Assembly: GCF_019219095.1 (NCBI RefSeq)
Contig: NZ_JAHUWH010000007.1
Location: 230,760-294,759, forward strand
From: Acidovorax sp. sic0104
GTDB taxonomy: Bacteria > Pseudomonadota > Gammaproteobacteria > Burkholderiales > Burkholderiaceae_C
Direction of reading: 5' to 3'
DNA: 64,000 nt
In this document: piece by piece, positions 1 through 64,000 of the stretch
Position numbering within the stretch: the first letter of the stretch is position 1
Layout of the letters: the number at the start of each line of letters is the position of its first letter
The notes under the pieces: generated by a model
The model's database searches: none
Seen by the model: the letters and a program-made list of their open reading frames with translations, nothing else
What the model was told of the DNA's origin: nothing
Made by a program: the position numbers and the translations under genes

Positions 1-128
1 TCCAGCGAGTGATCGGGAGATCGCGGCCTCAGGCCGCTGCCACCAGCTGCAGCTCGTGCTGTGAGCTAGGGTAACCCTTTCAGAAGCGCCTCGGCGCGCA
101 AAGGTCCTTTACGGGGCCTCAATCACAA

Positions 129-181
129 CCCAGTGGGCATCCTCCCACTGGGGGGTGATCCCGCGCACTTTCGAGGTACTC
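129..181 (+). promoter_or_regulatory. Bistable leader copy 1
   Basis: This is the first copy of the repeated structured leader. The 5' hairpin is nearly perfect, CCCAGTGGG pairing with CCCACTGGG. The 5' arm (GTGGG-c-ATC) can instead pair with GATCCCGC downstream, overlapping the sequence just before the ribosome binding site. The third helix around the RBS is weak here (CTT with AGG). Confidence 0.6.
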
Positions 182-934
182 ATGACACAACTCAATCACA
201 TGGTCCGCGCGCGGCCCATGACATCGGCTCAGCGCTGTGCGTCCTTCGCGACTCCAGACCCTGAGCCACACCGCGTCGTCCTTCCTGCCCAGGAATGGGT
301 CAGGATGGCTGGTGCGTACTGCGGCGATCGGCTCGCTGAGGCTGATGGAAAGTCCATCGTTGGCGTCAGGGCGATCGACCACCAGGGCTACCTCCATGCG
401 ATCTTCTCGGTGCTCCATGGCGGGTACTCCGGGGACTATCGGGCTGAGGGCTATCGGCTCGTGCCACCCGAGATGTTCGAGGGCGACACGGTCGAGTTCA
501 TTGACTGGCGGGATGCCCCAGCTATCCACGCCCGGCGACGTGGCGACTCCACGGGGCTGCTGGTGAAGGTCCAGGGAAAGATCCTGGTCTGCGCAAAGGC
601 AGTCCACTTCGTCCGTGATCTGCCTACTGTGCCGCCTCTTTCCGTTCAGGAGGCCAAGGCCCATGACGAGCAAAGCCGTTCGGCTGGTTGGCGTGCCATG
701 GGCTTTCGGGGAGCCTCCATCAGCTGGAGGGCCGTCAACGGGCACCCTGTGGTCATCTACGAGCACCCGCTGGAGATGAAGCGTATGGCCATCCTTTTTT
801 GGCGGGCGAATGGAGAAGTCCAGGAGTATGTCCTGCACAAGTCGCTTGAAGCGTCCATGTTTACCGCTCCGGTAGACACTGCGGCGCAAAAGGCGCTGGT
901 CCAAGAGGCGCCCGTCCAGATGGGGCTCTTCTGA
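182..934 (+). CDS. Hypothetical protein with C-terminal clamp-binding-like tail
   Basis: The product is a 250-residue soluble protein of unknown function. I chose ATG 182 because GAGG lies 6-9 bases upstream and the repeated leader ends directly before it; an in-frame GTG at 155 lies inside the leader hairpin. The middle of the protein is beta-rich, with no transmembrane segment or catalytic motif I recognise. The last five residues, QMGLF, resemble the QLxLF-type peptide that docks on the replicative sliding clamp, which suggests but does not show a replication or repair link. It is the first gene of the leader-controlled array. Confidence 0.75.
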   Translation: MTQLNHMVRARPMTSAQRCASFATPDPEPHRVVLPAQEWVRMAGAYCGDRLAEADGKSIVGVRAIDHQGYLHAIFSVLHGGYSGDYRAEGYRLVPPEMFEGDTVEFIDWRDAPAIHARRRGDSTGLLVKVQGKILVCAKAVHFVRDLPTVPPLSVQEAKAHDEQSRSAGWRAMGFRGASISWRAVNGHPVVIYEHPLEMKRMAILFWRANGEVQEYVLHKSLEASMFTAPVDTAAQKALVQEAPVQMGLF

Positions 935-1114
935 CCGAATCGGAGTCCTCGCGCAGCGAGGGCTTCCCCAAGAGCTTCTATAGGGAGATCTTCGGGAAGT
1001 GAAGGATTGACACCACCGGCTTGCCCAGTGGTTCACATGCTCTGAGCTAGAGAGCCAAAACACCTAGCAGTTCAATTCACATGCCGCTTCGCGCGGCCCA
1101 TCAATCTCAATCAT

Positions 1115-1179
1115 CCCAGCGGGTCCCAACGTCCCGCAGGGACGTGGTGCCTGTTGGATATTTTCATAAGGCATCACAC
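1115..1179 (+). promoter_or_regulatory. Bistable leader copy 2
   Basis: The H1 hairpin is CCC..GCGGG with CCCGC..GGG. H2 pairing is weak in this copy (several G-U pairs). H3 is clear: TGCCT pairs with AGGCA, and that 3' arm contains the AAGG ribosome binding site of the large methylase-helicase gene. Confidence 0.55.
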
Positions 1180-4100
1180 ATGAAGATCAATCCGATCGCA
1201 GCGGCTTGTTTGTGGCTCCCAGGGTTTGACCCTGACGAGGATCCCAACCAAGTCCCGGGGCTGCTCAGTGCTCCAATCGCCCCCGTCGCTTCATGCGTCG
1301 TGGAGACGATAGCGGCCGCTGCCCCAAGCGCCCCGGTCAAGCCGAAATGGCCGCGTCTCTTCGCCGACGTGCATGCCCAGCTGGGCGGTACGGTGGTGAA
1401 GTTCGACGCGAACATCGAGGCGATCACGCTCCTTCGGGAGCTGGAGAAAGAAGAACGTGATCCCACCGCAAGGGAACGCGAGGTACTGAACCGCTACACA
1501 GGTTGGGGTGGTCTGCCTCAGGCATTCAACCTCAAACAAAGCGATACCGCGTGGCTCGACCGCTCAGCCAAGCTCAAGGAATTCTTGAGTGCGGAAGAGC
1601 ACGCGTCAGCCATGGCCAGCACAACCGACTCTCACTACACCCCTGTGGAGGTGGTCGAGGCGATGTGGGCAATGGCGCAGCGGGTAGGCTTCACGGGCGG
1701 TCGAGTCCTTGATCCGTGCACCGGCACGGGCTTCTTCTTGGGCGCCATGCCCCAGGAGGTGGCCGAGCGAAGTACGGTGACCGCCGTGGAGGTAGACAAC
1801 GTCTCGTCGCGCATTTCCAAGAAGCTCTACCGGCAGTACGGGGCGCGGGTCCTCAACAAGGGATTCGAGCAAGCGAATCTGCCGGCAGATAGCTTCGATT
1901 GCGTCATCAGCAATGTCCCGTTTGGCCAGACCAAGGCTGCAGAGGTTCGCAATGTCCCGTTCGCGCGATTCAACCTGCACAACTACTTCATCGCTCGTTC
2001 GTTGGAGCTGGTTAGGCCTGGCGGCCTGGTCGTGATCCTCACGTCCAGTTTCACCATGGACTCCATGCGGGATGGCGCGCGAGCGTATCTGGCTGGCCAG
2101 GCTGAACTGGTCGGGGCCATTCGCCTTCCTGATTCAACGTTTAAGAAAATGGCCAATACGTCGGTAACGACGGATGTCCTCATCTTCAAGCGTCGAGTTG
2201 GAACGACGGAGCACGACAAGTCCTGGATCAACGTCACCGCGCTGCCAAAGGGCTCACCTATCAACGGGAACGCCTGGTACAGCTCAAATGCCGTTACGGT
2301 TAATTCCTGGTTCGCCAGGAACCCCGGAATGGTAGTTGGCAAGCTGACCCACGAGTCAAGCGCTTACGGAGCACGGACTATCTGCGCCTTCGAAGGCGAC
2401 TTGAAGCAAGCGCTTCAGGAGCGCATAGCGAACCTCCCCGAGGGTATCTATGCACCACGCCCCCAGTCGCAGCGAAAGCCGCGTAGCGAGGCGTTCCGTA
2501 TTGGTGAGGGTGTGCGTCCTGGGCTAACGCTGATCGAAGGCAAGGTCTGCGAGGTTGACGACGGTCTGGCCCGCCCTGTCCAGGCATCCGAGAAGGTGCT
2601 AGCGCGGATGGCGGGAATGATCGGAATACGCGATGCGGTGCGACGCCTCATTGCAGCGCAAGCTGTGAATGCAGACGAAGCAATGCTTAGCGTTTACCGT
2701 ACCGCACTGTCTATTGCGTACGACTTGTATGTCGCGCAATGGGGCTACCTGGGTGACAAACTGAATCGAGCAGCGTTCAAGGCCGACCCCGATCTGCCGC
2801 TGCTCATGTCGCTGGAGTGCCGGGTGGAGGGAAGCAAGTCCGTTGATAAGGCGGCAATCTTCTACCACCGCACGGTGGGAGCAGCCAAGAAGGTGTCCCG
2901 GTGCGAGAGCACTCAGGACGCCCTTCAGGTGTCGCTCTCCGAGTTCGGACGGGTGGTTCCCGAGCGGATTGGCGGGCTGGTTGGAATGGGCCAGGAAGAG
3001 GTGATGGCGGACCTTGAGCAAAAGGGCTGTGTGTTCCTCGATCCGGCGACCATGAACTGGGCGGTGGAGGATGAGTACCTCTCGGGCGATGTCCGGGAGA
3101 AGCTCATCCTCGCGGAGGACGCTGGCGAGCGCTTTGAGCGCAACGTAGCGGCCTTGCTGGCAGTTCAGCCGAAGAAGCTCACGCCAGCCGAGATTACGCC
3201 GCGCATCGGGTCCACCTGGATCCCTGCGCCGGTCTACGCGCAGTTCTTGGACGAAATCCTGGAGGTGGGCGAAGGTCCCTTCAGCAGGCATACCGTGGAA
3301 GTGAACCTCGCGGTGGGCACGTGGTCGGTTGATTCGCCCTACAGCTGTGAAACCAGCGTGGCGGCAACGCAGACCCATGGGACTCGTCGTGTGCCTTGTG
3401 GGCGACTGATGGAGCTTGCCCTCAACCAGCAGGAGCCATCGGTGTACGACAGCAAGAGCGGCGGCAGTAGGGTGGCAAACACCACCGAGACCATCGCCGC
3501 GCGGGAGAAGCTCTACGAACTGAGGGCGAAGTTTAAGGAATGGGTGTGGTCGGACGAAGCCAGAGCAGAGATGCTCGCCGAGGCCTACAACACTCAGTTC
3601 AACAGCTACGTTGTACGGCGATACAACGGGGAGCACCTGGTGCTTCCTGGCATGTCGCAGGCATTTACCCTCAGAGCGCACCAAAAGGACGCCGTCTGGC
3701 GGCTTCTCTCGACGAACCACAACGTCCTGTTGGCCCACGCGGTGGGGGCAGGAAAGACCTTGGAGATGATCTGCGGAGCGATGGAGTTGCGGCGCGTAGG
3801 CAGGGCAACCAAGCCCATGCTAACGATCCCCACACATCTGATCGAACAGGTGTCGCGTGAGTTCATGGAGGCTTACCCAGGCGCGAACATTCTGGTCGCG
3901 TCGAAAGATGACCTCCATGGCGACAAGCGCCGAACGATGCTGTCACGTATTGCCACCGGCAACTGGGATTGCGTAATCATCACTCATTGCAGTTTTGAAC
4001 GCATCCCTATGGGCGCCCAGTACATGAGGGAGCACATTGCAGAAGAGGTGGAAAAGATTGAAGATGCAATTCGTGAACGCCACGGCGAACCGAAAAGTAA

Positions 4101-6105
4101 TAAGATCGTGAAGCAACTGGGGAGAGCCAAGAAGTCCTGGGAGGCGCGTCTTAAAAGGCTTTCAAGCGAATCGAAGAAGGACAACGTTCTAACTTTCGAA
4201 GAGCTTGGAGTTGACTATATTCTGTGCGACGAAGCGCACAGTTTCAAAAGTCTCTATAAGTTCACGAAGATGGACAGGATCGCTGGTTTGCCCAATCAGG
4301 ACTCTCAGCGGGCCTTCGACATGTTCGTGAAGTGCAGGCACATCAATCGTCTTCGTGGCGATGGAACGGGCGTCGTCCTCGCGACCGCAACGCCCATCAG
4401 CAATGCTTTGGGAGAGGCATATACCATGCAACGCTTCCTTCAGGAGGCGGCCCTGGAGGCAAAGGGCGTGGCGAACTTCGATGCATGGGCTGGCAACTTC
4501 GGTGAGTCCGTCACAAGCCTTGAACTGGCGCCTGACGGCGGCGGATATCGGGTCTCGACGCGATTTGCGAAGTACACCAACGTGGTGGAGATGATGAAGA
4601 TGTTCCGGCAGGTGGCCGACATCAAGACATCCGCAATGTTGGATCTGCCTGTTCCAAGGTGCCGTCGCGAGACGGTCATCGCGGACGGTGGCCCTGCACT
4701 GAAGGCGTACGTTGAGACGCTGGTGAAGCGTGCTGAGAGGCTCCGCGCCGGAGGGGTGAAACCGAAGGATGACAACATGCTGCTCGTGACTGGTGACGGT
4801 CGCAAGGCGGCGTTGGACCTCCGGATGGTGGACCCTTTCGCCGAGGAGACTGAGGTGAACAAGATCTCGCTGTGCGCCAAGGGGGTGTTCAAGAAGTGGA
4901 CCGAATCGGCAAGCTTCAAGGGTACCCAGTTGGTGTTCTCGGATTTCGGCACGCCGAAGAACGACGGGAGATTCGACGCCTACAACGCCTTGCGTGACAA
5001 GCTGGTCGAATTGGGAATCCCTCGCCACGAGGTCGCCTTCATCCATGAATTCGTTACTGACGCGGCAAAGGCCGCGCTGTTCCGGGACGTGAGAGCGGGG
5101 GTGATCCGGGTTGTTTTGGGAAGTACCTCGATGCTGGGGACCGGTACAAACGTGCAGGAGCGTCTGTGTGCCATATGGCACATGGACGTTCCTTGGCGCC
5201 CTTCTGATATCGAGCAACGCGAAGGCCGGATCTTGCGCCAGGGCAACCAGTGCGAAGAGGTCTCGATCTACTACGTGGTAACGCGTGGTTCGTTCGACGT
5301 GTACATGATGAACTTGGTGGAGTCAAAGCAACGGTTCATCGAGCAGTTGATGCGGGGTGATGAAACGCTTCGCACACTGGACGAGGCATCTGAGGCGCTG
5401 ACGTACGCTGAGATCAAGGCGCTGGCCAGTGGCAATCCTGCGGTGATTGAGCGATGTGGGGTCGAGTCAGAACTCGCCAAGCTCACCATGCTGCATGACA
5501 AGTGGCAGCGAGACCGGCAAGCAAACCTCTGGAACTTGAAGCACCTGCCCTCGCGCATTGCTTCTGAGGAACAGAAGATTGCTCGCATGTCGGCCGACAC
5601 GCTCACCGTCGCGGGCGCACCAGCCGGAACCTACGCCTTCAAGGTAGGAGGATTCGGCGATGTACCTGCGAGCGATGCTGCGAAAGCGTTTAAGCAGTTC
5701 GTGCAATCCTTGCCCCGTAGCAGTGGGCCGGTTGTAATCGCGACATACCGAGGCCTGGACCTGTTGGTTGAGCGGGACGCCACCTCCCAATTGGAGGGCT
5801 GGCTCAAGGGCTCGATGGAGTACACGCTCACCATGGAGAAATCCTGGGGAAGCGTGCTCAACTCCGTCGATACCCTGCTCGATGGGCTGGCGTCGCAGAC
5901 GAAGCAATTGCAACGCGGTGTGGAGCGCCTGCGCGCACAGTCGAAGGATCTTGGCCGAGAGGTCGAGACACCCTTTCCTAAGCTGGAGCGGCTTGAGTTC
6001 CTGCAGCGTCGAAAGATTGAGCTGGATACCATGCTCGATCTCAATGTGGGGGATCTGTCTGCAGTGGACGAATCGGCCTTGGCCGAGGAAGCTGTTGGAG
6101 CCTGA
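1180..6105 (+). CDS. DarB-like fused N6-DNA methylase / SNF2-type helicase
   Basis: This very large protein (1641 residues) joins a DNA adenine methyltransferase to a superfamily 2 helicase, the layout of phage P1 DarB and of large plasmid and phage polyvalent proteins. The methylase part shows a SAM-binding motif DPCTGTGFF (about 177-185) and a catalytic motif SNVPFG in place of NPPF (about 243-248). The helicase part has Walker A AHAVGAGKT (about 852-860), DEAH (about 1018), LATATPISN (about 1067) and QREGRILRQGN (about 1346). ATG 1180 follows AAGG and the leader; ATG 1081 lies upstream inside leader sequence and is less likely. Relatives are packaged or transferred anti-restriction proteins, so a role in protecting incoming DNA is likely but inferred. 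Confidence 0.9.
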   Translation: MKINPIAAACLWLPGFDPDEDPNQVPGLLSAPIAPVASCVVETIAAAAPSAPVKPKWPRLFADVHAQLGGTVVKFDANIEAITLLRELEKEERDPTAREREVLNRYTGWGGLPQAFNLKQSDTAWLDRSAKLKEFLSAEEHASAMASTTDSHYTPVEVVEAMWAMAQRVGFTGGRVLDPCTGTGFFLGAMPQEVAERSTVTAVEVDNVSSRISKKLYRQYGARVLNKGFEQANLPADSFDCVISNVPFGQTKAAEVRNVPFARFNLHNYFIARSLELVRPGGLVVILTSSFTMDSMRDGARAYLAGQAELVGAIRLPDSTFKKMANTSVTTDVLIFKRRVGTTEHDKSWINVTALPKGSPINGNAWYSSNAVTVNSWFARNPGMVVGKLTHESSAYGARTICAFEGDLKQALQERIANLPEGIYAPRPQSQRKPRSEAFRIGEGVRPGLTLIEGKVCEVDDGLARPVQASEKVLARMAGMIGIRDAVRRLIAAQAVNADEAMLSVYRTALSIAYDLYVAQWGYLGDKLNRAAFKADPDLPLLMSLECRVEGSKSVDKAAIFYHRTVGAAKKVSRCESTQDALQVSLSEFGRVVPERIGGLVGMGQEEVMADLEQKGCVFLDPATMNWAVEDEYLSGDVREKLILAEDAGERFERNVAALLAVQPKKLTPAEITPRIGSTWIPAPVYAQFLDEILEVGEGPFSRHTVEVNLAVGTWSVDSPYSCETSVAATQTHGTRRVPCGRLMELALNQQEPSVYDSKSGGSRVANTTETIAAREKLYELRAKFKEWVWSDEARAEMLAEAYNTQFNSYVVRRYNGEHLVLPGMSQAFTLRAHQKDAVWRLLSTNHNVLLAHAVGAGKTLEMICGAMELRRVGRATKPMLTIPTHLIEQVSREFMEAYPGANILVASKDDLHGDKRRTMLSRIATGNWDCVIITHCSFERIPMGAQYMREHIAEEVEKIEDAIRERHGEPKSNKIVKQLGRAKKSWEARLKRLSSESKKDNVLTFEELGVDYILCDEAHSFKSLYKFTKMDRIAGLPNQDSQRAFDMFVKCRHINRLRGDGTGVVLATATPISNALGEAYTMQRFLQEAALEAKGVANFDAWAGNFGESVTSLELAPDGGGYRVSTRFAKYTNVVEMMKMFRQVADIKTSAMLDLPVPRCRRETVIADGGPALKAYVETLVKRAERLRAGGVKPKDDNMLLVTGDGRKAALDLRMVDPFAEETEVNKISLCAKGVFKKWTESASFKGTQLVFSDFGTPKNDGRFDAYNALRDKLVELGIPRHEVAFIHEFVTDAAKAALFRDVRAGVIRVVLGSTSMLGTGTNVQERLCAIWHMDVPWRPSDIEQREGRILRQGNQCEEVSIYYVVTRGSFDVYMMNLVESKQRFIEQLMRGDETLRTLDEASEALTYAEIKALASGNPAVIERCGVESELAKLTMLHDKWQRDRQANLWNLKHLPSRIASEEQKIARMSADTLTVAGAPAGTYAFKVGGFGDVPASDAAKAFKQFVQSLPRSSGPVVIATYRGLDLLVERDATSQLEGWLKGSMEYTLTMEKSWGSVLNSVDTLLDGLASQTKQLQRGVERLRAQSKDLGREVETPFPKLERLEFLQRRKIELDTMLDLNVGDLSAVDESALAEEAVGA

Positions 6106-6125
6106 TACCATCCATCAACAAAGCA

Positions 6126-6195
6126 CCAGCAGGCCCCGAAAGGGGCTTGCTGGCGGCTTTCCGAAGGGAACTGTTTCAGCGGGCCTTTCTGAAAG
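6126..6195 (+). terminator. Terminator-like hairpin plus CTTTCC/GAAAG hairpin
   Basis: A 12-bp stem (CCAGCAGGCCCC with GGGGCTTGCTGG, GAAA loop, one G-U pair) follows the large gene by 20 bases. It is followed by a second hairpin whose arms begin CTTTC..AGG and end CCTTT..GAAAG (6157-6195). The same pair of hairpins recurs in other intergenic spaces of the array. There is no long T-run, so termination efficiency is uncertain. Confidence 0.5.
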
Positions 6196-6234
6196 TCGAT
6201 TTGATGCAGAGGCTGTGCCTTTGCTCAATTTCCC

Positions 6235-6257
6235 AGCTGGGGAATTCAAACAATCAG
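6235..6257 (+). repeat. 23-bp intergenic repeat, copy 1
   Basis: A 23-base block beginning AGCTGGGGAATTC and ending CAATCAG is identical to 8766-8788. Both copies sit 50-80 bases upstream of a leader hairpin, so they belong to the same intergenic module. Confidence 0.8.
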
Positions 6258-6312
6258 CACCACGCCTCACCTGAGGCATTTCATCAAGCGGCATCACTGC
6301 TGCTTTTATCCA

Positions 6313-6370
6313 CCCACGCGGGCACTGCTCCCGCATGGGAGTGGGGCTTGCGATTTCAATCGGAGGTTCC
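6313..6370 (+). promoter_or_regulatory. Bistable leader copy 3
   Basis: H1 pairs CCCA.GCGGG with CCCGC.TGGG. H2 pairs CGCGGGC with GCTTGCG further down. A third small hairpin, CGATT with AATCG, abuts the GGAGG ribosome binding site. Confidence 0.6.
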
Positions 6371-6595
6371 ATGTATCTGGCGTTTGCGCACCCCACGCGC
6401 GCTTCCCGCGCACCATCAGGTTTCGTTCGTGCACATGACTTGGCCAAACAGTACAAGGCTGACGGCTGCATTGCTGACTTTCGCGTGGACTCGTGCCACA
6501 AGCGGGGCCGTGTGATCACGTTGAAGAACGAATCTGGATGGAGTCCCTACCCCTTGTTCGTTGAGTATCCATCGCAGGAAGAGCAACCGAACTAG
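6371..6595 (+). CDS. Small hypothetical protein
   Basis: The product is a 74-residue protein of unknown function, preceded by a strong GGAGG site and leader copy 3. It is basic in the middle and has no membrane segment or known motif. Its own leader and the lack of overlap with neighbours argue that it is a real, separately controlled gene lying between the two methylase-type genes. Confidence 0.65.
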   Translation: MYLAFAHPTRASRAPSGFVRAHDLAKQYKADGCIADFRVDSCHKRGRVITLKNESGWSPYPLFVEYPSQEEQPN

Positions 6596-6651
6596 CGGCC
6601 TCAACTCCGCACGCAGGGTTCTGCGCCAGTTGGCGCAATTTCAATTTTTCA

Positions 6652-6710
6652 CCCAGCGGGGCCTCCTTTCCCGCTGTGGTTGGTGGTCCCGCGTCTATCA
6701 GGAGACCATT
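6652..6710 (+). promoter_or_regulatory. Bistable leader copy 4
   Basis: H1 pairs CCCAGCGGG with CCCGCTG.GG. H2 is strong: GCGGGGCC with GGTCCCGC (8 bp, one G-U). H3, GTCT with AGAC, places the CAGGAG ribosome binding site in a 6-base loop. This is one of the clearest copies for mutually exclusive pairing. Confidence 0.7.
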
Positions 6711-8597
6711 ATGGATACCTTACAGTTTTACCCGACCGGGGAACGCACCGCAGCACTCATGTGGTCGAAGTTCAAGCGTTCGGTGCGGCACGTGTGCGAT
6801 CCTAGTGCGGGGCGCGGCCACCTGCTGCACTACGCCGAGGAGGGGTTCCCGAACCTCACCGATGACGAGATCCCATGGATCGCGGAACTTGACGAGGGGG
6901 ATGCCTCCGGCAGTCGGTTCCGCGAGTACGCGCGCACGAAGTACAGTGGCATCAGCGAGCGATCGGTGGTGGAGATCGACGTCGCGCATCACCCCCATCT
7001 CAAGGAAATGGGTGTGAGCATACTGGGCTACGATTTCCTGGACATACGGTCCCTTGCCACGGTAACCACGCTCATCCTAAATCCGCCATTTCAAGCGGGT
7101 TGCGCGCACGTTCTGCATGGCTGGGACTGTCTCGTGGATGGCGAACTCGTTGCGATCATCAATGCGGAGACCATTCGCAATCCTTACAGCCAGGATCGAC
7201 GGCGCCTCTCGGATTTGATTCAGCGCCACGGTTCGGTGGAGTTCCTAAAAGATCAGTTCGTTCGTGACGTGGAGCGGGTCACAGAGGTTGAGGTCGCCCT
7301 GATTCATTTGGACAAGACTCCTCAAAAGTACCTTGAGATCGAGAAGCTACTTGGAGACCTCGCCCGGTGTCCTGAAGGACCGGGGGAGGTAGATCCCGAC
7401 GTGTGCAATGCGCTTGCTCTACCCAACAACTTCGCAGGCGATGCCTGCTTTCGTTTCGAGCAGGCCGTCGCTGCCGCGCGTAGGGCAAGCGAAAGCATGG
7501 CTGTGGCCGATCACCTTGCGAGGGGGCTCGGCCTCACTTTGGAGGAGATGCAGGCGAAGGGCTTGGGAGGAGACTTCCGCGAGATGGCACTGCCAATTCG
7601 TGAAGTGGCCACCGAGGATTTCTGCAAGCGCTACAAAGAACTGAAGAAGCGGGCGTGGGCATCGGTGCTCCGAAGCTCGCTGTTGAGCGACAAGCTCTCG
7701 AACCTGGCCAGGAAGAAGTTGGAGGCATCCGCTGCCCACATCTACGACCTGGCCTTCACCGAGGCGAATATTCACGGCCTCTTTCGAGGGGTTGTCGAAG
7801 CGATGCCCAACATCTTCGAGGAGATGATGGTCCAGCTCTTTGACACGATCATTGGAAGGAACAACGACAACGTGGTGTTCTACAAGAGCTTCAAGTCCAA
7901 CGACAAACACCGCATTGGTATGCGCCTGCGCAAGACGCGGTTCATTCTCCCGAGGATGAAGACTTCTTTCAAGACGCTTGACTACGAGGCGCAAGCAATA
8001 CTCGGGGACATCGACAAGTGCTTTCACTACCTTCATGGCGGGACGGGAGAGTACGACGGGATCGTTGCTTCCCTAAACAAGGGTTTGGCAACTGGCGCGA
8101 GCGTTGATACCCGGTATTTCCGCTATCGCTGGTTTGCCGGCGCGCAGACAATTCATGTCTCAGCACGCAACCCCGAGGTCATGGAGAGGCTCAACCGATT
8201 CGTCGGAAGGCTTCGCCAGTGGTTACCCGGGGACATGGCTGAGGCGAACGATGACTTCCGAAAACAGTACGAGACGGCCGAGGCCTTGAAGGACGAGTAC
8301 GAGAAGTCTCTGTCAGCACAGCGGGCGACAACTGGTACCCGCCTTACGTCTCTCATGAGCAGTGAGATCACCTACAGCGCGCTCAGGCAGGCGCAGGGCC
8401 GAGAGGAAGATGGCGATTCGATCAAGCTGCAAAGGCTTGCTCAGGCCATGGAGGTTGTTCACGAGAGCCACGGCCTCCAATGCGGCGCGGCGCTGCCCAC
8501 GGCGGCGCCCCTCGCGGCCCTTGAGATGGGCGGCAACCCGCCGCCCGTTCAGGCCAGCGGTGGAGAACCCGAGCAGCTTTTGCTGCTCGCTGCATAG
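6711..8597 (+). CDS. N6-adenine methylase-like protein with DUF4942-like C-terminal part
   Basis: The product has 628 residues. The N-terminal 130 residues carry a methyltransferase-type nucleotide site (CDPSAGRGHLL, about 29-39) and an NPPF catalytic motif (about 124-127). The remainder resembles the DUF4942 proteins of plasmids and phages, with the conserved block around FKSNDKHRIG and RFILPRMK. ATG 6711 follows AGGAG and the leader; longer in-frame starts would read through the leader. With the DarB-like gene upstream it suggests DNA modification or anti-restriction work after transfer, but the target sequence is unknown. Confidence 0.8.
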   Translation: MDTLQFYPTGERTAALMWSKFKRSVRHVCDPSAGRGHLLHYAEEGFPNLTDDEIPWIAELDEGDASGSRFREYARTKYSGISERSVVEIDVAHHPHLKEMGVSILGYDFLDIRSLATVTTLILNPPFQAGCAHVLHGWDCLVDGELVAIINAETIRNPYSQDRRRLSDLIQRHGSVEFLKDQFVRDVERVTEVEVALIHLDKTPQKYLEIEKLLGDLARCPEGPGEVDPDVCNALALPNNFAGDACFRFEQAVAAARRASESMAVADHLARGLGLTLEEMQAKGLGGDFREMALPIREVATEDFCKRYKELKKRAWASVLRSSLLSDKLSNLARKKLEASAAHIYDLAFTEANIHGLFRGVVEAMPNIFEEMMVQLFDTIIGRNNDNVVFYKSFKSNDKHRIGMRLRKTRFILPRMKTSFKTLDYEAQAILGDIDKCFHYLHGGTGEYDGIVASLNKGLATGASVDTRYFRYRWFAGAQTIHVSARNPEVMERLNRFVGRLRQWLPGDMAEANDDFRKQYETAEALKDEYEKSLSAQRATTGTRLTSLMSSEITYSALRQAQGREEDGDSIKLQRLAQAMEVVHESHGLQCGAALPTAAPLAALEMGGNPPPVQASGGEPEQLLLLAA

Positions 8598-8668
8598 GTC
8601 GCTCCCCGGCTGGGCTGAGTCTCCCTTTTGGTAGACTTTGCCTGGTCGGGCCGCGACAAATAAGGCGG

Positions 8669-8727
8669 CCAGCACCTCCGGTGCTGGCTTCCTACTGGAA
8701 CTTCTTTCGAGGTTCCATTGGGAAGCC
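8669..8727 (+). terminator. Terminator-like hairpin plus long GGCTTCC hairpin
   Basis: CCAGCACC pairs with GGTGCTGG just after the methylase gene. An interrupted stem of GGCTTCC and TGGAAC with GTTCCA and GGGAAGCC (8686-8727) follows. This is the same two-hairpin layout seen at 6126-6195, 15574-15634 and 18117-18155. Confidence 0.5.
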
Positions 8728-8765
8728 AAATTGCTGTCTCAGGTTGATCCTGGGCTCATATTCCA

Positions 8766-8788
8766 AGCTGGGGAATTCAAACAATCAG
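8766..8788 (+). repeat. 23-bp intergenic repeat, copy 2
   Basis: This block is identical to 6235-6257 and likewise lies upstream of a leader hairpin. Confidence 0.8.
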
Positions 8789-8818
8789 TATTACTGCTCG
8801 TTAGAGCGTCTTTTTCAA

Positions 8819-8876
8819 CCCGGGTGGGCATCGCTGCCCACGGGCCGGTGCACATCCAACATTCTGGAGATGCACC
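8819..8876 (+). promoter_or_regulatory. Bistable leader copy 5
   Basis: H1 has the long inner stem GTGGGCA with TGCCCAC. H2 pairs GGGTG with CATCC, extended past one mismatch. H3 pairs TGCA-c-ATC with GATGCA, enclosing the CTGGAG ribosome binding site. Confidence 0.65.
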
Positions 8877-9542
8877 ATGCATTCATACAACCACGCCTTT
8901 TTCTGGCGCGTGGACATTTCGAAGGCCAGTCCCTTCATGGGCGAGGCAGTGAGCATCGAGTGGGCTACGTGTTGCCTCAACGTCAACACAAACAACGCGA
9001 AGGTGCGCATTCAGCCCGTCGCCGATCCGGTGCTCCGCATCGACTCAGCATTCGATGTGCTGAACACTACCCTTGATACCTGTGGCCACCTCGACGGTGC
9101 TTCCGCCCAGCTGGCGACTGCCAGGCTTCGCCTTGAAATTGTTCGGGCGCTTCACGACGCCGCACGCACCGCTACGGCCGAGGCCACGCTGCAAGACCTG
9201 ATCCCTGAAATTCAGGGTTTCGACCTGCAAACCTTCAACGGGTGGACGGGAGCAGCATGCTCACTGCTCGATGGCAAGTCCCGTGGCACCGCGCTGTGGG
9301 ACCCTATCTTCGACGGGTACCTGCTCTTGGAGGACGGTTATCTCGTGGCACTCCCCGCGTCTGCTGCGCGCGCTGGACAGGCCAAGATCGTGTGCGGCTC
9401 GCTTGAAGATGCCCACCAAGTGGATCTGTCTTCCTGGGATGACGCTCGCGGGACCTGGGACGGTTGCTTGTCGCCTTCGCTGGGACGTGACGTGCTGCTC
9501 AACCCGAAGTTGGTTCAGCTGGACCTCGTCCCTGCTGATTGA
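8877..9542 (+). CDS. Hypothetical protein
   Basis: A 221-residue soluble protein with no domain I recognise. It has an alpha-helical centre (about residues 60-105) and is acidic overall. The start is supported by a GGAG site 7-10 bases upstream and by leader copy 5. It stands alone between two leader modules. Confidence 0.75.
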   Translation: MHSYNHAFFWRVDISKASPFMGEAVSIEWATCCLNVNTNNAKVRIQPVADPVLRIDSAFDVLNTTLDTCGHLDGASAQLATARLRLEIVRALHDAARTATAEATLQDLIPEIQGFDLQTFNGWTGAACSLLDGKSRGTALWDPIFDGYLLLEDGYLVALPASAARAGQAKIVCGSLEDAHQVDLSSWDDARGTWDGCLSPSLGRDVLLNPKLVQLDLVPAD

Positions 9543-9594
9543 AAGGGCCCGTGAGGGCTCAGAACAGTGAAGCCGCCTCCCACAAGGAAGCGGT

Positions 9595-9629
9595 CTTTCC
9601 CAAGCCGCCATGCGGGAGGCTTCGGAAAG
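9595..9629 (+). other. CTTTCC/GGAAAG intergenic hairpin
   Basis: CTTTCC..AAGCC pairs with GGCTT.GGAAAG, the same structural position as the hairpins at 8686, 15600, 18117 and 20514 but with different stem sequence. Confidence 0.5.
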
Positions 9630-9663
9630 ACTTTGATCGCGATCCTACTGCTTGCGATCGATA

Positions 9664-9720
9664 CGGTAGCTGACCGTGCCGTCCTGGCGATTCAGCAATC
9701 ACGCGGCGAATGCCGAATTT
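9664..9720 (+). repeat. CGGTAGCTGACCG intergenic element
   Basis: A palindromic core CGGTAGCTGACCG is followed by TGCC, a variable stretch and a CAGCA..GGCGAA..GCC block leading into the leader. Related copies lie at 15156, 15674, 18191 and 20575. Confidence 0.65.
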
Positions 9721-9724
9721 TCAA

Positions 9725-9784
9725 CCTGCCGGGTGCTTGTGTCCCGGGGGGGGCCGTGCCTGGCGATTTCTTTAAGGAGATGTC
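9725..9784 (+). promoter_or_regulatory. Bistable leader copy 6
   Basis: H1 pairs CCGGG with CCCGG. H2 pairs GCCGGGTGC with GTGCCTGGC over 9 bp. H3 is weak in this copy. An AAGGAG ribosome binding site precedes the ATG. Confidence 0.65.
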
Positions 9785-10087
9785 ATGACACGTGCAACTT
9801 TGAACCGTACCGAAGGCTCCACCTCGATGGTTTCGGCGAATCATCAGCTCAGTCTGGTGGTGGACTGCGACGAAAGAGGTGAGTTCCGGGCCCACGTGGA
9901 TAACGCCATGGGTCGTTCGATCTTCGACTACGACAATCTGGACCCCGAGTCTGGTGCGCCAGATCCGGACGGCCTCTGGCTCATCACGTATGGCTTCATG
10001 CGCCACCCGCGCGATACCGCAGGGTTGCTCGACTACCTCCAGTCGATGGGCATTGTTGGTGCGAGCGCGACCTTGGTGGCCAGTTAG
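9785..10087 (+). CDS. Small hypothetical protein
   Basis: A 100-residue acidic protein of unknown function, started by an ATG 6 bases after AAGGAG. It has no membrane segment. It ends just before a GCGCC/GGCGC hairpin (about 10091-10117), which may stop transcription. Confidence 0.7.
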   Translation: MTRATLNRTEGSTSMVSANHQLSLVVDCDERGEFRAHVDNAMGRSIFDYDNLDPESGAPDPDGLWLITYGFMRHPRDTAGLLDYLQSMGIVGASATLVAS

Positions 10088-10170
10088 ATCGCCAGTGCGC
10101 CGAGTCCCAGACTTGGCGCGCTTTGTCCCTGCGAAAGGCTCTCCAGACCAGTTGAGCCGCTATTTTTCAA

Positions 10171-10239
10171 CCCCTCGGCGGGCGCTACTGGCCCCTGGTG
10201 GGGGAGCGCCTGCCAACCGACCCATTGGAGACAGACAAC
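10171..10239 (+). promoter_or_regulatory. Bistable leader copy 7
   Basis: H1 pairs GGGC with GCCC inside CCCC/GGGG. H2 is a 10-bp helix, GGCGGGCGCT with AGCGCCTGCC. H3 pairs CCAA with TTGG next to the GGAG ribosome binding site. Confidence 0.7.
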
Positions 10240-10548
10240 ATGAATGTGAACATTACCGCTGCGGCCGCAAAGCCGCTGACCCCTCGGCAAATGGAGGATG
10301 CCTTCCAGGGCTCCCCTCGATCGCAGGTGAAGATCGAGGCGCTCTATGCGTCCCGAGAGGCCATGGTCACTGAACTGGCGCTCAAGGGCCAGATCCTTCC
10401 ACTCGATATCGCCAACCTTGATCGGTTGGGCCGGGTTCGCGTTGCCAACGACCATTGGCGCATCTGTTCGCCTGAAGCGCGCAAGGCGCTCGCAGCCGAC
10501 GCGCACCACCAGGTGCGCAGCTGCGCGGCAATATCGTCGGCTCTGTGA
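10240..10548 (+). CDS. Small hypothetical protein upstream of thymidine kinase
   Basis: A 102-residue, mostly helical protein of unknown role. The start follows TTGGAG and leader copy 7. It ends four bases into the thymidine kinase gene, so the two are translationally coupled and share one leader. Confidence 0.75.
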   Translation: MNVNITAAAAKPLTPRQMEDAFQGSPRSQVKIEALYASREAMVTELALKGQILPLDIANLDRLGRVRVANDHWRICSPEARKALAADAHHQVRSCAAISSAL

Positions 10549-11114
10549 GTAACCACGCCATGCTCGACTTCTACTACAGCACCATGCGCGGTGGCAAATC
10601 GACTGCGCTGCTACAGCGCCGGCACAACCTGTTGTCGATCGGCAAGAGAGTGCTGGTGTTGACCAGCGCCCTTGATGACCGGTTTGAGGTTGGCAAGGTG
10701 ACCTCCCGGATGGGGCCTCAGTGCGACGCGCAGGTGTTTCACCGAGAAACCGTCTTTGCCATGAGTGCTGCGTTTGTGAACATCGACGAGGTCATGATCG
10801 ATGAGGCACAGTTTCTGACATCGGACCAAGTCCAGCAGATCCACCAGAACCTGTGCGCTGGCCAAGACCTGCGTGTGTCGTGCTTCGGGCTGCGGAGTAC
10901 CTTCCAGGGACGCCCTTTCGAAGGCGCGGCCTGGCTACTCGCCTTGGCAGATGCCTTGCATGAAATCTCGACGCTTTGCGGCTGCGGGAGCAAGGCAACC
11001 CTCAACCAGCGCGTCGATGGCTCGGGCATGCCTGTGCGCCAAGGCCCTGAGCTGGAGATTGGTGGGGACACCCGCTATCGCCCGGTGTGCCCCAAGTGCT
11101 TCTACGAAGCCTGA
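10545..11114 (+). CDS. tdk: Thymidine kinase (type II)
   Basis: Thymidine kinase phosphorylates thymidine with ATP in nucleotide salvage. The 189-residue product, close to the usual 190-205, shows the P-loop region FYYSTMRGGKST (residues 9-20), the Walker B-like block IDEAQFL, the lasso segment FGLRSTFQG, and zinc ligands CGCGSKA and CPKCF. The P-loop reads RGGKS where most family members have NAGKS. The start is GTG 10545, overlapping the upstream gene; ATG 10560 is possible. A kinase on a mobile element may supply dTTP during DNA synthesis after transfer, which is inference. Confidence 0.93.
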   Translation: MSNHAMLDFYYSTMRGGKSTALLQRRHNLLSIGKRVLVLTSALDDRFEVGKVTSRMGPQCDAQVFHRETVFAMSAAFVNIDEVMIDEAQFLTSDQVQQIHQNLCAGQDLRVSCFGLRSTFQGRPFEGAAWLLALADALHEISTLCGCGSKATLNQRVDGSGMPVRQGPELEIGGDTRYRPVCPKCFYEA

Positions 11115-11270
11115 GGTGGCGCGACTGGGGGGATCCGCCCGAAAGGGCAGGGTACCCCTGCCACAGCCCCTAGTTCGCCGCTCTGAGCGCCATTGGCGCT
11201 CGCTTGGGCGGTCCTAGCGGGCATGCAACAGCGCGTATTGAAGCGCGCGCACCCTGAAACCTTCAAAACA

Positions 11271-11331
11271 CCGCAACGCGGGCACTCTGTAGCCTCCCGG
11301 GGCCGGTGCTCGCCATCCTTAGGAGATCACC
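11271..11331 (+). promoter_or_regulatory. Bistable leader copy 8
   Basis: H1 is irregular (GGC with GCC inside CC/GG). H2 is a 9-bp helix, GCGGGCACT with GGTGCTCGC. H3 pairs TCCT with AGGA, so the ribosome binding site itself is in the stem. Confidence 0.6.
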
Positions 11332-11562
11332 ATGAATCAATCACAACCCCGCAATGTCACGATCCTGGGAGGGATTGCAACTCTTGACGACGGCACCACC
11401 GTGGATCTGACTCGCGTGCAAGCCGCCCTGAACGCCGCTTTTTCGGAAACCGGGGATCGGGACTACATGCGCTGCGCAGATGAGTTGGCGAAGATCACTG
11501 GCCTGGAGGAGACCGCCTGTGGCTTCCTGCCGGCAGGGGCTGCACCGGCCATGTCGGCGTAG
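11332..11562 (+). CDS. Small hypothetical protein
   Basis: A 76-residue protein with no recognised domain. The start is set by AGGAG and leader copy 8. It is followed 57 bases later by a strong terminator and is the last plus-strand gene before the AT-rich island. Confidence 0.7.
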   Translation: MNQSQPRNVTILGGIATLDDGTTVDLTRVQAALNAAFSETGDRDYMRCADELAKITGLEETACGFLPAGAAPAMSA

Positions 11563-11619
11563 CCGATCACCACCGCACAGGCCCTTAGCCCGTGCTCAAG
11601 ACTCGTTTCGAAAACCTAG

Positions 11620-11659
11620 AGCCCAGCTCGTTTCCGTTTGGAACCGGCTGGGCTTTTTG
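11620..11659 (+). terminator. Rho-independent terminator
   Basis: The stem AGCCCAGC with GCTGGGCT is followed by a run of T. It closes the first block of the array and separates it from the convergent minus-strand helicase gene. Confidence 0.8.
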
Positions 11660-11678
11660 CATTTTATGGGTTTCCGCA

Positions 11679-13655
11679 TCAATTGGGGGACGCCGATACA
11701 GGAACGTCTAGCCTGGCTAAATGCTTTGTAAAAAAATCCAGATAGCGACTTTCGTTCTCCACGAAGGCCACCAAATTCTCCTTTGCTCGGGTCAATCCTG
11801 TAAATACCATTTCAGGGCTATCATTGTTGTTTACAAGCAAGAAGATCAAGGGAGACTCAAAGCCCTTGAAGCTATGCGTAGAACTAAGCTTCATGACGCC
11901 GCTATTGAGATTGAAACCCTTCTTCTTGGAGGCGCTAATTTCCTGATACTTCCTGGAGTATTTTGGATGCTCCGATACCTCTAATGAAGGGAATGTGCAA
12001 AGTGTGCGCTCCTTATGTGCATCAGATGTTCTTAGAACATGGTCAAGCTGTTGCAAGATGATTTCTTGCGATGAGATGATAGAAATGTCGTTTGGGTGGA
12101 TAGAGTGTTCCTTGGCGATCCTAACGATATGAGAAGCAAGCCCTTCCATGTTTTGTCTATCAAACGCAGTGTAAGCTTGAATGCCAATGTTTGTAAGACT
12201 CAATTGAAAAGACTCGTCTACATCAACCTCATAATCTTGATCCAGGAATGCGTTTTGAAATGATTCAACCAAGGGGATGATCGGGGATTCTAAAGTGTAG
12301 CGATAGCTCTTAGTCAGTTTTATCCATGGGCCAAAGCCTTCCACTACCTTGGAGCGCCGCTCTCCATCTAATGCTCGTTTGTAGATATTCTGCTTTTCAT
12401 CTCCGAAAAGCAGCATCTCCCCATCTTCAGTGAGGAAGTTCGAGCGAATCATTTTGATCCACTCGGGCTTGTAATCTTGAATTTCGTCTATCAGAATGGT
12501 GTCATAAACCGTCTTGATTGCTCTGCCTTCAAAGACAGTTTGATTGCTGTAGTAGGTCGCTTCCAAGTACTGATCACGCTCAGCAGCAATACGCCTTGCG
12601 GTAGAAGAGTCTTTGCCGTCGTATTGCAGGTGTTGTGGAATGACGACATTGATCTCCGAGTTATTTAATGCGACGGTGATGAACCGGTGGTAGTTGCTAA
12701 TATCAAACGCGGACCAAGGGAAGTCCTCGCGCACGGCACTAATCTTGTCGTGGATATAGCTGCCTAGAGTGATGTTGAAGGTCAAGATCAACACCCTGCC
12801 ACCGTGGCGCTTGTGCGCATTCACCGCTCTTCCCGCTAGAACCACCGTCTTGCCTGATCCTGCGAGGCCGCAAATCTTTGCGCGGGCTTCGCCCTTGCTT
12901 TGGATCAGTTTGGCTTGTTTCTCCGAGTAGGTGGGCGGCTTTCCTTCACTGGCGTAGTGATAGGGTGGGTTGAGAAGCCGCTTGAACTCGATGTAGACCG
13001 ACTCTTCGAAGAGACTGTCTTTGGCAGCAATGGGGAAGGCAATCTTTTTCAGCTTGTCCCGATACAGTGACAAAGAAAGATCGCGTTCAAACATGCGTTT
13101 GCCACGCTCAATCCATTCGCGCTTCTTTTCGTACGCATCGAAATTACTGGGTTCGGCTTTGAGCCGTTGCGCATTCTCGCGAGATTCCTCGTGAAGCCGA
13201 TCTAAGTGTGGCTGATATAGACGGTCAAGAGCCGTCTTGCTGCCGTTATGAAAGTAAACGTAGGTTTTAATGATTCTAAAAAATTTATCACTTTTCAGGC
13301 TTTTTTCTAATAGTCCGTTTACGTGGATTTCAAAGAAGTTTTTCTTGTAACGGTAGACCTGTTGAAATGGCGAATAAATTTCTTGCGATCTGGTGGATAA
13401 GCTAGCGGACCACTTGTTATTGTTGTCTATGCTATAGAGGCCTAGATCCCAGTCTTTGACCTCAATAATGATGACCCCCATTCTGGGGGACATGACTACG
13501 ATATCTGGTTTATCCCCGTTAAAGCAGGGCTGGGAGTACACCTCAACTTGATCGTCAAAGTGGGACCTTAAGAATTCCAGTAGGAAGATTTCACCGGCAG
13601 TGGGTTTTTGTTTGGCAGCTTTGGCGGCTTCTAAATCTGGGATGAGCACTGCCAT
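11679..13655 (-). CDS. NERD-domain nuclease / UvrD-like DNA helicase
   Basis: The 658-residue product begins with a nuclease-related (NERD) domain with D51, E65 and K67 in the DIVV..EVKDW block. A superfamily 1 helicase follows: Walker A GLAGSGKT (263-270), Walker B ILIDEIQD (387-394), GDEKQNIYK (418-426) and a C-terminal STHSFKGFE and GLTRAKENL block. Such fusions are known in phage-defence and DNA-processing settings, but the substrate here is unknown. The gene is much richer in A and T than its neighbours, lies opposite to the array and has no leader, which points to separate acquisition. Confidence 0.88.
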   Translation of the reverse strand: MAVLIPDLEAAKAAKQKPTAGEIFLLEFLRSHFDDQVEVYSQPCFNGDKPDIVVMSPRMGVIIIEVKDWDLGLYSIDNNNKWSASLSTRSQEIYSPFQQVYRYKKNFFEIHVNGLLEKSLKSDKFFRIIKTYVYFHNGSKTALDRLYQPHLDRLHEESRENAQRLKAEPSNFDAYEKKREWIERGKRMFERDLSLSLYRDKLKKIAFPIAAKDSLFEESVYIEFKRLLNPPYHYASEGKPPTYSEKQAKLIQSKGEARAKICGLAGSGKTVVLAGRAVNAHKRHGGRVLILTFNITLGSYIHDKISAVREDFPWSAFDISNYHRFITVALNNSEINVVIPQHLQYDGKDSSTARRIAAERDQYLEATYYSNQTVFEGRAIKTVYDTILIDEIQDYKPEWIKMIRSNFLTEDGEMLLFGDEKQNIYKRALDGERRSKVVEGFGPWIKLTKSYRYTLESPIIPLVESFQNAFLDQDYEVDVDESFQLSLTNIGIQAYTAFDRQNMEGLASHIVRIAKEHSIHPNDISIISSQEIILQQLDHVLRTSDAHKERTLCTFPSLEVSEHPKYSRKYQEISASKKKGFNLNSGVMKLSSTHSFKGFESPLIFLLVNNNDSPEMVFTGLTRAKENLVAFVENESRYLDFFTKHLARLDVPVSASPN

Positions 13656-13862
13656 AGATCTTTTCTTTCTTCGGTGCTTTGGGTTTCAGGGTCAAAGCGA
13701 TAGTTCACAATGTCCCCATTGATCAGCATGTTGGATTCGGTACAGTTCTCAAAGATACAGCCGATCCGGGCATTGGTGGCTTTTGAAGCTTGTATGGGGC
13801 ATGTAATTGCTTAACTATCGGCGCCTCTCTCAATTAATCAGAAACGCACGCACAAGGAATGC

Positions 13863-14462
13863 TCAAAGGACATTTCTGCGAGCTTGTTCTTTATCGCGAC
13901 TTTCATTGATATTTTTTTGTTTAAACTTTTTATCTTTTTCTATGGCATCTAGAGAGTTGTAGCGAACCTCAATCATAAGCTCCCTAGGCGCTGGCTGGTA
14001 AGTTTTTTGAGTGTACACAATAACATTTCCATTGCTGGTCTGGAATTCAAGTCCGTTCATCCCGCCACTTTCAATCGGTCCGTTCTTCTTGTATTTTGTT
14101 GCCAAATCGGACACCACAGTAGCGTATTGTTCGTCTCCTCCGAAAATAGATAGAGAACCATAGGTTACGGGTGCATCCCCCCCACCATCACATGAAACGT
14201 AGAACAAGCTGGCACCTGGATAACCAGCTGGGATTAACTGAGCAGAGGCCGGAATGGAATCCAGTCTGAGTAATTTGTTGGAGGTCGGTTTTAGCGCACT
14301 AGCCGCTTGCCGACAGGTGGTTTTGCCAATCTCTACTCCGAATGGTGCTGCACTTGAGAGGCTGCTAGATTCTGGTCGGACAGTCTGCGCCTGGAGGGGG
14401 CATAGGCTTCCGGAAATTAGACAAGACATGATTCCAAGCCTTTTAACTAAATGTATATTCAT
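13863..14462 (-). CDS. Secreted hypothetical protein
   Basis: The product has 199 residues from ATG 14462. The first 25 residues form a basic start, hydrophobic core and AQA-type cleavage site, so it is probably exported. An in-frame start at 14540 would bury the signal. The mature part has two cysteines and a region around VTYGSLSIFGG. Function is not recognised. It shares the AT-rich character of the adjacent helicase gene. Confidence 0.65.
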   Translation of the reverse strand: MNIHLVKRLGIMSCLISGSLCPLQAQTVRPESSSLSSAAPFGVEIGKTTCRQAASALKPTSNKLLRLDSIPASAQLIPAGYPGASLFYVSCDGGGDAPVTYGSLSIFGGDEQYATVVSDLATKYKKNGPIESGGMNGLEFQTSNGNVIVYTQKTYQPAPRELMIEVRYNSLDAIEKDKKFKQKNINESRDKEQARRNVL

Positions 14463-15441
14463 TCCCAAATGCTCTAACGTGATGTGTTCAGCAATATACC
14501 AGCAAGTTGGGATGGCGCCTTTAATCCTCTTTGCATCCATTGTCGCGAAGGCGAACGCGAATGCCCGTTTCCGGCCGAATTCTGCCGCACAAGCTCATGG
14601 CTTACGAGCCAACACGCGCTGAGGGCTGAGTTCAAGCAACCAACATTTCGAACGGATTCGAGTCTCTTAAACCGAGGTCAATGTATTTACCCGTTAACTC
14701 ATCTGGGTCCCCACAAGCGCAAAAAAACGCTCTCTGAAAGTCGCAAAACACTCACTGAGGATCGTCCGTGACGACCCGTCAGACAGGGCGTGCCCCACCA
14801 GCAATGGCAAATGCGCTTGCTCGAACCTCCTCAAGAAATACCGTTCTTTCCCACTAGCTAGTTGAGCCTTGCACTGTAGAACCGAAGCCCGGCACCTCCT
14901 TGGGGCAATGCAGCTTAAGCCAAGGCTGTTATGAAGGTTTGGCTAACCGTTTGGGATGTGGTACCGCTCAGGACCGTTGCGGCTCCGTGACGCCTCGGGC
15001 TTCTGAACAGAAGCGCCCAAACGAAGTGGAAACTGTCCCGCCAGGCTAAATCTGGGGCACAATGCCTGCCGTGGACCCAAGGCGGTCGGATGGCATTGCA
15101 AGGCCAACCGGCTAGTACCCTCGGATCCTCCTAGCAGCCGCATGGCTGTGGTGAGCGGTAGCTGGCCGTGCCTTTGTGCGAAACAGCATCACAGGCCTGC
15201 GGCCTCCACCTTCGGTGGTTCCGGCTCCCACCAGGGCGAAGATCGGATCTTCACGCGTGAGGCGCTTGCCAGAACGACGTCCTAACACTCCACCATTGAA
15301 CCCGGACCACAGTAGGGTCGGCAATCAGTAGGTCGCGCGCGCCTCCGGCACGTCCGCCTGTTGAATTGGATCGGGTGCACGGGGGCGATGAGGACGGGAA
15401 CAGTCGCATCGCACTACAACGAGCCGCGAGACGTGGCTCAA
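14463..15441. other. Gene-poor spacer with orphan module fragments
   Basis: I see no convincing gene in this roughly 1-kb stretch. The left part is moderately AT-rich and resembles the island. At 15156-15186 it contains a CGGTAGCTGGCCG element like those upstream of leaders elsewhere, followed by a CCACC/GGTGG hairpin but no gene, so it looks like a decayed array unit. Confidence 0.55.
15156..15186 (+). repeat. CGGTAGCTGGCCG intergenic element (orphan)
   Basis: This is the same palindromic core and TGCC continuation as at 9664, 15674, 18191 and 20575, but no leader hairpin and gene follow directly. Confidence 0.6.
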
Positions 15442-15510
15442 CGGCCTACCGGGCCTCGTGGCCAGAGGCCGAGCCGCCTTTTGGTGAGGTCCGACTGGCA
15501 CATAGTGTTC
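15442..15510 (+). promoter_or_regulatory. Orphan bistable leader (no gene)
   Basis: CGGCCT pairs with AGGCCG around an inner GGCC/GGCC stem, and the 5' arm GGGCCTC can alternatively pair with GAGGTCC 30 bases downstream. This is the same geometry as the 16 gene-linked leaders, but the sequence after it runs into the next hairpin with no credible reading frame. Confidence 0.45.
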
Positions 15511-15573
15511 GAATGCTCCGAAGGCCTGCAGGTGTGAAGTTCCACTTCGCAGGCAACCACCAACGAATTGCAT

Positions 15574-15634
15574 CCGAGCCTCAACACGAGGCTCGGTTGC
15601 TTTCCAAAGCGTCGCCACTGGGCGTTCTGGAAAG
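15574..15634 (+). terminator. Terminator-like hairpin plus CTTTCC/GGAAAG hairpin
   Basis: CCGAGCCTC pairs with GAGGCTCGG over a 5-base loop, followed by TTGCTTTCC. The second hairpin (15600-15634) pairs CTTTCCA with TGGAAAG at its base. Confidence 0.5.
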
Positions 15635-15673
15635 TAAAGCTTTGAGCCCCTGCGTACTGCGGACTGTTTGATA

Positions 15674-15740
15674 CGGCAGCTGGCCGTGCCCCCCCAACGG
15701 GAGGGCGACTCAGCGTTCATCCGGCTCTTGCCGATCTCAA
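15674..15740 (+). repeat. CGGCAGCTGGCCG intergenic element
   Basis: The palindromic core CGGCAGCTGGCCG and TGCC are followed by an ACTCAGCGTTCA block, directly upstream of leader copy 9. Confidence 0.65.
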
Positions 15741-15795
15741 CCCTGGCGGGCCTCGTTGCCCAAGGGCAGGTGCTCGCCGTTCCACGAGGAATGAA
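15741..15795 (+). promoter_or_regulatory. Bistable leader copy 9
   Basis: H1 pairs CCCT..GGGC with GCCC..GGG. H2 pairs GGCGGGC with GCTCGCC. H3 pairs TTCC with GGAA, the ribosome binding site lying beside and within it. Confidence 0.65.
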
Positions 15796-16038
15796 ATGCC
15801 CCCCAACCCAGTAAAGCCAAAAGTCTTTGTCAGTGCGTCCTCGGTGCAGGTCGGCGATACGCTGTGCTTCGCCAATCCACCGCAGGATGTCGTTGTCGAG
15901 GAGATCAGCCACGCTCGCAGCGATGGCTCCGTAGGCTTCCATGCCAATGACGGCACGTGGAGTAGCTTCTACAAGCCTCTGGACCGCCTACGCGTGCGGC
16001 GTGCGCCGCCCTGTCAGGTAGCTCCTTCGGCCCTTTAG
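15796..16038 (+). CDS. Small hypothetical protein
   Basis: An 80-residue protein, beta-rich with a segment around QVGDTLCFANPP that resembles small SH3-like or cold-shock-sized folds; no specific family is recognised. The start follows a GAGGA site and leader copy 9. Confidence 0.65.
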   Translation: MPPNPVKPKVFVSASSVQVGDTLCFANPPQDVVVEEISHARSDGSVGFHANDGTWSSFYKPLDRLRVRRAPPCQVAPSAL

Positions 16039-16185
16039 CAGCGGGCAACGTTGGCGCCGGCAAACGTCATTTTGCCGCGAGGAGAATTCGAACGCCAGCC
16101 CACCGCAAGACGCGGGCGGCTGCAACGGTGCTGGCCGACGCCCAGTCCGGGTACCAGCGATTCAACGGCAACTCGCCGAAACCAA

Positions 16186-16245
16186 CCCTGACGGGCGACC
16201 ACGCCCCAAGGGCGCAGGTGCCTGTCGATCTCATAGGAGAAAGAC
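16186..16245 (+). promoter_or_regulatory. Bistable leader copy 10
   Basis: H1 pairs CCCT.CGGGC with GCCC..AGGG. H2 pairs GACGGGCG with TGCCTGTC, using G-U where other copies have G-C. H3 pairs TGTC with GACA around the AGGAG site. Confidence 0.65.
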
Positions 16246-16962
16246 ATGGAAAGATTCAACAAGCACAACTCGGAATCGGTCATCGCAGCCGCTCGCGTGG
16301 CAATGCAGGTTCTTGAGGGAATCCGGGCCACCCACCCCGATCTGGTAGCGGACAACATGCCGGCCAACTGGGGCATGAACCGCCTGCGCTCCGCACTGCC
16401 CGTTGCCGAAACTGCGGCACGGGGTGCGCCCAGCGCCATCACTGCGCCGGTACGGCAGTTCGTGTACATCCTCGCGGAGTTCTTCTGGGACGACGACAGT
16501 TACGGTGAGGACCTGCCAGTCGCAGTGCTCTATCGGGTTGGAGCCCAAACAGTGAGAACCATCGACGAAGTCGCGGGGCTCGTTACCTCAGGGATGCTCG
16601 CAGAAGCCTCCGTTGCAATCCCCGATTGCGACAAGGCTTGGCTCAGCAAAGTCGCTTTCACCAGCGAGAACAAACTGGCGGAAGTGCCGGGTTTCTTTGA
16701 CCCACATAGCGACTGGGTGGTCTACCTTGGCGACGTGGCCGATATGGAGGTTGACGACCAGCGTGCAACATATGCCGAAGCGTGCGAGATCTACACGCCG
16801 CGCATTGAGCGCGAGGGCGGCCACTCAGCTGTTGACCTACGCCCTGACGCAGACTTGGGCCTTACCTGGGTCGCTGCAGGCAGAACTTCGGGCTGGCAAC
16901 TGGGGGGCTATCTCCAGGCCTGGCATCAGCTGCGGGAGCAAATCACTAACGCACTGATGTGA
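16246..16962 (+). CDS. Hypothetical protein
   Basis: A 238-residue acidic, soluble protein with no recognised domain. The start follows AGGAG and leader copy 10. It has its own leader and no coupled downstream gene. Confidence 0.75.
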   Translation: MERFNKHNSESVIAAARVAMQVLEGIRATHPDLVADNMPANWGMNRLRSALPVAETAARGAPSAITAPVRQFVYILAEFFWDDDSYGEDLPVAVLYRVGAQTVRTIDEVAGLVTSGMLAEASVAIPDCDKAWLSKVAFTSENKLAEVPGFFDPHSDWVVYLGDVADMEVDDQRATYAEACEIYTPRIEREGGHSAVDLRPDADLGLTWVAAGRTSGWQLGGYLQAWHQLREQITNALM

Positions 16963-17040
16963 AGCGCCACGAGATGCACTGTGGGCTGGTAGCTTCACCC
17001 ATTCGGCCCGAGCTGAGGCGGGCAAACCCCCTTTCATAAA

Positions 17041-17099
17041 CCCCTGTCGGGCACCTGCCGCCCCTGGGGTGCGTTGCTCGACTCTTCAAGGAGATTGAC
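17041..17099 (+). promoter_or_regulatory. Bistable leader copy 11
   Basis: H1 pairs CCCC..GGGC with GCCC..GGGG. H2 pairs GTCGGGCA with TGCTCGAC, a sequence unlike the other copies but still fully paired. H3 follows the change: TCGA with TTGA plus CTC with GAG around AAGGAG. Confidence 0.7.
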
Positions 17100-17714
17100 A
17101 TGAGCAACGCAAACCAACAAGGCCTGACTTGTGACGTCGATAAGACCTCACCATTGGGTTACGGATCGAAAGAAGACCCACTGGGCATCGAGGAAGCAAG
17201 GGCGAAGATCGGCGACGACTTCACTCACTTCGCTGCACTCGTTGCCTCGCAAGTACAGCTTCCAGCTGGTCATTCGTTTCGCAACGACTGTCCTGCCCTG
17301 GGTGTTAGGCATAACCTGAGCTGGTGGAATGGCTGTGCAGTTCGCTCCGCTGATTCCGGCTTGGGGGTCCATGCTGGCCCTCAGGTAGTGGATGCGGCCG
17401 ACGAGTACCAGCTGATGATCGAGGCGCGGTTCTTTCACCCTGAGCTTCATTTCCGGGAAAAGGGCCGCACGGCTCGGGTCACGCGGAGATACAACCCCGG
17501 CTATGGCGCAGCGCTTTGGGTAGACCAAGGGCGCCCGTTCTGGGGCATGAACAAGTCACTGATCGAGGGAGAGCGGTTCTTGTCCCGGGTGAGCTCGGTA
17601 GAAGTCCTGGCTGAGGAGGTTGTCCGCCGCCTCAATGCAGCGATTTCATTGCGCATGGTTCGGGGAGCGTCGAAGCCAGCATTGGCTACTGCAGCTTTCG
17701 GGAGGGCGCGATGA
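17100..17714 (+). CDS. Hypothetical protein
   Basis: A 204-residue protein of unknown function. ATG 17100 follows AAGGAG and leader copy 11. The central part is beta-rich with several tryptophans and histidines, and no motif was identified. It overlaps the next gene by four bases (ATGA), so the pair forms an operon. Confidence 0.75.
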   Translation: MSNANQQGLTCDVDKTSPLGYGSKEDPLGIEEARAKIGDDFTHFAALVASQVQLPAGHSFRNDCPALGVRHNLSWWNGCAVRSADSGLGVHAGPQVVDAADEYQLMIEARFFHPELHFREKGRTARVTRRYNPGYGAALWVDQGRPFWGMNKSLIEGERFLSRVSSVEVLAEEVVRRLNAAISLRMVRGASKPALATAAFGRAR

Positions 17715-17965
17715 ATGAATGGGTAGCCACGAGGGAAGACCAAGTGGGCGGTCACGTTGCGCTCGCTGTGGTGCCGTATCACCCACGCTGGGGCATCTCC
17801 GAGGCAGTGAGGATCCAGCACAACCCTCGGGCGATGTGTTTGCACTGTGATGACGGGGGGCCACGCCATTTCGTTGCCTTCGGGGGACGTGACGGCGCCA
17901 CGGCCATCGTGGATCAACTGCTCGGACCCTTGCTACCAAGATATCTCGCTGGCATCGCCAAATAG
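17711..17965 (+). CDS. Small hypothetical protein
   Basis: An 84-residue protein coupled to the gene upstream by an ATGA overlap. The segment around MCLHCDDGG contains a CxxC pair that could bind a metal, but no partner pair is obvious. Function is unknown. Confidence 0.6.
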   Translation: MNEWVATREDQVGGHVALAVVPYHPRWGISEAVRIQHNPRAMCLHCDDGGPRHFVAFGGRDGATAIVDQLLGPLLPRYLAGIAK

Positions 17966-18116
17966 AGCATTCCAAGCGTTGGTGGAACCCAGCAATGCTG
18001 GTGGACCTGCCGCATGCGCCGGGGTGCTAAATCATTCCACGGTTTAGTGGATTTCGCGGACCCCTGCGTGCAGCGAAAACAAAGAGGGCCTGAGGACCCC
18101 TGCGGGGGGCTTCAGT

Positions 18117-18155
18117 GCTTCCCTGAGCGCCTCCGTAGTGGGCGCTCAGGAAAGC
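18117..18155 (+). other. GCTTCC/GGAAAGC intergenic hairpin
   Basis: CCTGAGCGCC pairs perfectly with GGCGCTCAGG, extended outward by GCTT and AAGC across a mismatch. It follows another CCCC/GGGG hairpin at about 18090-18115. Confidence 0.55.
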
Positions 18156-18190
18156 GATTTCACGTCACAGCCTAGCGCTGTGGATTGATG

Positions 18191-18246
18191 CGGTAGCTGA
18201 CCGCGCCTTTGGCGATACAGCATTCAACGGCGAAAGCCATTTTCAA
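18191..18246 (+). repeat. CGGTAGCTGACCG intergenic element
   Basis: The core CGGTAGCTGACCG leads to ACAGCATTCAACGGCGAAAG and CCATTTTC, directly upstream of leader copy 12. It is nearly identical to 20575-20632. Confidence 0.7.
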
Positions 18247-18311
18247 CCCTGACGGGCGCCGCATGCCCCACAGGGTCTAGGTGTCCGTCGCTTCTCTGGA
18301 GAACGGACGAT
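18247..18311 (+). promoter_or_regulatory. Bistable leader copy 12
   Basis: H1 pairs CCCTG and GGGC with GCCC and CAGGG. H2 is a 10-bp helix, GACGGGCGCC with GGTGTCCGTC. H3 pairs CCGT with ACGG, looping the GGAG ribosome binding site. Confidence 0.75.
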
Positions 18312-18977
18312 ATGAGCAAGAAACAAGGTGGCAAGGCCCATGCTGCTAGCTGCCCAAACTGCAGCAGGGAGGTCGAGGACGATAAAGACACGGGGTGTGT
18401 GCTGGCGGCTCTGGTACAGGTGATTCGCGATCGCGAGGAGCTGACCGAGGAGCAGGTCCTCGCGATCCATGCATCGTGCGACGCAGACGCTCTGTGGGAG
18501 GCGTTGGCCCCGGTGATAGACCAGCTCCAAGCTGGTGGGTTCGCCTGGAACACACCTCACGGCGAAGCCAGCGTTTCCGACCAACCCACTCCATCTATCG
18601 ATCCCTTGCCCGCGTCGCAACTCCCCATGGAGTTGGAGTGGACCATGGGTGATGACGGGCCAGAACTTGGTGTGAGCGCCCATGGCTACTTCGTTGTGAA
18701 GCCCCACCTCGATGTAGGGCTGATGAACAAGGTGGACCCGATGGAGTGTTGGGGGATCAGCCCCACGCTGGCGAAGTTGATCGACGACCTCAATTCGGCT
18801 CTGCCCGAGGCCCTGGAAGACGCCATCAACGCAGGATGCCTGCGCCTGCAACAGGCGGCGGGTATCCGTGATGGGGGCTACGCCGGCATCTACTTCAGCG
18901 ACGCCGCCAAGCGGGTCCCAGTGTCTGAGGTCCTCGCGGAATACATCGTTCGCGACGTCAACACTACCCGCGAATAG
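18312..18977 (+). CDS. Hypothetical protein with N-terminal zinc-ribbon-like pair
   Basis: A 221-residue protein. Near the N-terminus it has CPNC and a later single cysteine. A helical stretch (about 40-85) and an acidic centre follow. It is controlled by leader copy 12 and is monocistronic. No family was recognised. Confidence 0.75.
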   Translation: MSKKQGGKAHAASCPNCSREVEDDKDTGCVLAALVQVIRDREELTEEQVLAIHASCDADALWEALAPVIDQLQAGGFAWNTPHGEASVSDQPTPSIDPLPASQLPMELEWTMGDDGPELGVSAHGYFVVKPHLDVGLMNKVDPMECWGISPTLAKLIDDLNSALPEALEDAINAGCLRLQQAAGIRDGGYAGIYFSDAAKRVPVSEVLAEYIVRDVNTTRE

Positions 18978-19016
18978 CAAGACCCAACAGCAATGCTGCG
19001 GTAGGTCAACAACCAA

Positions 19017-19085
19017 CCCATGACGGGCACCCGCTGCCCATTGTGGCCGGGCACCCGTCTTCTTACCAAAAGAGGAAACGGAAAT
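19017..19085 (+). promoter_or_regulatory. Bistable leader copy 13
   Basis: H1 has the inner stem GGGCA with TGCCC. H2 pairs GACGGG with CCCGTC. H3 pairs CCGT with ACGG, with an inner TTCTT/AAGA pairing that hides AGAGGA. Confidence 0.7.
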
Positions 19086-19739
19086 ATGAGCAAGCGCAAG
19101 GACCAGGCAGAACAGGCGGACAAGGCCTTCGCTGACTACGACTTCGGAAGTAGCGTCGAGGTGACGGACACGTCTGGCTGGGAGTACACCACCCCCGGCG
19201 ATGAGCGGAAGCGAAAGGTTTTCGTGGAAACTGAGCGTGAAGACGACGGGCCGGCACCTCGCTCGGTGCTGACCTTCACCGTCCGATTTGACCCCGAATC
19301 GGGCTCTTTGGTCGAGGCGACCGCCATCGACGGGAACGGGCAGGTCTGGGGAGCGATGTCTGATCGAGCCGCTATCCCGCAAACGAATGGGGGTTCCGCA
19401 CCATGTCCCGAGATCGCTGCGAGTGCTATGCGCGAGTACAAGGTACTGGGGGCGCACGAAAACGGCAACTTCTTTGAGATTCGCGTCGAAGCGACTGATC
19501 CAGTGCACGCATTTGGCGCGGCAGCGCTGAGGTTGCAAGCGGCCGATGGTGAGGGGGATCCGGAGTTTCACGTGGCGCTTCTCGCGGACGTTCGTTACGA
19601 ACTGCCCGGTGATTCAGTGGTTTCTATGACGACGGTGCTCGACGCTGAACAGGCAGAGGTGTTTGGAATCGGACCTCAAAGACCATCGAACCAGCGGGCG
19701 GTTGAAGCGGTATGCCAATATGGGCATAATTCCCGATGA
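19086..19739 (+). CDS. Hypothetical protein, paralogue of the gene at 21751
   Basis: A 217-residue acidic protein. ATG 19086 follows GAGGAAACGG and leader copy 13. Residues about 10-95 align with the product at 21751: a KAF.DYDFG block, a W.Y..G.ER.R.VFV block and TVRFDPESG are shared. The pair therefore arose by duplication and each kept a leader. The function of this family is unknown. It overlaps the toxin gene downstream by four bases. Confidence 0.75.
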   Translation: MSKRKDQAEQADKAFADYDFGSSVEVTDTSGWEYTTPGDERKRKVFVETEREDDGPAPRSVLTFTVRFDPESGSLVEATAIDGNGQVWGAMSDRAAIPQTNGGSAPCPEIAASAMREYKVLGAHENGNFFEIRVEATDPVHAFGAAALRLQAADGEGDPEFHVALLADVRYELPGDSVVSMTTVLDAEQAEVFGIGPQRPSNQRAVEAVCQYGHNSR

Positions 19740-20116
19740 TTCACCCGCCCCGCAAACCCATCAAATGGGTGGGTTCATCAAAGAAGGATCTCAAGGCGAT
19801 GCCCGAGGACGTTCAAGACGTTTTTGGGTTCGCTCTAGGGCTGGCCCAGTCTGGGCTGAAGCACGATGCGGCCAAGCCGCTGAAGGGCTTTGGCTCGGCC
19901 GGTGTATTGGAGGTCGTGGAGTGCGATGAAGGTGGCACCTATCGCGCCGTGTACACGGTGCGGCTGGCCCATTGGATCTATGTTCTGCACTGCTTCCAGA
20001 AGAAATCGACCAAAGGCGTCGAAACACCCAAGCCGGATGTTGATCTCATCAGGTCAAGGTTGTTCGACGCGCAGGAAGACCATGTCGCTTGGTCCAAACA
20101 AGCAAAAGGAAACTGA
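19736..20116 (+). CDS. HigB-like (RelE superfamily, Gp49-type) toxin
   Basis: The 126-residue basic product resembles the phage Gp49/HigB toxin family: an N-terminal KPIKWVGSSKKDLKAMP block, the GSAGVLEV strand, YRAVYTVRL and the C-terminal HCFQKKSTKG core typical of these mRNA interferases. It is directly followed by an HTH antitoxin gene, the toxin-first order usual for HigBA. The ATGA overlap with the unknown gene upstream places the module under leader copy 13. Confidence 0.88.
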   Translation: MIHPPRKPIKWVGSSKKDLKAMPEDVQDVFGFALGLAQSGLKHDAAKPLKGFGSAGVLEVVECDEGGTYRAVYTVRLAHWIYVLHCFQKKSTKGVETPKPDVDLIRSRLFDAQEDHVAWSKQAKGN

Positions 20117-20119
20117 AAA

Positions 20120-20440
20120 ATGACTGTCGAAATTGAAGTTGGCAGCACCAACGTGTACGCCGACCTCGGTTACACGGACGCCGCTGGAATGCAGCGGAAG
20201 GCCACACTGGCGGCAGAAATCGCACGGGCCATCAAGGCTCGTCGGCTTACCCAGGAAGCCGCAGCCGCCTTGCTTGATATCGATCAGGCGAAGGTGTCTA
20301 AGATCACTCGCGGCCAGTTTCGCGGAGTGAGTGAAGCGAAGATGCTTGAGCTAATTGCAAGGCTTGGCCACGATGTCACTATCACCGTGGGCAAGACCAA
20401 GCGGCAAGGCTCGGGCAAGATCAAGCTAGCGTTCGCCTAG
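20120..20440 (+). CDS. HigA-like XRE antitoxin
   Basis: The 106-residue product has a helix-turn-helix from about residue 40 to 80 (LTQEAAAALLDIDQAKVSKI), the HTH_37 type found in HigA partners of Gp49-like toxins. It should neutralise the upstream toxin and repress their promoter. The start lies 3 bases after the toxin stop, with an AGGAAA site inside the toxin end. Confidence 0.88.
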   Translation: MTVEIEVGSTNVYADLGYTDAAGMQRKATLAAEIARAIKARRLTQEAAAALLDIDQAKVSKITRGQFRGVSEAKMLELIARLGHDVTITVGKTKRQGSGKIKLAFA

Positions 20441-20513
20441 ACCTAAACCCGAACCCCATTCCGAAAGGAGTCGGGGTTCGCTTCGGGCCCTCGATCTACC
20501 TATTTTCCCAAGC

Positions 20514-20537
20514 GCTCGGAATGAGCGTTTTGGAAAG
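20514..20537 (+). other. TTTCC/GGAAAG intergenic hairpin
   Basis: CCAAGCGCTC pairs with GAGCGTTTTGG, with TTT and AAAG at the base. It follows a CGAACCCC/GGGGTTCG hairpin at about 20450-20480 that may terminate the toxin-antitoxin transcript. Confidence 0.55.
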
Positions 20538-20574
20538 CAGATTCTTCCCTCCAGCATTTTGCTGGTGGATTGAT

Positions 20575-20632
20575 CGGCAGCTGGCCGTGTCATTCTGGCA
20601 AATCAGCATTCCAAGGCGAAAGCCATTTTCAA
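20575..20632 (+). repeat. CGGCAGCTGGCCG intergenic element
   Basis: The core CGGCAGCTGGCCG and the AGGCGAAAGCCATTTTC block match 18191-18246 and directly precede leader copy 14. Confidence 0.7.
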
Positions 20633-20693
20633 CCCTGACGGGCATCTTTGCCCTGGGGGCGAGGGTCCGTCTCTTCTTCGAAGGACGCGGCAA
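20633..20693 (+). promoter_or_regulatory. Bistable leader copy 14
   Basis: H1 has the inner stem GGGCA with TGCCC. H2 pairs GACGGGC with GTCCGTC. H3 pairs CCGT with GCGG and CTTC with GAAG, which contains the ribosome binding site. Confidence 0.7.
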
Positions 20694-21215
20694 ATGACAA
20701 AAACTCGGTTCGATACGGAAGCGGAGGCCTGCAGGCACAAGTGCTCGCACCAACTGCACCAAATGTCCGCAGAACCTATAGGGGGCGGCAAGTGGGGTCT
20801 GGTCTATCCGATTGAGAGCCACATCACGGTCCATGACGGCGCGCCTGACGGGATGCGACAACATAGTCTCCAATCTGGCATGACCACTCGCAAGGCGTGT
20901 AATGTTTCGGGCACGGAGCTGCCAGGAATACCTACGGCGAGTCTGAAGGCCCGTGTGCTCGACACGGTGTATGAGGAGAAGTACCTCCGGGTACTCGACG
21001 GGTTCCAGCTATTGGCGGCAGAGCACCTGAAGACCAATGTCGGCATCATCGTCGTCAATGGGGACTTCGGGCGAGGCCACTACCAAGCAGCGATCGCAGA
21101 GGCTGAGAGAGCAGGGTTGAAAACCCAGCGATTCTATGTTTATGCGGAGTCCGCGACTTACAGCGGCAGGGACGTTTGCGTAACTCTCTTCGCGGACATC
21201 TGGCCTACGGCGTAG
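20694..21215 (+). CDS. Hypothetical protein
   Basis: A 173-residue protein under leader copy 14. The C-terminal half has an alternating strand-helix pattern (GIIVVNGDFG.GHYQAAIAEAERAG), suggesting an alpha/beta fold, but no catalytic motif is clear. Function is unknown. Confidence 0.7.
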   Translation: MTKTRFDTEAEACRHKCSHQLHQMSAEPIGGGKWGLVYPIESHITVHDGAPDGMRQHSLQSGMTTRKACNVSGTELPGIPTASLKARVLDTVYEEKYLRVLDGFQLLAAEHLKTNVGIIVVNGDFGRGHYQAAIAEAERAGLKTQRFYVYAESATYSGRDVCVTLFADIWPTA

Positions 21216-21248
21216 GCAGATCAGCAGACAACAGGCACACGCCTATAA

Positions 21249-21312
21249 CCCTCCCGATGGGCACCAGACGCCCGCTGGGCAGGTGTCCGTCTCAACTCTA
21301 GGTGAACGGAAA
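21249..21312 (+). promoter_or_regulatory. Bistable leader copy 15
   Basis: H1 pairs GGGC with GCCC. H2 is a 10-bp helix, GATGGGCACC with GGTGTCCGTC, with a U-G pair where others have C-G. H3 pairs CCGT-c-TCA with TGAACGG around AGG. Confidence 0.75.
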
Positions 21313-21645
21313 ATGATAGTGAACGTGCAAACCAACAAAGGATCGCTCGACCTGGGCGAATCCTTGGAAACTCAGTCGAGCGCTCCAACTGCTCTAGCGG
21401 AAGGTGAGACTCGCTGGATCGGAAATTGGGAAGTCAGAAATTTTCACGGCTACTACCAGTCTCGCGAGGGCGGTACTGGGCCGTGGAAGTTTCACATCTC
21501 TAGTTTTGATTCGAGTTCAACCGGTCAATGCGGTTATTGCAGCTTGGTATTGGCGGGTGGCGGCCGCCTGGATGTCCCAATCGATGCGAGGGACCAAATC
21601 ATGGTGCTCGGCGTGAGGTACGGGCGCAAGAACTGGGCCCATTGA
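21313..21645 (+). CDS. Small hypothetical protein
   Basis: A 110-residue protein under leader copy 15. ATG 21313 is preferred over an in-frame start at 21283, which lies inside the leader. It is predicted beta-rich with two close cysteines (QCGYC). No family was recognised. Confidence 0.7.
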   Translation: MIVNVQTNKGSLDLGESLETQSSAPTALAEGETRWIGNWEVRNFHGYYQSREGGTGPWKFHISSFDSSSTGQCGYCSLVLAGGGRLDVPIDARDQIMVLGVRYGRKNWAH

Positions 21646-21688
21646 CCAAGTTGTCTCTCTCGGTTTTCGGCTGAGGGATCTTTCATCA

Positions 21689-21750
21689 CCCTGACGGGCA
21701 CGAGTTGCCCACAGGGCCGGTGTCCGTCTCTTTCACAAAGGAAACGGTAA
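21689..21750 (+). promoter_or_regulatory. Bistable leader copy 16 (best example)
   Basis: H1 is textbook: CCCTG with CAGGG and GGGCA with TGCCC. H2 pairs GACGGGCAC with GTGTCCGTC. H3 pairs CCGT with ACGG and TCTTT with AAAGGA, which contains the ribosome binding site. Only one of H1 or H2, and one of H2 or H3, can form at a time. Confidence 0.78.
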
Positions 21751-22458
21751 ATGCAAGGAAACGTGGAGCGTGAAGTAGCAGTGAATCAACTCTCCGACCC
21801 CGCGCAAGTCGAGCGCAACGACATGCTTAGAGGAAGGATGCAAGCTGCCATGGCCGACAGGGCTTTTGAGGCCTACAACTTTGGTGAAGGCGTGGTCGTA
21901 GTGGGGGTTAGCGACTGGGAATTCTATGCTGCAGGGCACGAGCGAAGTCGTGAGGTGTATGTGGGAATTGAAACTCGTGATAGCAGGAAGAATACATCCA
22001 CTCGGTTGGGCTTGACGGTACGATTTGACCCTCAAACAGGGGCGTTGGCTAAGGTCTATGCCCAGGACGCACTGGGCTCAATTTTTGGGTGCATGCCACA
22101 AGAGCAACTGGAGAAACTGAATGCTGAGCACCAGGTAAGGGTGTCAAATCCTGATGAGCCATTGCCTCGCCAGGCGCGTGGCGCCGCCGCCTATGAACCT
22201 ACGGTCGAGGACGTGGAAAACGTGCTTCGAAGCAATTCACTCGCGGTGGCGAATGCCAAAGGCAAGTCCTTCGACTCGATGGCGAACGAGATCCATGGTG
22301 ACCTGGACTTCGACCTGGTAGAACAGGCGGCGCTGACAGGCGACGACCTGGATGAACAAACGGACTACGCGAACGATGAGATCGCTCGCCAACTTCGTGA
22401 AAGGGGGATTCTTGAGCCTTTGAAACAGGCTTGTGATTCGCCCAGCCCTGGCATCTGA
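21751..22458 (+). CDS. Hypothetical protein, paralogue of the gene at 19086
   Basis: A 235-residue acidic protein under leader copy 16. Its residues about 35-120 share the RAF.AYNFG, W.FY..G.ERSREVYV and TVRFDPQTG blocks with the protein at 19086. The C-terminal 100 residues are different and acidic. It is the last gene of the array and ends 16 bases before a terminator. Confidence 0.75.
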   Translation: MQGNVEREVAVNQLSDPAQVERNDMLRGRMQAAMADRAFEAYNFGEGVVVVGVSDWEFYAAGHERSREVYVGIETRDSRKNTSTRLGLTVRFDPQTGALAKVYAQDALGSIFGCMPQEQLEKLNAEHQVRVSNPDEPLPRQARGAAAYEPTVEDVENVLRSNSLAVANAKGKSFDSMANEIHGDLDFDLVEQAALTGDDLDEQTDYANDEIARQLRERGILEPLKQACDSPSPGI

Positions 22459-22474
22459 TGCCAGTCCAGCAAAT

Positions 22475-22505
22475 ACCCTCAGTCGAAAGACTGGGGGTTT
22501 TTTTG
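22475..22505 (+). terminator. Rho-independent terminator
   Basis: CCCTCAGTC pairs with GACTGGGGG over a GAAA loop, followed by seven T. It marks the end of the leader-gene array. Confidence 0.88.
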
Positions 22506-22569
22506 GGCGTTGCTTTTAAATATTCCCAGGTGTCGATGAGGCGTACGGCCGGGAACGCTCCCATCAGCG

Positions 22570-22674
22570 CATAACCAACTTGTAGGCAGCAGTATCCGGG
22601 GCATCTTTGAGGTGTCCCACATCCAGTCTTGCCATGATCGCGAGCCGTCAAGGTACCGATGGTCCCCCATGTGT
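22570..22674 (-). pseudogene. Remnant of a CoiA-like gene 3' end
   Basis: This 105-bp block matches 26591-26695 without gaps at roughly 85% identity. On the minus strand it encodes nearly the same tail (RYLDGSRSW.DWMWDTSK.PRILLP) as the intact CoiA-like protein. A TGA stop lies just upstream of the similarity, so only the 3' end of a second gene copy remains. Confidence 0.7.
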
Positions 22675-22752
22675 CATGTGGGGGTCACCCTGCAGCACAC
22701 ACGCAGGACACTGGCGCGTGTGGTGTGTCCGTTCAATGCGTGGTCGAATCGT

Positions 22753-25038
22753 CTATTGCGCATCAATCCTGCCGGCACCGACCACATATTGTTTTTTGCC
22801 TGGAGCATCACCGGCGAGCTTGTGCGCATTGACCAGGACTGGGGGGATCAGCACAGGTCGGGTCTGCAGTAGCCCCTTGCCGAATCGCTGATTGAACCGC
22901 ACGAAACCGCGACGGTAGTGCGGCTTCACACCATGGCGCCCATGAGAGAGGGCCAAACCTTCCCCCACAGCACCAACCGTCTCGGGCCCCACATGGATCG
23001 CGTCTACGCTCGAATTGAGTCTTTGGTAGTGCTCCTTGCGCCTCTTCTTGCGGTTGAGTGCCGCAAGTGCCGCAGCCGCCTCGGCGTGCTCGTCCTTGCG
23101 CTGCACCCGCGCATCGCGTGAGTTCATGTAGAGCATAACCCCAGCGTACAGGTCCAGAGCTTGTTTTAGCAGCCCGTCTGCAAGGTCCATCTGGCTGTGC
23201 AAATCCGCCAGGGTGGACGCATCCCCGACGACCACGTTCAGGGTGGCAACTTCCATCAGGAAAGGGGCTGATCCATCCGCAGGGCCACTGGTGATGAATG
23301 TATCTAGCTGCAGGTGCTGAACGCCTGCCTCTTCCCAGCGCTGAGCCAGAACGCCGTCGATCAAGAACGCCTCGTCAAAATCTTCATCGTCGCTCTCATC
23401 GGAATAGGCTTGCGTGGGCGCCCGGAACACCAAGTACATCACATCGAATCCACCCTGCAGGAATTGAGAAGGGCAGTCCTCGCCAATATCTGTGTTCTGC
23501 AGGATCTCAACGAGCCCTGGAGTTACCTGAACGACAGCCCCGCCAGCCAGCTTGAACTGCGCAGCCAAGGCATGGGCACGCTCCGGGAGTAGCGCACGTT
23601 CATATGCGTGCATTGCCCACGGCAGATCGTCTGGACTCCCCCGCCAGAACCGTGCCATGTCGTTCTTCATGAGCGCAATTGGATCGCCAGCGCGGCTAAG
23701 GGACTCCTTGAAGGCTTGCCACACCTGAGGCTGATAGTGGCGACCGAGCGATGTCATGACACCATATTTCTCGATGACGAGAATAAAGGGCAGCTTTTCA
23801 ACGCCCGTAAGGTCGCCATCGACTTCCGGGTCCTCCCAGTCCAGGCTCTGAATCAAGGAAGAGGCGTCGCCAACGCCAGCAACACCGATCTTGACCATGG
23901 CACCATCCTGGCCGACCACATGCCCAGGATAGTCGTTGGCGCCAATCGGCGAGGCCAGTTCCGGCATAGCGACGTTCTTGATGCCTTGGGCGCGGCAGAA
24001 GTCAGCGATGATTCCAGCGTCTACTTCCAGCGGATTGCCTGAGCGGGGTATTCGCAGCGATTGGACTAGGATGTTCGCACGTGTCCAGATGGATATCAGC
24101 AACTGGTCCATGTAGGGAAGGCCATTGGGGACCAGCTTGGTGATCCGCGCTGACGCACCTTCGAGTTGTTCGCCAAGCTGGGATCTCAGGCGCCCTTCCA
24201 CCACGTTGCTGATCACCTGCTCGTTAACCATGCGGCGGGCAAACTCATTGGCAGCGGTCGCTGAGAGGCACTCGGGATGGATATACGTATCCCCGTCGAA
24301 TTTGGTTGCGGCCTCGGCCAGCAAACGCGTCATTTCTGGGGCTAGAGCTATATGGTCGAAGCCTGGGCACCAAATCTCCTCGTTGAACAGATCCGCAAGC
24401 GGCTCGTTCGTGCCAGTGACCACAGTTCCCCAGAGGATGTGCGCCAGGCTGGAGCTGTCCCCGGTCGAAGCTCGCGCTTGGGCCTCAACGGCCCTGGCCG
24501 CAAAATCTCCGACTCCGTAAAGGTGCCCCAGATCTCCCCTACCCACCGCCTCCGTTATCGTGATTCGCATTGGGCCTCCGAACGCGAGAGGGGGCAAGCA
24601 CATGGGGGCGGGTCCCCAATCAACACCGAACCCACTGGCCTCAGTGGCTTTGCTCCAGAAAGCTTTGGCGATGGCACCTGCGGCCACCAAGTCCGAATCC
24701 AACCGCACGAACAGCAGGCAGACCAACCACGCAAGCCCGTGCTGGTATCCCTCCGGAATCCGCGCAGCCAGACTGCCCCCATCAATACGGCTCACCACAA
24801 CGGCCCGCGTTCCCACAGCGCCCAGATGTCGGGCTATCGTGCGGTCATCGACCCGCTGCAGGCTGTTTTCGATTGCTACAACTCGCGACCAGTCCTTGTG
24901 AATTTGCGCGTCAACAATGGCCTCTTTGACCAGCGTGCGCACGTCGCCACCGTTGTTGATCTCGTGCGCCAGCTTCGCTGCCACAGGATTGGAAACATTG
25001 GCAGCAAGTCCTTGCGCTCGCGGCGGGCGGTGAGTCAT
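22753..25038 (-). CDS. Large hypothetical protein
   Basis: A 761-residue soluble protein. I chose ATG 25038, with AAGGA about 10 bases upstream, over an in-frame start at 25200. No ATPase, nuclease or helicase motif is visible. The region about 660-700 is basic (LNRKKRRKEHYQR), and the C-terminus ends with HYRRGFVRFN..RFGKG and LIPPVLVN, a tail style I associate with uncharacterised phage and plasmid proteins. Its only neighbour on the same strand is the gene at 25223, about 180 bases upstream. Confidence 0.75.
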   Translation of the reverse strand: MTHRPPRAQGLAANVSNPVAAKLAHEINNGGDVRTLVKEAIVDAQIHKDWSRVVAIENSLQRVDDRTIARHLGAVGTRAVVVSRIDGGSLAARIPEGYQHGLAWLVCLLFVRLDSDLVAAGAIAKAFWSKATEASGFGVDWGPAPMCLPPLAFGGPMRITITEAVGRGDLGHLYGVGDFAARAVEAQARASTGDSSSLAHILWGTVVTGTNEPLADLFNEEIWCPGFDHIALAPEMTRLLAEAATKFDGDTYIHPECLSATAANEFARRMVNEQVISNVVEGRLRSQLGEQLEGASARITKLVPNGLPYMDQLLISIWTRANILVQSLRIPRSGNPLEVDAGIIADFCRAQGIKNVAMPELASPIGANDYPGHVVGQDGAMVKIGVAGVGDASSLIQSLDWEDPEVDGDLTGVEKLPFILVIEKYGVMTSLGRHYQPQVWQAFKESLSRAGDPIALMKNDMARFWRGSPDDLPWAMHAYERALLPERAHALAAQFKLAGGAVVQVTPGLVEILQNTDIGEDCPSQFLQGGFDVMYLVFRAPTQAYSDESDDEDFDEAFLIDGVLAQRWEEAGVQHLQLDTFITSGPADGSAPFLMEVATLNVVVGDASTLADLHSQMDLADGLLKQALDLYAGVMLYMNSRDARVQRKDEHAEAAAALAALNRKKRRKEHYQRLNSSVDAIHVGPETVGAVGEGLALSHGRHGVKPHYRRGFVRFNQRFGKGLLQTRPVLIPPVLVNAHKLAGDAPGKKQYVVGAGRIDAQ

Positions 25039-25222
25039 GAAAGCTATCCTTGATGTTGTGGCTGCATTGCGCATGGTACGCAGGAATCGCACCCATGGCC
25101 GCCATGGAACGGCCATCAGTGATTCGAAGGTTTTTAGACCTGCCTTGCGAGTGCCCTCGATGTCGAGTCCACATCGTGGGGCATGCGGGTCTCGCCCCAA
25201 GCCCTAACCCAAAACATCACGA

Positions 25223-26317
25223 TCAAATGGTGTAAACACGATGCCAATCACACTGCCCCGGCGTGAGACCAGCTTCTTCTATGTCGGAAGCCGTCATAGG
25301 TTCAATCATTGGAACGTCTGCCATGCAAGCTCCTAGCTGGGCCGCTTTCACTGAGGATGGAGCGTATGCACGCGTTCGGGGCACGAATTGATGGATCGGC
25401 ACGCCATAGCGCTGGGACGCCGAATCCTTTGTCAGATCGAAAGAAATCAGCGCGTCGTGCGGAGCATTCACAAGGATCAGCGAAGCGGTGAATGAACTAT
25501 CCCAGCAGCTGTCGATTACTTCGCTGTGGACTTCTCGCATGCGTATGCGCCATTCGGCTACGCTCAGTTGGGCACTCACACTGGCAAGTCGATATGCCTT
25601 TACGGAGTCACCCAAATACTTGCTGCTGGCCCGTTTGAAATCAAGAATTCTGTCAACTTCATTGTTGAATTCCGCAACCATCACCGTGGAGTCTGTCCAG
25701 TAGCCTGTCCGTTCCCCGGGATGGCTGCCGAAGATGGCTCTGGTAGCAAGAAATGCTTTGCTTTCACTTCCATCCCAAAGATCAGAAAGGTTTGATTCGA
25801 AGGCGAATGCCTCTTCCATGAGTTCATCACTCCAAGGGGCTCCCTGGCCTATCCACGCGGCTTTGAAGAACAAACTGGCTCTCAATGGGTGACAACTGAT
25901 CGCGCCCTCAATTGCCTCCATTTCGTGATCTACACCACTGATGGCAGGGGGGCGCGACACAACCTGTTCAAAGGTCTTCCAATGCACGCATTCTTCATCG
26001 TCATGAATCTCGTCAATGTGGTTGTTAACGGTCACACCGAGTCGGGCCGGCAAAGATTCCTTCTTAAAGTATTCATCCAGTCCCGTTGCATGCTCAGTGA
26101 TTTGGTGCAGCCGATCTATCTCGCACATCGCGTCAAGGACTCTGGACATTCCTCGCCAACCGCTGAATCCATGACCAATGGCAAGCACTTCGTAGCATTG
26201 AGCTAAGGGCTGCTCGGTCACTCGCTTCAGTTGCTTGGCTTGGAAGGCGAAGCGGCCTCGGATAAAGCGCCAAAGCTCCGCAGTGAAATCGAACGTGGAG
26301 AGGGTAGGGGTGTCCAT
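25223..26317 (-). CDS. Hypothetical protein with small N-terminal LGY-type motif
   Basis: A 364-residue protein started at ATG 26317, which has GGAG 9 bases upstream; in-frame starts at 26329 and 26467 are possible. The N-terminus (QAKQLKRV..QPLAQCYEVLAIGHGFSGW) has the pattern of a short helical motif also seen at the start of the protein at 27836. The remainder is unrecognised. Confidence 0.7.
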   Translation of the reverse strand: MDTPTLSTFDFTAELWRFIRGRFAFQAKQLKRVTEQPLAQCYEVLAIGHGFSGWRGMSRVLDAMCEIDRLHQITEHATGLDEYFKKESLPARLGVTVNNHIDEIHDDEECVHWKTFEQVVSRPPAISGVDHEMEAIEGAISCHPLRASLFFKAAWIGQGAPWSDELMEEAFAFESNLSDLWDGSESKAFLATRAIFGSHPGERTGYWTDSTVMVAEFNNEVDRILDFKRASSKYLGDSVKAYRLASVSAQLSVAEWRIRMREVHSEVIDSCWDSSFTASLILVNAPHDALISFDLTKDSASQRYGVPIHQFVPRTRAYAPSSVKAAQLGACMADVPMIEPMTASDIEEAGLTPGQCDWHRVYTI

Positions 26318-26589
26318 CGTGAACTCCATAGGCTTGATGGCACGCCCGCTTGCCGTTGCCCATTGGGTACGGTGGATTGTCTGAATTTTGGGAGAGACGA
26401 TGCGGCGCGCTTTACCTTTGCGGGCGGGAGGGTTCTCGTCGCGGAACCGGTCAGCATCGTACTTCAAGCCGTTTTCGCATGCAAGACTCTTCTGCGTTGT
26501 GGCGTCAGTGCAGTCATCGGTCCGTACGATATTCCTCGATGTCGAGGCTCCATGCGGCCTGGACTACGGAAATCGCCGCTCCAATCCGC

Positions 26590-27381
26590 TCATGACCAAC
26601 TTGGAGGCAGCAGTATCCGAGGCACCTTCGAGGTGTCCCACATCCAGTCAGGCCATGATCGTGAGCCGTCCAGATACCTGTTCTCCCCCATGTGTAGGGC
26701 GCCAGAGGCGATGCCGGCACCGAAATTCGCTAGAGGAAGCCTCAGGAAGGGCTTAGAGCGATCAGCGGGGTAGACGATCACCCTCTGCCCGCTCTCATCA
26801 CCTACAGGCCCATCAAGGGGGATGCAGGGCATGTCATCCATGACCTGGTGCAATGCGGCTTCTGGGGGCAGACCTAGTTCCACAAGGTGCCGCGTCTTGC
26901 TTCTCGCCAATGCCTCAAGGTGCGAACTGCGCACCAGCCACACGACTGAAACGCCGCTGGCCCTGTAGCGCGCGGTCCTGCTTAAGTATGCGTCCCAGTG
27001 CTGTTGGGCCAATTGCACCTCGACAGCAAGAGGCCCGCGTGTCGTCTGCACCAAAACGTCTGCCTGCCATTCCTCGCCCGATGGTGTCGCGCCAGGCTGC
27101 TCGACCCTGGCTTGGTGGCCAGCGGCCCGCATCCCGAGCACCAGTTTGATCTTGGCGATTTGGTGCTCGATGGATTCGGGGGCTGTATCCCCGGCCATGC
27201 CTGATGCAGCTGCAAAGAACTGGAGACCACGCACGCTGCGCTTGAGAATGGCCGGTATGCGGTGGCGGCCGATGACAAAAGTGCCTATAGGCAGCTTGCG
27301 CCATTTAGCCCAGACATCCGAGGTGGTGGTGAACGACTCGACTTCCAGGCCTGTCGCCGCGACGGTTGCGATGAGAGTCAT
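26590..27381 (-). CDS. CoiA-like competence/nuclease family protein
   Basis: The 263-residue product resembles CoiA proteins. The core EEWQADVLVQTTRGPLAVEVQLAQQ (about residues 101-125) has the D...E-x-Q arrangement of a PD-(D/E)XK-like nuclease fold, followed by the VVWLVR strand. CoiA is linked to processing of incoming single-stranded DNA in naturally competent bacteria; a role here in transferred DNA is inference. Its last 35 codons are duplicated at 22570-22674. Confidence 0.75.
   Translation of the reverse strand: MTLIATVAATGLEVESFTTTSDVWAKWRKLPIGTFVIGRHRIPAILKRSVRGLQFFAAASGMAGDTAPESIEHQIAKIKLVLGMRAAGHQARVEQPGATPSGEEWQADVLVQTTRGPLAVEVQLAQQHWDAYLSRTARYRASGVSVVWLVRSSHLEALARSKTRHLVELGLPPEAALHQVMDDMPCIPLDGPVGDESGQRVIVYPADRSKPFLRLPLANFGAGIASGALHMGENRYLDGSRSWPDWMWDTSKVPRILLPPSWS
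26591..26695 (-). repeat. 105-bp direct repeat (intact copy within CoiA-like gene)
   Basis: This is the parent-like copy of the block at 22570-22674, in the same orientation. The two copies bracket about 3.9 kb holding two minus-strand genes. Confidence 0.8.
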
Positions 27382-27835
27382 GCGGTGATTGTCTTCCTGC
27401 AGGCCACGTAGAGGTAGAGTGTATTGCTCGGAAACGGCGCTTGAAGTGCGTAGATCTGGCCAAGTGGCGTTCGCCTGGATTTACGTGGCGAATGACTCGC
27501 ATGGAACGGGCACGTCCCCCATCACCAAAGCACTTGGTGTCAATTGCAAAAACCAGATGCACTTGACCACCGAGTCCGCTGCCTTTGTCGTAGCAGCACA
27601 GCCAACCATCACAGCATGAGGTTATCGACAGGGCTCTGTTCCTTGTTGCCAGCTCCTAACAGTCTCACTATGATTAGTGCTTCGGTCCAGGAGACCGAAG
27701 CGGACTTAGGGGCCGTTGCGCTGGCGTGCAGAATCTTGACGAGAACCCCAAAGAATTGCTTCCCCACACCCTCTCCACGATTCATCCTCCCTCGTGGTGA
27801 TAGCCAGCGTCACCGCGATAACCAGGAAGAATCGC
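27382..27835. other. Divergent intergenic region
   Basis: No convincing gene lies in this 450-bp space between divergent genes. It should hold the promoters of both, but I see no strong consensus or repeated leader. Confidence 0.4.
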
Positions 27836-29023
27836 ATGGCTATCCCCGCTTTCGTCTTTTCGTCTGGAAACCTGCCCAAGCTCAAAGCCAAGCAGCTCTC
27901 GAAGGCATTCCCCCATCTCAAACTTTCGGCCGCACAAGAAGCGACAGCTCGGGCCTTGGGCTATTCATCGTGGTTTGAATGCTCGCAACGTGGGCTGCTA
28001 GGCCAGCCGAGCCCCTCCGATCAGGAAGCAGGGTTGACTGTGCGTGTGGCCAGGTACTGCCACCAGGCAGGTGTGCTCATGAAGATCGGCATCACGCCAA
28101 GCGAGGCTGATCGCTGGGTGCGCACATGGGGACTGACTGGTCAATCGACCTTGGCCCCTGAATACGGGCGCCCAAGGTACTGTGTTTGGAACGAAGCACT
28201 TGAGCGATTTGAGCGCGGTGAAATTGACGAGTCCCTTCTTCTAGAAGAGTTCGGCGAGCAGTGCTACTCAAAGTATCCCGAAATTGATCGCCCCCAGCGA
28301 GTCTGTCCGGGGGTCATCTTAGGCCCCATGGGAAAGTACCCGCACTATGTCGTTGACCCCGCAATAGGCGCGCAGATTCCAATCTATCTGCGCGGTCCCC
28401 ATAGCAACTTTCACTACGAAGATGATGGCGACGTGTTGGCGATGTGCGTTCCTGGCTTCCCGGCGGGCAAAGCAATGGAAAAGATTTTCCCCAGGCTCAA
28501 TCGCATTCAACATGAATGGCACTTTGGAACCAAGCATCCAGAAGCAAGCGATAAGTCCATCTCCAAACTGGTTGCAGCAGCAATGGCGCGCCCTGATGAA
28601 CTCATGGTGGTATCCCAACGCTGGATGCCTACGCCAGGTGGGGAATACGACCACAGTCGATATGCATTGGCTTGCCTTCGAGGATCTGATTTCGCGGCAT
28701 TCTTAAATACAAAAGGGGTCATTGATCCATCGTCCGTCATCTGGTTTCGCGACGTGGAACTGTCCAGGCACTTCGAAGAATGGAGCGATTGGTTGGATGG
28801 CTTTGTGTGGGGACCAGAGCTTCCGCCGTTGCCTGTGTTCGAGGGGGCAAGGAAACACCAACCCAGCGTTCCACTGTATAGCTATCCCTTCATGAAAGCT
28901 CCCATGTCGGGAGATGAGTATGGCGGGAATTCAGAGCATCATTGTCTGCTCCCTCTGGATGAAGACTACGACGATGAGTACGCGACTGATGAAGCCGATT
29001 TCGTTGGTGAAGTGAATGGTTGA
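27836..29023 (+). CDS. Hypothetical protein with N-terminal LGYSSW-type motif
   Basis: A 395-residue acidic protein. ATG 27836 follows AGGAAG. The first 50 residues (LKAKQLSKAF, AAQEATARALGYSSWFEC) match a small helical motif common at the start of accessory proteins and shared with the product at 25223. The rest has many aromatic residues and no known catalytic motif. It overlaps the next gene by 8 bases. Confidence 0.75.
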   Translation: MAIPAFVFSSGNLPKLKAKQLSKAFPHLKLSAAQEATARALGYSSWFECSQRGLLGQPSPSDQEAGLTVRVARYCHQAGVLMKIGITPSEADRWVRTWGLTGQSTLAPEYGRPRYCVWNEALERFERGEIDESLLLEEFGEQCYSKYPEIDRPQRVCPGVILGPMGKYPHYVVDPAIGAQIPIYLRGPHSNFHYEDDGDVLAMCVPGFPAGKAMEKIFPRLNRIQHEWHFGTKHPEASDKSISKLVAAAMARPDELMVVSQRWMPTPGGEYDHSRYALACLRGSDFAAFLNTKGVIDPSSVIWFRDVELSRHFEEWSDWLDGFVWGPELPPLPVFEGARKHQPSVPLYSYPFMKAPMSGDEYGGNSEHHCLLPLDEDYDDEYATDEADFVGEVNG

Positions 29024-30467
29024 AAGCAAGACCCCTGTTCAAGGGTTTGGTGAGGCTGCAGAGGCAGATGTTCTCCACCAGATACCTGAAGACGAGCGAG
29101 TATGGTTCGCCGACCGTGAGAGGTTGGGATGGGTGTTCTGCGTGGGCTTGTCGCGCTACGCGTCGGAGAGGTCTGGGCGAAAGACTGGGGCTATGTTTAG
29201 ACTGGTCACGCCGGCAACTGGAAAGCCAAACTTCGAGTGCCGGTTGCAGTGCTCGGTGGGCTCCAAGTCTGTGACACTGACCTCAGGGCCATGTGGATCT
29301 TCACGCGAAGCTTTCGAGCGCGCTATGGGCCAAGCAGCGGGGCTTCCGTTTCATGATGAATTGAACTGGCAGGAGGCACTTCGTGAAAAGGTGCCTTTCG
29401 ATGGCATGAGGGCTCCTAAGTTTGTGAACTCGGTTGCAATCGGCATGCCTGCAATCGTCTGTTCTCTGCACTGGGGCAATAGGGAGCACTCTCGTGAAGT
29501 GCATTCAAGCAGCCATGTCAGTCGCGTGGATGCCTTCAACGACGCTATTGAACTAGCACTGGCCATGGGCCCTGCGCCCGCAGCGTCCCTGGCATCAGTT
29601 AAGCAAGTGCCCAGTGCCCGACCCATTGCTTGGGTTTCTGCTGTTCGATCTCAAACGGGAGATCGGCTAGGTGGAGCCCAGGTGTCCGTGGACTTTCTTG
29701 CCGCTGGAGCCGATGTGATTTGCCGAATCGGTTGGGGTAATGCGTCACGTCGCAGTGTTCAGTCCCAGCCAAAGGCGACCCGCGTGGTAGCGTTCGATCA
29801 AGCCATGTTGCTCTTGAAGCGCACATTGGTCGAGTCTACAAATCAAGATCCGCCCGTGGTTGTCCCACGACCAAAGTCGGGACCCATGGGGGCGCAGGAC
29901 AGAGCATTGCTCTCTGAGGCGAAGGAGCGCTGGGGCGTTGAGCGCGCCTGGTTGATGAGGCTTCACAATCCTTCCACTGCGCAGATCCAGCGGCTCCATG
30001 ACTTGAACACATTTCAGGTTTTGCTTGACAGCTTGCGGTGCTACGAAATTGATCGCGGGGCTCGCGATGTAGCGTTGGGCCGCATCACCAGGGAGCTGCA
30101 GCGCATTCATGGTGAACAGACCGATTCGGCAAAGCGTATTCGGTTCGCTTCCAGTTTGCGAGCGCTACTTGGAAAGCGTTTTGCTGAGGCTGGAGAGGCG
30201 GTTACCTTGACGCCATCTTTCGCCAACCAGGTCATGTCTCGGGGGTATCCACCAGGCATTGTTATTCAGGAGCTTGTGAAAGAGCAGTTGCTGAGACGGA
30301 CGCCTACGGGCACTTTGTCAGTGTCAACGCTCGGGGCGAATCTACTTGAACGCCACATCGGTATAGACGTGAACCCCGGAAGCGTCGGGTCGAGTTTGCC
30401 GCAGGGAGTCATGAGGATGCTCCTGGAACTCAAGGACGCAAAAGCCGAGGGCGCAGCGTGGATATAG
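29016..30467 (+). CDS. Large hypothetical protein
   Basis: A 483-residue protein translationally coupled to the gene upstream. The first half holds two weakly similar segments (about 60-180 and 195-270), each with a W..REHSREV or GNASRRSVQ pattern and a following F..A..LA.. helix, suggesting an internal duplication. The C-terminal part is helical. Function is unknown. Confidence 0.75.
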   Translation: MVESKTPVQGFGEAAEADVLHQIPEDERVWFADRERLGWVFCVGLSRYASERSGRKTGAMFRLVTPATGKPNFECRLQCSVGSKSVTLTSGPCGSSREAFERAMGQAAGLPFHDELNWQEALREKVPFDGMRAPKFVNSVAIGMPAIVCSLHWGNREHSREVHSSSHVSRVDAFNDAIELALAMGPAPAASLASVKQVPSARPIAWVSAVRSQTGDRLGGAQVSVDFLAAGADVICRIGWGNASRRSVQSQPKATRVVAFDQAMLLLKRTLVESTNQDPPVVVPRPKSGPMGAQDRALLSEAKERWGVERAWLMRLHNPSTAQIQRLHDLNTFQVLLDSLRCYEIDRGARDVALGRITRELQRIHGEQTDSAKRIRFASSLRALLGKRFAEAGEAVTLTPSFANQVMSRGYPPGIVIQELVKEQLLRRTPTGTLSVSTLGANLLERHIGIDVNPGSVGSSLPQGVMRMLLELKDAKAEGAAWI

Positions 30468-30619
30468 AACACCCTTGAAGTGGCCCCGGAAAGAAGCGGG
30501 TCACGGGTAACCCTTTCCGACTTTCCTTGATGTGGCATCAGTGCTCGCGCAGCAGGTAGTCTGGATACCGCTGGACTGCTAAACTCAATGTAATTCGTTC
30601 ATAACTAACAATTGCAAGA

Positions 30620-31279
30620 GTGTCAAAACCCCCAGTTATTGAGGACAAGCAGATTGAGCATCTGCTGAAAGCGACTGCGGCGTACAGCCGTGTTCCGCTT
30701 CGCGACATTGCTTTGCTTCTGACCCTCTACGGCACGGCTCTGTCGGTCACTGAGCTGGCCACCATCTCAGTGGCCGACTACCTGGATGCCGTGGGCAATG
30801 TGCGCGTCACGAGCGCGGTGCGCGTCGATGTGGCGCACAACGGCGAAGAGCGGCCCCTTTTTTGGTCGAATAAACGTGTTGTGACAGCACTTGATGCGTA
30901 CCTCGCCTGGCGCGTGGAGCACAAGCACGGAGTCACGGTGAAGGAGGGGGCCTACCGAGGCCTTGATCCCGAAAGCGCTTTGTTTCTCACCGAAGGCGGT
31001 GGAGCCTATGCGCTGACCAAGCGAAGGCTCCCTTCGGGCGTCTGGAGCTATTCGTGCAACACATTGGGTGCTTACATCTCGCGCCTGCATGCGAATGCCG
31101 GGATCGAAGGCGGTAGCGCCCAGTCCGCCCGCCGCACCTTCGCAGTCAAGCAGCATCGTCAGGGGCGTGATCTGGTGCACATCGCTGCCATCCTGGGGCA
31201 CAAGAGTGTGAGCACCACCAAGCGGCTGGTGGAGGGCGATCCCGTGCGATTGGCGGACATTGTTGCGAGGGCTGTGTGA
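30620..31279 (+). CDS. Degenerate tyrosine-recombinase-like protein
   Basis: The 219-residue product has the fold pattern of a phage-integrase catalytic domain but lacks key residues. The box I arginine position reads ALSVTEL rather than GLR..EL. Box II keeps R in SARRTFA but has S where H is usual, LGH is kept, and the C-terminal nucleophile tyrosine is replaced (STTKRLVE). It should bind DNA but not recombine it. GTG 30620 is the likely start. It overlaps the HTH gene downstream by four bases. Confidence 0.8.
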   Translation: MSKPPVIEDKQIEHLLKATAAYSRVPLRDIALLLTLYGTALSVTELATISVADYLDAVGNVRVTSAVRVDVAHNGEERPLFWSNKRVVTALDAYLAWRVEHKHGVTVKEGAYRGLDPESALFLTEGGGAYALTKRRLPSGVWSYSCNTLGAYISRLHANAGIEGGSAQSARRTFAVKQHRQGRDLVHIAAILGHKSVSTTKRLVEGDPVRLADIVARAV

Positions 31280-32055
31280 TGGAGCAGCAGACTTTTCTTC
31301 GAGAAGCCATGGCGGAGCTCGGGCTCACCCGTGATGGGTTTAGTGCGCGCCTCGGTTGCTCGCGGAGAGCCATTGACAAGTGGCTGCTTCCACAAGAGTC
31401 GAGCGATTTTCGTCGGATGGATGAAGCCACCTGGAACTTGGTTGCCCAGGTGCTTATTCATGATCGTCTGCTCCAGGTCGCTGGGCTTGCGGACACACAC
31501 AAGGCATCTTTACATATCCCCAATGGGGATATAAAATTCTCGATATCGCGCCGTCCAGCGCCCGACTCAAGAGGTGACCCAATGACATCCCCGTTCCTGA
31601 ACGAAGCTGCTGACGCTGCTACCAGTGTTCTGATCCGCGCTGCGGCGCAAATTCAAAAACTATACCCGGATGACACCCCAGAGCAGATCAACGCTGGTGT
31701 CCAGCGTGCCGCTACCGACATCAACAACGACGCGCGACTGGTGCTGTCGGTTGAGGCTGTCGTCAGCCGTTACCCCCGCGTGCGTCCTGCGGCTGTAGCA
31801 CGCATGTTGGTCGATACCTATCGCACCAGCAATCCAACCTACGGTCTTGTTGTGCCAACTGGTGTCGATCCTTTGAGCCTCGTAGGCTCAGCGGGAACGG
31901 CTGTTGCCAAGTTGGCGCCCCTGCAAGTTTCATCTCAAGCGGTAGCGTTGGACTCTGCCTTCAAGGGTGCATTGCTGGAACACTTGAAGAAACAGATTGC
32001 GGCAGACGGCGCGGGTCTCGTCAAGACCGAGGTGCATTTCGAAGAGATCGGCTGA
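31276..32055 (+). CDS. HTH-domain regulator-like protein
   Basis: The 259-residue product begins with a helix-turn-helix region (LGLTRDGFSARLGCSRRAIDKW, about 15-36) followed by a conserved DEATWNLVAQVL block. The C-terminal 157 residues are helical and unrecognised. An AAGAGGTGA site followed by ATG 31582 lies in frame between the two parts, so a separate C-terminal product could also be made. A palindrome at 31515-31533 lies inside the gene. Overlap with the recombinase-like gene suggests they work together, perhaps in plasmid control. Confidence 0.75.
   Translation: MMEQQTFLREAMAELGLTRDGFSARLGCSRRAIDKWLLPQESSDFRRMDEATWNLVAQVLIHDRLLQVAGLADTHKASLHIPNGDIKFSISRRPAPDSRGDPMTSPFLNEAADAATSVLIRAAAQIQKLYPDDTPEQINAGVQRAATDINNDARLVLSVEAVVSRYPRVRPAAVARMLVDTYRTSNPTYGLVVPTGVDPLSLVGSAGTAVAKLAPLQVSSQAVALDSAFKGALLEHLKKQIAADGAGLVKTEVHFEEIG
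31515..31533. promoter_or_regulatory. Intragenic perfect palindrome
   Basis: ATATCCCC and GGGGATAT form a perfect 8-bp inverted repeat around AAT. It lies about 50 bases upstream of the internal start at 31582, between the HTH part and the C-terminal part, so it could be an operator. Confidence 0.45.
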
Positions 32056-32080
32056 TCAATCACCCGAGGAAAAAGCAAGT

Positions 32081-32284
32081 ATGGACGTGACCGACAAGGA
32101 GCTTGTGCTGCTCAAGGCGACCAACAATAGCCATCGAAACGGCATTCCGCAGCCCGAACGCCTTCGCCTCGACGCGGAGTCCCTGATAGCGCGAGGGCTC
32201 GTCGCGGACGGCAAAGCGGGCCTCTACGTGCCTGACGAGGTGAAGTTGAAGTTACTTGCCGCTGGTCAGTCAGTCGGCAGATAG
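32081..32284 (+). CDS. Small hypothetical protein
   Basis: A 67-residue protein, first of a run of very small genes. ATG 32081 follows GAGGAAAAAGC. The pattern (ELVLLKATNNSH, LRLDAESLIARGLV) is that of a small winged-helix-like fold. Function is unknown. Confidence 0.7.
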   Translation: MDVTDKELVLLKATNNSHRNGIPQPERLRLDAESLIARGLVADGKAGLYVPDEVKLKLLAAGQSVGR

Positions 32285-32290
32285 GAAACC

Positions 32291-32404
32291 ATGCGAATCA
32301 CGAGCAAAAGTATCTGCGCAAAGCTGGCACTTCTGACTCAAAAGATCGGACTTGAGCGAGCGTCATGGTACTTTGCGCGCCAAGCCGGCTTCTTCGAAAT
32401 GTGA
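32291..32404 (+). CDS. 37-residue peptide
   Basis: A short reading frame starting 4 bases after a TAGGAAACC site, the same ribosome binding site style as its neighbours, and filling the gap between two genes. The peptide is basic and helical. Function is unknown. Confidence 0.5.
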   Translation: MRITSKSICAKLALLTQKIGLERASWYFARQAGFFEM

Positions 32405-32418
32405 TTTGAAGGAAAAAG

Positions 32419-32610
32419 ATGACCGAACAAGAATTCGATCAGCATCCATTCATCCTTACCGTTGGGAGGATGCTGTCCGTGTATCCAAAGATGACTGAAG
32501 ATGAGCAGAAGGCACTTGCCGAGTGGGAACAGTCGAACTTGGGGGCTGGCGGCAAGGGCACCTCGGACTGGCCTGGCTGGAGTGCTGTCTGCGCCAGGCT
32601 GTCTCATTAA
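32419..32610 (+). CDS. Small hypothetical protein
   Basis: A 63-residue protein preceded by GAAGGAAAAAG. It has an acidic N-terminal half and two tryptophans near the C-terminus. No family was recognised. Confidence 0.65.
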   Translation: MTEQEFDQHPFILTVGRMLSVYPKMTEDEQKALAEWEQSNLGAGGKGTSDWPGWSAVCARLSH

Positions 32611-32628
32611 GCAGCATAGGAAAACAAA

Positions 32629-32874
32629 ATGTCTTCCCCACCTCCAGCAATAGCTGTTGGTCAATGGATCACTATTGGCCGTTCCACGCCTGGCTACGTG
32701 TTTCAGGTCAATAGTGACGGATCGCTAGAAGTCGGGTACTACCAAAACCGACTCAAGGCAATAAAAGAGACTGTGGTTTGGAAGGAAGAAAGTTGGGGCT
32801 TCAAATTCCAAGGGCCAAATGGCTCATACCTTCGTGGTGCGGATGAGGCGCTTGTGAAACGCGGTCCACGCTGA
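32629..32874 (+). CDS. Small hypothetical beta-rich protein
   Basis: An 81-residue protein preceded by AGGAAAAC. Alternating strands with glycine turns (GQWITIGRSTPGYVFQV) suggest a small SH3-like barrel. Function is unknown. Confidence 0.65.
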   Translation: MSSPPPAIAVGQWITIGRSTPGYVFQVNSDGSLEVGYYQNRLKAIKETVVWKEESWGFKFQGPNGSYLRGADEALVKRGPR

Positions 32875-32902
32875 CGCCCACAGAACATCTAGGAAAGCAT
32901 AC

Positions 32903-32926
32903 ATGGCCCGCGTTGGCCATGTCTAG
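32903..32926 (+). other. 7-codon mini-ORF with ribosome binding site
   Basis: AGGAAAGC precedes ATG 32903 and a 7-residue frame. It is followed by the hairpin GCCAAGGT/ACCTTGGC at 32937-32956 and then the next gene. This could be a leader peptide or simply the remnant of another mini-gene. Confidence 0.3.
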
Positions 32927-32980
32927 GCTCCAGCGCCAAGGTCTGCACCTTGGCATTGCAGCTTGAACAAGGACACAGCA

Positions 32981-33481
32981 ATGGCGCGTATTTCTGGACC
33001 GTATGAAGGCTTCTACATCGCCGCGAGAGCGCAACAGATCGAAAGCGGATGGATGGGTGAGGCGAGAGTGTTCTCAGAACGCCCTACCACTTTCGATGAC
33101 CAATCGTCTGTGGCGAAGTTGGGTGGAGACCACAGCAATTCGCCAAGTGAGTTGGATGCGGTTGAGAACGCCGAACGGGTTGCCCGGGATTGGATCATGA
33201 CTAACCAACGGCTGTATGTGCAATTTGAGTTGGCGAGATCAGTCTATGCCTGGCACCAAGTTCTGTTGGTTACCACGGCCCACATGGATCGTCGCTTCGT
33301 TGCACAGAAAATTGAAGAGGCAACAGTCAAGTTTGTCGAGAATGGTGGTGTCGCAAAGACCGGGGTTGGCCCCTTAGGTGACAAAGGCCCGGTACTTGAA
33401 ACCAGTGACGGCAATGAGGTCCCGTACTCAGCTGGAAGTACGCTGGCTGTTCATTACGGCCAGATATTGCGCTCGCGATAG
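32981..33481 (+). CDS. Hypothetical protein
   Basis: A 166-residue soluble protein. ATG 32981 follows AAGGACAC; a TTG at 32963 is less likely. Helical and strand segments alternate, with no recognised motif. Confidence 0.7.
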   Translation: MARISGPYEGFYIAARAQQIESGWMGEARVFSERPTTFDDQSSVAKLGGDHSNSPSELDAVENAERVARDWIMTNQRLYVQFELARSVYAWHQVLLVTTAHMDRRFVAQKIEEATVKFVENGGVAKTGVGPLGDKGPVLETSDGNEVPYSAGSTLAVHYGQILRSR

Positions 33482-33504
33482 GTGGACATTCTCAAAGGAA
33501 AGAT

Positions 33505-33993
33505 ATGAACATTGAACCCTCACTCGCTGAGCTGCGAGAACTTCACCGTCGTTGCACCTACCCTGTTGTGCAAGCGCTCCTTAAAGGGCATGCGGCTCCA
33601 GCAGGATGGTGGCTCTATCTTGAAGACGGCAAGCCCAATACTGACATGCTGCGCACAGAAGATCTCCACCTTTTTTTCTCCAATAGGGAAGACTCGGCGA
33701 TGGGGGTGGTAAAGGCGTTGGCTCACCTGGCTCGGAGTTACCTGGTGACCGGAGGCGAAGTGCGAGCAGCATTAGCTCGGGCTGGGCGACAACTGCCAAG
33801 GGCGGTGATTCTGGTCGCTCCGCCGCACAAACTCGTCGAAGGGGAGGTTGTCAAAACATTTGTCTTAACTGAGCATCAAGTTTTTCTTGCTGATTCTCCG
33901 GTGAAGGAACGTGGCAAGTCCGTACTGCTTGCTGACCTGGTGTTGATGCCCGCATCACTCACCCACAACGAATCACCTTCGACGTTGAACTGA
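33505..33993 (+). CDS. Hypothetical protein
   Basis: A 162-residue protein preceded by AAAGGAAAG. The middle (ARAGRQLPRAVILVAPPHKLVEG) is a hydrophobic strand flanked by helices. No family was recognised. Confidence 0.7.
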   Translation: MNIEPSLAELRELHRRCTYPVVQALLKGHAAPAGWWLYLEDGKPNTDMLRTEDLHLFFSNREDSAMGVVKALAHLARSYLVTGGEVRAALARAGRQLPRAVILVAPPHKLVEGEVVKTFVLTEHQVFLADSPVKERGKSVLLADLVLMPASLTHNESPSTLN

Positions 33994-34008
33994 CTTCAAG
34001 GAAAGCAT

Positions 34009-34332
34009 ATGAACCAAGAAATGACCCCGGCAAAATCTATTGCGCAACGGGTACCACTCACTGCGTACCAATGGTGCCTATCCGTTGTGGCATATCCATG
34101 GCTAGCAATGGTGCAAGGGCCGGTCAAGCCGTGGGTGGCACTGCTGGGGTGGTTCGGATGGATGGGAGCATTGTCGATGGCGCCGACCAAGTTTGCGCTT
34201 ATTGGCGTTTCTGTACCGCTGGCGACCATCATGCTATCGCTGACAGCTAGTGTGCTTCTGCTGCTAAGCAGAGAGATACAACGGTATGACGCCAACGACA
34301 GTGCGCAAGTGGTCGATCAACCTACCGAATGA
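34009..34332 (+). CDS. Small membrane protein
   Basis: A 107-residue protein with two or three hydrophobic segments (about 25-45, 50-65 and 68-90), so it is probably in the inner membrane. The ribosome binding site is AAGGAAAGC. Function is unknown. Confidence 0.7.
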   Translation: MNQEMTPAKSIAQRVPLTAYQWCLSVVAYPWLAMVQGPVKPWVALLGWFGWMGALSMAPTKFALIGVSVPLATIMLSLTASVLLLLSREIQRYDANDSAQVVDQPTE

Positions 34333-34344
34333 TGGGAAAGCAGC

Positions 34345-34554
34345 ATGGTCGGTATTGAATGGATCAAGCGCCTTGTGTTGCGCAAACCGACGCCAGTGAT
34401 TGTGCTGGGTGATCGGTCCAATGTGGCTCTTTCGCACATCATCATCAACAAAGATGGCCGCAAGGAAGAGTTCGTTTTCGGCACTGTGAAATACAAGGAT
34501 GGTTGTGACCCGGAAGGCGGGCACAAGCCAGTCACGATCATCGAGACGAAGTGA
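34345..34554 (+). CDS. Small hypothetical protein
   Basis: A 69-residue basic protein preceded by GGGAAAGCAGC. It is beta-rich with no membrane segment. Its stop overlaps the ribosome binding region of the next gene. Confidence 0.65.
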   Translation: MVGIEWIKRLVLRKPTPVIVLGDRSNVALSHIIINKDGRKEEFVFGTVKYKDGCDPEGGHKPVTIIETK

Positions 34555-34568
34555 AGGAAACCAAACCT

Positions 34569-34820
34569 ATGCCGATGACTCCAGAAGTTGCCCTTGCACG
34601 AAAGGCTAAAAAAAGCAAAGAGAGCCGCGATTTTGCAGCGGCTATGGTCTTCGTGATTTCGTTGCTGCTCTTGCTGAATGTGGCCGCTTACCACTTCTTG
34701 TTCGATGACAGTTGGGCTCCACCCGCTCGCATAGCCTTACTCATTGCTGGCTTTGCAGGAACCGTTTTTGTGTTTCTGTCCGCATTCAAGCGCTTGGGCA
34801 GTAAACCAGATCACAAATAG
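34569..34820 (+). CDS. Small membrane protein
   Basis: An 83-residue protein with a basic, lysine-rich N-terminus and two transmembrane helices (about 26-46 and 55-75). ATG 34569 follows AAGGAAACC; GTG 34551 is a longer option. Function is unknown. Confidence 0.7.
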   Translation: MPMTPEVALARKAKKSKESRDFAAAMVFVISLLLLLNVAAYHFLFDDSWAPPARIALLIAGFAGTVFVFLSAFKRLGSKPDHK

Positions 34821-34827
34821 GAAAACT

Positions 34828-35169
34828 GTGAAGTCATCTACGCTTCAATACTTGGCAACGCGGCTCAGTCAGTTTGACGACGCGGAATGCGCAACAGCCG
34901 GTAAGTTGGTTCGAAATGCGCTTTCGTCCATCGATGTGTTTACTCAGAGCGCCGAGGCTGAACATGCCCTCTATCACTCTGTGTGGGGTGGTCACATCAG
35001 CCGTGCGTTGGATGTGGGTAGCTTCACGCCCGCACAGGCCGACGTGCTGGGAGCATTGGAAACTGAAATGGCCGGGCACACTCTTACCATCCGGCTTTCG
35101 CTCGGATGGCTTACCCGGAGCGCCATGGCACCCCAGGACTTCCCGGCGCTCGCAGCCTTTCAGAACTGA
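34828..35169 (+). CDS. Hypothetical helical protein
   Basis: A 113-residue protein starting at GTG 34828, 4 bases after AGGAAAAC. It is predicted mostly alpha-helical. Function is unknown. Confidence 0.65.
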   Translation: MKSSTLQYLATRLSQFDDAECATAGKLVRNALSSIDVFTQSAEAEHALYHSVWGGHISRALDVGSFTPAQADVLGALETEMAGHTLTIRLSLGWLTRSAMAPQDFPALAAFQN

Positions 35170-35182
35170 ACGGAAACCAACC

Positions 35183-35404
35183 GTGCAACCGATCACCGAG
35201 GCCCCGAGCGTGATGCGAGAAGTCGGGCCGGGTGTGTACCAAGCATCGAATGGCTTCACTGCACGTCGCGAGGGTGGCGTGACACCCAATGGCAACCCGG
35301 TTGGCCAAAGGTGGGTGCTACGCGATGCGTTGGGGGCCTGGGTGGACGTTAATCAGTACAGGCATGACATGTTCGAGCACAACGGCCTTCGGACATCGTA
35401 CTGA
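35183..35404 (+). CDS. Small hypothetical protein
   Basis: A 73-residue protein starting at GTG 35183 after ACGGAAACC. The segment GPGVYQASNGFTARREGG is beta-hairpin-like. Its start is supported only by the ribosome binding site pattern of the cluster. Confidence 0.6.
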   Translation: MQPITEAPSVMREVGPGVYQASNGFTARREGGVTPNGNPVGQRWVLRDALGAWVDVNQYRHDMFEHNGLRTSY

Positions 35405-35424
35405 GAAAGCAAGGAAAGACGGAG

Positions 35425-35766
35425 ATGCCAACAAAAACCACAGGCGCTGAGTTCAAGCGCTTCTATGAAGACAGCCAGTTTTGGCCAGAAGACACCGACA
35501 CATACCACGAAGAAGAAACGGTGTTGGTCAATGGTGAGGATCACGGCGATAAAGGGTACGAGAACATCCCTGACGATGCGGTTGTGATCTTGAACCATGG
35601 GATTGTCTTCAATGCCCAAGTGGGAAGCGATGAACCGAGCTTTGAAACTTACTTTAAGCGCTGGCGCAAGCTGCAAACCACCACGAGCATCATCGTCGAG
35701 TGCGACTTGACCAAGCGCGATGCTGTCGTTGCAGCAATCCGGGCCGCAGGTGGGCGCGTAGCCTGA
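35425..35766 (+). CDS. Small acidic hypothetical protein
   Basis: A 113-residue acidic protein preceded by AAGGAAAGACGGAG. It has a strand-rich centre (DDAVVILNHGIVFNA) and a C-terminal alpha/beta segment. No family was recognised. Confidence 0.65.
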   Translation: MPTKTTGAEFKRFYEDSQFWPEDTDTYHEEETVLVNGEDHGDKGYENIPDDAVVILNHGIVFNAQVGSDEPSFETYFKRWRKLQTTTSIIVECDLTKRDAVVAAIRAAGGRVA

Positions 35767-35783
35767 GAACCAGAGGAAAGTAT

Positions 35784-35891
35784 TTGGGGACTGTTGGACG
35801 GGCTGACGGCCATGTGCCTGACAACTTTGTGCGCCGTGTAGAGCATGGGCCTGATCCACGACGACGCACCGCCACCCCGGCAATTATCTAA
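35784..35891 (+). CDS. Possible 35-residue basic peptide
   Basis: A GAGGAAAG site precedes TTG 35784 and an open frame that fills the gap to the next gene. The cluster's ribosome binding site style supports it, but the start codon is rare, so this is tentative. Confidence 0.3.
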   Translation: MGTVGRADGHVPDNFVRRVEHGPDPRRRTATPAII

Positions 35892-35903
35892 AAGGAAAGC
35901 AGC

Positions 35904-36233
35904 ATGGAATCCCCAGCCCAAGGGCCCATTGAAGCGCTTCTTGCAAAAGTGAGTGGGAACGCCCCTCGCCGTATCCAGCACGAGACCTTCGAAGGCCCAT
36001 CCAGTGAAGCACAACGACAACTGAATGCTTGGTTGGCTAGAAATCAGGACGCACGAGTCATCAATGTTGAGACTCTCAAGTTGTACAGATCCGCTTCGAT
36101 ATTTTCTCCGAAACCAGCCGGAATGAGGTGGGCCTGCGGGTTTGGTACGAATTGGGCGCTGAAGGTAAGAACGCATCATGACCTCGCACGCCATACCGAA
36201 AACTGCACCGTCTACCAAAGTCGCTACCCCTGA
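35904..36233 (+). CDS. Hypothetical protein
   Basis: A 109-residue protein preceded by AAAGGAAAGC. The segment SEAQRQLNAWLARNQDARVINVETL parallels the QHRQAFSAWLASRSDVKTFEVGGL segment of the YggL-like protein downstream, so the two may be related. Function is unknown. Confidence 0.65.
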   Translation: MESPAQGPIEALLAKVSGNAPRRIQHETFEGPSSEAQRQLNAWLARNQDARVINVETLKLYRSASIFSPKPAGMRWACGFGTNWALKVRTHHDLARHTENCTVYQSRYP

Positions 36234-36285
36234 CGGGACGCGCCACCGCGCAATCGCGGACAACGCCAAACGGAGGAGCCCAGCC

Positions 36286-36633
36286 ATGAAGTATCGCCCG
36301 CCTGCCAATCGCAACCGCAGTCGCCGACTGCGCAAGAAGCTGCGCATTGGTGAGTTCGCTGAGACGGGCTTCAACATCACAATCGAACACCACAAGGTTC
36401 TTTCTTCCGATGAGCAACGCGCATTTTTGTTGGCCTTTCTGGAGCAACTGGTCGAGCCGCTTGGCCTTGCCTTTGGCGGCGGTGCCAACGTCGGCTTTGT
36501 TTCACGGATGGAGCGAGGCTCGGCCTCTCAACAGCACAGGCAAGCATTCTCAGCGTGGCTCGCATCCAGATCGGATGTGAAGACGTTCGAGGTGGGAGGG
36601 CTTGTGGACGCCTGGCACGGTCACCGTCAGTGA
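36286..36633 (+). CDS. YggL-family (DUF469) protein
   Basis: The 115-residue product carries the family hallmark RSRRLRKKLRIGEFAETGF near its N-terminus, the ..FLLAFLEQLVEPLGLAFGGG block and a C-terminal W..D-like tail. YggL is a small protein known to associate with the 50S ribosomal subunit. ATG 36286 follows GGAGG. A plasmid or island copy of YggL is unusual. It ends the run of small genes. Confidence 0.8.
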   Translation: MKYRPPANRNRSRRLRKKLRIGEFAETGFNITIEHHKVLSSDEQRAFLLAFLEQLVEPLGLAFGGGANVGFVSRMERGSASQQHRQAFSAWLASRSDVKTFEVGGLVDAWHGHRQ

Positions 36634-36728
36634 ACTGGCCCACTAAGCGCGGCCGAAGGCGCGACACGGGTCACAAATTGGGACGCGGGGATCGGGTGCC
36701 AATTCGCCGGCAACGAGGCGCAAATGTG

Positions 36729-36756
36729 TTGACGAGGTTTATATAAACTGTAAACT
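36729..36756 (+). promoter_or_regulatory. Promoter with GTTTATATAAAC operator, copy 1
   Basis: The -35 TTGACG and -10 TAAACT are 16 bp apart, and the 12-bp palindrome GTTTATATAAAC (36737-36748) fills the spacer. It resembles the KorA operator GTTTAGCTAAAC of IncP plasmids. It drives the 34-codon gene split by the IS66 transposon. Confidence 0.7.
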
Positions 36757-36775
36757 CACCATCCACATTGAGGGG

Positions 36776-36812
36776 ATGAAGATGATGTTTCCAGTAGCCG
36801 CGCTCTTTTTCG
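36776..36812 (+). pseudogene. 5' part of a small membrane-peptide gene split by the transposon
   Basis: ATG 36776 follows GAGGGG and encodes a hydrophobic start (MKMMFPVAALFF) before the IS66 end. Removing the transposon and one target copy joins it in frame to 40887-40954, giving a 34-residue single-span membrane peptide ending at TGA 40954. Confidence 0.65.
36805..36812 (+). repeat. Target-site duplication, left copy
   Basis: CTTTTTCG directly precedes the left terminal repeat and is repeated exactly at 40879-40886. IS66 elements make 8-bp duplications. Confidence 0.92.
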
Positions 36813-36838
36813 GTAAGCGTCCGGCAATCCCATCTTGA
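36813..36838 (+). repeat. IS66 left terminal inverted repeat
   Basis: It begins GTAAGCGTCCGGC and continues ATCCCATCTTG. It matches the reverse complement of 40853-40878 at most positions. Confidence 0.92.
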
Positions 36839-36870
36839 GATAGACCCAGTGTCGAGGCATCGTGTGCACG

Positions 36871-37266
36871 ATGAACATCACGCACACTATGGCGAACGAC
36901 ACGATCGCCCAGCGCCCCAAGCGGCACTACTACTCCCCGGAACTTAAAGGCCAGATCGTGGCCGAATGCCAGGTCTCCGGCGCGTCAGTGGCCGGCGTAG
37001 CGCTTGCACACGGAATCAACGCCAACATCGTTCATCGCTGGATGCGCGAGCAAGCAGACTCCCTGTTGCCAGCGCCCCGGAATGAGTTCGTTGCGCTGAA
37101 TCTGCCTCCACCAGTTGAACAGCTCCCAGCAACCGAGACCAGCTCGCCGCCCGTGTCGCGTGCGATTCGCGTTGATGTTCGGCGCAGCGCCAGCGTAGTC
37201 ACCGTGAACTGGCCCCTGGAAGATGCAGCGTCATGTGCAGCGTGGCTGCGCGACTGGCTCCGATGA
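36871..37266 (+). CDS. tnpA: IS66 accessory protein TnpA
   Basis: The 131-residue product has an N-terminal helix-turn-helix of the transposase_8 type (YSPELKGQIVAECQ, ALAHGINANIVHRWMREQ). It is the first of the three IS66 proteins and needed for transposition in this family. ATG 36871 is chosen; GTG 36862 is possible. It overlaps tnpB by four bases. Confidence 0.9.
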   Translation: MNITHTMANDTIAQRPKRHYYSPELKGQIVAECQVSGASVAGVALAHGINANIVHRWMREQADSLLPAPRNEFVALNLPPPVEQLPATETSSPPVSRAIRVDVRRSASVVTVNWPLEDAASCAAWLRDWLR

Positions 37267-37595
37267 TCCGCATTGATGCGCTGTGGCTCTCCACCGAGCC
37301 GCTGGACATGCGAGCAGGCACCGAGACGGCGCTCGCCCGGGTAGTGGCTGTCTTTGGCGCAGCGCGCCCACACCACGCCTATCTGTTCGCCAATCGACGA
37401 GCCAACCGCATGAAGGTGCTGGTGCACGACGGCATCGGTGTCTGGCTGGCGGCCCGGCGCCTGAATAGCGGCAAGTTCGTCTGGCCGCGCGATGCCGCCA
37501 CCACCGCCACACTCAGCCGAACGCAGTTCGATGCGCTCGTGCTGGGCCTGCCCTGGAAGAACGTCGGCGAGGCTGGAGTCATCACTGTACTTTGA
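37263..37595 (+). CDS. tnpB: IS66 accessory protein TnpB
   Basis: The 110-residue product is the IS66 Orf2 type: WLSTEPLDMRAGTETALARVV, HHAYLFANRRANRMKVLVHD and GIGVWLAARRLNSGKFVWP are characteristic. The start is ATG 37263 in an ATGA overlap. Its exact biochemical role in the family is not settled. Confidence 0.93.
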   Translation: MIRIDALWLSTEPLDMRAGTETALARVVAVFGAARPHHAYLFANRRANRMKVLVHDGIGVWLAARRLNSGKFVWPRDAATTATLSRTQFDALVLGLPWKNVGEAGVITVL

Positions 37596-37647
37596 GTGCT
37601 CCGGTCGTTGGCCAGGCAATCAGCGCTTGCACCGATGCGCGAATGTG

Positions 37648-39222
37648 ATGTTAGCCGCATCATCTTCTCCCGTGATCACCGCAGACCACCTTGACACCCT
37701 GGAGCCGCAGCAGATGCGAGCGGCCCTGCTGTCGTTGATGGGTGAGCTGGCCGAGCGAGACGGCGTGATCGCACGCCAGGGCCAAGAGGCGGTCTTCAAG
37801 CAGGCGCAGATCGACAAGCTCACGCACGAGAACGCACTGCTCAAGCGCATGAAGTTCGCCGCACAGTCGGAGCGCTTCAGCGCCGAGCAGAAGAGCCTGC
37901 TCGATGAATCGCTGGATGAGGACCTGCAGGCGGTGGCCGATGAGATCGAGCAGGCCACGCCGCCAGTGGCAGGCCGCCAAGACAAGCAAGTCCCCAAACG
38001 CGCACCCCTGCCGGCCAACCTGTCGCGGCGCGAGATCCGCCACGAGCCCGAGTCCACCACCTGCGCCTGCGGTTGCCAGATGAAGCGCATCGGCGAGGAC
38101 GTGGCCGAGAAGCTGGACTACGCGCCCGGCGTGTTCACGGTGGAGCGCCACATCCGGGGCAAGTGGGCCTGTGCCCAGTGCGAGACGATTCACCAGGTGC
38201 CTGTCGATCCTCACATCATCGACAAAGGCATCCCTACCACTGGGCTACTGGCGCAAGTGCTGGTGGCCAAGTACGCCGACCACCTGCCGCTGTACCGCCA
38301 GGAAGCGATCTTCGGCCGCGCCGGCCTAGCCATCCCCCGCTCCACGCTGGCGCAATGGGTGGGCTCGTGTGGCGTGCAGTTGCAGCCACTGGTTGACGCC
38401 ATGAGGACAGAGCTGCTGCAGCGCCGCGTGCTGCATGCCGACGAGACGCCGGTGTCCATGCTCAAGCCGGGCAACGGCAAGGCGCACCGGGCGTACCTAT
38501 GGGCCTATGCCACGGGCGCCTTCGAGAACATCAAGGCGGTCGTCTACGACTTCTGCGAATCGCGCTCGGGCGAACACGCCCGGCGCTTCCTGGGCGACTG
38601 GAGAGGCAGCCTCACCTGTGACGACTTCAGCGGCTACAAGGCCTTGATCGCAAGTGGTGTGACCGAGGTCGGCTGCCTGGCGCACGCGCGGCGCAAGTTC
38701 TTCGATTTGCACGCGGCGAACCAAAGCCAGATCGCCGAGGTCGCGCTGCAGCAGTTCGCGCGGGTCTACGAGATCGAGCGTGAGGTCAAGGAGATTGCGA
38801 CCGATCAGCGCCAAACCATCCGGCAACAACAAACGAAGCCGCTGCTTGATGCCTTGCACCAGTGGATGGTGCTGCAACGCCAGAAGGTGCCGGAAGGCTC
38901 GGCAAGCGCCAAAGCGCTGGACTACAGCTTGCGGCGCTGGGAGGCTTTGACCCGGTTCGTCGATGACGGACAGCTGCCCGTGGACAACAACTGGATCGAG
39001 AACCAGATTCGGCCGATTGCCATTGGCCGCAACAACTGGCTCTTTGCGGGCAGCCTACGAGCTGGTCAGAGGGCAGCAGCCGTCATGACGCTCATCCAGT
39101 CAGCACGACTCAATGGGCATGATCCCTATGCGTATCTCAAGGACGTTTTGGCTCGCTTGCCGACGCAACGGGTTAGCCTGGTTCACGAGTTGCTACCGCA
39201 TCGTTGGTTCGCACCGAGCTGA
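37648..39222 (+). CDS. tnpC: IS66 transposase TnpC
   Basis: The 524-residue transposase has an N-terminal coiled region (about 25-75), a zinc-finger-like block (TTCACGCQMKRIGEDVAEKL), and the DDE catalytic domain with HADETPVSML, CDDFSGYKAL and VDNNWIENQIRP. The C-terminus ends SLVHELLPHRW, usual for the family. Length is normal, so the enzyme appears intact. Confidence 0.93.
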   Translation: MLAASSSPVITADHLDTLEPQQMRAALLSLMGELAERDGVIARQGQEAVFKQAQIDKLTHENALLKRMKFAAQSERFSAEQKSLLDESLDEDLQAVADEIEQATPPVAGRQDKQVPKRAPLPANLSRREIRHEPESTTCACGCQMKRIGEDVAEKLDYAPGVFTVERHIRGKWACAQCETIHQVPVDPHIIDKGIPTTGLLAQVLVAKYADHLPLYRQEAIFGRAGLAIPRSTLAQWVGSCGVQLQPLVDAMRTELLQRRVLHADETPVSMLKPGNGKAHRAYLWAYATGAFENIKAVVYDFCESRSGEHARRFLGDWRGSLTCDDFSGYKALIASGVTEVGCLAHARRKFFDLHAANQSQIAEVALQQFARVYEIEREVKEIATDQRQTIRQQQTKPLLDALHQWMVLQRQKVPEGSASAKALDYSLRRWEALTRFVDDGQLPVDNNWIENQIRPIAIGRNNWLFAGSLRAGQRAAAVMTLIQSARLNGHDPYAYLKDVLARLPTQRVSLVHELLPHRWFAPS

Positions 39223-39244
39223 ATGTCGTTATTTGAGGCTCCGC

Positions 39245-39664
39245 TCAGCGAACGGTTGGCCAGCTTGCCCCAGTGGCGCTGCGCAGCGATTCAAGTGCAC
39301 CGCAATCGCCAACGCATACCCCTCCCGCACAGGTACTGCGGATGGCACGCAGTTGCTTGCGCAGCGCCTGCAACTCGGCGATTCGCTGCTCTACCAAGCG
39401 CATTTGATCGTCTAGCAAGGCATTGACCTCGTCGCAGGACATGGCGGGGTCGTCCTGCAACTGCAGCAGAGCCCGGATATCGTCGTGCGACATGTCCAGC
39501 GAGCGGCACCGAACGATGAAGGCCAACCTGTCGACATGCTGTTGGCCATATTGCCGATAGTTGTTGGCGGCCCGCAGGGGCGCCTGCAGAAGGCCCTCTG
39601 CTTCATAAAAGCGCACCGCGGGAACGGAGCACCCTGCCAATGACGATAGTTCACCGATTTTCAT
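39245..39664 (-). CDS. MerR-family metal-responsive regulator (CadR/ZntR-like)
   Basis: The 139-residue product has the MerR N-terminal winged helix (MKIGELSSLAGCSVPAVRFYEAEGLL) and a C-terminal CAGGVCVGDC cysteine cluster, plus a cysteine in the MSCDEVNALL region, typical of Cd, Pb or Zn sensing members. It should twist and activate the divergent promoter at 39682-39712. It lies inside the transposon, which separates it from chromosomal control. Confidence 0.88.
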   Translation of the reverse strand: MKIGELSSLAGCSVPAVRFYEAEGLLQAPLRAANNYRQYGQQHVDRLAFIVRCRSLDMSHDDIRALLQLQDDPAMSCDEVNALLDDQMRLVEQRIAELQALRKQLRAIRSTCAGGVCVGDCGALESLRSATGASWPTVR

Positions 39665-39681
39665 ATTTGCCTACCTACCGC

Positions 39682-39712
39682 TTGACTCTACAGCTACTTG
39701 AGGGTTTCTAAT
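39682..39712 (+). promoter_or_regulatory. MerR-type promoter with 19-bp spacer
   Basis: TTGACT and TCTAAT are separated by 19 bp, the overlong spacing that MerR proteins correct. An imperfect dyad (ACTCTACAG..ACTTGAGGGT) fills the spacer. It drives the CDF gene. Confidence 0.85.
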
Positions 39713-39719
39713 ACGGGAC

Positions 39720-40820
39720 ATGAGTACATGTCAAAGCAGTAGCTGCTCGAGCAGTTGCAATTCGCAGACGGTCGACGAGGCCCCAAGCGCCATTGCTTCC
39801 GTGGAGAGCACATTTTCAGTTCCGGGAATGGACTGCCCCTCCGAGGAGAACCTCATTCGCATGGCGCTGGGTGGTCTGACCGGGGTTGGGCCGATGACCT
39901 TCGATCTGGCCCATCGGCAGCTCCGGGTGGTGCACTCGGGCGAGCCCGCCAGGATCGCCCAGAAGCTGACGCCCCTGAACTTGGGTGCGGTTCTGCTGAC
40001 AAGCGAGAGGCGCACCGAAGGCGGGCAGTGGAAGACGCGTTTCTCCGTGCCGAAGATGGATTGCCCGTCGGAGGAGAATCTCATTCGGATGGCGCTGGCC
40101 GATGCGTCGGCTGTTGCGGCACTGGACTTCGATCTGAAGGACCGTGTACTCACCGTGCAGCATGGGGGAAGTACGCAAGAGCTGCTGGGCCGTCTCATCC
40201 CTCTCAACCTCGGCGCGCAAGTGTTGGACAGCGTGCAAAGCGACGAGTCTACGGCCCCAGACGCAGAGGGGAATGCCTCTGAGGCTCGGACCTTAAAGCT
40301 GCTGCTCGCTATCAACGGTGCGATGTTTGTCTTTGAGTTGATCGTTGGCCTGATCGCCCAGTCCACAGGTCTCATAGCGGACTCGCTTGACATGTTCGCC
40401 GATGCGGCGGTCTACGGACTGGCGCTCTATGCGGTGGGCCGCGCCGCCGCCTTGAAGATGAAGGCAGCGCACATCGCTGGTTGGTTGCAAGTCGTGCTTG
40501 CGCTTGGCGCGCTTTTGGAGGTCGTTCGGCGGGCAGTTGTGGGAAGTGAGCCGGCGTCCATGCTCATGATGAGTATCGGGCTGGTCGCATTGATCGCCAA
40601 CGTCACCTGCCTGGTGCTGATCGCCAAGAAGCGGGATCGGGGCGCCCACATGACGGCAAGCTACATTTTTTCTGCGAATGATGTGATCGCAAACGCGGGG
40701 GTGATAGTCGCTGGTGTTTTGGTCGCTTGGACGGGCTCCTCGTACCCTGACCTCGTGATTGGCGCAGTCATTGCGCTGATAGTGCTCAGCGGTGCCCGGC
40801 GCATCCTGAACCTCCGATAG
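39720..40820 (+). CDS. CDF-type metal efflux transporter with two N-terminal MDCPSEEN domains
   Basis: The 366-residue product begins with a cysteine-rich tail (CQSSSCSSSC), followed by two copies of a metal-binding-like domain with MDCPSEENLIRMAL (37-50 and 113-126), then a cation diffusion facilitator membrane domain from about residue 200. The site S-LDMFAD in the second helix and SANDVIAN in a later helix match the CDF metal ligands. It should export Zn, Cd or Pb from the cytoplasm to the periplasm. It is shorter than average at the C-terminus and lacks the usual cytoplasmic tail domain. Confidence 0.85.
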   Translation: MSTCQSSSCSSSCNSQTVDEAPSAIASVESTFSVPGMDCPSEENLIRMALGGLTGVGPMTFDLAHRQLRVVHSGEPARIAQKLTPLNLGAVLLTSERRTEGGQWKTRFSVPKMDCPSEENLIRMALADASAVAALDFDLKDRVLTVQHGGSTQELLGRLIPLNLGAQVLDSVQSDESTAPDAEGNASEARTLKLLLAINGAMFVFELIVGLIAQSTGLIADSLDMFADAAVYGLALYAVGRAAALKMKAAHIAGWLQVVLALGALLEVVRRAVVGSEPASMLMMSIGLVALIANVTCLVLIAKKRDRGAHMTASYIFSANDVIANAGVIVAGVLVAWTGSSYPDLVIGAVIALIVLSGARRILNLR

Positions 40821-40852
40821 CCAATCTAGCGGCATCCCACACCGATGCCTAG

Positions 40853-40878
40853 CCAAGGTGGGATGGCCGGCCGCTTAC
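40853..40878 (-). repeat. IS66 right terminal inverted repeat
   Basis: It ends CCGGCCGCTTAC on the plus strand, the inverted partner of 36813-36838. Confidence 0.92.
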
Positions 40879-40886
40879 CTTTTTCG
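40879..40886 (+). repeat. Target-site duplication, right copy
   Basis: CTTTTTCG directly follows the right terminal repeat and matches 36805-36812. Confidence 0.92.
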
Positions 40887-40954
40887 TTGTTGCGGGCATG
40901 GCTTTTGATCGGGGCGCTGCAGGTATCTCGACCGCCTGTGTCGTCGTCGCGTGA
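40887..40954 (+). pseudogene. 3' part of the split membrane-peptide gene
   Basis: It continues the frame begun at 36776 (VVAGMAFDRGAAG..VVVA) to a TGA at 40952-40954. Together with the 5' part it would encode 34 residues with one membrane span. Confidence 0.65.
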
Positions 40955-41051
40955 CTCGCGGTGATCAGCGGGTCGAGCGATCGACGAGTTGATAGTCGCG
41001 ATCGCAAGTGATCGCGCAGTCGGTACCCGAGAATGAACCTGGAGTGAATGC

Positions 41052-41399
41052 ATGGACCTGAATGAGTTCGAACCGATCGAGCGCGCACCTCGCGATGGCA
41101 CGCCAGTCATATTGGCCTGTGAGGGTCATCCGGAATTTGGTTCACAGCTGATGGCATGGTCGGGTGCTAATCGCCGCTGGGAAGGGCACGCCTTTGCGTT
41201 GTTGAGAAAGGTGCCTTCCTGGTGGGATGGAAACGCAGCCTCAGCCTACTCACTTCAGGCGCGCGACATGAGCTGGGAAGTGGCAACGGCGGAGACTGAA
41301 GTTGCAACGAGGGTCATGGCCTGCAGATTAATGTCCTGTAGTGCAATCCAAGCGCGGTTGACCGTCGAACGTTTCCCGGCAAAGGCTGGGCAGGCTTGA
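41052..41399 (+). CDS. Hypothetical protein, DUF551-like start
   Basis: A 115-residue protein. The start FEPIERAPRDGTPVILAC resembles the short W.PI..AP.DG.. motif of phage DUF551-type proteins. CTGGAG precedes ATG 41052. The gene probably belonged to the unit driven from 36729 before the transposon landed. Confidence 0.6.
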   Translation: MDLNEFEPIERAPRDGTPVILACEGHPEFGSQLMAWSGANRRWEGHAFALLRKVPSWWDGNAASAYSLQARDMSWEVATAETEVATRVMACRLMSCSAIQARLTVERFPAKAGQA

Positions 41400-41410
41400 G
41401 GAATGCCCGC

Positions 41411-41803
41411 ATGAAGAACGACAGAATGGATGGTTTGGGAACTCAGCGCTCGGGGGCCCAGTCCGATATCCCGGTGGCGCCAGTCGCTTGGGTAGCCCTG
41501 TGCGCAGGCTTCGGCGCGGTGATCGCGTGCCTCTTGCAGTGGTGCCTGACTGCGGCCTCCAGCTCCGCTGGATCCCCAGCGGGCCTTGACACCCTCACCG
41601 GCACTATCCTGGCCGCGCCCGTGCCTCCTACCATGTACCAGGGACTTGGAGCCATCGGTGCGGGGGCGTCGCTCCTGTACGGAACGTCGGCCTCGATCTT
41701 CCAGTCGCGCAGCATTGAAGGACGGAGGGCGGTGATCGCTGTAGGGCTCACCCACTACGTCATGACGTTTGGCGTGACCGTGTTCCGGTTGGGCCTGGCC
41801 TAA
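41411..41803 (+). CDS. Small membrane protein
   Basis: A 130-residue protein with a hydrophobic segment at about 30-48 and others near residues 80 and 110. ATG 41411 follows TGAGGAAT. Function is unknown. Confidence 0.65.
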   Translation: MKNDRMDGLGTQRSGAQSDIPVAPVAWVALCAGFGAVIACLLQWCLTAASSSAGSPAGLDTLTGTILAAPVPPTMYQGLGAIGAGASLLYGTSASIFQSRSIEGRRAVIAVGLTHYVMTFGVTVFRLGLA

Positions 41804-41934
41804 GTTACGAAGCCCGCGAAATGGTATACCCGTAATTGATAAAGCATGTTGCTTTGATGCCGCCATCGTAGAGCTCGGTTAGTTCCCACCGTCCCCCCCG
41901 CAATGCAAGCTTTGTTTGCGAGAGCCCGACAATT

Positions 41935-42333
41935 ATGAGAATTTCACCCATCACCCTGGCTATTTCACTCGGCGCGATTCTTCTCGGCACTGCGTGCTCG
42001 TCATCGAGCACCGATCGTGCCAACGAGTTCAAAGTTGATAAAGTGAAAGCCATGGTGGCTGACGGGCTTAGTGATCCGGACAGCGCGAAATTCCGACGTT
42101 TGTTCATCTCGGAATTTGAAGAGGGAAAAGGGACCGCGACTGCCATACTTAGTTTGTGCGGCGAGGTGAACGCCAAGAACAAGATGGGCGGGTACGTTGG
42201 TTACCACAGGTTCGTTGCGGACGGGAAGGTAGCTTTCATAGATGAAAACCTAGACGAGAACAGTGTTGAGCAGAAGGCGTTTAATACACTATATTCTGCT
42301 AGTTGCAGCTCAAGCATTAAGGAAGTCGGGTGA
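41935..42333 (+). CDS. Small lipoprotein
   Basis: A 132-residue protein with a lipoprotein signal ending LLGTAC, so cysteine 21 would be lipid-modified. The mature part has LSDPDSAKFRR and YHRFVADG blocks, common in small periplasmic proteins of unknown function. The gene is somewhat AT-richer than its neighbours. Confidence 0.75.
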   Translation: MRISPITLAISLGAILLGTACSSSSTDRANEFKVDKVKAMVADGLSDPDSAKFRRLFISEFEEGKGTATAILSLCGEVNAKNKMGGYVGYHRFVADGKVAFIDENLDENSVEQKAFNTLYSASCSSSIKEVG

Positions 42334-42555
42334 CGGAGCCGAGCGATGTAAGGTAAACAGGAAGTTCTCCTTGAAAGAGAGATGCAGAGTTGGAGAGCTT
42401 CTCCTTCACATCGGCGCCGCGTAGGAACGATTCAATATCATGAACAACCGGATCTCCCTCCTAAATTGATTCGATGGTGGTGTCCTTTGCTACGCTTAGG
42501 TCTGGGCGTGGGCAGAACACGATAAGTAGAGCATTAAGATTATCTTATCCAGAAA

Positions 42556-43200
42556 ATGAAAGCCATAAAAGCAATATTATTACTTCCCCTTCTCGCGGCT
42601 TTGTCGCTCGCGGGTTGCTCGGAGAAGTCATCAACAGCGGCTGCTGATCCAGTCGGCGTCCGCGAAGCGGTTTCAAGCGCTGTCGGGGGCGGTAAGGCTC
42701 CGGTATTGCCAAAAATTGATACATCTACCCCAGATTTTGCCGTTAAATCATGGTGGGCATACCTTGATGAGCTGACGGCGTTCGAATATCGAAATTGTGT
42801 GAAGCTTGCTTCGGATACGAAAGAATTCGTGAACAACCGAAGCATGCTACTCGCTGGTGACCCCTTGAAGTCCAGGGAGGATCACTATACCTGCCGTGAT
42901 CTGAAGATCGACAGGCAGATAAAAAAGGTCCATATGGAAACCGAGACGCGCTCGGTTATTGAGGTGGTCATGCGCGATGCAGTTGGCCCGAGGCCCGATG
43001 AAGCCATTCCTGACTACGCGAAACGAGATGTGGAGCAGGGCTATCTGTACAAATATGTGCTTGTCAAAACTCCTGAGGGTTGGCGTATAGAGGACGTCCT
43101 GCAGTGGAATGAAACCAACGTTATTCTGAAGCGTGACCCTTGGAATAGAATCTACAAAGTCGAACCGAAGAGCTATTATTTCCATCTGCCATACCAATAA
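42556..43200 (+). CDS. Lipoprotein of unknown function
   Basis: A 214-residue protein with a lipoprotein signal and lipobox LAGC (cysteine about 21). The mature part has a helix-rich start and a strand-rich end (YKYVLVKTPEGWRIEDVLQWN), the pattern of a small NTF2-like or DUF3828-type fold. It is also AT-richer than average. Confidence 0.75.
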   Translation: MKAIKAILLLPLLAALSLAGCSEKSSTAAADPVGVREAVSSAVGGGKAPVLPKIDTSTPDFAVKSWWAYLDELTAFEYRNCVKLASDTKEFVNNRSMLLAGDPLKSREDHYTCRDLKIDRQIKKVHMETETRSVIEVVMRDAVGPRPDEAIPDYAKRDVEQGYLYKYVLVKTPEGWRIEDVLQWNETNVILKRDPWNRIYKVEPKSYYFHLPYQ

Positions 43201-43353
43201 CTCGCCTATCGAAATGCAAGCCGACATGGGCCTGCCATCGTGCGGGTGTGATGGCGAGTCGTTTTGCTCGGAGTCCGGCGTGGAGCGTCGCGGCGCTAAC
43301 CCGTTGATGTGAATGGGTCCACTCTGGAAAATTCAGTTTAAGGACGAGAAACT

Positions 43354-43578
43354 ATGGTGAAGTTGACCCAGGCGCAAACCCGCGTGATGAAGTGGCTCGG
43401 CAAAGGATGGGGCACCGAACCCGGCGCGGGAAGTGCTGTGATGGTGAACGGTACTCGAATCTGCAATACCGACACCATGATGGCACTTCAACGCGGAGGC
43501 CTTGTCGCTATGGATGCTGAGGGGCGGTGGACCGCCACGGAAAGCGGCAGGGCAATCACAGCCCAGCTCCGACTTTAG
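43354..43578 (+). CDS. Small winged-helix-like protein
   Basis: A 74-residue protein beginning MVKLTQAQTRVMKWL and ending in a helix, turn and wing pattern (MMALQRGGLVAMDAEGRWTATESGRAI). It resembles the proteins at 47749, 49284 and 54871. DNA binding is possible but not shown. Confidence 0.65.
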   Translation: MVKLTQAQTRVMKWLGKGWGTEPGAGSAVMVNGTRICNTDTMMALQRGGLVAMDAEGRWTATESGRAITAQLRL

Positions 43579-43687
43579 GGCCCTACCGGTGCCCGGATGG
43601 CGACGGAATAGCGCCAAGGGAACCAGTCGAGGTCGGTCGAAAAGATCCGCAGCAAGGCTCGCCCCGACCGCGCAAATTGCGGGGGTG

Positions 43688-43715
43688 TTGGCTCGGTTTA
43701 TATAAACGCTACCAT
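43688..43715 (+). promoter_or_regulatory. Promoter with GTTTATATAAAC operator, copy 2
   Basis: The -35 TTGGCT and -10 TACCAT are 16 bp apart, with the palindrome at 43696-43707 between them. It precedes the gene at 43766. Confidence 0.7.
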
Positions 43716-43765
43716 CGCGCTTGGCTTAGGCCCGTCTGCTCGATGTTCATTCAACCGGATTCCAA

Positions 43766-44158
43766 ATGCCCAATACTGACCCCAAAAAGCTGGCCTGTGG
43801 CGCCTACTGGTACGTTGTGCCGGGGAAGGATCCGGAGATCTGCGAGAAGCGCGACGGGGAGGCCTTCGTACGGTTTACAAACGGTTCTCGGCAAGACTGG
43901 GCTCGTGACGGCGAGAACTTCATTGGGCCGCTCGCCCGGCCCAGAGTTGCTGGTCAAGTGGCAGCGACCTTGCGGAAGTCAAAGCCACCAGCTAAGCCGT
44001 TGAACGAGCGGATCGCCGACGCCGACGCGAGGGGCGGTGCTTGGTTAGCGAAGGGAAACGAGTTGGCCGAGGCCGGGGACAAAGCCCAAGCGCAGCGCTG
44101 CTACGACAAAGTGCAGTTCTGGCTCGATCGCAGCAACAAACTACGCGGCAACTGTTGA
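43766..44158 (+). CDS. Hypothetical protein
   Basis: A 130-residue protein, first gene of the unit driven from 43688. The N-terminal half is beta-rich and the C-terminal half is a helical hairpin (LAEAGDKAQAQRCYDKVQFWLDRSN) reminiscent of a tetratricopeptide unit. Function is unknown. Confidence 0.7.
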   Translation: MPNTDPKKLACGAYWYVVPGKDPEICEKRDGEAFVRFTNGSRQDWARDGENFIGPLARPRVAGQVAATLRKSKPPAKPLNERIADADARGGAWLAKGNELAEAGDKAQAQRCYDKVQFWLDRSNKLRGNC

Positions 44159-44172
44159 GAGAGAAAAGCGAT

Positions 44173-44463
44173 ATGTCGAGAGCATTGAGGGTGTGGAACG
44201 GTGGGGGTTTGGTATGCCGTAAGCCAGGGGATCCGCTTTGGGACGCGCTCCCGTGGAACAGCTCTCCACAAGCCTACGTCGCAGCGTTTAGCCGCGCTGA
44301 CGCTCGCAGAGTCATTCAAGAGTATTGCGGAAGCCTTCCTTCTGACAGTGAACTCCGCGACTATTGGGCTGAACTCTGGGGAGAACCTATGAGCGGTGTG
44401 TCACCGGAGCGGGGCCTTTGGCTTCAAGTCGATGTTGAATCCGCCCCAGTCCGCGTTCTTTGA
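44173..44463 (+). CDS. Small hypothetical protein
   Basis: A 96-residue protein starting at ATG 44173 in the unit after 43766. It has a pattern of FSRADARRVIQEYCG and DYWAELWG helices. No family was recognised. Confidence 0.6.
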   Translation: MSRALRVWNGGGLVCRKPGDPLWDALPWNSSPQAYVAAFSRADARRVIQEYCGSLPSDSELRDYWAELWGEPMSGVSPERGLWLQVDVESAPVRVL

Positions 44464-44494
44464 GGCAGACGGGCCGGATCAGAGAGAAGGAAAC

Positions 44495-44821
44495 ATGAAG
44501 ATGTCGAGATCAAGTTTTGCAGTCGCGGTGTGGGTTCTGCTGGTGATTGCCCTAGCGGCGCTCGCGCTGGCCTCACGCGCAGCACCAGTCACCACCACAA
44601 TGAAACCCTTGGGTTCGGTGATTGAACTGAGCGACTGCCAATCCAGGAAGCGCTCGCACCCCTGCACGGTGCGTACGACGTCCCACCAGTGGCTCACAGA
44701 CCTGGGCAGCTGGCCGGGTGACATCCTTCAGCCGGGCGATGCGCTCGCTATGAGAACGGACAAATCTGCCTGGCGCACCGTTACTTGGATGTGTCGCAAC
44801 GGGGTCTGCCGCTCACATTAA
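44495..44821 (+). CDS. Small membrane-anchored protein
   Basis: A 108-residue protein with one N-terminal membrane helix (about 8-30) and a periplasmic part with four cysteines that could form disulphides. ATG 44495 follows AAGGAAAC. Function is unknown. Confidence 0.65.
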   Translation: MKMSRSSFAVAVWVLLVIALAALALASRAAPVTTTMKPLGSVIELSDCQSRKRSHPCTVRTTSHQWLTDLGSWPGDILQPGDALAMRTDKSAWRTVTWMCRNGVCRSH

Positions 44822-44999
44822 GGCCCTGGCTCCGCCCCTGGCCACGAAAGACATCCTCAAGAAAAAGCAGTGCCGGACGCCGAGTCCAAGGCATCCGCAC
44901 AGCGATGCCCGCTGTAACTTGCCCTGGGGCAACCTAAGGGTTAGCAATTCTTGCCTACATCAACAACTCCTCCCGGTCGCATGTGCCGCACCAATTCAA

Positions 45000-45575
45000 A
45001 TGACACCTTCTGCGCTTGACATCGCTGACTCACTCTTCTCAGCGGCTGCGCCGGTACTCAGAATCGAACGCCTCCATTTGCCACTTTGGAAAAGGAAAAT
45101 CGAACAGAACCCCAAAGACGCTCGGATCGGACCTTGGCTAAGCTCGAAGTATGTAGTGCTGGATGACGCGGTATGGCGTGCGCGAGGTGCGTGTCTTTAT
45201 ATGGCGAAGGAGTCCAAGGAGACTATTCGCTACATCGGAATCTCTCGTAACGGCGTCAAGCATCGCTGGCGCACATCGCCGGCATATGACGCGAACACGA
45301 TGGCGCGCTTGGAAGATGACCAGCTCTTCCACAGCCAATGTTGGCGTCACATGCAATTGGCGGCTGGTTCGACCCCAGGCTGGTCGTTGGAGGTGCGAGC
45401 TATCGCCCATGCAAATCTTTCCGGTGCGTTGGCGCGGCTGGGACCCCCTCTGTCCGCTTTCCTCGCACTCGGAGATGATGGCGAGGGTATGTGTGCGGCT
45501 GTTGAGCGCTGGCTCTGCAACAGGAGCGATGGTGAGTTCTTGGCCTGGAATACTGCGATGACCACCCGAAAATGA
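45000..45575 (+). CDS. GIY-YIG-like protein
   Basis: The 191-residue product contains ACLYMAKESKETIRYIGIS..GVKHRWR (about 65-95), which matches the spacing of the GIY-YIG nuclease core (LYM for GIY, YIG kept, R on the next helix). The catalytic glutamate further on is not obvious, so activity is uncertain. ATG 45000 lacks a strong ribosome binding site. Confidence 0.6.
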   Translation: MTPSALDIADSLFSAAAPVLRIERLHLPLWKRKIEQNPKDARIGPWLSSKYVVLDDAVWRARGACLYMAKESKETIRYIGISRNGVKHRWRTSPAYDANTMARLEDDQLFHSQCWRHMQLAAGSTPGWSLEVRAIAHANLSGALARLGPPLSAFLALGDDGEGMCAAVERWLCNRSDGEFLAWNTAMTTRK

Positions 45576-45674
45576 GTGCGGCCATGGGGTGCGCTCGCTG
45601 ACCCCAGAAAAAGGGTCTGTCGGAGCTTTAGGGGTTAAGTCCTTGTTCGTTCACGCACCACGAGCAGATGCTAT

Positions 45675-45803
45675 GTCCGTCGAGAGCAGTGAGATCCGTT
45701 CCGTTGATTGCTGTCGTTAAGAACAAAGTCCGTCGGGAACTGCGAGATCCGTGCCGTTGATTGCTGTCGCGACAAATAAAGTCCGTCGAGACCGATCAAT
45801 GGG
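45675..45803 (+). repeat. 53-bp tandem repeat, 2.4 units
   Basis: Units begin at 45675, 45728 and 45781, exactly 53 bp apart, each starting GTCCGTCG. Two are near full length with a shared TTGATTGCTGTCG end, and the third is truncated after about 23 bases. They lie directly upstream of the XRE gene. Confidence 0.85.
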
Positions 45804-45866
45804 AGTTGCGGCTTCGGGCAGTCGGCCACAGACTGTGGAATCTCTTTCAGTCAGCAAAGCACAGTC

Positions 45867-46310
45867 ATGTCAGAAATCCCATCCAATGTCACGTACATCT
45901 CCATCGGTTCCAGACTGGCACAGGAGCGGCGGCGCCTTGGTCTGACGCAGGCTGAATTTGGTGGCCAGGCGGGGCTTGGCCGTTCGGTGATTGGGATGAT
46001 CGAGACAGGCAGGACGCGCCTTGATCTGGGGGCGCTGCTGGTGTTGGAGTCAAAGGTTGGGGTTGATGTCGCCTTTGTGCTCACGGGCAGGCGTGCTGCA
46101 GTCGCCGCTGCCGACATGCTGGACTGGAGACTTGTCGAAGAGATACTGAATGCACTTGATCGTGCGGGTAAGCGGCTCGACATAGAACTTTCCCCGGCAG
46201 GGACAGCGCGGGCGCTGAGATCGCTTTACAGATTGGCCTCGCATGAGGGCCGTGTGAGTCAAGGGAATGTTGACGACTTCGTCCACCTTGGAGCCGGGCT
46301 GGCGGCATAG
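45867..46310 (+). CDS. XRE-family transcriptional regulator
   Basis: The 147-residue product has an XRE helix-turn-helix (about residues 14-65: LAQERRRLGLTQAEFGGQAG, GRSVIGMIETGR). The C-terminal 70 residues are helical. It is single, with no partner toxin, and is bracketed by inverted GTCCGTCG repeats that could be its operators. Confidence 0.8.
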   Translation: MSEIPSNVTYISIGSRLAQERRRLGLTQAEFGGQAGLGRSVIGMIETGRTRLDLGALLVLESKVGVDVAFVLTGRRAAVAAADMLDWRLVEEILNALDRAGKRLDIELSPAGTARALRSLYRLASHEGRVSQGNVDDFVHLGAGLAA

Positions 46311-46375
46311 CCACCCCTCACCCTAGGCTGAGTCGTGGCGCATCGGCAACAAGGTCTCGACGGAGTTTGATTGGG

Positions 46376-46397
46376 CCCGACGGACTTTATTTGTTGG
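46376..46397 (-). repeat. Inverted partial copy of the 53-bp unit
   Basis: Read on the minus strand this is AACAAATAAAGTCCGTCGGG, matching the junction of units two and three at about 45771-45789. A second, weaker inverted CTCCGTCGAGACC follows at 46354-46366. Confidence 0.75.
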
Positions 46398-46438
46398 CGT
46401 CATCACTCCACCAATAGATTCGTTGCTGCTCGGCTGAC

Positions 46439-46468
46439 TTGACTTGGTTTATATAAACCAATTAGACT
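46439..46468 (+). promoter_or_regulatory. Promoter with GTTTATATAAAC operator, copy 3
   Basis: The -35 TTGACT and -10 TAGACT flank an 18-bp spacer holding the palindrome at 46447-46458, here extended to GGTTTATATAAACC. It precedes the gene at 46511. Confidence 0.72.
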
Positions 46469-46510
46469 AGCCATCACTCGCGGCATGCGCGAATCACAGG
46501 ACGTCTGGTC

Positions 46511-46747
46511 GTGGCGAATGAATCTGGGAAAGGCTGCGAGACGTGCACCCTCGTGGACTGGCAACGAACACCTACCGGCCGAATCCGCCGAGGGTCTCCC
46601 GGGCGCTGCAAGGCGCCGGTCCCAGATATCGCGCCACTCCTCCCTATCAGCATCCCCGTGCCGCTGTTCTCCAGGCACGGCGTGTGGCCGGGGGATGGAG
46701 AGTCGTGCCCCGCTTACGCTCCCGCTTCGGCACCTGCTCGGATCTAG
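46511..46747 (+). CDS. Small cysteine-containing protein
   Basis: A 78-residue protein starting at GTG 46511. It has CETC, a later GRCKAP and CPAY, the layout of small zinc-binding proteins. Overlapping frames exist, but this one has the most protein-like composition and follows the promoter at 46439 by about 45 bases. Confidence 0.6.
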   Translation: MANESGKGCETCTLVDWQRTPTGRIRRGSPGRCKAPVPDIAPLLPISIPVPLFSRHGVWPGDGESCPAYAPASAPARI

Positions 46748-46789
46748 AGCGTACAAGTAGACGATTGCTAAAGCCAAGAAGGATTAACG

Positions 46790-47182
46790 ATGGACGGGGC
46801 AGTGATTATTCAAGACCTGACGGGTGATTGGCCGGTCTACCCGGGTCATCCCCTTGTGCTGGCAGTTGCGATCATGAGGTTGTATGCGACCTTCGCAGAC
46901 GCCAATGCGCCGACCGTTTACGGCTGGAGTGCTGCTCTCGGGGACAGTCGCATTCCAGGTGCTGGCGATCATGTCCGTGCAGCCGTGCGCACGCTTGAAC
47001 TCGGAGCGCGCGGGGCGGACCTCGGCACGATGATTGAGCAAGCCACGAGGTACTGGGAGGATGGCCAGGCGGGCGGGCACACCAAGAATGTCCCTGCGGG
47101 AACGGCACAGGCGGCAAAGATTGAATGCCAGTTTCGCGCGATTGCTGGTCGGTGGTTCAACGGTTTGGCGATGGCCGAGTAG
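46790..47182 (+). CDS. Hypothetical protein
   Basis: A 130-residue, mostly helical protein preceded by AAGGAT. No family was recognised. Confidence 0.7.
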   Translation: MDGAVIIQDLTGDWPVYPGHPLVLAVAIMRLYATFADANAPTVYGWSAALGDSRIPGAGDHVRAAVRTLELGARGADLGTMIEQATRYWEDGQAGGHTKNVPAGTAQAAKIECQFRAIAGRWFNGLAMAE

Positions 47183-47195
47183 GAACGGCATCACC

Positions 47196-47411
47196 ATGAA
47201 GTGCTGGAACACAGCTACTGCAGCGGATCGGGAAGCCCTCCAGGAGCTTCGCCAGGCGCATGCAATACTGGAAGCAGATGTACGGTTGATGTCAGGGCAA
47301 GAGGCTTTGTTCGGCGAGCGAGTGCTATTGAAGCTGGAGAGCGACATAAAAATGTTGATCCTGAGACGCTGCTACATTGCCTCGTGCTCGGGTTGTCCAC
47401 GAATCGATTGA
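47196..47411 (+). CDS. Small hypothetical helical protein
   Basis: A 71-residue protein with a long central helix (ADREALQELRQAHAILEADV) and a cysteine-rich end. It starts 13 bases after the gene upstream. Function is unknown. Confidence 0.6.
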   Translation: MKCWNTATAADREALQELRQAHAILEADVRLMSGQEALFGERVLLKLESDIKMLILRRCYIASCSGCPRID

Positions 47412-47420
47412 GTGAACATC

Positions 47421-47741
47421 ATGTTGACCACCGTTCAGGCCGCACACGTGGCCGCTGTTTTCCCGGAAACCAAGGCGGACATGGCCCGCTACCTGGAAGG
47501 ATCAGCCGAAGTAGTGATCTTCCACCAGACTGAGTGCGGAGGTGACGTGCCGCCGATCGCGATCGCAGTGGCGTCGGACCAATCATTCTGGATTGACTGC
47601 TGCCAAACAGTGGACGCGGCGCAAGCCCGCGCTGCGGCGCTCGGTCTGCGTGTTGTTGAACGTCGGATCAATGCCGGCGAGATGCCGCGCACAGATGAGG
47701 TGATATACAACCCCAGCTCTAGTCTGGGACGCCCCAGCTGA
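47421..47741 (+). CDS. Hypothetical protein
   Basis: A 106-residue protein. ATG 47421 is used; GTG 47412 overlaps the previous stop and is possible. An alternation of helices and strands is visible, with no motif. Confidence 0.65.
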   Translation: MLTTVQAAHVAAVFPETKADMARYLEGSAEVVIFHQTECGGDVPPIAIAVASDQSFWIDCCQTVDAAQARAAALGLRVVERRINAGEMPRTDEVIYNPSSSLGRPS

Positions 47742-47748
47742 CCGCCCC

Positions 47749-48042
47749 ATGAACGCATTGTCCGAAGCTGAGTTTGCCGCGTTGAGGTTGCTCGTCGAAG
47801 GCGGGGGCTCGGTGATCGAATGGCGTGTACCGGAGACCAACGAAAGGGACCCAGTGTTCGGTACCCAGATACCCGGCCACACGACCTACCGTAGGCTCGA
47901 ACGGCGCGGGCTTGTGTTCTACACGATCGAGGAGCCTTTTGACCTGCCTGGAGATCCTTTGAACGGTTTCTGCTTTACGAGGGAAATCTACATCGAGGAT
48001 GCAGGCCGCGCAGCGCTCAAAGCTGGAGTCCACCAATGTTGA
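47749..48042 (+). CDS. Small winged-helix-like protein
   Basis: A 97-residue protein with MNALSEAEFAALRLL at the start and a YRRLERRGLVFYTIEE helix-wing pattern, similar in layout to the products at 43354 and 49284. Function is unknown. Confidence 0.65.
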   Translation: MNALSEAEFAALRLLVEGGGSVIEWRVPETNERDPVFGTQIPGHTTYRRLERRGLVFYTIEEPFDLPGDPLNGFCFTREIYIEDAGRAALKAGVHQC

Positions 48043-48054
48043 CGAGGAGCAGTG

Positions 48055-48282
48055 ATGAGTTGGGAATACACGCGCCGCAAGATCACCTGCGAAAAGTGTG
48101 GTCACTCGGGAATTCAGATCGATGGATCAGATGACTGGGGCAGGACCACTGTGGAGTGGGAGGGCTTTGCTAGATCGCAAACTCCCGAATACCTGGTCGC
48201 GCGAAAGCGTGAAGGACCTGAGCGGCCCCGTTGCGTTTGCGGGAGCACCGCCGTGCATCTTGGCGAGGTCATTCCGGAGTAG
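48055..48282 (+). CDS. Zinc-ribbon protein
   Basis: A 75-residue protein with two cysteine pairs, CEKC and CVCG, spaced as in a zinc ribbon. GAGGAGCA precedes the start. Its binding partner is unknown. Confidence 0.7.
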   Translation: MSWEYTRRKITCEKCGHSGIQIDGSDDWGRTTVEWEGFARSQTPEYLVARKREGPERPRCVCGSTAVHLGEVIPE

Positions 48283-48380
48283 TGCTCGTCGCTGGGGGAC
48301 GCCGCGCGCGGCGGGTTCCCGGCCTGGGCATGGCTTCGCGTGGGCCTGTTGTGGCCGTGTTGAATTGAAAGTGAGAACTC

Positions 48381-48788
48381 ATGAAACTTACTCGGCAAAC
48401 AACGCTTGTTGATTCCGCAAGCGGCCCAGCTGCGCGTGCGCTGGTCGGGAATCGTTCGCTCCTGCGGCGCGCGGCCATGCTGAGGCTGCAAGTGGCCGGA
48501 GCCCTCGGAGCGCTCATCTTCATGGGCTCGAACGCCCTGGCCATGTCAACGGCCGAGATCTGTACTTTTCGGGGACGCTTCGTGGAGTCGGCGGCGCTGA
48601 TGCGTGACGCCGGTAAGCCACAGGCAGATGCGCTCGCCGAGGTCAAGAAGGCGTATCGCAAGGAGTTTCGGCGGGACGCCCCGAAGAGCGTGAGCGACTA
48701 TGTCGCCGTGGCCTACGACGGGAAGGAGTTCAAGCCTGCTGAGCTTCGCCAACTGGTCGTGTCACTGTGTCTGCAGGAACTCAAGTAG
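48381..48788 (+). CDS. Secreted or membrane-anchored hypothetical protein
   Basis: A 135-residue frame with a hydrophobic segment at about 35-52 ending SNALA, so a start at residue 33 would give a normal signal peptide. The mature part is helical with two cysteines. Function is unknown. Confidence 0.6.
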   Translation: MKLTRQTTLVDSASGPAARALVGNRSLLRRAAMLRLQVAGALGALIFMGSNALAMSTAEICTFRGRFVESAALMRDAGKPQADALAEVKKAYRKEFRRDAPKSVSDYVAVAYDGKEFKPAELRQLVVSLCLQELK

Positions 48789-48874
48789 TTGGCTGCGGGA
48801 GACGCTGCAGGGCCAGTGCGCCTATCGGCAATGTCGGCCGCGTTGCGTCCTGCTACCAAATCCGGAGAGCCACG

Positions 48875-49126
48875 ATGGCCGTAGTTAAGAAGATCGCCCC
48901 CACCGGCAACACCAATAGCACACCACGCGCGAAGGTCTTCCTTGAGAAGCTTGCGCATGACAAAGGGAAGCGGCTCCTCGTCGATCTTGATAGGGAGGGC
49001 AATGCCGCGCTGATTGAATTGGTCGCCCGGGGTTATGGGGCTACCAATCGGGAAGTGGTGAACAAGGCATTGAAAGCTGCCTGTGAGGCAGGGAATCCGA
49101 AGGCGAAGAAGGCATCGACCAAATGA
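48875..49126 (+). CDS. Small basic protein
   Basis: An 83-residue basic protein. The centre (KRLLVDLDREGNAALIELVARGYG) resembles the strand and two helices of a ribbon-helix-helix DNA-binding fold. CGGAGAG precedes the start. It overlaps the next frame by four bases. Confidence 0.6.
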   Translation: MAVVKKIAPTGNTNSTPRAKVFLEKLAHDKGKRLLVDLDREGNAALIELVARGYGATNREVVNKALKAACEAGNPKAKKASTK

Positions 49127-49245
49127 CCGTCAACGCTATCAGCAGCCCCGCCGCGAACTCAGTGGCGCAATTCCTCGCGGCGATCGCGCGGGAGCAGTAC
49201 CTTGAGGCCTATCCGCTGGAGTGGCACGCGCGCGATCCGGGTTGA
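49123..49245 (+). CDS. 40-residue peptide coupled to upstream gene
   Basis: The ATGA overlap with the gene upstream and an uninterrupted frame suggest a translated peptide (SSPAANSVAQFLAAIAREQY). Function is unknown. Confidence 0.45.
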   Translation: MTVNAISSPAANSVAQFLAAIAREQYLEAYPLEWHARDPG

Positions 49246-49283
49246 CAGACACCGTAGCATTTAGCAAACAGGAAGCGTTCGAG

Positions 49284-49748
49284 ATGGCCAAACTGAGCAC
49301 GGCTCAAGCGAAACTGGTGCAACAGATCCGGGATGGAGGACGTGTGTTCCTCGACCCCTCGTCGGGCCTGTTTCGCCTGCAACGCAATGGCGAAACAACG
49401 CCCATCGATCAGCGGCCAGTAGACGCCTTGAGGCTCCAGGGTGTTCTTACCCTGGACATGTCCGGGCTGTGCAGGTTGGCGGAGTCACCCCCAACAGAGT
49501 TGGCGGTCGAGTTCCGGCCCGACCAGGAAGTGCGCTGGGCCAAGGTAGTTCGCGGCAAGCAGGTAGGCTTAGGTGACGTGACCGTGGTACGCGCATCTGC
49601 CAAGCAGGTGCGTATCCGGACGCCGCAAGGCTTCGAACACAACGTGCGCCCAGGCGCCTTGAGCGCACTTCCAGGCCGAAGGCTTTTCGACGCATCGGAG
49701 CTGCTCACGAAATCTCGCCCCGGCGCCCCGCGCGGTGGCATGACGTAG
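49284..49748 (+). CDS. Winged-helix-like protein with beta-rich tail
   Basis: A 154-residue protein. The first 65 residues (MAKLSTAQAKLVQQI, PVDALRLQGVLTLD) share the small winged-helix layout of the proteins at 43354 and 47749. The C-terminal part is beta-rich (VRWAKVVRGKQVGLGDVTVVR). Function is unknown. Confidence 0.65.
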   Translation: MAKLSTAQAKLVQQIRDGGRVFLDPSSGLFRLQRNGETTPIDQRPVDALRLQGVLTLDMSGLCRLAESPPTELAVEFRPDQEVRWAKVVRGKQVGLGDVTVVRASAKQVRIRTPQGFEHNVRPGALSALPGRRLFDASELLTKSRPGAPRGGMT

Positions 49749-49900
49749 CCCCCGGGGCCCAATGGTCCGGTGCCGAAACCGAGCCGGAAAGCGTGCCGTA
49801 AGGGGCGTTTTTCGGTCCCATTTCTGTCGGGAGCGGATCCGACAATTCACCCTGAGCGTTCTCCCGCTACGCGGCGTCTGCGTTGAGAAAGCGAGACCCT

Positions 49901-49949
49901 GGCGGCAGGCGGCAGGCGGCAGGCGGCAGGCGGCAGGCGGCAGGCGGCA
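49901..49949 (+). repeat. GGCGGCA heptamer repeated seven times
   Basis: Seven exact GGCGGCA units in an intergenic region. The unit number is likely to vary by slippage. Confidence 0.95.
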
Positions 49950-50061
49950 GGGGCAGGGTCGGGCGTAGGGATGGCGGAAGTTTGGATACGGGGCTGCGAG
50001 AGCCTCGGGAAATCCGAACTTATCCACTGGGTGAGCTGAATGTCTACGAATGGAGGGCAGC

Positions 50062-50400
50062 ATGACGCGTCGAGATCGAGAGAACCTGCGAAAGCTCGTC
50101 AGGAACAGTGTGTGGCTTCTGCCGGCTTCGGTCATCACGGCGGGGCTCGCCGCAGTGCTCCTGTTGCCGGCAATGCTGCTGAACTGGGCACTTTTCGGGG
50201 CCAGTTCCCAATCGCCCATCGATCCGGTCCACATCGGCCTAGCGTTCTCGTCGCTGCCCGGAATGGTCCTTGCGGTGGCCGTAGCGGCATCCGGTGGCTT
50301 CCTGGCGATCGCCTGCAACATGAGCATCAGAATCGCTGTGCAGACATCCCTGGCGGCGGTGGCGGTCGCGCTACTCGGGCATCCAGCCTTGCTCGCTTAG
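50062..50400 (+). CDS. Small membrane protein
   Basis: A 112-residue protein with three hydrophobic segments (about 14-45, 60-80 and 85-105). ATG 50062 follows GGAGG; an in-frame ATG at 50050 overlaps that site. Function is unknown. Confidence 0.7.
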   Translation: MTRRDRENLRKLVRNSVWLLPASVITAGLAAVLLLPAMLLNWALFGASSQSPIDPVHIGLAFSSLPGMVLAVAVAASGGFLAIACNMSIRIAVQTSLAAVAVALLGHPALLA

Positions 50401-50461
50401 TGAGCAGCACCTCGGCACCTTTCCGCGCTAGCCACGCGTCCCAGCACAATCGGCGCTTCGC

Positions 50462-50869
50462 ATGCCCACTTCCCCTAAACCGCCCAGAACGAGCAACACC
50501 GAATGTCCGACACCCGCAAAATCCAAGCGGGTTGGCCTCGGAGGGGGCCGGGGCGACCCCGAGGGAACTGCGCCCTCCCCGAACGAGTTACACGCGCCAG
50601 GGTCGCGGGGCAAGCCCGGGGCTGCAGCGCTGCAATCGGCAATCTCCCGAAAGGGGCGCGCCGCCCCACCGGCGTCCACGATTGCGGTTCGCAAGCGGCT
50701 CGACTCCGAGAAGTTCGGGATGTGCAATGCCTGTGGCCCTGATCTAGTGGTGGTCGGTGGGGCTACCGCGTCATGCCCCGCCGCAGCACCAGTTCTTGAG
50801 GTCAGAATGAAGGGGCTGGCGTTTCGACTTTGCGAGGGGTGTGCCAGCCGCCTTAAGTTGGCTTTGTAG
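50462..50869 (+). CDS. Hypothetical protein with C-terminal cysteine pairs
   Basis: A 135-residue frame with a low-complexity, proline- and glycine-rich N-terminal half and a C-terminal CNAC and CEGC arrangement suggestive of zinc binding. The start is uncertain, since no ribosome binding site precedes ATG 50462. Confidence 0.5.
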   Translation: MPTSPKPPRTSNTECPTPAKSKRVGLGGGRGDPEGTAPSPNELHAPGSRGKPGAAALQSAISRKGRAAPPASTIAVRKRLDSEKFGMCNACGPDLVVVGGATASCPAAAPVLEVRMKGLAFRLCEGCASRLKLAL

Positions 50870-50913
50870 AAAGCTGTATTCGCTCAACCGACACTACCTG
50901 AAGGACCGAACCC

Positions 50914-51144
50914 GTGTCTGACCTGAAATACCTGGATGGCATCGCTGAGGAGGCGTGGGAAGGAAAGTATGACCGCGTCGGCGCGCTTTCAACCGGTGAG
51001 AGGCTGTACGTCGCCCTGGCGTCCGGCAGGATGCGTGAGCTGGCTCCGGATGATTCGATTGCCTACGCAGTGAACCGTGTCGGCCCCGAATGGATGGCCC
51101 ACATGTATGAGGTGTGGCGCGGCCGACGCCAGCCGGAGCAGTAG
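50914..51144 (+). CDS. Small hypothetical protein
   Basis: A 76-residue helical protein starting at GTG 50914 with AAGGAC upstream. The segment YDRVGALSTGERLYVALASGR is notable but unassigned. Confidence 0.65.
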   Translation: MSDLKYLDGIAEEAWEGKYDRVGALSTGERLYVALASGRMRELAPDDSIAYAVNRVGPEWMAHMYEVWRGRRQPEQ

Positions 51145-51243
51145 CGCGCGAGAACCGCTGTGGGCTTCAACGTTGATCGCGTCGCAGCGAGCGCGGATAG
51201 CCCCACATTAGTAGGCAATAGGGGATGGCGGGAGGGTAGGGCA

Positions 51244-51552
51244 ATGCGGATTGTGTTTGAAAAAATCGGCGACTTCGAAGCGAAGCGGCTGGCATACGCT
51301 TGGTGCGAGGCGAACGGCATCTCGGTGGGGCAGACCAGCGCGATGGATCCATCGGGGCTGCTCTTTGGGGCGTACGACTGGATTGCGAAATGGCGCAACC
51401 TAACCAGTGTCGAGCGCGAGGCGCTGGACGGCCAGATGACAGGCGACCTGCGACATGGTCCTGTGGTGGTCTACCTGAAGGACGCGGCAGTCAAGCTCCA
51501 CCTACCGGCCTTGATGAACGATCTGCCGCCAGCAGCGCAACACGTGGCTTAA
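51244..51552 (+). CDS. Small hypothetical protein
   Basis: A 102-residue protein. ATG 51244 follows GGGAGGG; an upstream in-frame GTG at 51160 is less likely. Mixed alpha/beta with no motif. Confidence 0.65.
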   Translation: MRIVFEKIGDFEAKRLAYAWCEANGISVGQTSAMDPSGLLFGAYDWIAKWRNLTSVEREALDGQMTGDLRHGPVVVYLKDAAVKLHLPALMNDLPPAAQHVA

Positions 51553-51622
51553 CGTGACAGCTTCCCTGCGGTAAGCTTGAAGTAGTCTTCGGCGCCCTGC
51601 GCCATTCTCCCGCTCTCCGTTA

Positions 51623-52444
51623 ATGACACGCCTGTTTCGTCCTTCAACCATATCCGCGCTCGCCCTTACCTCAGTCTTGGCGGCGTGCACCGACAGTCGG
51701 CCTGCCGCTGATGCTTCCACGCCGGCCGTTCCGGCGTCGGCACCTGTGGCTTCGCCGGTACCAGTTGAGCCGCCGCCCCCACCTCACCGGGCAGTCGCCC
51801 CGGCGATGCGAAGCCTCGACGCTACGACTGGACAATTCGGCCATGATGCCGAGCGCATCGTGAACGCCCTCCAGGCCATGGCAATTACGAAAGGCAAGTA
51901 TGAGTCGGATGCGAAGTATCTTTCGCGCATGAAAGAGCTGGAGTCCGAGCAGCTATATGACGAGTTGACTGTGGGTTCGCTGCTCGCGTTTAAGCCGGTG
52001 GACGTCAAATGGACATATGACGCGAACCAAGGCAAGTGGGAGTACATGGTGAGGGAGCATTCTGTGATGCCACCAAGTGACGCCATCGCCATTTCAAGCC
52101 GGAAGATAGGGAACGCTGACCAGTGGCGGGCAATTTTTCCGGGCCGCAACCTCGGCGAGTACGAGACCATCGCGATCGACACGACCCGGGCCTTCCACAT
52201 CATTGGGGGCTTCCCGTCGCCGGCCGAGAAAGCGGCGCTACTTGAGAACAAGCTGGACGTGCTGGTGATAGGAAAGCTCGCCCCCCCGTACGTGAGAGGC
52301 GAGCAAGTGCTACCCGTCAAGCACTCGAACGATACCCGTGTGGATAACGTGCGATTGGTGACCGTGAGGATGCAGGAGGCGTGGGTAGTGAACCGGGTTT
52401 CCGGCGAGGTACTGGCCAAGTCCAAGCTCAGGGCACCGCGTTAG
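51623..52444 (+). CDS. Lipoprotein of unknown function
   Basis: A 273-residue protein with a lipoprotein signal (lipobox LAAC, cysteine about 22) and a proline- and alanine-rich linker to about residue 60. A globular periplasmic part follows, including KGKYESDAKYLSRM. Function is unknown. Confidence 0.75.
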   Translation: MTRLFRPSTISALALTSVLAACTDSRPAADASTPAVPASAPVASPVPVEPPPPPHRAVAPAMRSLDATTGQFGHDAERIVNALQAMAITKGKYESDAKYLSRMKELESEQLYDELTVGSLLAFKPVDVKWTYDANQGKWEYMVREHSVMPPSDAIAISSRKIGNADQWRAIFPGRNLGEYETIAIDTTRAFHIIGGFPSPAEKAALLENKLDVLVIGKLAPPYVRGEQVLPVKHSNDTRVDNVRLVTVRMQEAWVVNRVSGEVLAKSKLRAPR

Positions 52445-52564
52445 TCGGGCTCATGGCTGGAGGGCGCCATCGGACAGGCTAAATCGGTTCGTATTGCCGA
52501 AACGCGGCGGAACGGGGCGCCTTTCCGCTGGGGTTCTCGCTGCTTGGCTGGCGAGAATTCTCGA

Positions 52565-53236
52565 ATGTCCACCGGCCTCATTCATCGCGCTGCCAATCTG
52601 ATTCATATTTGCACGATAGGGGCATCCCTCTCGTTGGCAGTCGTAGCCTTGCTCAACGCCGCCTGGTTGAGCTTTCACGTCCCACTGACCGAGTCGGACT
52701 TCGCGCAGGCATCATGGCTCGGTTCGCCAGCATGGGCTCTACATCCCAGCACCTCGGTTCTCGGCGTGGCAGTCGCTGCGGGTGCGGTGCTGGTGGGCGT
52801 TGCGCTATGGGTGCGTCATCGACTGCTGACCCCACTCGCGGTCGCCCTGACAGCTGTAGCTGTGACTCAGTTCGGGATGTCAGAAGCGGCGGTTGCTCGC
52901 GTGGGACTGCTCGACGGCACAGTGCGCATTGGCTGCTTTGTTCCCGAGGCCCGGGAATGCCGCGAGATGTTGCGCCTGGAGGTCTCCGGAGCGCGCTCCA
53001 GATACCCGGATGCGGGGACACCGGCCGATCGCCGGGGGAACCTCAACGATACGTGGTACGACGCCCGCCTTGAAGCGGAGGTTCCAATGAGCGTGCGTGC
53101 TCTGATCCCCTACTACATCTATCCTGGCGCTGCGCTGATTCGCTCACTTGCACATCTTGGCAAGGCGGATGAGTTGCGGGGCGTAGTGGAAGCGCAGCGT
53201 GCACAGCTGCGTCGGATGCACGCAAATGCTGATTGA
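52565..53236 (+). CDS. Membrane protein of unknown function
   Basis: A 223-residue protein with three or four hydrophobic segments in its first 120 residues and a soluble tail. Its stop overlaps the promoter at 53233. No family was recognised. Confidence 0.7.
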   Translation: MSTGLIHRAANLIHICTIGASLSLAVVALLNAAWLSFHVPLTESDFAQASWLGSPAWALHPSTSVLGVAVAAGAVLVGVALWVRHRLLTPLAVALTAVAVTQFGMSEAAVARVGLLDGTVRIGCFVPEARECREMLRLEVSGARSRYPDAGTPADRRGNLNDTWYDARLEAEVPMSVRALIPYYIYPGAALIRSLAHLGKADELRGVVEAQRAQLRRMHANAD

Positions 53237-53260
53237 CATGGTGTACATGTACACTAGAAT
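53233..53260 (+). promoter_or_regulatory. Promoter with GTGTACATGTACAC operator
   Basis: TTGACA and TAGAAT are separated by 16 bp, of which 14 are the perfect palindrome GTGTACATGTACAC (53241-53254). The design matches the three GTTTATATAAAC promoters, but the operator sequence differs. Confidence 0.78.
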
Positions 53261-53318
53261 TGCGGGATGGTTTTCTGCTTCTACGACCTAGTGCTGCCAG
53301 CACTGGAAGGGTCACTCA

Positions 53319-53630
53319 GTGCCATCGTTTGATTTCGCGAGAGTCGTCCAGCTACGGCCTTTCGATGAGGCAGACGATAAGTTTCAGGGGCCAGCAGTTG
53401 CGATGCGAGCAATGTTGGTGGGGCTGGGAGTGTCGGCCGTGTTCGGAATCGCATTCCTTGTCCTGCTTGCGATGCGGGACCAAGACGCCGCAATCGGCTG
53501 CGGTATCGCGGCTTGCGGCCTATATGCCTTGGCGGCAGGCCTGATGTTCCGCTACGGCATGCCGGGTGCCGGCAGGAACAGCCTGGTTCACTTGGTGCTG
53601 ATGGTCGCGGTGATGGCAGCGGCCACGTAA
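53319..53630 (+). CDS. Small membrane protein
   Basis: A 103-residue protein with three hydrophobic segments, starting at GTG 53319 after GAAGGG, 60 bases downstream of the promoter at 53233. Function is unknown. Confidence 0.65.
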   Translation: MPSFDFARVVQLRPFDEADDKFQGPAVAMRAMLVGLGVSAVFGIAFLVLLAMRDQDAAIGCGIAACGLYALAAGLMFRYGMPGAGRNSLVHLVLMVAVMAAAT

Positions 53631-53638
53631 GGATCGCC

Positions 53639-53929
53639 ATGGGTAGAACGGTACTGACTGGCCCGAGGGCTGCAACGCGAGACGCGTCCTGGTACAGGCG
53701 CCCCAGTACCCATGGCAAGGACCTCGTGTACCACGTCGTTCGGGGCGACGTGCATGCCGGAGAGGGTGCTTGCGGGGTCCCGGTGGTGGCCACCCAAGGC
53801 TTCGCGCCGAGCCTGGACGCTACGGTTGCTGCTGAAGACGTGCGGCCAGAGTGGCGGTGCGGGCGCCCCGGTTGCCGTGCTAGATGGCCGACTTGGGCCG
53901 AACCGGAAGATCAACCTGTTAAGGAGTAG
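53639..53929 (+). CDS. Small protein with WRC..CRARW motif
   Basis: A 96-residue protein. ATG 53639 follows AAGGAT. It has GACGVP and a C-terminal WRCGRPGCRARWP block that may bind metal. No known function. Confidence 0.65.
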   Translation: MGRTVLTGPRAATRDASWYRRPSTHGKDLVYHVVRGDVHAGEGACGVPVVATQGFAPSLDATVAAEDVRPEWRCGRPGCRARWPTWAEPEDQPVKE

Positions 53930-53934
53930 ACGAG

Positions 53935-54150
53935 ATGTCTTTGCGCAGTGCCGTCCTGACGGCCGTCTTCGTGGGTGTTGCCATCACCGTGTTTCCTTTC
54001 ACTCTGGGCGTTCTGCAGCCACACTGGGCGGCACTCCAGGCCGACATCCGCGACTGCGTGGAGACCAGGCCCGCCGACCGCAAAATGGAGCAGCAGAAGA
54101 ACTGCAAACCGCGCAGCCCCGCTGGAGTCCTGATCCCGGGTGTCCTATGA
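53935..54150 (+). CDS. Small membrane-anchored protein
   Basis: A 71-residue protein with one N-terminal membrane helix (about 6-26) and a basic soluble tail with two cysteines. AAGGAG precedes it, and it overlaps the next gene (ATGA). Confidence 0.65.
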   Translation: MSLRSAVLTAVFVGVAITVFPFTLGVLQPHWAALQADIRDCVETRPADRKMEQQKNCKPRSPAGVLIPGVL

Positions 54151-54392
54151 ACGCGCATGCCGCAGGTGCAGGTATGCGGGAAGCAAAGGTGTACAGCCTC
54201 AAGCTGAGTAGTGCGCAGAATATGGCCTGCCAGCGTATGGAAGCTGTTTCGGGGCTTCCCCCGGTGTGCCTTGAGGACCTTGAGGCTGGGACGCTCACGC
54301 CCACCGAGTTCTGGCGCATGCAGCTCGTTACGATCCACGACATCAGTGTGGCTGTGCAGAACATCGATTTCCCAACCGAGGAACGCGCGTGA
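54147..54392 (+). CDS. Small hypothetical protein
   Basis: An 81-residue protein in an overlapping chain of small genes. The pattern SAQNMACQRMEAVSGLPPVCLEDLEAG is helical. Function is unknown. Confidence 0.6.
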   Translation: MNAHAAGAGMREAKVYSLKLSSAQNMACQRMEAVSGLPPVCLEDLEAGTLTPTEFWRMQLVTIHDISVAVQNIDFPTEERA

Positions 54393-54859
54393 GTTTCACT
54401 CTTCAACGATCCGAGTTGCTGAGCTACGCAATGGCTTTTCGGCAGGCGATGCTCCAAGGGGCCTCCAGTTCGCGCATGTGCGCGGCTGTATCTGCCCCTC
54501 TTCGCGCCGCCTTGATCCGGCTTGGTGTCGAAGCGGTGCTCGTCGAGTCCGACCTGGACGAGTGCAACCACATCTTCCTGAAGCTCCTGGATGGCGAGAT
54601 CCTCGACCCCACGGCGGACCAGTTCAACGAGGGCTCACGGGTGCAGTTGCCGGAGGTCTATCTGGGGCCGGGGGCCAGGATCCACACGGGCGCGCAACCT
54701 TGGGCCGGTGGTTTGGAGTGGGGGCCTTTCATGGAAGAAATCCAGCGCCTTGTGCCCTCCCTAGCACCCGACAAGGTCGGCCGCGCAGTCGGCCTCCTTT
54801 TGCGATCGTTCCCCGGGCGGCTGGAGCCTGCCCGCGCCCCCAACCAAGCTTCTCTCTGA
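54389..54859 (+). CDS. Hypothetical protein with Cys-His-Asp pattern
   Basis: A 156-residue protein starting at GTG 54389 in a four-base overlap. It has a cysteine at the start of a helix (SSRMCAAVSAPLRAAL), NHIFLKL and LDPTADQF in the order Cys, His, Asp, the arrangement of papain-like or transglutaminase-like enzymes. Activity is only a suggestion. Confidence 0.6.
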   Translation: MSFTLQRSELLSYAMAFRQAMLQGASSSRMCAAVSAPLRAALIRLGVEAVLVESDLDECNHIFLKLLDGEILDPTADQFNEGSRVQLPEVYLGPGARIHTGAQPWAGGLEWGPFMEEIQRLVPSLAPDKVGRAVGLLLRSFPGRLEPARAPNQASL

Positions 54860-54870
54860 GCCTTAAACCC

Positions 54871-55122
54871 ATGACACGTATCGCACCACTGAACGGCAAC
54901 GCCACCAGGCCATTGAGCGAGCACGCCCGGGAACGGCTACGCGACATCTCACACAAGCCAGTACCGAGCGTCGAACTGAATCCTGGGGTGGCGAATCGGC
55001 TGTTGCGAGAAGCCCTGGTCGAAACCGTGGAGCTGCCCAGTCCGTTTGCGACCCACAAAGGAAGGCTCGTCTCCCACCTCAAGATCACCGAGGCTGGACA
55101 ACGTGTCCTCTCCGGTGCTTGA
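54871..55122 (+). CDS. Small winged-helix-like protein
   Basis: An 83-residue protein with a clear winged-helix pattern: LSEHARERLRDIS, ELNPGVANRLLREALVE and KITEAGQRVL. It may bind DNA. It lies in the chain of small genes leading to the SMC operon. Confidence 0.7.
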   Translation: MTRIAPLNGNATRPLSEHARERLRDISHKPVPSVELNPGVANRLLREALVETVELPSPFATHKGRLVSHLKITEAGQRVLSGA

Positions 55123-55141
55123 GTGGATTGGATCTTGATAC

Positions 55142-55462
55142 ATGGCGAGATACATTGGCGCGGTGCGCTTTGAGGACGGACTTCTTCTCCACTTCGTGTA
55201 CGACGGCACGACGGACATCGCGCTTCCAAGGCTGTATGCCACTCAGGAAGCAGCGAGTGTTCGCCGACGCGCGGTTCACACTGCGCCGATAGGACGCAAC
55301 GGGGTTGGGGAAGCCGTCGAAGTGATGCCCTTCGTCGAGCAGGGGAGCGACAAGGTAGAGTTCAGGTCCACCGCAGACCGCGCCCGGATGATGCTCACCG
55401 GCCCTCGTTCGTATGAGGAGCAGTTCGCGGTTGCGCGGGGCGGGTGGGACGGACACGGATAG
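55142..55462 (+). CDS. Small hypothetical protein
   Basis: A 106-residue beta-rich protein ending 31 bases before the SMC operon. No motif was recognised; it may be part of the same transcript. Confidence 0.6.
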   Translation: MARYIGAVRFEDGLLLHFVYDGTTDIALPRLYATQEAASVRRRAVHTAPIGRNGVGEAVEVMPFVEQGSDKVEFRSTADRARMMLTGPRSYEEQFAVARGGWDGHG

Positions 55463-55493
55463 GCGACAAAGCAGCGGAAGGCATCAGGTGCAT

Positions 55494-58400
55494 ATGGAAC
55501 AAGCTATTGGAGAAAAGCGGTATCAGTTGTGCCGGATGGTGCTGATCAATGCCGGCACGAACAAGAACACCGCGAGCGGCCGAATCACCTCCATCGATCC
55601 ACGGGGCGGGGCTGCGGTGCTTGGCGCGAATGGGGTGGGAAAGACCACCACATTGCGCCTGATGCCATTGTTCTTCGGCTACCTACCCAGCAAGCTGGTC
55701 GCAGGCTCCGGAGGAGCGACAGGGATGCTGAAGTTCCTGCTCCCCGACGACACCAGCGCGATTGCCTACGAGTACCGGCGCGGAGATACCTCTGATCTGC
55801 GACTCGCGGTGCTGCGCAGGCGCCAGGACGACGAGAACGCGCCGATGTACCGGATCTATCGCTGCGGTTTTGACGAGCGGCTGTTTGTGAAGGACGGATT
55901 CTTCCTGGCGGACCAGGAAGCGCAGGAACAGGCGAACACACTCGGAATCACTGGCACGCGGATGCTGACATCGGCCGACTATCGGGCGGTGATTCTGCGT
56001 ACCTCGAACCCGGTCAAGGACAAGCGCCTTCGGGACTACCGGTTGGAGCATTCGTTCGGTCCGAACTCTCTGGACCTTCTAGACCGTTTGATGGGCGCGA
56101 TGCTGGTAGACAAGGTAGACCTGGACGATATCGTGCAGGTCGCGGTCAGCCGCGTGCAATCGAACATAGGCCAGGCCGAGCATGGGAAGCTGCCGTTCAA
56201 GCAGAAGGCGGCCCAGATTGACGACTGGGTGTCGTTGCGACGGGCGTGTGAGGACGCGCTGGCCCAGTCGTCGAAGGTTGCGGATCAGAAGGTTGCGATT
56301 GAGGAGTACGCGGCGATTGAAAATCAACTGCGGGCATCTTGGTGGAATGTGAGCCACCTCAAATCACTCAAAGAGAAAGAGCAGCTGTTGGCCGGGAGCG
56401 AACTCCGCGACCTGAGAGCGGGCCATGGCGATCAATCCCTCCAGGATGAGCGCCAACGCAGCGCCCTGGAGGATGAGGTCAGGGACAGCAGCGAGGCAGC
56501 CAGGGCCGCGCGTGACCGCTGGTCCGATCTGAATGCGGAGCAAACGCGTTTCAGCAGCGAGGATGCCATCGGCTGGGAGGAGCGCATTCGCAATGAAGAG
56601 CAACTTCAGGCCCGGCACCAGCGTCTCACCCATCAGATTGAGCTGGCAACCTCCGCGCAAACCGATGTGCTGGCTGAAACCGAGAAGCTCAAAAAAGCAG
56701 CTGAATCCGAGACCCAGCAAGCGATCGCAGGCCTGCAGGCAGCGAAGGAAGAACCGCAGCTGGCGTACGACAGCGCGATCGAGGAGATAGCGAAGAAGGA
56801 AGCACCTGCGGTGCAGAGCGCTGAGCAAGCTGCAGATAGCGCGATTGGCGAGCTTCAGCAGGGCATGGAACCGCTTGCGAGGGCCCTCGGCGAGTGGGCG
56901 GCCAAGCAGCAGAACCCCCAGCCGGATCCCGCGCACAACGAGGCGCTGCGCGTGGCGAATGGCGCTCTGCAGGCAAACGCGATTGAACTCAACAAGTCCC
57001 AGACCGCGTTGGCAGCGGCGACTGCCTCGCAAGTCAGCGCGAAAGGGGCCTATGACGCTCGGGAGCTGCTGGTAAGGCAAGCCACTGCTAGACACGCAGA
57101 TGCAGAGAGGGCGCTCGGCGAGGTGGAGGCGTTGGTCTCCCCTGCGCCTGGGTCACTGCTGTACACCCTGCGTCAACACCCCGATGAGAGTTGGAAGCGC
57201 AACCTCGCCAAAACCCTTGACGTTGGCCTGCTGTCGCGGGCCGATCTGGGCCCGGAGTTCATCGGGGAGGATGCACCGACGTTGTATGGCTGGGACATCC
57301 ACTTGGAATCAGTTCGAACGCCCGATTGGGCCGACGATGGGGCCGCGCGCGCAGCCGTGGAGGCAGCGGGGGCCAAGGTCGCTGCTGCCAAGTCGCTGGT
57401 TGTCGCCACGTCAGCTGAACTGGGTGCCAAGTCGGATGCGCTCGCGGCTGCGACGGAGGCCGTGAAGATTGCCGAGGCGGAGAAATCGGTCCTGGAGGCA
57501 CGGGCAATACCGCTGCTCGCCAACAAAGACAAGGCCGAGCTTGACATCCGAAACGCGACCAGCGCGGCACTTCGGGAGGCGCAAGAGCGGCTAATCCAGC
57601 TGAACAAGGACCTGGAGGAATCGAAGAGGGCGGTAGCGGACGCGCAGGAGGAGAAGACTGAGACACTCAATCGCATCCGCCGCGAGTTTCGAGCATTGCG
57701 CGAGGACGCAGCGACAGTGCGCAAGAGCGCGCTTGCACAGATCGATGCTTCTATTAAAACCGCCAGTTCCCTGCTCGAAGCCGAGCTTGCCGGCCTCGAT
57801 AAACAATTGAATGACCGGCTCAACAAGGCGGGGGTGGACGTAGATTCGCTTGCAAAGGTGAAAGCGGACGCTGGCAAGCTTTGGGATGACCTTGTCCAAA
57901 TCCAGAACCACAAGCCATTCGTTCAGTCGTGGAAAGACTTCCTAGCCCGGGGCGGAGCGGCAATGGTTGCCGAGGCAAAGACGGCCTCCGAACTTACCCA
58001 GGGGCTTGCAGCGAAGGCGCTTCAAAACTTCAATGCGCACGAGGAGGCGGTCCGGAAACGCAACCGTGAGTTCAATGCAGCCGTCGAGAAACTCGAAGCG
58101 CGGGTGTCGCGGTGCGAGACAGACGCTTCCAGCCTGGGTCACCTGCTGGAAAGCTTTGATGGAAAGCCAGCATACGTTGCGCCCACTGTGACGTTGGACG
58201 TCGGTGTGGATACGCTCAGGGGCACAGTTGACGAGCAGCGCACTGAGCTGGCCGAAAAAATGGCCGAGATACGAAATCGGCATACGCAGCTCTCAAGCAA
58301 ACTGCGGTCGGGACACAAGGTGCTGACGAAGTTCGTCGAAGACTGGCTAAGCCAGGATCCTTCCCGTCTGGGGTCGGACATCGGGCAAGCCCTAGCACTG

Positions 58401-59186
58401 TGTCAATGTCACGGGCAGATCGGGGCTGAGATCGTGCGTCAGAACAATCTCGAACTGCGCACCATCTTTGCCAACATCGACGCTCTGCACACGGCGTTGC
58501 AGACCTTCAAGACAGAGGTGGGGCGTGTCAACAAGCAGATCCAGGAGGGTCTGAGTGCGGTCACTTGCTTTGAGCGCATCTCTGAGCTGAACCTCTGGAT
58601 TGCGACAAACTTCGAGGAGCTCGGCTTCTACGCAAAGCTGCGAAAGATGACTGCGCTCATCCAAGACTACGCGGTGAGCGGGGCATACCTGAACGACCGG
58701 GAGCTGGCCCCGCGCGACATTGCGACTGCGCTGGGTGACTTTGCAAGCGTGGTCGGACGTGATGGTAGTCTCGAAATCAATCTTGGCGCGTACATCTCGA
58801 TTGGGGGAAGTGTGCTGGACAATGGGACGTTGCGAGAGTTCAAGACGCAACGCGAATTGGAGGCGATTTCCAGCAACGGGCTCACTTCCATCGTGATGAT
58901 CTGTTTGATGTGCGCTCTCGTGAACACGATGAGGGGGGAGGACCAAGTGTGGATTCCCTGGGTCACAGACGAGGTGGGGGACTTCGACCAGCAGAATCTT
59001 TTGGCCTTGATGCAGATGCTCAAGGACAACCGCATCGACATCGTTACGGCCTCGCCGTCGCTTGATCTGATGCAGCGCGGCGTGTTTGCGCGACGTTATC
59101 TCTTCGAGGATCGAGGACGAGTTCGGCTGTATCGGCAATCCGCTCCGCTCGTGCCTGCGAGCGCCAGCGCCGAGGTGCAGGTATGA
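55494..59186 (+). CDS. jetC: SMC-like ATPase, JetC/MksB type
   Basis: The 1230-residue product is the motor of a MukBEF/Wadjet-like complex. It has Walker A GANGVGKTT (44-52), long coiled-coil arms (about 270-540 and 620-960), a central hinge-like block around GSLLYTLRQHPDESWK and DAPTLYGWDIHLE, the ABC signature region ISSNGLTS (about 1125-1132) and Walker B WVTDEVGDFD (about 1155-1164). In Wadjet systems this protein extrudes DNA loops to detect small circular DNA. ATG 55494 is chosen over an in-frame start at 55413. It overlaps the next gene by four bases. Confidence 0.88.
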   Translation: MEQAIGEKRYQLCRMVLINAGTNKNTASGRITSIDPRGGAAVLGANGVGKTTTLRLMPLFFGYLPSKLVAGSGGATGMLKFLLPDDTSAIAYEYRRGDTSDLRLAVLRRRQDDENAPMYRIYRCGFDERLFVKDGFFLADQEAQEQANTLGITGTRMLTSADYRAVILRTSNPVKDKRLRDYRLEHSFGPNSLDLLDRLMGAMLVDKVDLDDIVQVAVSRVQSNIGQAEHGKLPFKQKAAQIDDWVSLRRACEDALAQSSKVADQKVAIEEYAAIENQLRASWWNVSHLKSLKEKEQLLAGSELRDLRAGHGDQSLQDERQRSALEDEVRDSSEAARAARDRWSDLNAEQTRFSSEDAIGWEERIRNEEQLQARHQRLTHQIELATSAQTDVLAETEKLKKAAESETQQAIAGLQAAKEEPQLAYDSAIEEIAKKEAPAVQSAEQAADSAIGELQQGMEPLARALGEWAAKQQNPQPDPAHNEALRVANGALQANAIELNKSQTALAAATASQVSAKGAYDARELLVRQATARHADAERALGEVEALVSPAPGSLLYTLRQHPDESWKRNLAKTLDVGLLSRADLGPEFIGEDAPTLYGWDIHLESVRTPDWADDGAARAAVEAAGAKVAAAKSLVVATSAELGAKSDALAAATEAVKIAEAEKSVLEARAIPLLANKDKAELDIRNATSAALREAQERLIQLNKDLEESKRAVADAQEEKTETLNRIRREFRALREDAATVRKSALAQIDASIKTASSLLEAELAGLDKQLNDRLNKAGVDVDSLAKVKADAGKLWDDLVQIQNHKPFVQSWKDFLARGGAAMVAEAKTASELTQGLAAKALQNFNAHEEAVRKRNREFNAAVEKLEARVSRCETDASSLGHLLESFDGKPAYVAPTVTLDVGVDTLRGTVDEQRTELAEKMAEIRNRHTQLSSKLRSGHKVLTKFVEDWLSQDPSRLGSDIGQALALCQCHGQIGAEIVRQNNLELRTIFANIDALHTALQTFKTEVGRVNKQIQEGLSAVTCFERISELNLWIATNFEELGFYAKLRKMTALIQDYAVSGAYLNDRELAPRDIATALGDFASVVGRDGSLEINLGAYISIGGSVLDNGTLREFKTQRELEAISSNGLTSIVMICLMCALVNTMRGEDQVWIPWVTDEVGDFDQQNLLALMQMLKDNRIDIVTASPSLDLMQRGVFARRYLFEDRGRVRLYRQSAPLVPASASAEVQV

Positions 59187-59839
59187 ACGGTCAGTGTACT
59201 CGGCTGTTGCTTGCGGGGGAGTACATCTGCGATGTGCGCTACCCCAACGAATTCGAGATTTTGCAGGACGAGCTTCAGCAGGAGCAGATCGACGGCTGGC
59301 TGGCCGGCATCAACATGCGGCTGGCGCGGCTCAATGAGACGGGAGCCTTCTTCATGGCCCCCTTGGTTGTCACGTCCGACGACCACGCGCGTCTGCGCAG
59401 AGAGCTGCTCGATTTCCGCGACGTCTATGGCCCCGCCATTGTGATGCTGGATCTCATCCGCCAAGCAGACTCCCTCGGGATCACGCTGTCCCCCGGCGAG
59501 TACATCCCGCTCTACGAGCTTGAGCAAGCAGTGGTCAATCAGGGCACGCTTGAAATGCTGCTTCGCACGAAGCTCGCAGTGATCAACGAAGGCAACCCGC
59601 GTAACTCGGTTCGGGAAAACCTGCGGCGCCTGCTGATGCATCTGGCCAAGGACGGGTACGTGTTTCTCGCTTCAAAGGAGACTGAGACTTATCGCGTCAC
59701 GGGGAAAATCGAGCAGCTGTATGCGGTACTGCAGTTTCTCAGTGAGAACCGGGTGATACCTGACACCGACGTGGACGAATCAGAGATTGAGGATCCTGAC
59801 CTGATTGACTTGGCCAACGCGGAAGAGGACGAGCCGTGA
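59183..59839 (+). CDS. jetB: MukE-like subunit, JetB/MksE type
   Basis: The 218-residue product has the tandem winged-helix layout of MukE/JetB proteins: a PLYELEQAVVNQGTLEMLL helix set and a YVFLASKETETYRVTGKIEQLYAVL wing near the C-terminus, then an acidic tail. In the family it binds the kleisin dimer and DNA. Start and stop overlap the genes on both sides by four bases. Confidence 0.8.
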   Translation: MNGQCTRLLLAGEYICDVRYPNEFEILQDELQQEQIDGWLAGINMRLARLNETGAFFMAPLVVTSDDHARLRRELLDFRDVYGPAIVMLDLIRQADSLGITLSPGEYIPLYELEQAVVNQGTLEMLLRTKLAVINEGNPRNSVRENLRRLLMHLAKDGYVFLASKETETYRVTGKIEQLYAVLQFLSENRVIPDTDVDESEIEDPDLIDLANAEEDEP

Positions 59840-61074
59840 GCGAGCGCAGCGATCAGGTCGAAAAGCTCCTCGGCGTGCTGCACCGGCATTCCGAGCTGGT
59901 GTCCGAAGCCTTCGAGGGAGAGGTTTCTGGGGACACGCGGCAGCGGTCCAAGGCGATTGAGGCGTTGTTTGAGTCTGGTGCCTTCAAACCTTACGACGAA
60001 GACACCTATCGGCTCAATCCTCGGCTTCGTGAGTTCATCGCCGATCACTTGTCCAGCTACCACGCCTACCAGTCGCTGCGGGGAGTCACGGGCACCATGC
60101 GCCAGGCGCAGGCTCAATGGCGCGCGCTCTACAGGCTAAAGGAGCGGGGCTCGCGCCGAAACTTCGACACACTGCTGGCAGCTCTCGACGAGTCCATTGC
60201 AGAAATTTCATTTGCAATTCAGGCTAATCTGGCCATGCTCTACGTGCTGCTCGGATCACAGTTCGGGAACGTCGTGGGGCTTGCGGCGAAGATGGCGCAG
60301 AACGCCTACTACGCGGCCCAGGTTGCAGTGTTTCTTCGCGACATGGAGGCAATCCGCAGGTTCGTAGATCGGGTGCAGGATGAGGCGATCGCAGCGGGAC
60401 TGCCGGACGTGCGCATCCTGATCTCGCGCAGGCTTGGTTCGCGCCTCCTTGGTTGGACGGGGCAGCTCAAGGATGCCCAAGCTGCCATCACCCGGCGCTT
60501 GTTCGACGCCAGGCGTATGGAGGCCCGGTTGAAGCAGCTGTCGAACTTCAGCTTGTGGCTCGATCGGAACAAGACAACGAAGGGTTGGGAGTTGGAAGGG
60601 GCCAACCTGGAAGCGGTGGACGTCGCATTGTGGCGGCCGGTGCGAGTGAAGGTGCGCCCCCAGCCCGACGTCGCGGACACCGATGTGGTGGTCGCTGACG
60701 GGTTGTCCCGAATCTTGGCGGCAATGCCGGCGCCGAAGCCAGAGCCCAAGGTCAAAGCCCCGCCTGTTCCCCAGCGCCGAATTGATGAAGATGACGACGG
60801 TGTGGTGGCTGAGGAAGAGTCCCTGCACGAACGTGCGCTTCGGGCTTTCGTTGCCGAGGCGTCCCAACCTGCCAGGGGGTCGATGTTGCTGGGGAGCTTC
60901 AAGCGCTCACGGCCCGAGCTAGATGCGCTCGACGATGGTGCGTGGCTGATGTACGCATACCTGCAGTTGCAGGGGACCGGCTTCGTGATCGATATCCTTG
61001 ATGCGCCTGCTGGTAGGGGCTTTGTGCTCAACGAGCCCTTCAGCGACATCAGGGTACACAGGGCGCAGCCGTGA
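59836..61074 (+). CDS. jetA: Kleisin-like subunit, JetA/MksF type
   Basis: The 412-residue product is helical from about 5 to 260, with a winged-helix start (LRLNPRLREFIADHL-like block), followed by an acidic, proline-rich linker (about 295-330) and a C-terminal winged-helix-like part. This is the kleisin layout that bridges the two heads of the SMC dimer. It starts at GTG 59836 in a four-base overlap. Confidence 0.78.
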   Translation: MSERSDQVEKLLGVLHRHSELVSEAFEGEVSGDTRQRSKAIEALFESGAFKPYDEDTYRLNPRLREFIADHLSSYHAYQSLRGVTGTMRQAQAQWRALYRLKERGSRRNFDTLLAALDESIAEISFAIQANLAMLYVLLGSQFGNVVGLAAKMAQNAYYAAQVAVFLRDMEAIRRFVDRVQDEAIAAGLPDVRILISRRLGSRLLGWTGQLKDAQAAITRRLFDARRMEARLKQLSNFSLWLDRNKTTKGWELEGANLEAVDVALWRPVRVKVRPQPDVADTDVVVADGLSRILAAMPAPKPEPKVKAPPVPQRRIDEDDDGVVAEEESLHERALRAFVAEASQPARGSMLLGSFKRSRPELDALDDGAWLMYAYLQLQGTGFVIDILDAPAGRGFVLNEPFSDIRVHRAQP

Positions 61075-61901
61075 GCCTGTCCGCCACCGAACGTGGATTC
61101 CTGCAGCGGCTTGTCAGGACCACGCCCCCCTCGGTGGTACCAGGGAAGGCGGCGGTATTCTTCAGTGAGCACTATGGCCTCGGCCAACGCGCGGGCAGGG
61201 CGATCTTTTACACGGATGCCCACTACGCCCAGGCTGCGAAGATTCTCGCCTCGAATGGTCTGCCTCCCGAGTCCCTCGGTCCAGATGCCACGCGAGCCCA
61301 AGCCGCCCAGTTCGGCGGCATGTCAGAAAAATCCGGCACACGGCCGACGCACGAAGGTGAGATTGCCGTTATCGCGAGGGGGGGTTGCCGGTTGGGGCAG
61401 AGGCCATGGGAGAGTCCCACGGGGGCCTGCCTCATAGCCACTGTGGACACGCTGTTGCATGTTCACTGTGACGCGATCTGTGTGGTCGAGAACTGGGAGG
61501 CCATGAGGTCCCTGCACCTCTATCGCTGGCTCCGGGCGGATGACGCAAAGGTGCTCTATGTCTTTCGAGGCGACACGAAGTTCTCGCCTGGCCCAGTGAA
61601 GTCCTTTTTGTCCGGACGCACCGAGCCCTTGTGGGCCTTCGTGGATTTTGATCCAGCGGGGCTCGGCATCGCGAACGGGCTCCCTGGCGAACGCCTGGCG
61701 AGATTGGTTTTGCCGACTTGGGAGTGGTTGGCCAGCGCTGCTGACACGGTACGCGGCCGGGAGTTGTTCGGCCAGCAGGCCGCGCAGTGGTCTGCCACGC
61801 TTGACTCGGCGCGTCATCCGCTAGTTCGTGCGGCATGGACAGTGCTCAGTGACCTCCAAGCGGGGGTCACGCAAGAACGGATGTTGGGCGCTCCCGAGTA
61901 G
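61071..61901 (+). CDS. jetD: Toprim nuclease subunit, JetD/MksG-like
   Basis: The 276-residue product has a toprim-type acidic set: E in CVVENWEAM (about 139) and D-x-D in FVDFDPAGLG (about 191-193). JetD and MksG use such a domain to cut plasmid DNA trapped by the SMC complex. It is shorter than typical JetD (about 350-400 residues), so the N-terminal DNA-binding part may be reduced. It starts at GTG 61071 in a four-base overlap. Confidence 0.82.
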   Translation: MSLSATERGFLQRLVRTTPPSVVPGKAAVFFSEHYGLGQRAGRAIFYTDAHYAQAAKILASNGLPPESLGPDATRAQAAQFGGMSEKSGTRPTHEGEIAVIARGGCRLGQRPWESPTGACLIATVDTLLHVHCDAICVVENWEAMRSLHLYRWLRADDAKVLYVFRGDTKFSPGPVKSFLSGRTEPLWAFVDFDPAGLGIANGLPGERLARLVLPTWEWLASAADTVRGRELFGQQAAQWSATLDSARHPLVRAAWTVLSDLQAGVTQERMLGAPE

Positions 61902-61912
61902 CACCGCAGAAC

Positions 61913-63181
61913 TCAGCCCTCGCGGGCACCTACTGCTTCAATGACACGCGCGCCTAGCTGGCGAGTGTTAAACGCGTTGCCTGCGCCGTTGAGCGTGCTG
62001 ACGCCAAGCTTCTCCGCCAGCGCGCGCAGCACGGGCATCACGGGGGAACATGGATTTCCATCCTTCGATACCGTGATCGTGGTGGTTTCGTCCTGGCGGA
62101 TGAGGTAGCCGTCGAAGCTAACCTCCTGCGCTTCGCCTGTGGGCTGGGCCCTCTCGAAAGCGATACCGGCTGAAGGCACCAGGTCCACCACGCTGGAGAT
62201 TGCGTCCAGGAGCTGGTCCCCCCAGCTCGTGGATAGAGCGAAGGTTCGCCCTTCAGCCTGGAGCACCATGTTGTCCTGGATGAGATAGCCCGAGCCGGAG
62301 TGTCCGGAGCGCTCCAGGAGTTCCGCGCCCGAGAGCGTCCCCTCCGCTGAAAGAAATACGGTATCGCCTCTGCCAGGGAAAGCTGCGGATATCGATGCGA
62401 CAGTGACGCCCGACCGCAGCGCCTCGGCAACCACCTCGAAGAGCACTCGCCGCCCTGGGATGTTCGAGTAGGTCCTCCGACCAATCGTGAGGTTGTATCG
62501 CGCGACATTGCGCTCCGATGACCGTGCAATGGCCTGCTGTGCCTCCTTTTCCCGAATGGCGACCTGGTACTGCGCTGCCTCGGGCAAGGGGATCACCTGT
62601 TGGATGTCGAGCAGCACGCGGCCGTCAAGCAGGTGCGGACGCATCTGCACACAGCGCAGATCCAGCCCCTGCTTGTTGAGCCAAAGGACTGTGGTGCTGA
62701 CTTCTGTTCCAAATGAAGGCGCGGCCAGCACGATCCTGACATCCTCGTGAAGCGCCACGGGCTGGCCGTCGTCGCGATCCAGAAATTCGCGGATGGCCTG
62801 TTCGGCATCGGCTGTTGATCCGATGGACCCGAGATACCTGCGGTGCGCCTCCACGGCCTGCTCGAACCGCATGGCACTGATCATGGCGGCGTAGCGCACC
62901 GCCTGCAATTCCATGTGGGCGCCGCCGTCATCCCGCTTCAGTTCCACCACCACCAGCTTGGCGTCCTTGTCCAGGCAGAGGAGGTCGATGCGCCGGTTTG
63001 CGCCCACCCAGTCGCCAAACTCTTCGGCGAGCACCATGGTGTCCGCGCCCGGTGTGATCGCATGGATATGGGCCCGAAGCGCCTTCTGCAGGTTGTCCCG
63101 CTCGTAGAGCCCACGGCTGGAGAATGTTGTCGCAGGTATGGGCGAAAGGGTGTTGCTCTCGCTGATTTCGTAGAGTGCCAT
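61913..63181 (-). CDS. NucS/DUF91-like endonuclease family protein
   Basis: The 422-residue product has a PD-(D/E)XK core: E53 or E54 in LAEEFGDW, D66 in RRIDLLCLD, and E80-x-K82 in VVVELKRDD, followed by QAVRYAAMI, the layout of NucS-like/DUF91 nucleases. The C-terminal 230 residues are unassigned. It converges on the jet operon with an 11-base gap, so it may belong to the same defence block or simply be its neighbour. Confidence 0.75.
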   Translation of the reverse strand: MALYEISESNTLSPIPATTFSSRGLYERDNLQKALRAHIHAITPGADTMVLAEEFGDWVGANRRIDLLCLDKDAKLVVVELKRDDGGAHMELQAVRYAAMISAMRFEQAVEAHRRYLGSIGSTADAEQAIREFLDRDDGQPVALHEDVRIVLAAPSFGTEVSTTVLWLNKQGLDLRCVQMRPHLLDGRVLLDIQQVIPLPEAAQYQVAIREKEAQQAIARSSERNVARYNLTIGRRTYSNIPGRRVLFEVVAEALRSGVTVASISAAFPGRGDTVFLSAEGTLSGAELLERSGHSGSGYLIQDNMVLQAEGRTFALSTSWGDQLLDAISSVVDLVPSAGIAFERAQPTGEAQEVSFDGYLIRQDETTTITVSKDGNPCSPVMPVLRALAEKLGVSTLNGAGNAFNTRQLGARVIEAVGAREG

Positions 63182-63247
63182 CTGGTGAGCGCGGTAAAGG
63201 ACGGGTGAGCTGCACTATAAACTTGGGAGCACCGAGGGGGGCACCAC

Positions 63248-63814
63248 ATGGCCAGATCCAGCGTCAGAATCACGGGGGCAGTGCTTTGCCTCCTCCTGCC
63301 CTTTCAGGTGCGAGCCGAGGCGAGCGCATCCGAGGTCCTGGCGGTCCTCGAAAGCCTCTGCATGGTCACCAACGCTGATCTGGCGTCCGTCGAGCGCCTG
63401 GCGCTCGCCAGGAGTGGCACCAGGCTCAGTGACGCGCAGAACAACCAGGACCCAACGCTGCAGCGGCTGGGCGGGGCGAGCTTCATCGTGCCATACGGCA
63501 AGAGCAGCTACTTGGTCGGTGTGTCGGGCGCTGGGGGCTGCTCCGTGGTGCCGTTCCGCGCCAAGGCCGCCGATGTCCAGGCGCTGATTGAGCGCACGTT
63601 CCCCGTCGAAGCGCCGACGGTTGCGGACTCGGAAGGTCAGGTATCGACCATGTGGCGACTCAAGCGCCCTTCGCGTTTTCATGGTGGACTGATCGCGCTC
63701 AACGCGGCCAAGGGAACCGCTCGTTCGGACGGCGCGATGTCTGTGGGCTTCATCTCCGCTGAGGCCGGCAAGAGGTACCGCTGCAGCCAGCGGCCGGAGC
63801 CGGGATGCCGTTGA
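63248..63814 (+). CDS. Secreted hypothetical protein
   Basis: A 188-residue protein with a signal peptide (basic start, LLLPF core, VRA cleavage site near residue 23). The mature part contains two or three cysteines and a WRLKRP block, similar to small exported proteins of unknown function in betaproteobacteria. Confidence 0.7.
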   Translation: MARSSVRITGAVLCLLLPFQVRAEASASEVLAVLESLCMVTNADLASVERLALARSGTRLSDAQNNQDPTLQRLGGASFIVPYGKSSYLVGVSGAGGCSVVPFRAKAADVQALIERTFPVEAPTVADSEGQVSTMWRLKRPSRFHGGLIALNAAKGTARSDGAMSVGFISAEAGKRYRCSQRPEPGCR

Positions 63815-63925
63815 GCCGCGACACGTGTCGGGGTGTACTTGAACACTACAATCCTCCGTGACTTGCCGAGTGCGGCGTGCAGGTCAGGGTAGTACGCATC
63901 GGCCTACTTGCAAAGGAGCAATCCA

Positions 63926-64000
63926 GTGAAGATCAGAGTGGAAATCGAGGAGGCGGAGCTGGGGCGGCTGGAGCTGAGCCCAGACGATTTGGCCGCTGCA
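63926..64000 (+). CDS. Start of a hypothetical gene (cut by window end)
   Basis: GTG 63926 follows AAAGGAG, and the frame stays open for 25 codons to the window edge (MKIRVEIEEAELG). Too little is visible to assign a function. Confidence 0.6.
   Translation, partial: MKIRVEIEEAELGRLELSPDDLAAA

Follow-up and report, generated by a model that had tools for sequence, protein, structure and literature searches.

A leader of about 65 nt, with which dozens of genes on single plasmids begin, is probably, as judged from its sequence and from modelled folds, a default-off translational switch of the mRNA that coordinates mobile-element genes through two mutually exclusive sets of pairings. Along it, C-rich and G-rich blocks alternate, six in all: C1 (CCC), P/G1, Q/C2, G2 (GGG), R/C3, and S/G3, which is the ribosome site. 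Arm P is complementary both to Q (helix H1) and to R (helix H2); R in turn has a second complement in S, the Shine–Dalgarno or start-codon region (helix H3), in each case specifically in its own leader. In the predicted folds, H1 with H3, and H2, make up two exclusive nested structures: a closed one, [C1[P Q]G2] + [R S], which covers the ribosome site, and an open one, [P[Q G2]R], which exposes it and leaves C1 and S free. In the predicted H2 state, the GGG that had closed H1 becomes the partner of arm Q, so that the six blocks exchange partners.

The window, i.e., the whole stretch of DNA that was analysed, comprises 64,000 nt of the Acidovorax sp. sic0104 contig NZ_JAHUWH010000007.1 (230,760-294,759, forward strand). 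All 16 leaders of the original prediction are present in it (Table 1). A covariance model of hairpin H1 only (R1; 36 seeds, 3 of them from the window), run against ten loci at E ≤10, recovered 14/16 of them, and in the two that it missed, copies 8 (11271) and 13 (19017), the pairings are readable by eye. Scanning by a single hairpin without H2 was unspecific and was rejected. In a metabolite riboswitch, a large conserved aptamer domain would be expected; of the positions tabulated inside the leader, those that stand out are the CAA ahead of H1 and the C/G blocks, and an upstream element, AGCTG..CAGC, is present in 37/202.

Table 1. Leaders in the window and the helices of copy 16 (positions in the window; R1, score with the model of hairpin H1; gene families from Pfam).
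Feature	Position	Strand	Gene(s) behind leader	R1 (bits)	Remarks
Leader 1	123-181	+	182-934, no Pfam family	27.8	H1 strong, H3 weak by eye
Leader 2	1109-1179	+	1180-6105, N6-methylase + SNF2 helicase	25.7	Minimum H1+H3
Leader 3	6307-6370	+	6371-6595	38.7	R1 seed
Leader 4	6646-6710	+	6711-8597, DUF4942	23.9	H2 GCGGGGCC/GGTCCCGC, from sequence
Leader 5	8813-8876	+	8877-9542	17.9	H3 present; minimum H1+H3
Leader 6	9719-9784	+	9785-10087	16.7	
Leader 7	10165-10239	+	10240-10548; 10545-11114, thymidine kinase	17.1	Minimum H2-type
Leader 8	11265-11331	+	11332-11562	missed	H2 GCGGGCAC/GTGCTCGC by eye; predicted minimum neither fold
Leader 9	15735-15795	+	15796-16038	25.6	R1 seed; minimum H2-type
Leader 10	16180-16245	+	16246-16962	20.5	Minimum H2-type
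Leader 11	17035-17099	+	17100-17714; 17711-17965	15.2	H3 GTTGCTC/GAGCAAC, extends to start codon
Leader 12	18241-18311	+	18312-18977	23.0	Minimum H2-type
Leader 13	19011-19085	+	19086-19739; 19736-20116, Gp49; 20120-20440, HTH_37	missed	By eye
Leader 14	20627-20693	+	20694-21215	33.5	R1 seed
Leader 15	21243-21312	+	21313-21645	12.2	E 1.5
Leader 16	21683-21750	+	21751-22458	19.0	Minimum H1+H3 type
Copy 16 H1	21689-21716	+			21689-21693 with 21712-21716, 21696-21700 with 21706-21710; sequence and fold
Copy 16 H2	21693-21728	+			21693-21701 with 21720-21728; sequence and class-wide swap test
Copy 16 H3	21724-21747	+			21724-21727 with 21744-21747, beside ribosome binding site; from sequence

Whether the arms of a leader fit each other better than those of other leaders was judged by partner swapping, a test that ignores phylogeny, and, for H1 only, also by counting pairs against shuffles. 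In a set of 213 leaders, of which 87 seed-set and 24 further leaders had been picked on H1 and H2, the own arm surpassed the arms of other leaders in H1 (z 20.4), in H2 (z 29.8), and in H3 even with the Shine–Dalgarno core masked (z 13.3). The control arm pairs gave z of -0.8 (P-S), -0.1 (P with codons 4-12), 1.5 (Q-R), and 2.4 (Q-S). The 116 R1 matches outside the seeds behaved alike: H2 scored 20.75 against 14.69 with swapped partners (sd 0.29), and H3, in 114 of them, 14.80 against 12.12 (sd 0.23), neither value being reached in 10,000 permutations. In the 87 leaders, a set that was pruned by eye but from whose selection score H3 was kept out, H3 scored 15.86 with its own partner against 12.00 (sd 0.27; 0/10,000). 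In these tests, the pairing in H2 and H3 is retained beyond chance while the bases change, as had been claimed for them. The two helices are not independent, because largely the same R bases serve both, and masking of the H3-paired bases leaves H2 with z 3.4. The CCC:GGG base of H1 is nearly invariant and displays no covariation. In the seed alignment of H1, the pairs changed on both sides (2 vs. 2.1 in shuffles) and the further pair types (10 vs. 8.2) were not above shuffles, whereas the changed cells and the covariation score were.

The constrained folds agree with the swap tests on three helices with shared arms. The predicted energy minimum is the closed fold in 170, the open fold in 22, and neither in 22 of 214 leaders, and the closed fold is stabler by a median of 5.6 kcal/mol; because of this bias, many copies are lopsided rather than bistable. 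Four copies of the window (7, 9, 10, and 12) are predicted to fold open unaided. According to the models, R is paired with the ribosome region in the closed fold of 205/214 leaders, Q:G2 is present in the open fold of 209/214, and in 196/214 it is the open fold that leaves the ribosome site more accessible. Moreover, the gap between Q and G2 is of hairpin size (at least 3 nt in 176/212), as the open fold requires.

The distance to the start codon is nearly fixed. A well-scored start codon (ATG and/or Shine–Dalgarno sequence) lies 58-81 nt from the start of the match in 97/116 non-seed matches, compared with 5.9% of 5,800 random positions. Of the 213 leaders, 199 have an H3 score of at least 10, and in 182 of these H3 overlaps the Shine–Dalgarno zone or the start codon. 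Together with the swap tests and the constrained folds, this supports the assignment of H1 and H3 to a closed state and of H2 to an open one. The notion of one leader per transcription unit turned out to be wrong in detail; one per gene or coupled gene group describes the arrangement better. The genes at 10545, 17711, 19736, and 20120 overlap or abut the preceding gene and have no leader of their own. As leaders stand before genes with room upstream and are absent from overlapping genes, there is one per translational unit. In 43 of the 126 leaders with an upstream open reading frame on the same strand, as called mechanically, the leader starts less than 30 nt from the stop codon of that frame, which argues for an action on each cistron.

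Leaders indeed occur across the first 22 kb of the window, but the array does not start at 129; further leaders lie within the preceding 20 kb and in other parts of the contig. This contig is plasmid-like (295 kb in a genome of 5.8 Mb) and holds all of the matches reported in the genome, on one strand (26/26). Plasmids and other elements of both beta- and gammaproteobacteria carry the leader as well, and on three other plasmids it likewise keeps a single orientation (10/10, 9/9, and 4/4). The genes behind it include ssb, recT, a nuclease, DNA methylases, and, at locus L132, a RadC-domain gene. DNA megablast of plasmids found nothing, and a protein search of genome contigs found one distant locus only.

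Could such a leader be a transcription attenuator, with H2 (P:R) and a U stretch as the intrinsic terminator, H1 as the antiterminator, and H3 as secondary? The sequence following R is often T-rich in a terminator-like manner (T fraction of 0.45-0.63 in the first five positions), and 28/214 leaders have a run of at least six T, a clean case being GTGTCCCC followed by T7 at locus L079. However, the run does not exceed three T in 129/214, the H2 loop has a median of 16 nt, and many leaders lie directly behind a stop codon. Moreover, an attenuator has no role for H3, even though H3 matches R leader by leader outside the Shine–Dalgarno core. We consider attenuation rather unlikely. A static leader, in which H1 guards the 5' end, H3 sets a low level of translation, and H2 is a non-switching by-product of G- and C-rich arms, would fit the predominance of H1+H3 among the predicted minima, and much of the H2 signal sits on bases common to H3. 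That H2 is leader-specific beyond composition, with the P-S, Q-R, and P-codon controls flat, and that the hairpin-sized gap between Q and G2 is kept, speaks against it and makes it improbable.

The element might also act at the level of DNA, as hairpins in transferred single-stranded DNA (an ssDNA promoter or loading site) or as attC-like recombination sites of a gene-cassette array. An occurrence of about one per gene, a structure that is kept while the sequence changes, the establishment-type genes, and the one orientation per plasmid would all be in keeping with that. Against it stand the nearly constant spacing from the start codon and the pairing with the surroundings of that codon, and we regard a DNA-level function as highly improbable. 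An integron attC array was rejected: RYYYAAC and GTTRRRY occur together in 2/213 leaders, and GTTRRRY in 7 as compared with 14 in shuffled sequence. Nor did a plain scan of 12 kb (window 1-12000, + strand) or a count of TATAAT upstream disclose a recognisable sigma-70 promoter before the leaders.

If the leader is a translational switch, the closed fold would be the default state and would block initiation. Opening could proceed by the invasion of the H1 loop by R, which would displace Q, and could be favoured by a host-conserved factor, or by a ribosome already at S, with H2 then storing R. Since the translation start is predicted to be hidden in one fold and exposed in the other, a single RNA design would likely let the element switch many genes at once; with the same switch before most genes that have room for it, a plasmid or integrative element might bring its establishment and maintenance genes under common control irrespective of promoter. 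A search for a shared regulator compared five replicons, of which all or most of the sequence was used (of NC_007949, a part), and the only proteins present in 5/5 were the DUF4942 protein and a UvrD-like helicase. An AcaB-type gene occurs in 3/5 at the clustering threshold, and the Pfam AcaB match of the contig's own AcaB-type copy is below the cut-off. No protein family was common to all carriers examined, and over 30 replicon groups none was present in more than 14, an absence that is weak evidence because many of these groups are stretches of 10-40 kb. With an antisense mechanism in mind, CAACCC and a few related words were counted on both strands; they are in excess on the leader strand, which bears on strand bias rather than on an sRNA.

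No Rfam family was found at its cut-off in the leaders where they were searched. At the gathering score, there was no match in the window or in loci L010 and L012-L017, and seven further loci gave group II intron parts only. Two known motifs are situated immediately before a small number of the leaders. The DUF3085 RNA (RF02959), a cis-regulatory family of Rfam described in 2017, matches the contig weakly five times (40.1, 36.6, 34.9, 30, and 25.5 bits, all below the gathering cut-off of 40.6). Two of these matches are in the window, upstream of leader 9 (15674-15750, 30 bits) and leader 14 (20575-20642, 25.5 bits); the other leaders of the window had no match at E ≤5, and over 299 genomes of the family matches at E ≤0.001 were found in the window's own genome alone. 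The 3' end of the model (..CAACCC..CGGG) falls on the first bases of five leaders of this contig (9, 14, and three others), but in all five copies the modelled hairpins are upstream of the leader. The model stops inside H1, so that H2 and H3 are outside it. The radC RNA (RF01754), tabulated in PMC2864571, has six matches above its cut-off (40 bits) in genome G126, the only one of 13 leader-bearing genomes in which the cut-off was passed. Eight G126 matches were inspected: three stop short of the ACCC of a leader by 12, 22, and 34 nt, two share positions with an R1 match, and the remaining three have no R1 match at E ≤1. Its aligned helices, too, are upstream of the leader, and its model contains neither P:R nor R:S.

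Tentatively, and with more doubt than confidence, we propose a replicon-wide RNA operating system. In large plasmids and integrative elements of beta- and gammaproteobacteria, almost all uncoupled genes of the accessory regions would be headed by one six-block switch; as its arms would be re-drawn from gene to gene, only the logic of pairing would be passed on. The whole set would be fired together at the entry of the element into a cell or shortly before its exit, with the radC and DUF3085 RNAs as interchangeable upstream sensor modules for a shared expression platform. A regulon is normally recognised by DNA sites or an aptamer sequence that its members share, whereas here it is the pairing logic that is shared and the sequence is nearly free, a combination that escapes Rfam at its cut-offs. 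If the switch works as read, it would offer a way into the question of how genes such as ssb, recT, and those of nucleases and methylases are coordinated in large conjugative and integrative elements. It would also likely supply a context for two orphan RNA motifs, and its natural variants, which number in the hundreds, would allow RNA folding to be studied quantitatively on a single strand-exchange switch.

The literature searched, in part available as excerpts, held no description of leaders of such a kind. According to PMC2864571, the STAXI motif (RF01728) is, like the leader, a repeated structured element, located near ssb, topoisomerase, antirestriction, and integrase genes, but it consists of tandem pseudoknots, and it had no match at its cut-off in the loci scanned. 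The establishment-gene regulatory sequence (EGeRS) of pLS20-family plasmids, as described in PMC8708921, is a repeated element found upstream of several establishment operons in a conjugative plasmid; compared by description only, it differs in that EGeRS1 is 400-600 bp long, has several inverted repeats, and belongs to Bacillus plasmids. In type I toxin mRNAs, short metastable hairpins sequester the Shine–Dalgarno sequence and thereby control the access of ribosomes (PMC6733600), as is predicted for the leaders, but they do so in a toxin mRNA and transiently during transcription, whereas the leaders form a replicon-wide set. The ssDNA promoters, compared by description only, differ from the leaders by acting on transcription. 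Two exclusive helices that are predicted from sequence and models to share an arm, one of them covering the ribosome site, mark the leader as a putative bistable translational leader, which is a kind and not a family. In switches of the ermC macrolide-attenuator type, alternative pairing of four segments hides or exposes the Shine–Dalgarno sequence, as is predicted for the leaders. However, the alternative there pairs arm 2 with arm 3, whereas in the leaders arm 1 pairs with arm 3, and tens of unrelated genes per replicon share a single design.

All 16 leaders listed in the original prediction were found when the window sequence was read. Each contains CAACCC or a variant and the H1 hairpin (arm P with arm Q), closed by CCC (C1) and GGG (G2) or a variant. 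These are followed by a third arm (R) and, past a short linker, by a Shine–Dalgarno sequence and a start codon. In H2, R pairs with P; in H3, it pairs with the ribosome site (S). R1, a covariance model restricted to H1, was built from 36 seeds taken from six plasmid stretches, the window and the stretch next upstream of it. Among 116 non-seed R1 matches, 115 were followed by an ORF (40 aa or longer) whose start codon lay 44–114 nt from the match start (median 66), and in 107 the distance was 58–81 nt, versus 25.6% of 5,800 random positions; a good ATG/Shine–Dalgarno score at that distance was found in 97 of the 116, versus 5.9% of 5,800 random positions.

The leaders had been claimed to occur one per transcription unit. 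Genes were counted by an H1-only rule in the window and in four plasmid stretches with annotation, leaving aside two other fetched stretches and the gene at the head of each counted one. Where the upstream room exceeded 40 nt, a leader preceded at least 63 of 82 genes, a lower bound because window copies 2, 4 and 8 escape the rule; where there was less room, it preceded none of 16, a zero that is partly geometric. Moreover, 126 leaders had an ORF upstream on their own strand, and 43 of these started less than 30 nt past its stop. The leaders are therefore arranged per translational unit instead. A plain scan of the + strand of window positions 1–12000 found no sigma-70-like promoter. At two loci of the comparison set, two complete leaders stand in tandem before a single gene.

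In a partner-swap test, which preserves composition and the common motif, each arm was scored against its own partner and against that of every other leader; in all these tests the permutation is not phylogeny-aware and the redundancy filter is ungapped. The seeds had been chosen on H1 and H2, with H3 outside the selection score; H3 of 87 leaders scored 15.86 versus 12.00 when permuted (sd 0.27; 0/10,000 permutations). The non-seed matches gave 20.75 versus 14.69 for H2 (sd 0.29; 0/10,000) and, in 114 of the 116, 14.80 versus 12.12 for H3 (sd 0.23; 0/10,000). For 213 leaders including seeds, z was 20.4 for H1, 29.8 for H2 and 13.3 for H3 with the Shine–Dalgarno core masked, and for control pairs −0.8 (P with the ribosome site), −0.1 (P with codons 4–12), 1.5 (Q with R) and 2.4 (Q with S). 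Masking the H3-paired bases dropped H2 to z 3.4, so R is a single arm with two partners. When the seeds were aligned with MAFFT, 18 cells of H1 had changed on both sides versus 6.2 in shuffles (sd 2.0; 0/500), and the covariation score was 0.197 versus 0.086 (sd 0.014; 0/500); pairs with both-side changes (2 versus 2.1) and further pair types (10 versus 8.2; 64/500) did not exceed shuffles, since variation is confined to two inner pairs and the base hardly changes. The claim that pairing is kept under base change was borne out, all three helices being leader-specific in the partner-swap tests and H2 and H3 sharing R. The complementarity of P to Q and R, and of R to S, is shown leader by leader at the sequence level. 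Taken together, we are nearly certain that this is a real mRNA leader class in which two competing pair sets are kept despite sequence change.

Folds were computed with P:Q or P:R enforced for 214 of 227 leaders, the other 13 having no hairpin or no start codon. In the predicted closed fold (H1 with H3), C1:G2 closes H1 in 198 leaders and R is paired to the ribosome region in 205, and in the predicted open fold (H2), a Q:G2 hairpin sits inside P:R in 209. Given these pairings, all six alternating C/G blocks would exchange partners together: [C1[P Q]G2][R S] becomes C1[P[Q G2]R]S. The Q–G2 gap of at least 3 nt that the open fold needs is present in 176 of 212 leaders. The closed fold is favoured by a median of 5.6 kcal/mol. 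Without constraints, 170 leaders have the closed fold as their energy minimum, 22 the open fold and 22 neither of the two. In 196 of 214, the H2 fold leaves the ribosome site more accessible, so that the predicted folds hide and expose it in the way proposed earlier. The window copies are predicted to be closed in 11 cases, open in copies 7, 9, 10 and 12, and neither in copy 8, leader 1 having been folded with a start codon other than its own (true start 182); their mean z against dinucleotide shuffles is −2.1 (range −5.4 to +0.3).

By these predictions, the closed fold would be the default and the open fold the alternative. We infer that translation is what is controlled and that some factor shifts the balance; we regard translational switching by the leader as probable. 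Families of the DUF4942 protein and a UvrD-like helicase, and only these, occur in all five leader-rich replicons compared. No protein family is common to all leader carriers examined, and one plasmid-borne regulator therefore seems a less likely trigger than the ribosome, a factor of the host or a module upstream of the leader.

Five of 20 scanned proteins encoded along the window array have a Pfam family. The DUF4942 protein has NPPF, a motif known from N6-adenine methylases. The array is broken by a segment that carries ORFs of 658 and 225 aa on the minus strand and has no + strand R1 match; it may be inserted DNA. Genes directly behind leaders on the contig carrying the window (C77), whose main array starts ~12 kb past the gene for a TraI_2 relaxase, include RecT, SSB and two methylase genes, and those on a Simplicispira plasmid PD-(D/E)XK nuclease, RecT, DUF4942 and cytosine methyltransferase genes. 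Such a set is typical of plasmid establishment.

Coordinates of features in and around the leader arrays
Feature	Location	Remark
N6-methylase/SNF2 helicase		Pfam-assigned, window array
DUF4942 protein	window 6711-8597	Pfam-assigned, window array
Thymidine kinase		Pfam-assigned, window array
Gp49/HTH_37 pair	window 19736-20440	Pfam-assigned, window array; toxin-antitoxin like, closes leader-13 unit
Array break	window 11679-15700	
AGCTG..CAGC upstream element	window 9644-9680	
AGCTG..CAGC upstream element	window 18171-18218	
AGCTG..CAGC upstream element	window 20571-20602	
Tandem leaders	L065:6133-6228	
Tandem leaders	L061:12088-12183	minus strand
radC RNA matches, genome G126	C111:592984-593133	RF01754
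radC RNA matches, genome G126	C1:234919-259418	RF01754

Related plasmids, a check that had been suggested, were sought via DUF4942: 57 plasmid records encode a relative, and the six inspected carry the same leader before genes, with 1 (NC_007950) to 22 (NZ_CP027670) per stretch by eye among listed gene starts. R1 matched 31 times in the whole of NZ_CP027670, 25 in NZ_CP065697, 16 in NC_007949, 10 in NZ_CP083939, 9 in CP079746 and 4 in NC_007950, on one strand per plasmid bar two exceptions in NZ_CP065697; three opposite-strand matches, each overlapping an already counted hairpin, were set aside. The window's own genome, of 5.82 Mb, gave at least 26 matches (E up to 0.1; 150 of 2,350 first-look candidates scored), all on the + strand of C77, a contig of 294,759 bases whose last part (230,760–294,759) is the window. 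Among ORFs of 100 aa or more on C77 and these plasmids, only 56–69% share the leader strand, and the leaders' strand bias may reflect transfer polarity. With 16–20 candidates scored per genome, and at least two genomes common to the samples, matches at E up to 1e-4 occurred in at least 17/299 genomes (14/141 genera) of the family sample, 22/300 (19/135) of the order sample and 19/369 (19/272) of the class sample. Weak class-level matches may be due to chance; each of four class-level loci inspected had at least two leader-like places before ORFs. Of 20 further order- and class-level stretches, 16 gave R1 matches with E no higher than 0.05, in 110 rows that include some opposite-strand copies.

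An AGCTG then CAGC element, possibly a pseudoknot, lies in 37 of 202 upstream regions versus 3 of 202 in a reversed control, and some of these elements are weakly matched by DUF3085 RNA. Comparison with Rfam, also proposed earlier, found no characterised family on the leaders at gathering score in the loci scanned, and the leader class is absent from Rfam models. In permissive scans only DUF3085 RNA adjoined leaders; its matches, below the cut-off, end at the opening bases of five C77 leaders, namely 9, 14 and three more. Genome G126 of the comparison set has six radC RNA (RF01754) matches above the cut-off; among eight inspected, three stop 12–34 nt short of a leader, two share bases with an R1 match and three are without one. 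DUF3085 RNA and radC RNA therefore seem to be 5' neighbours of the leader at a minority of its copies, and not the leader itself.
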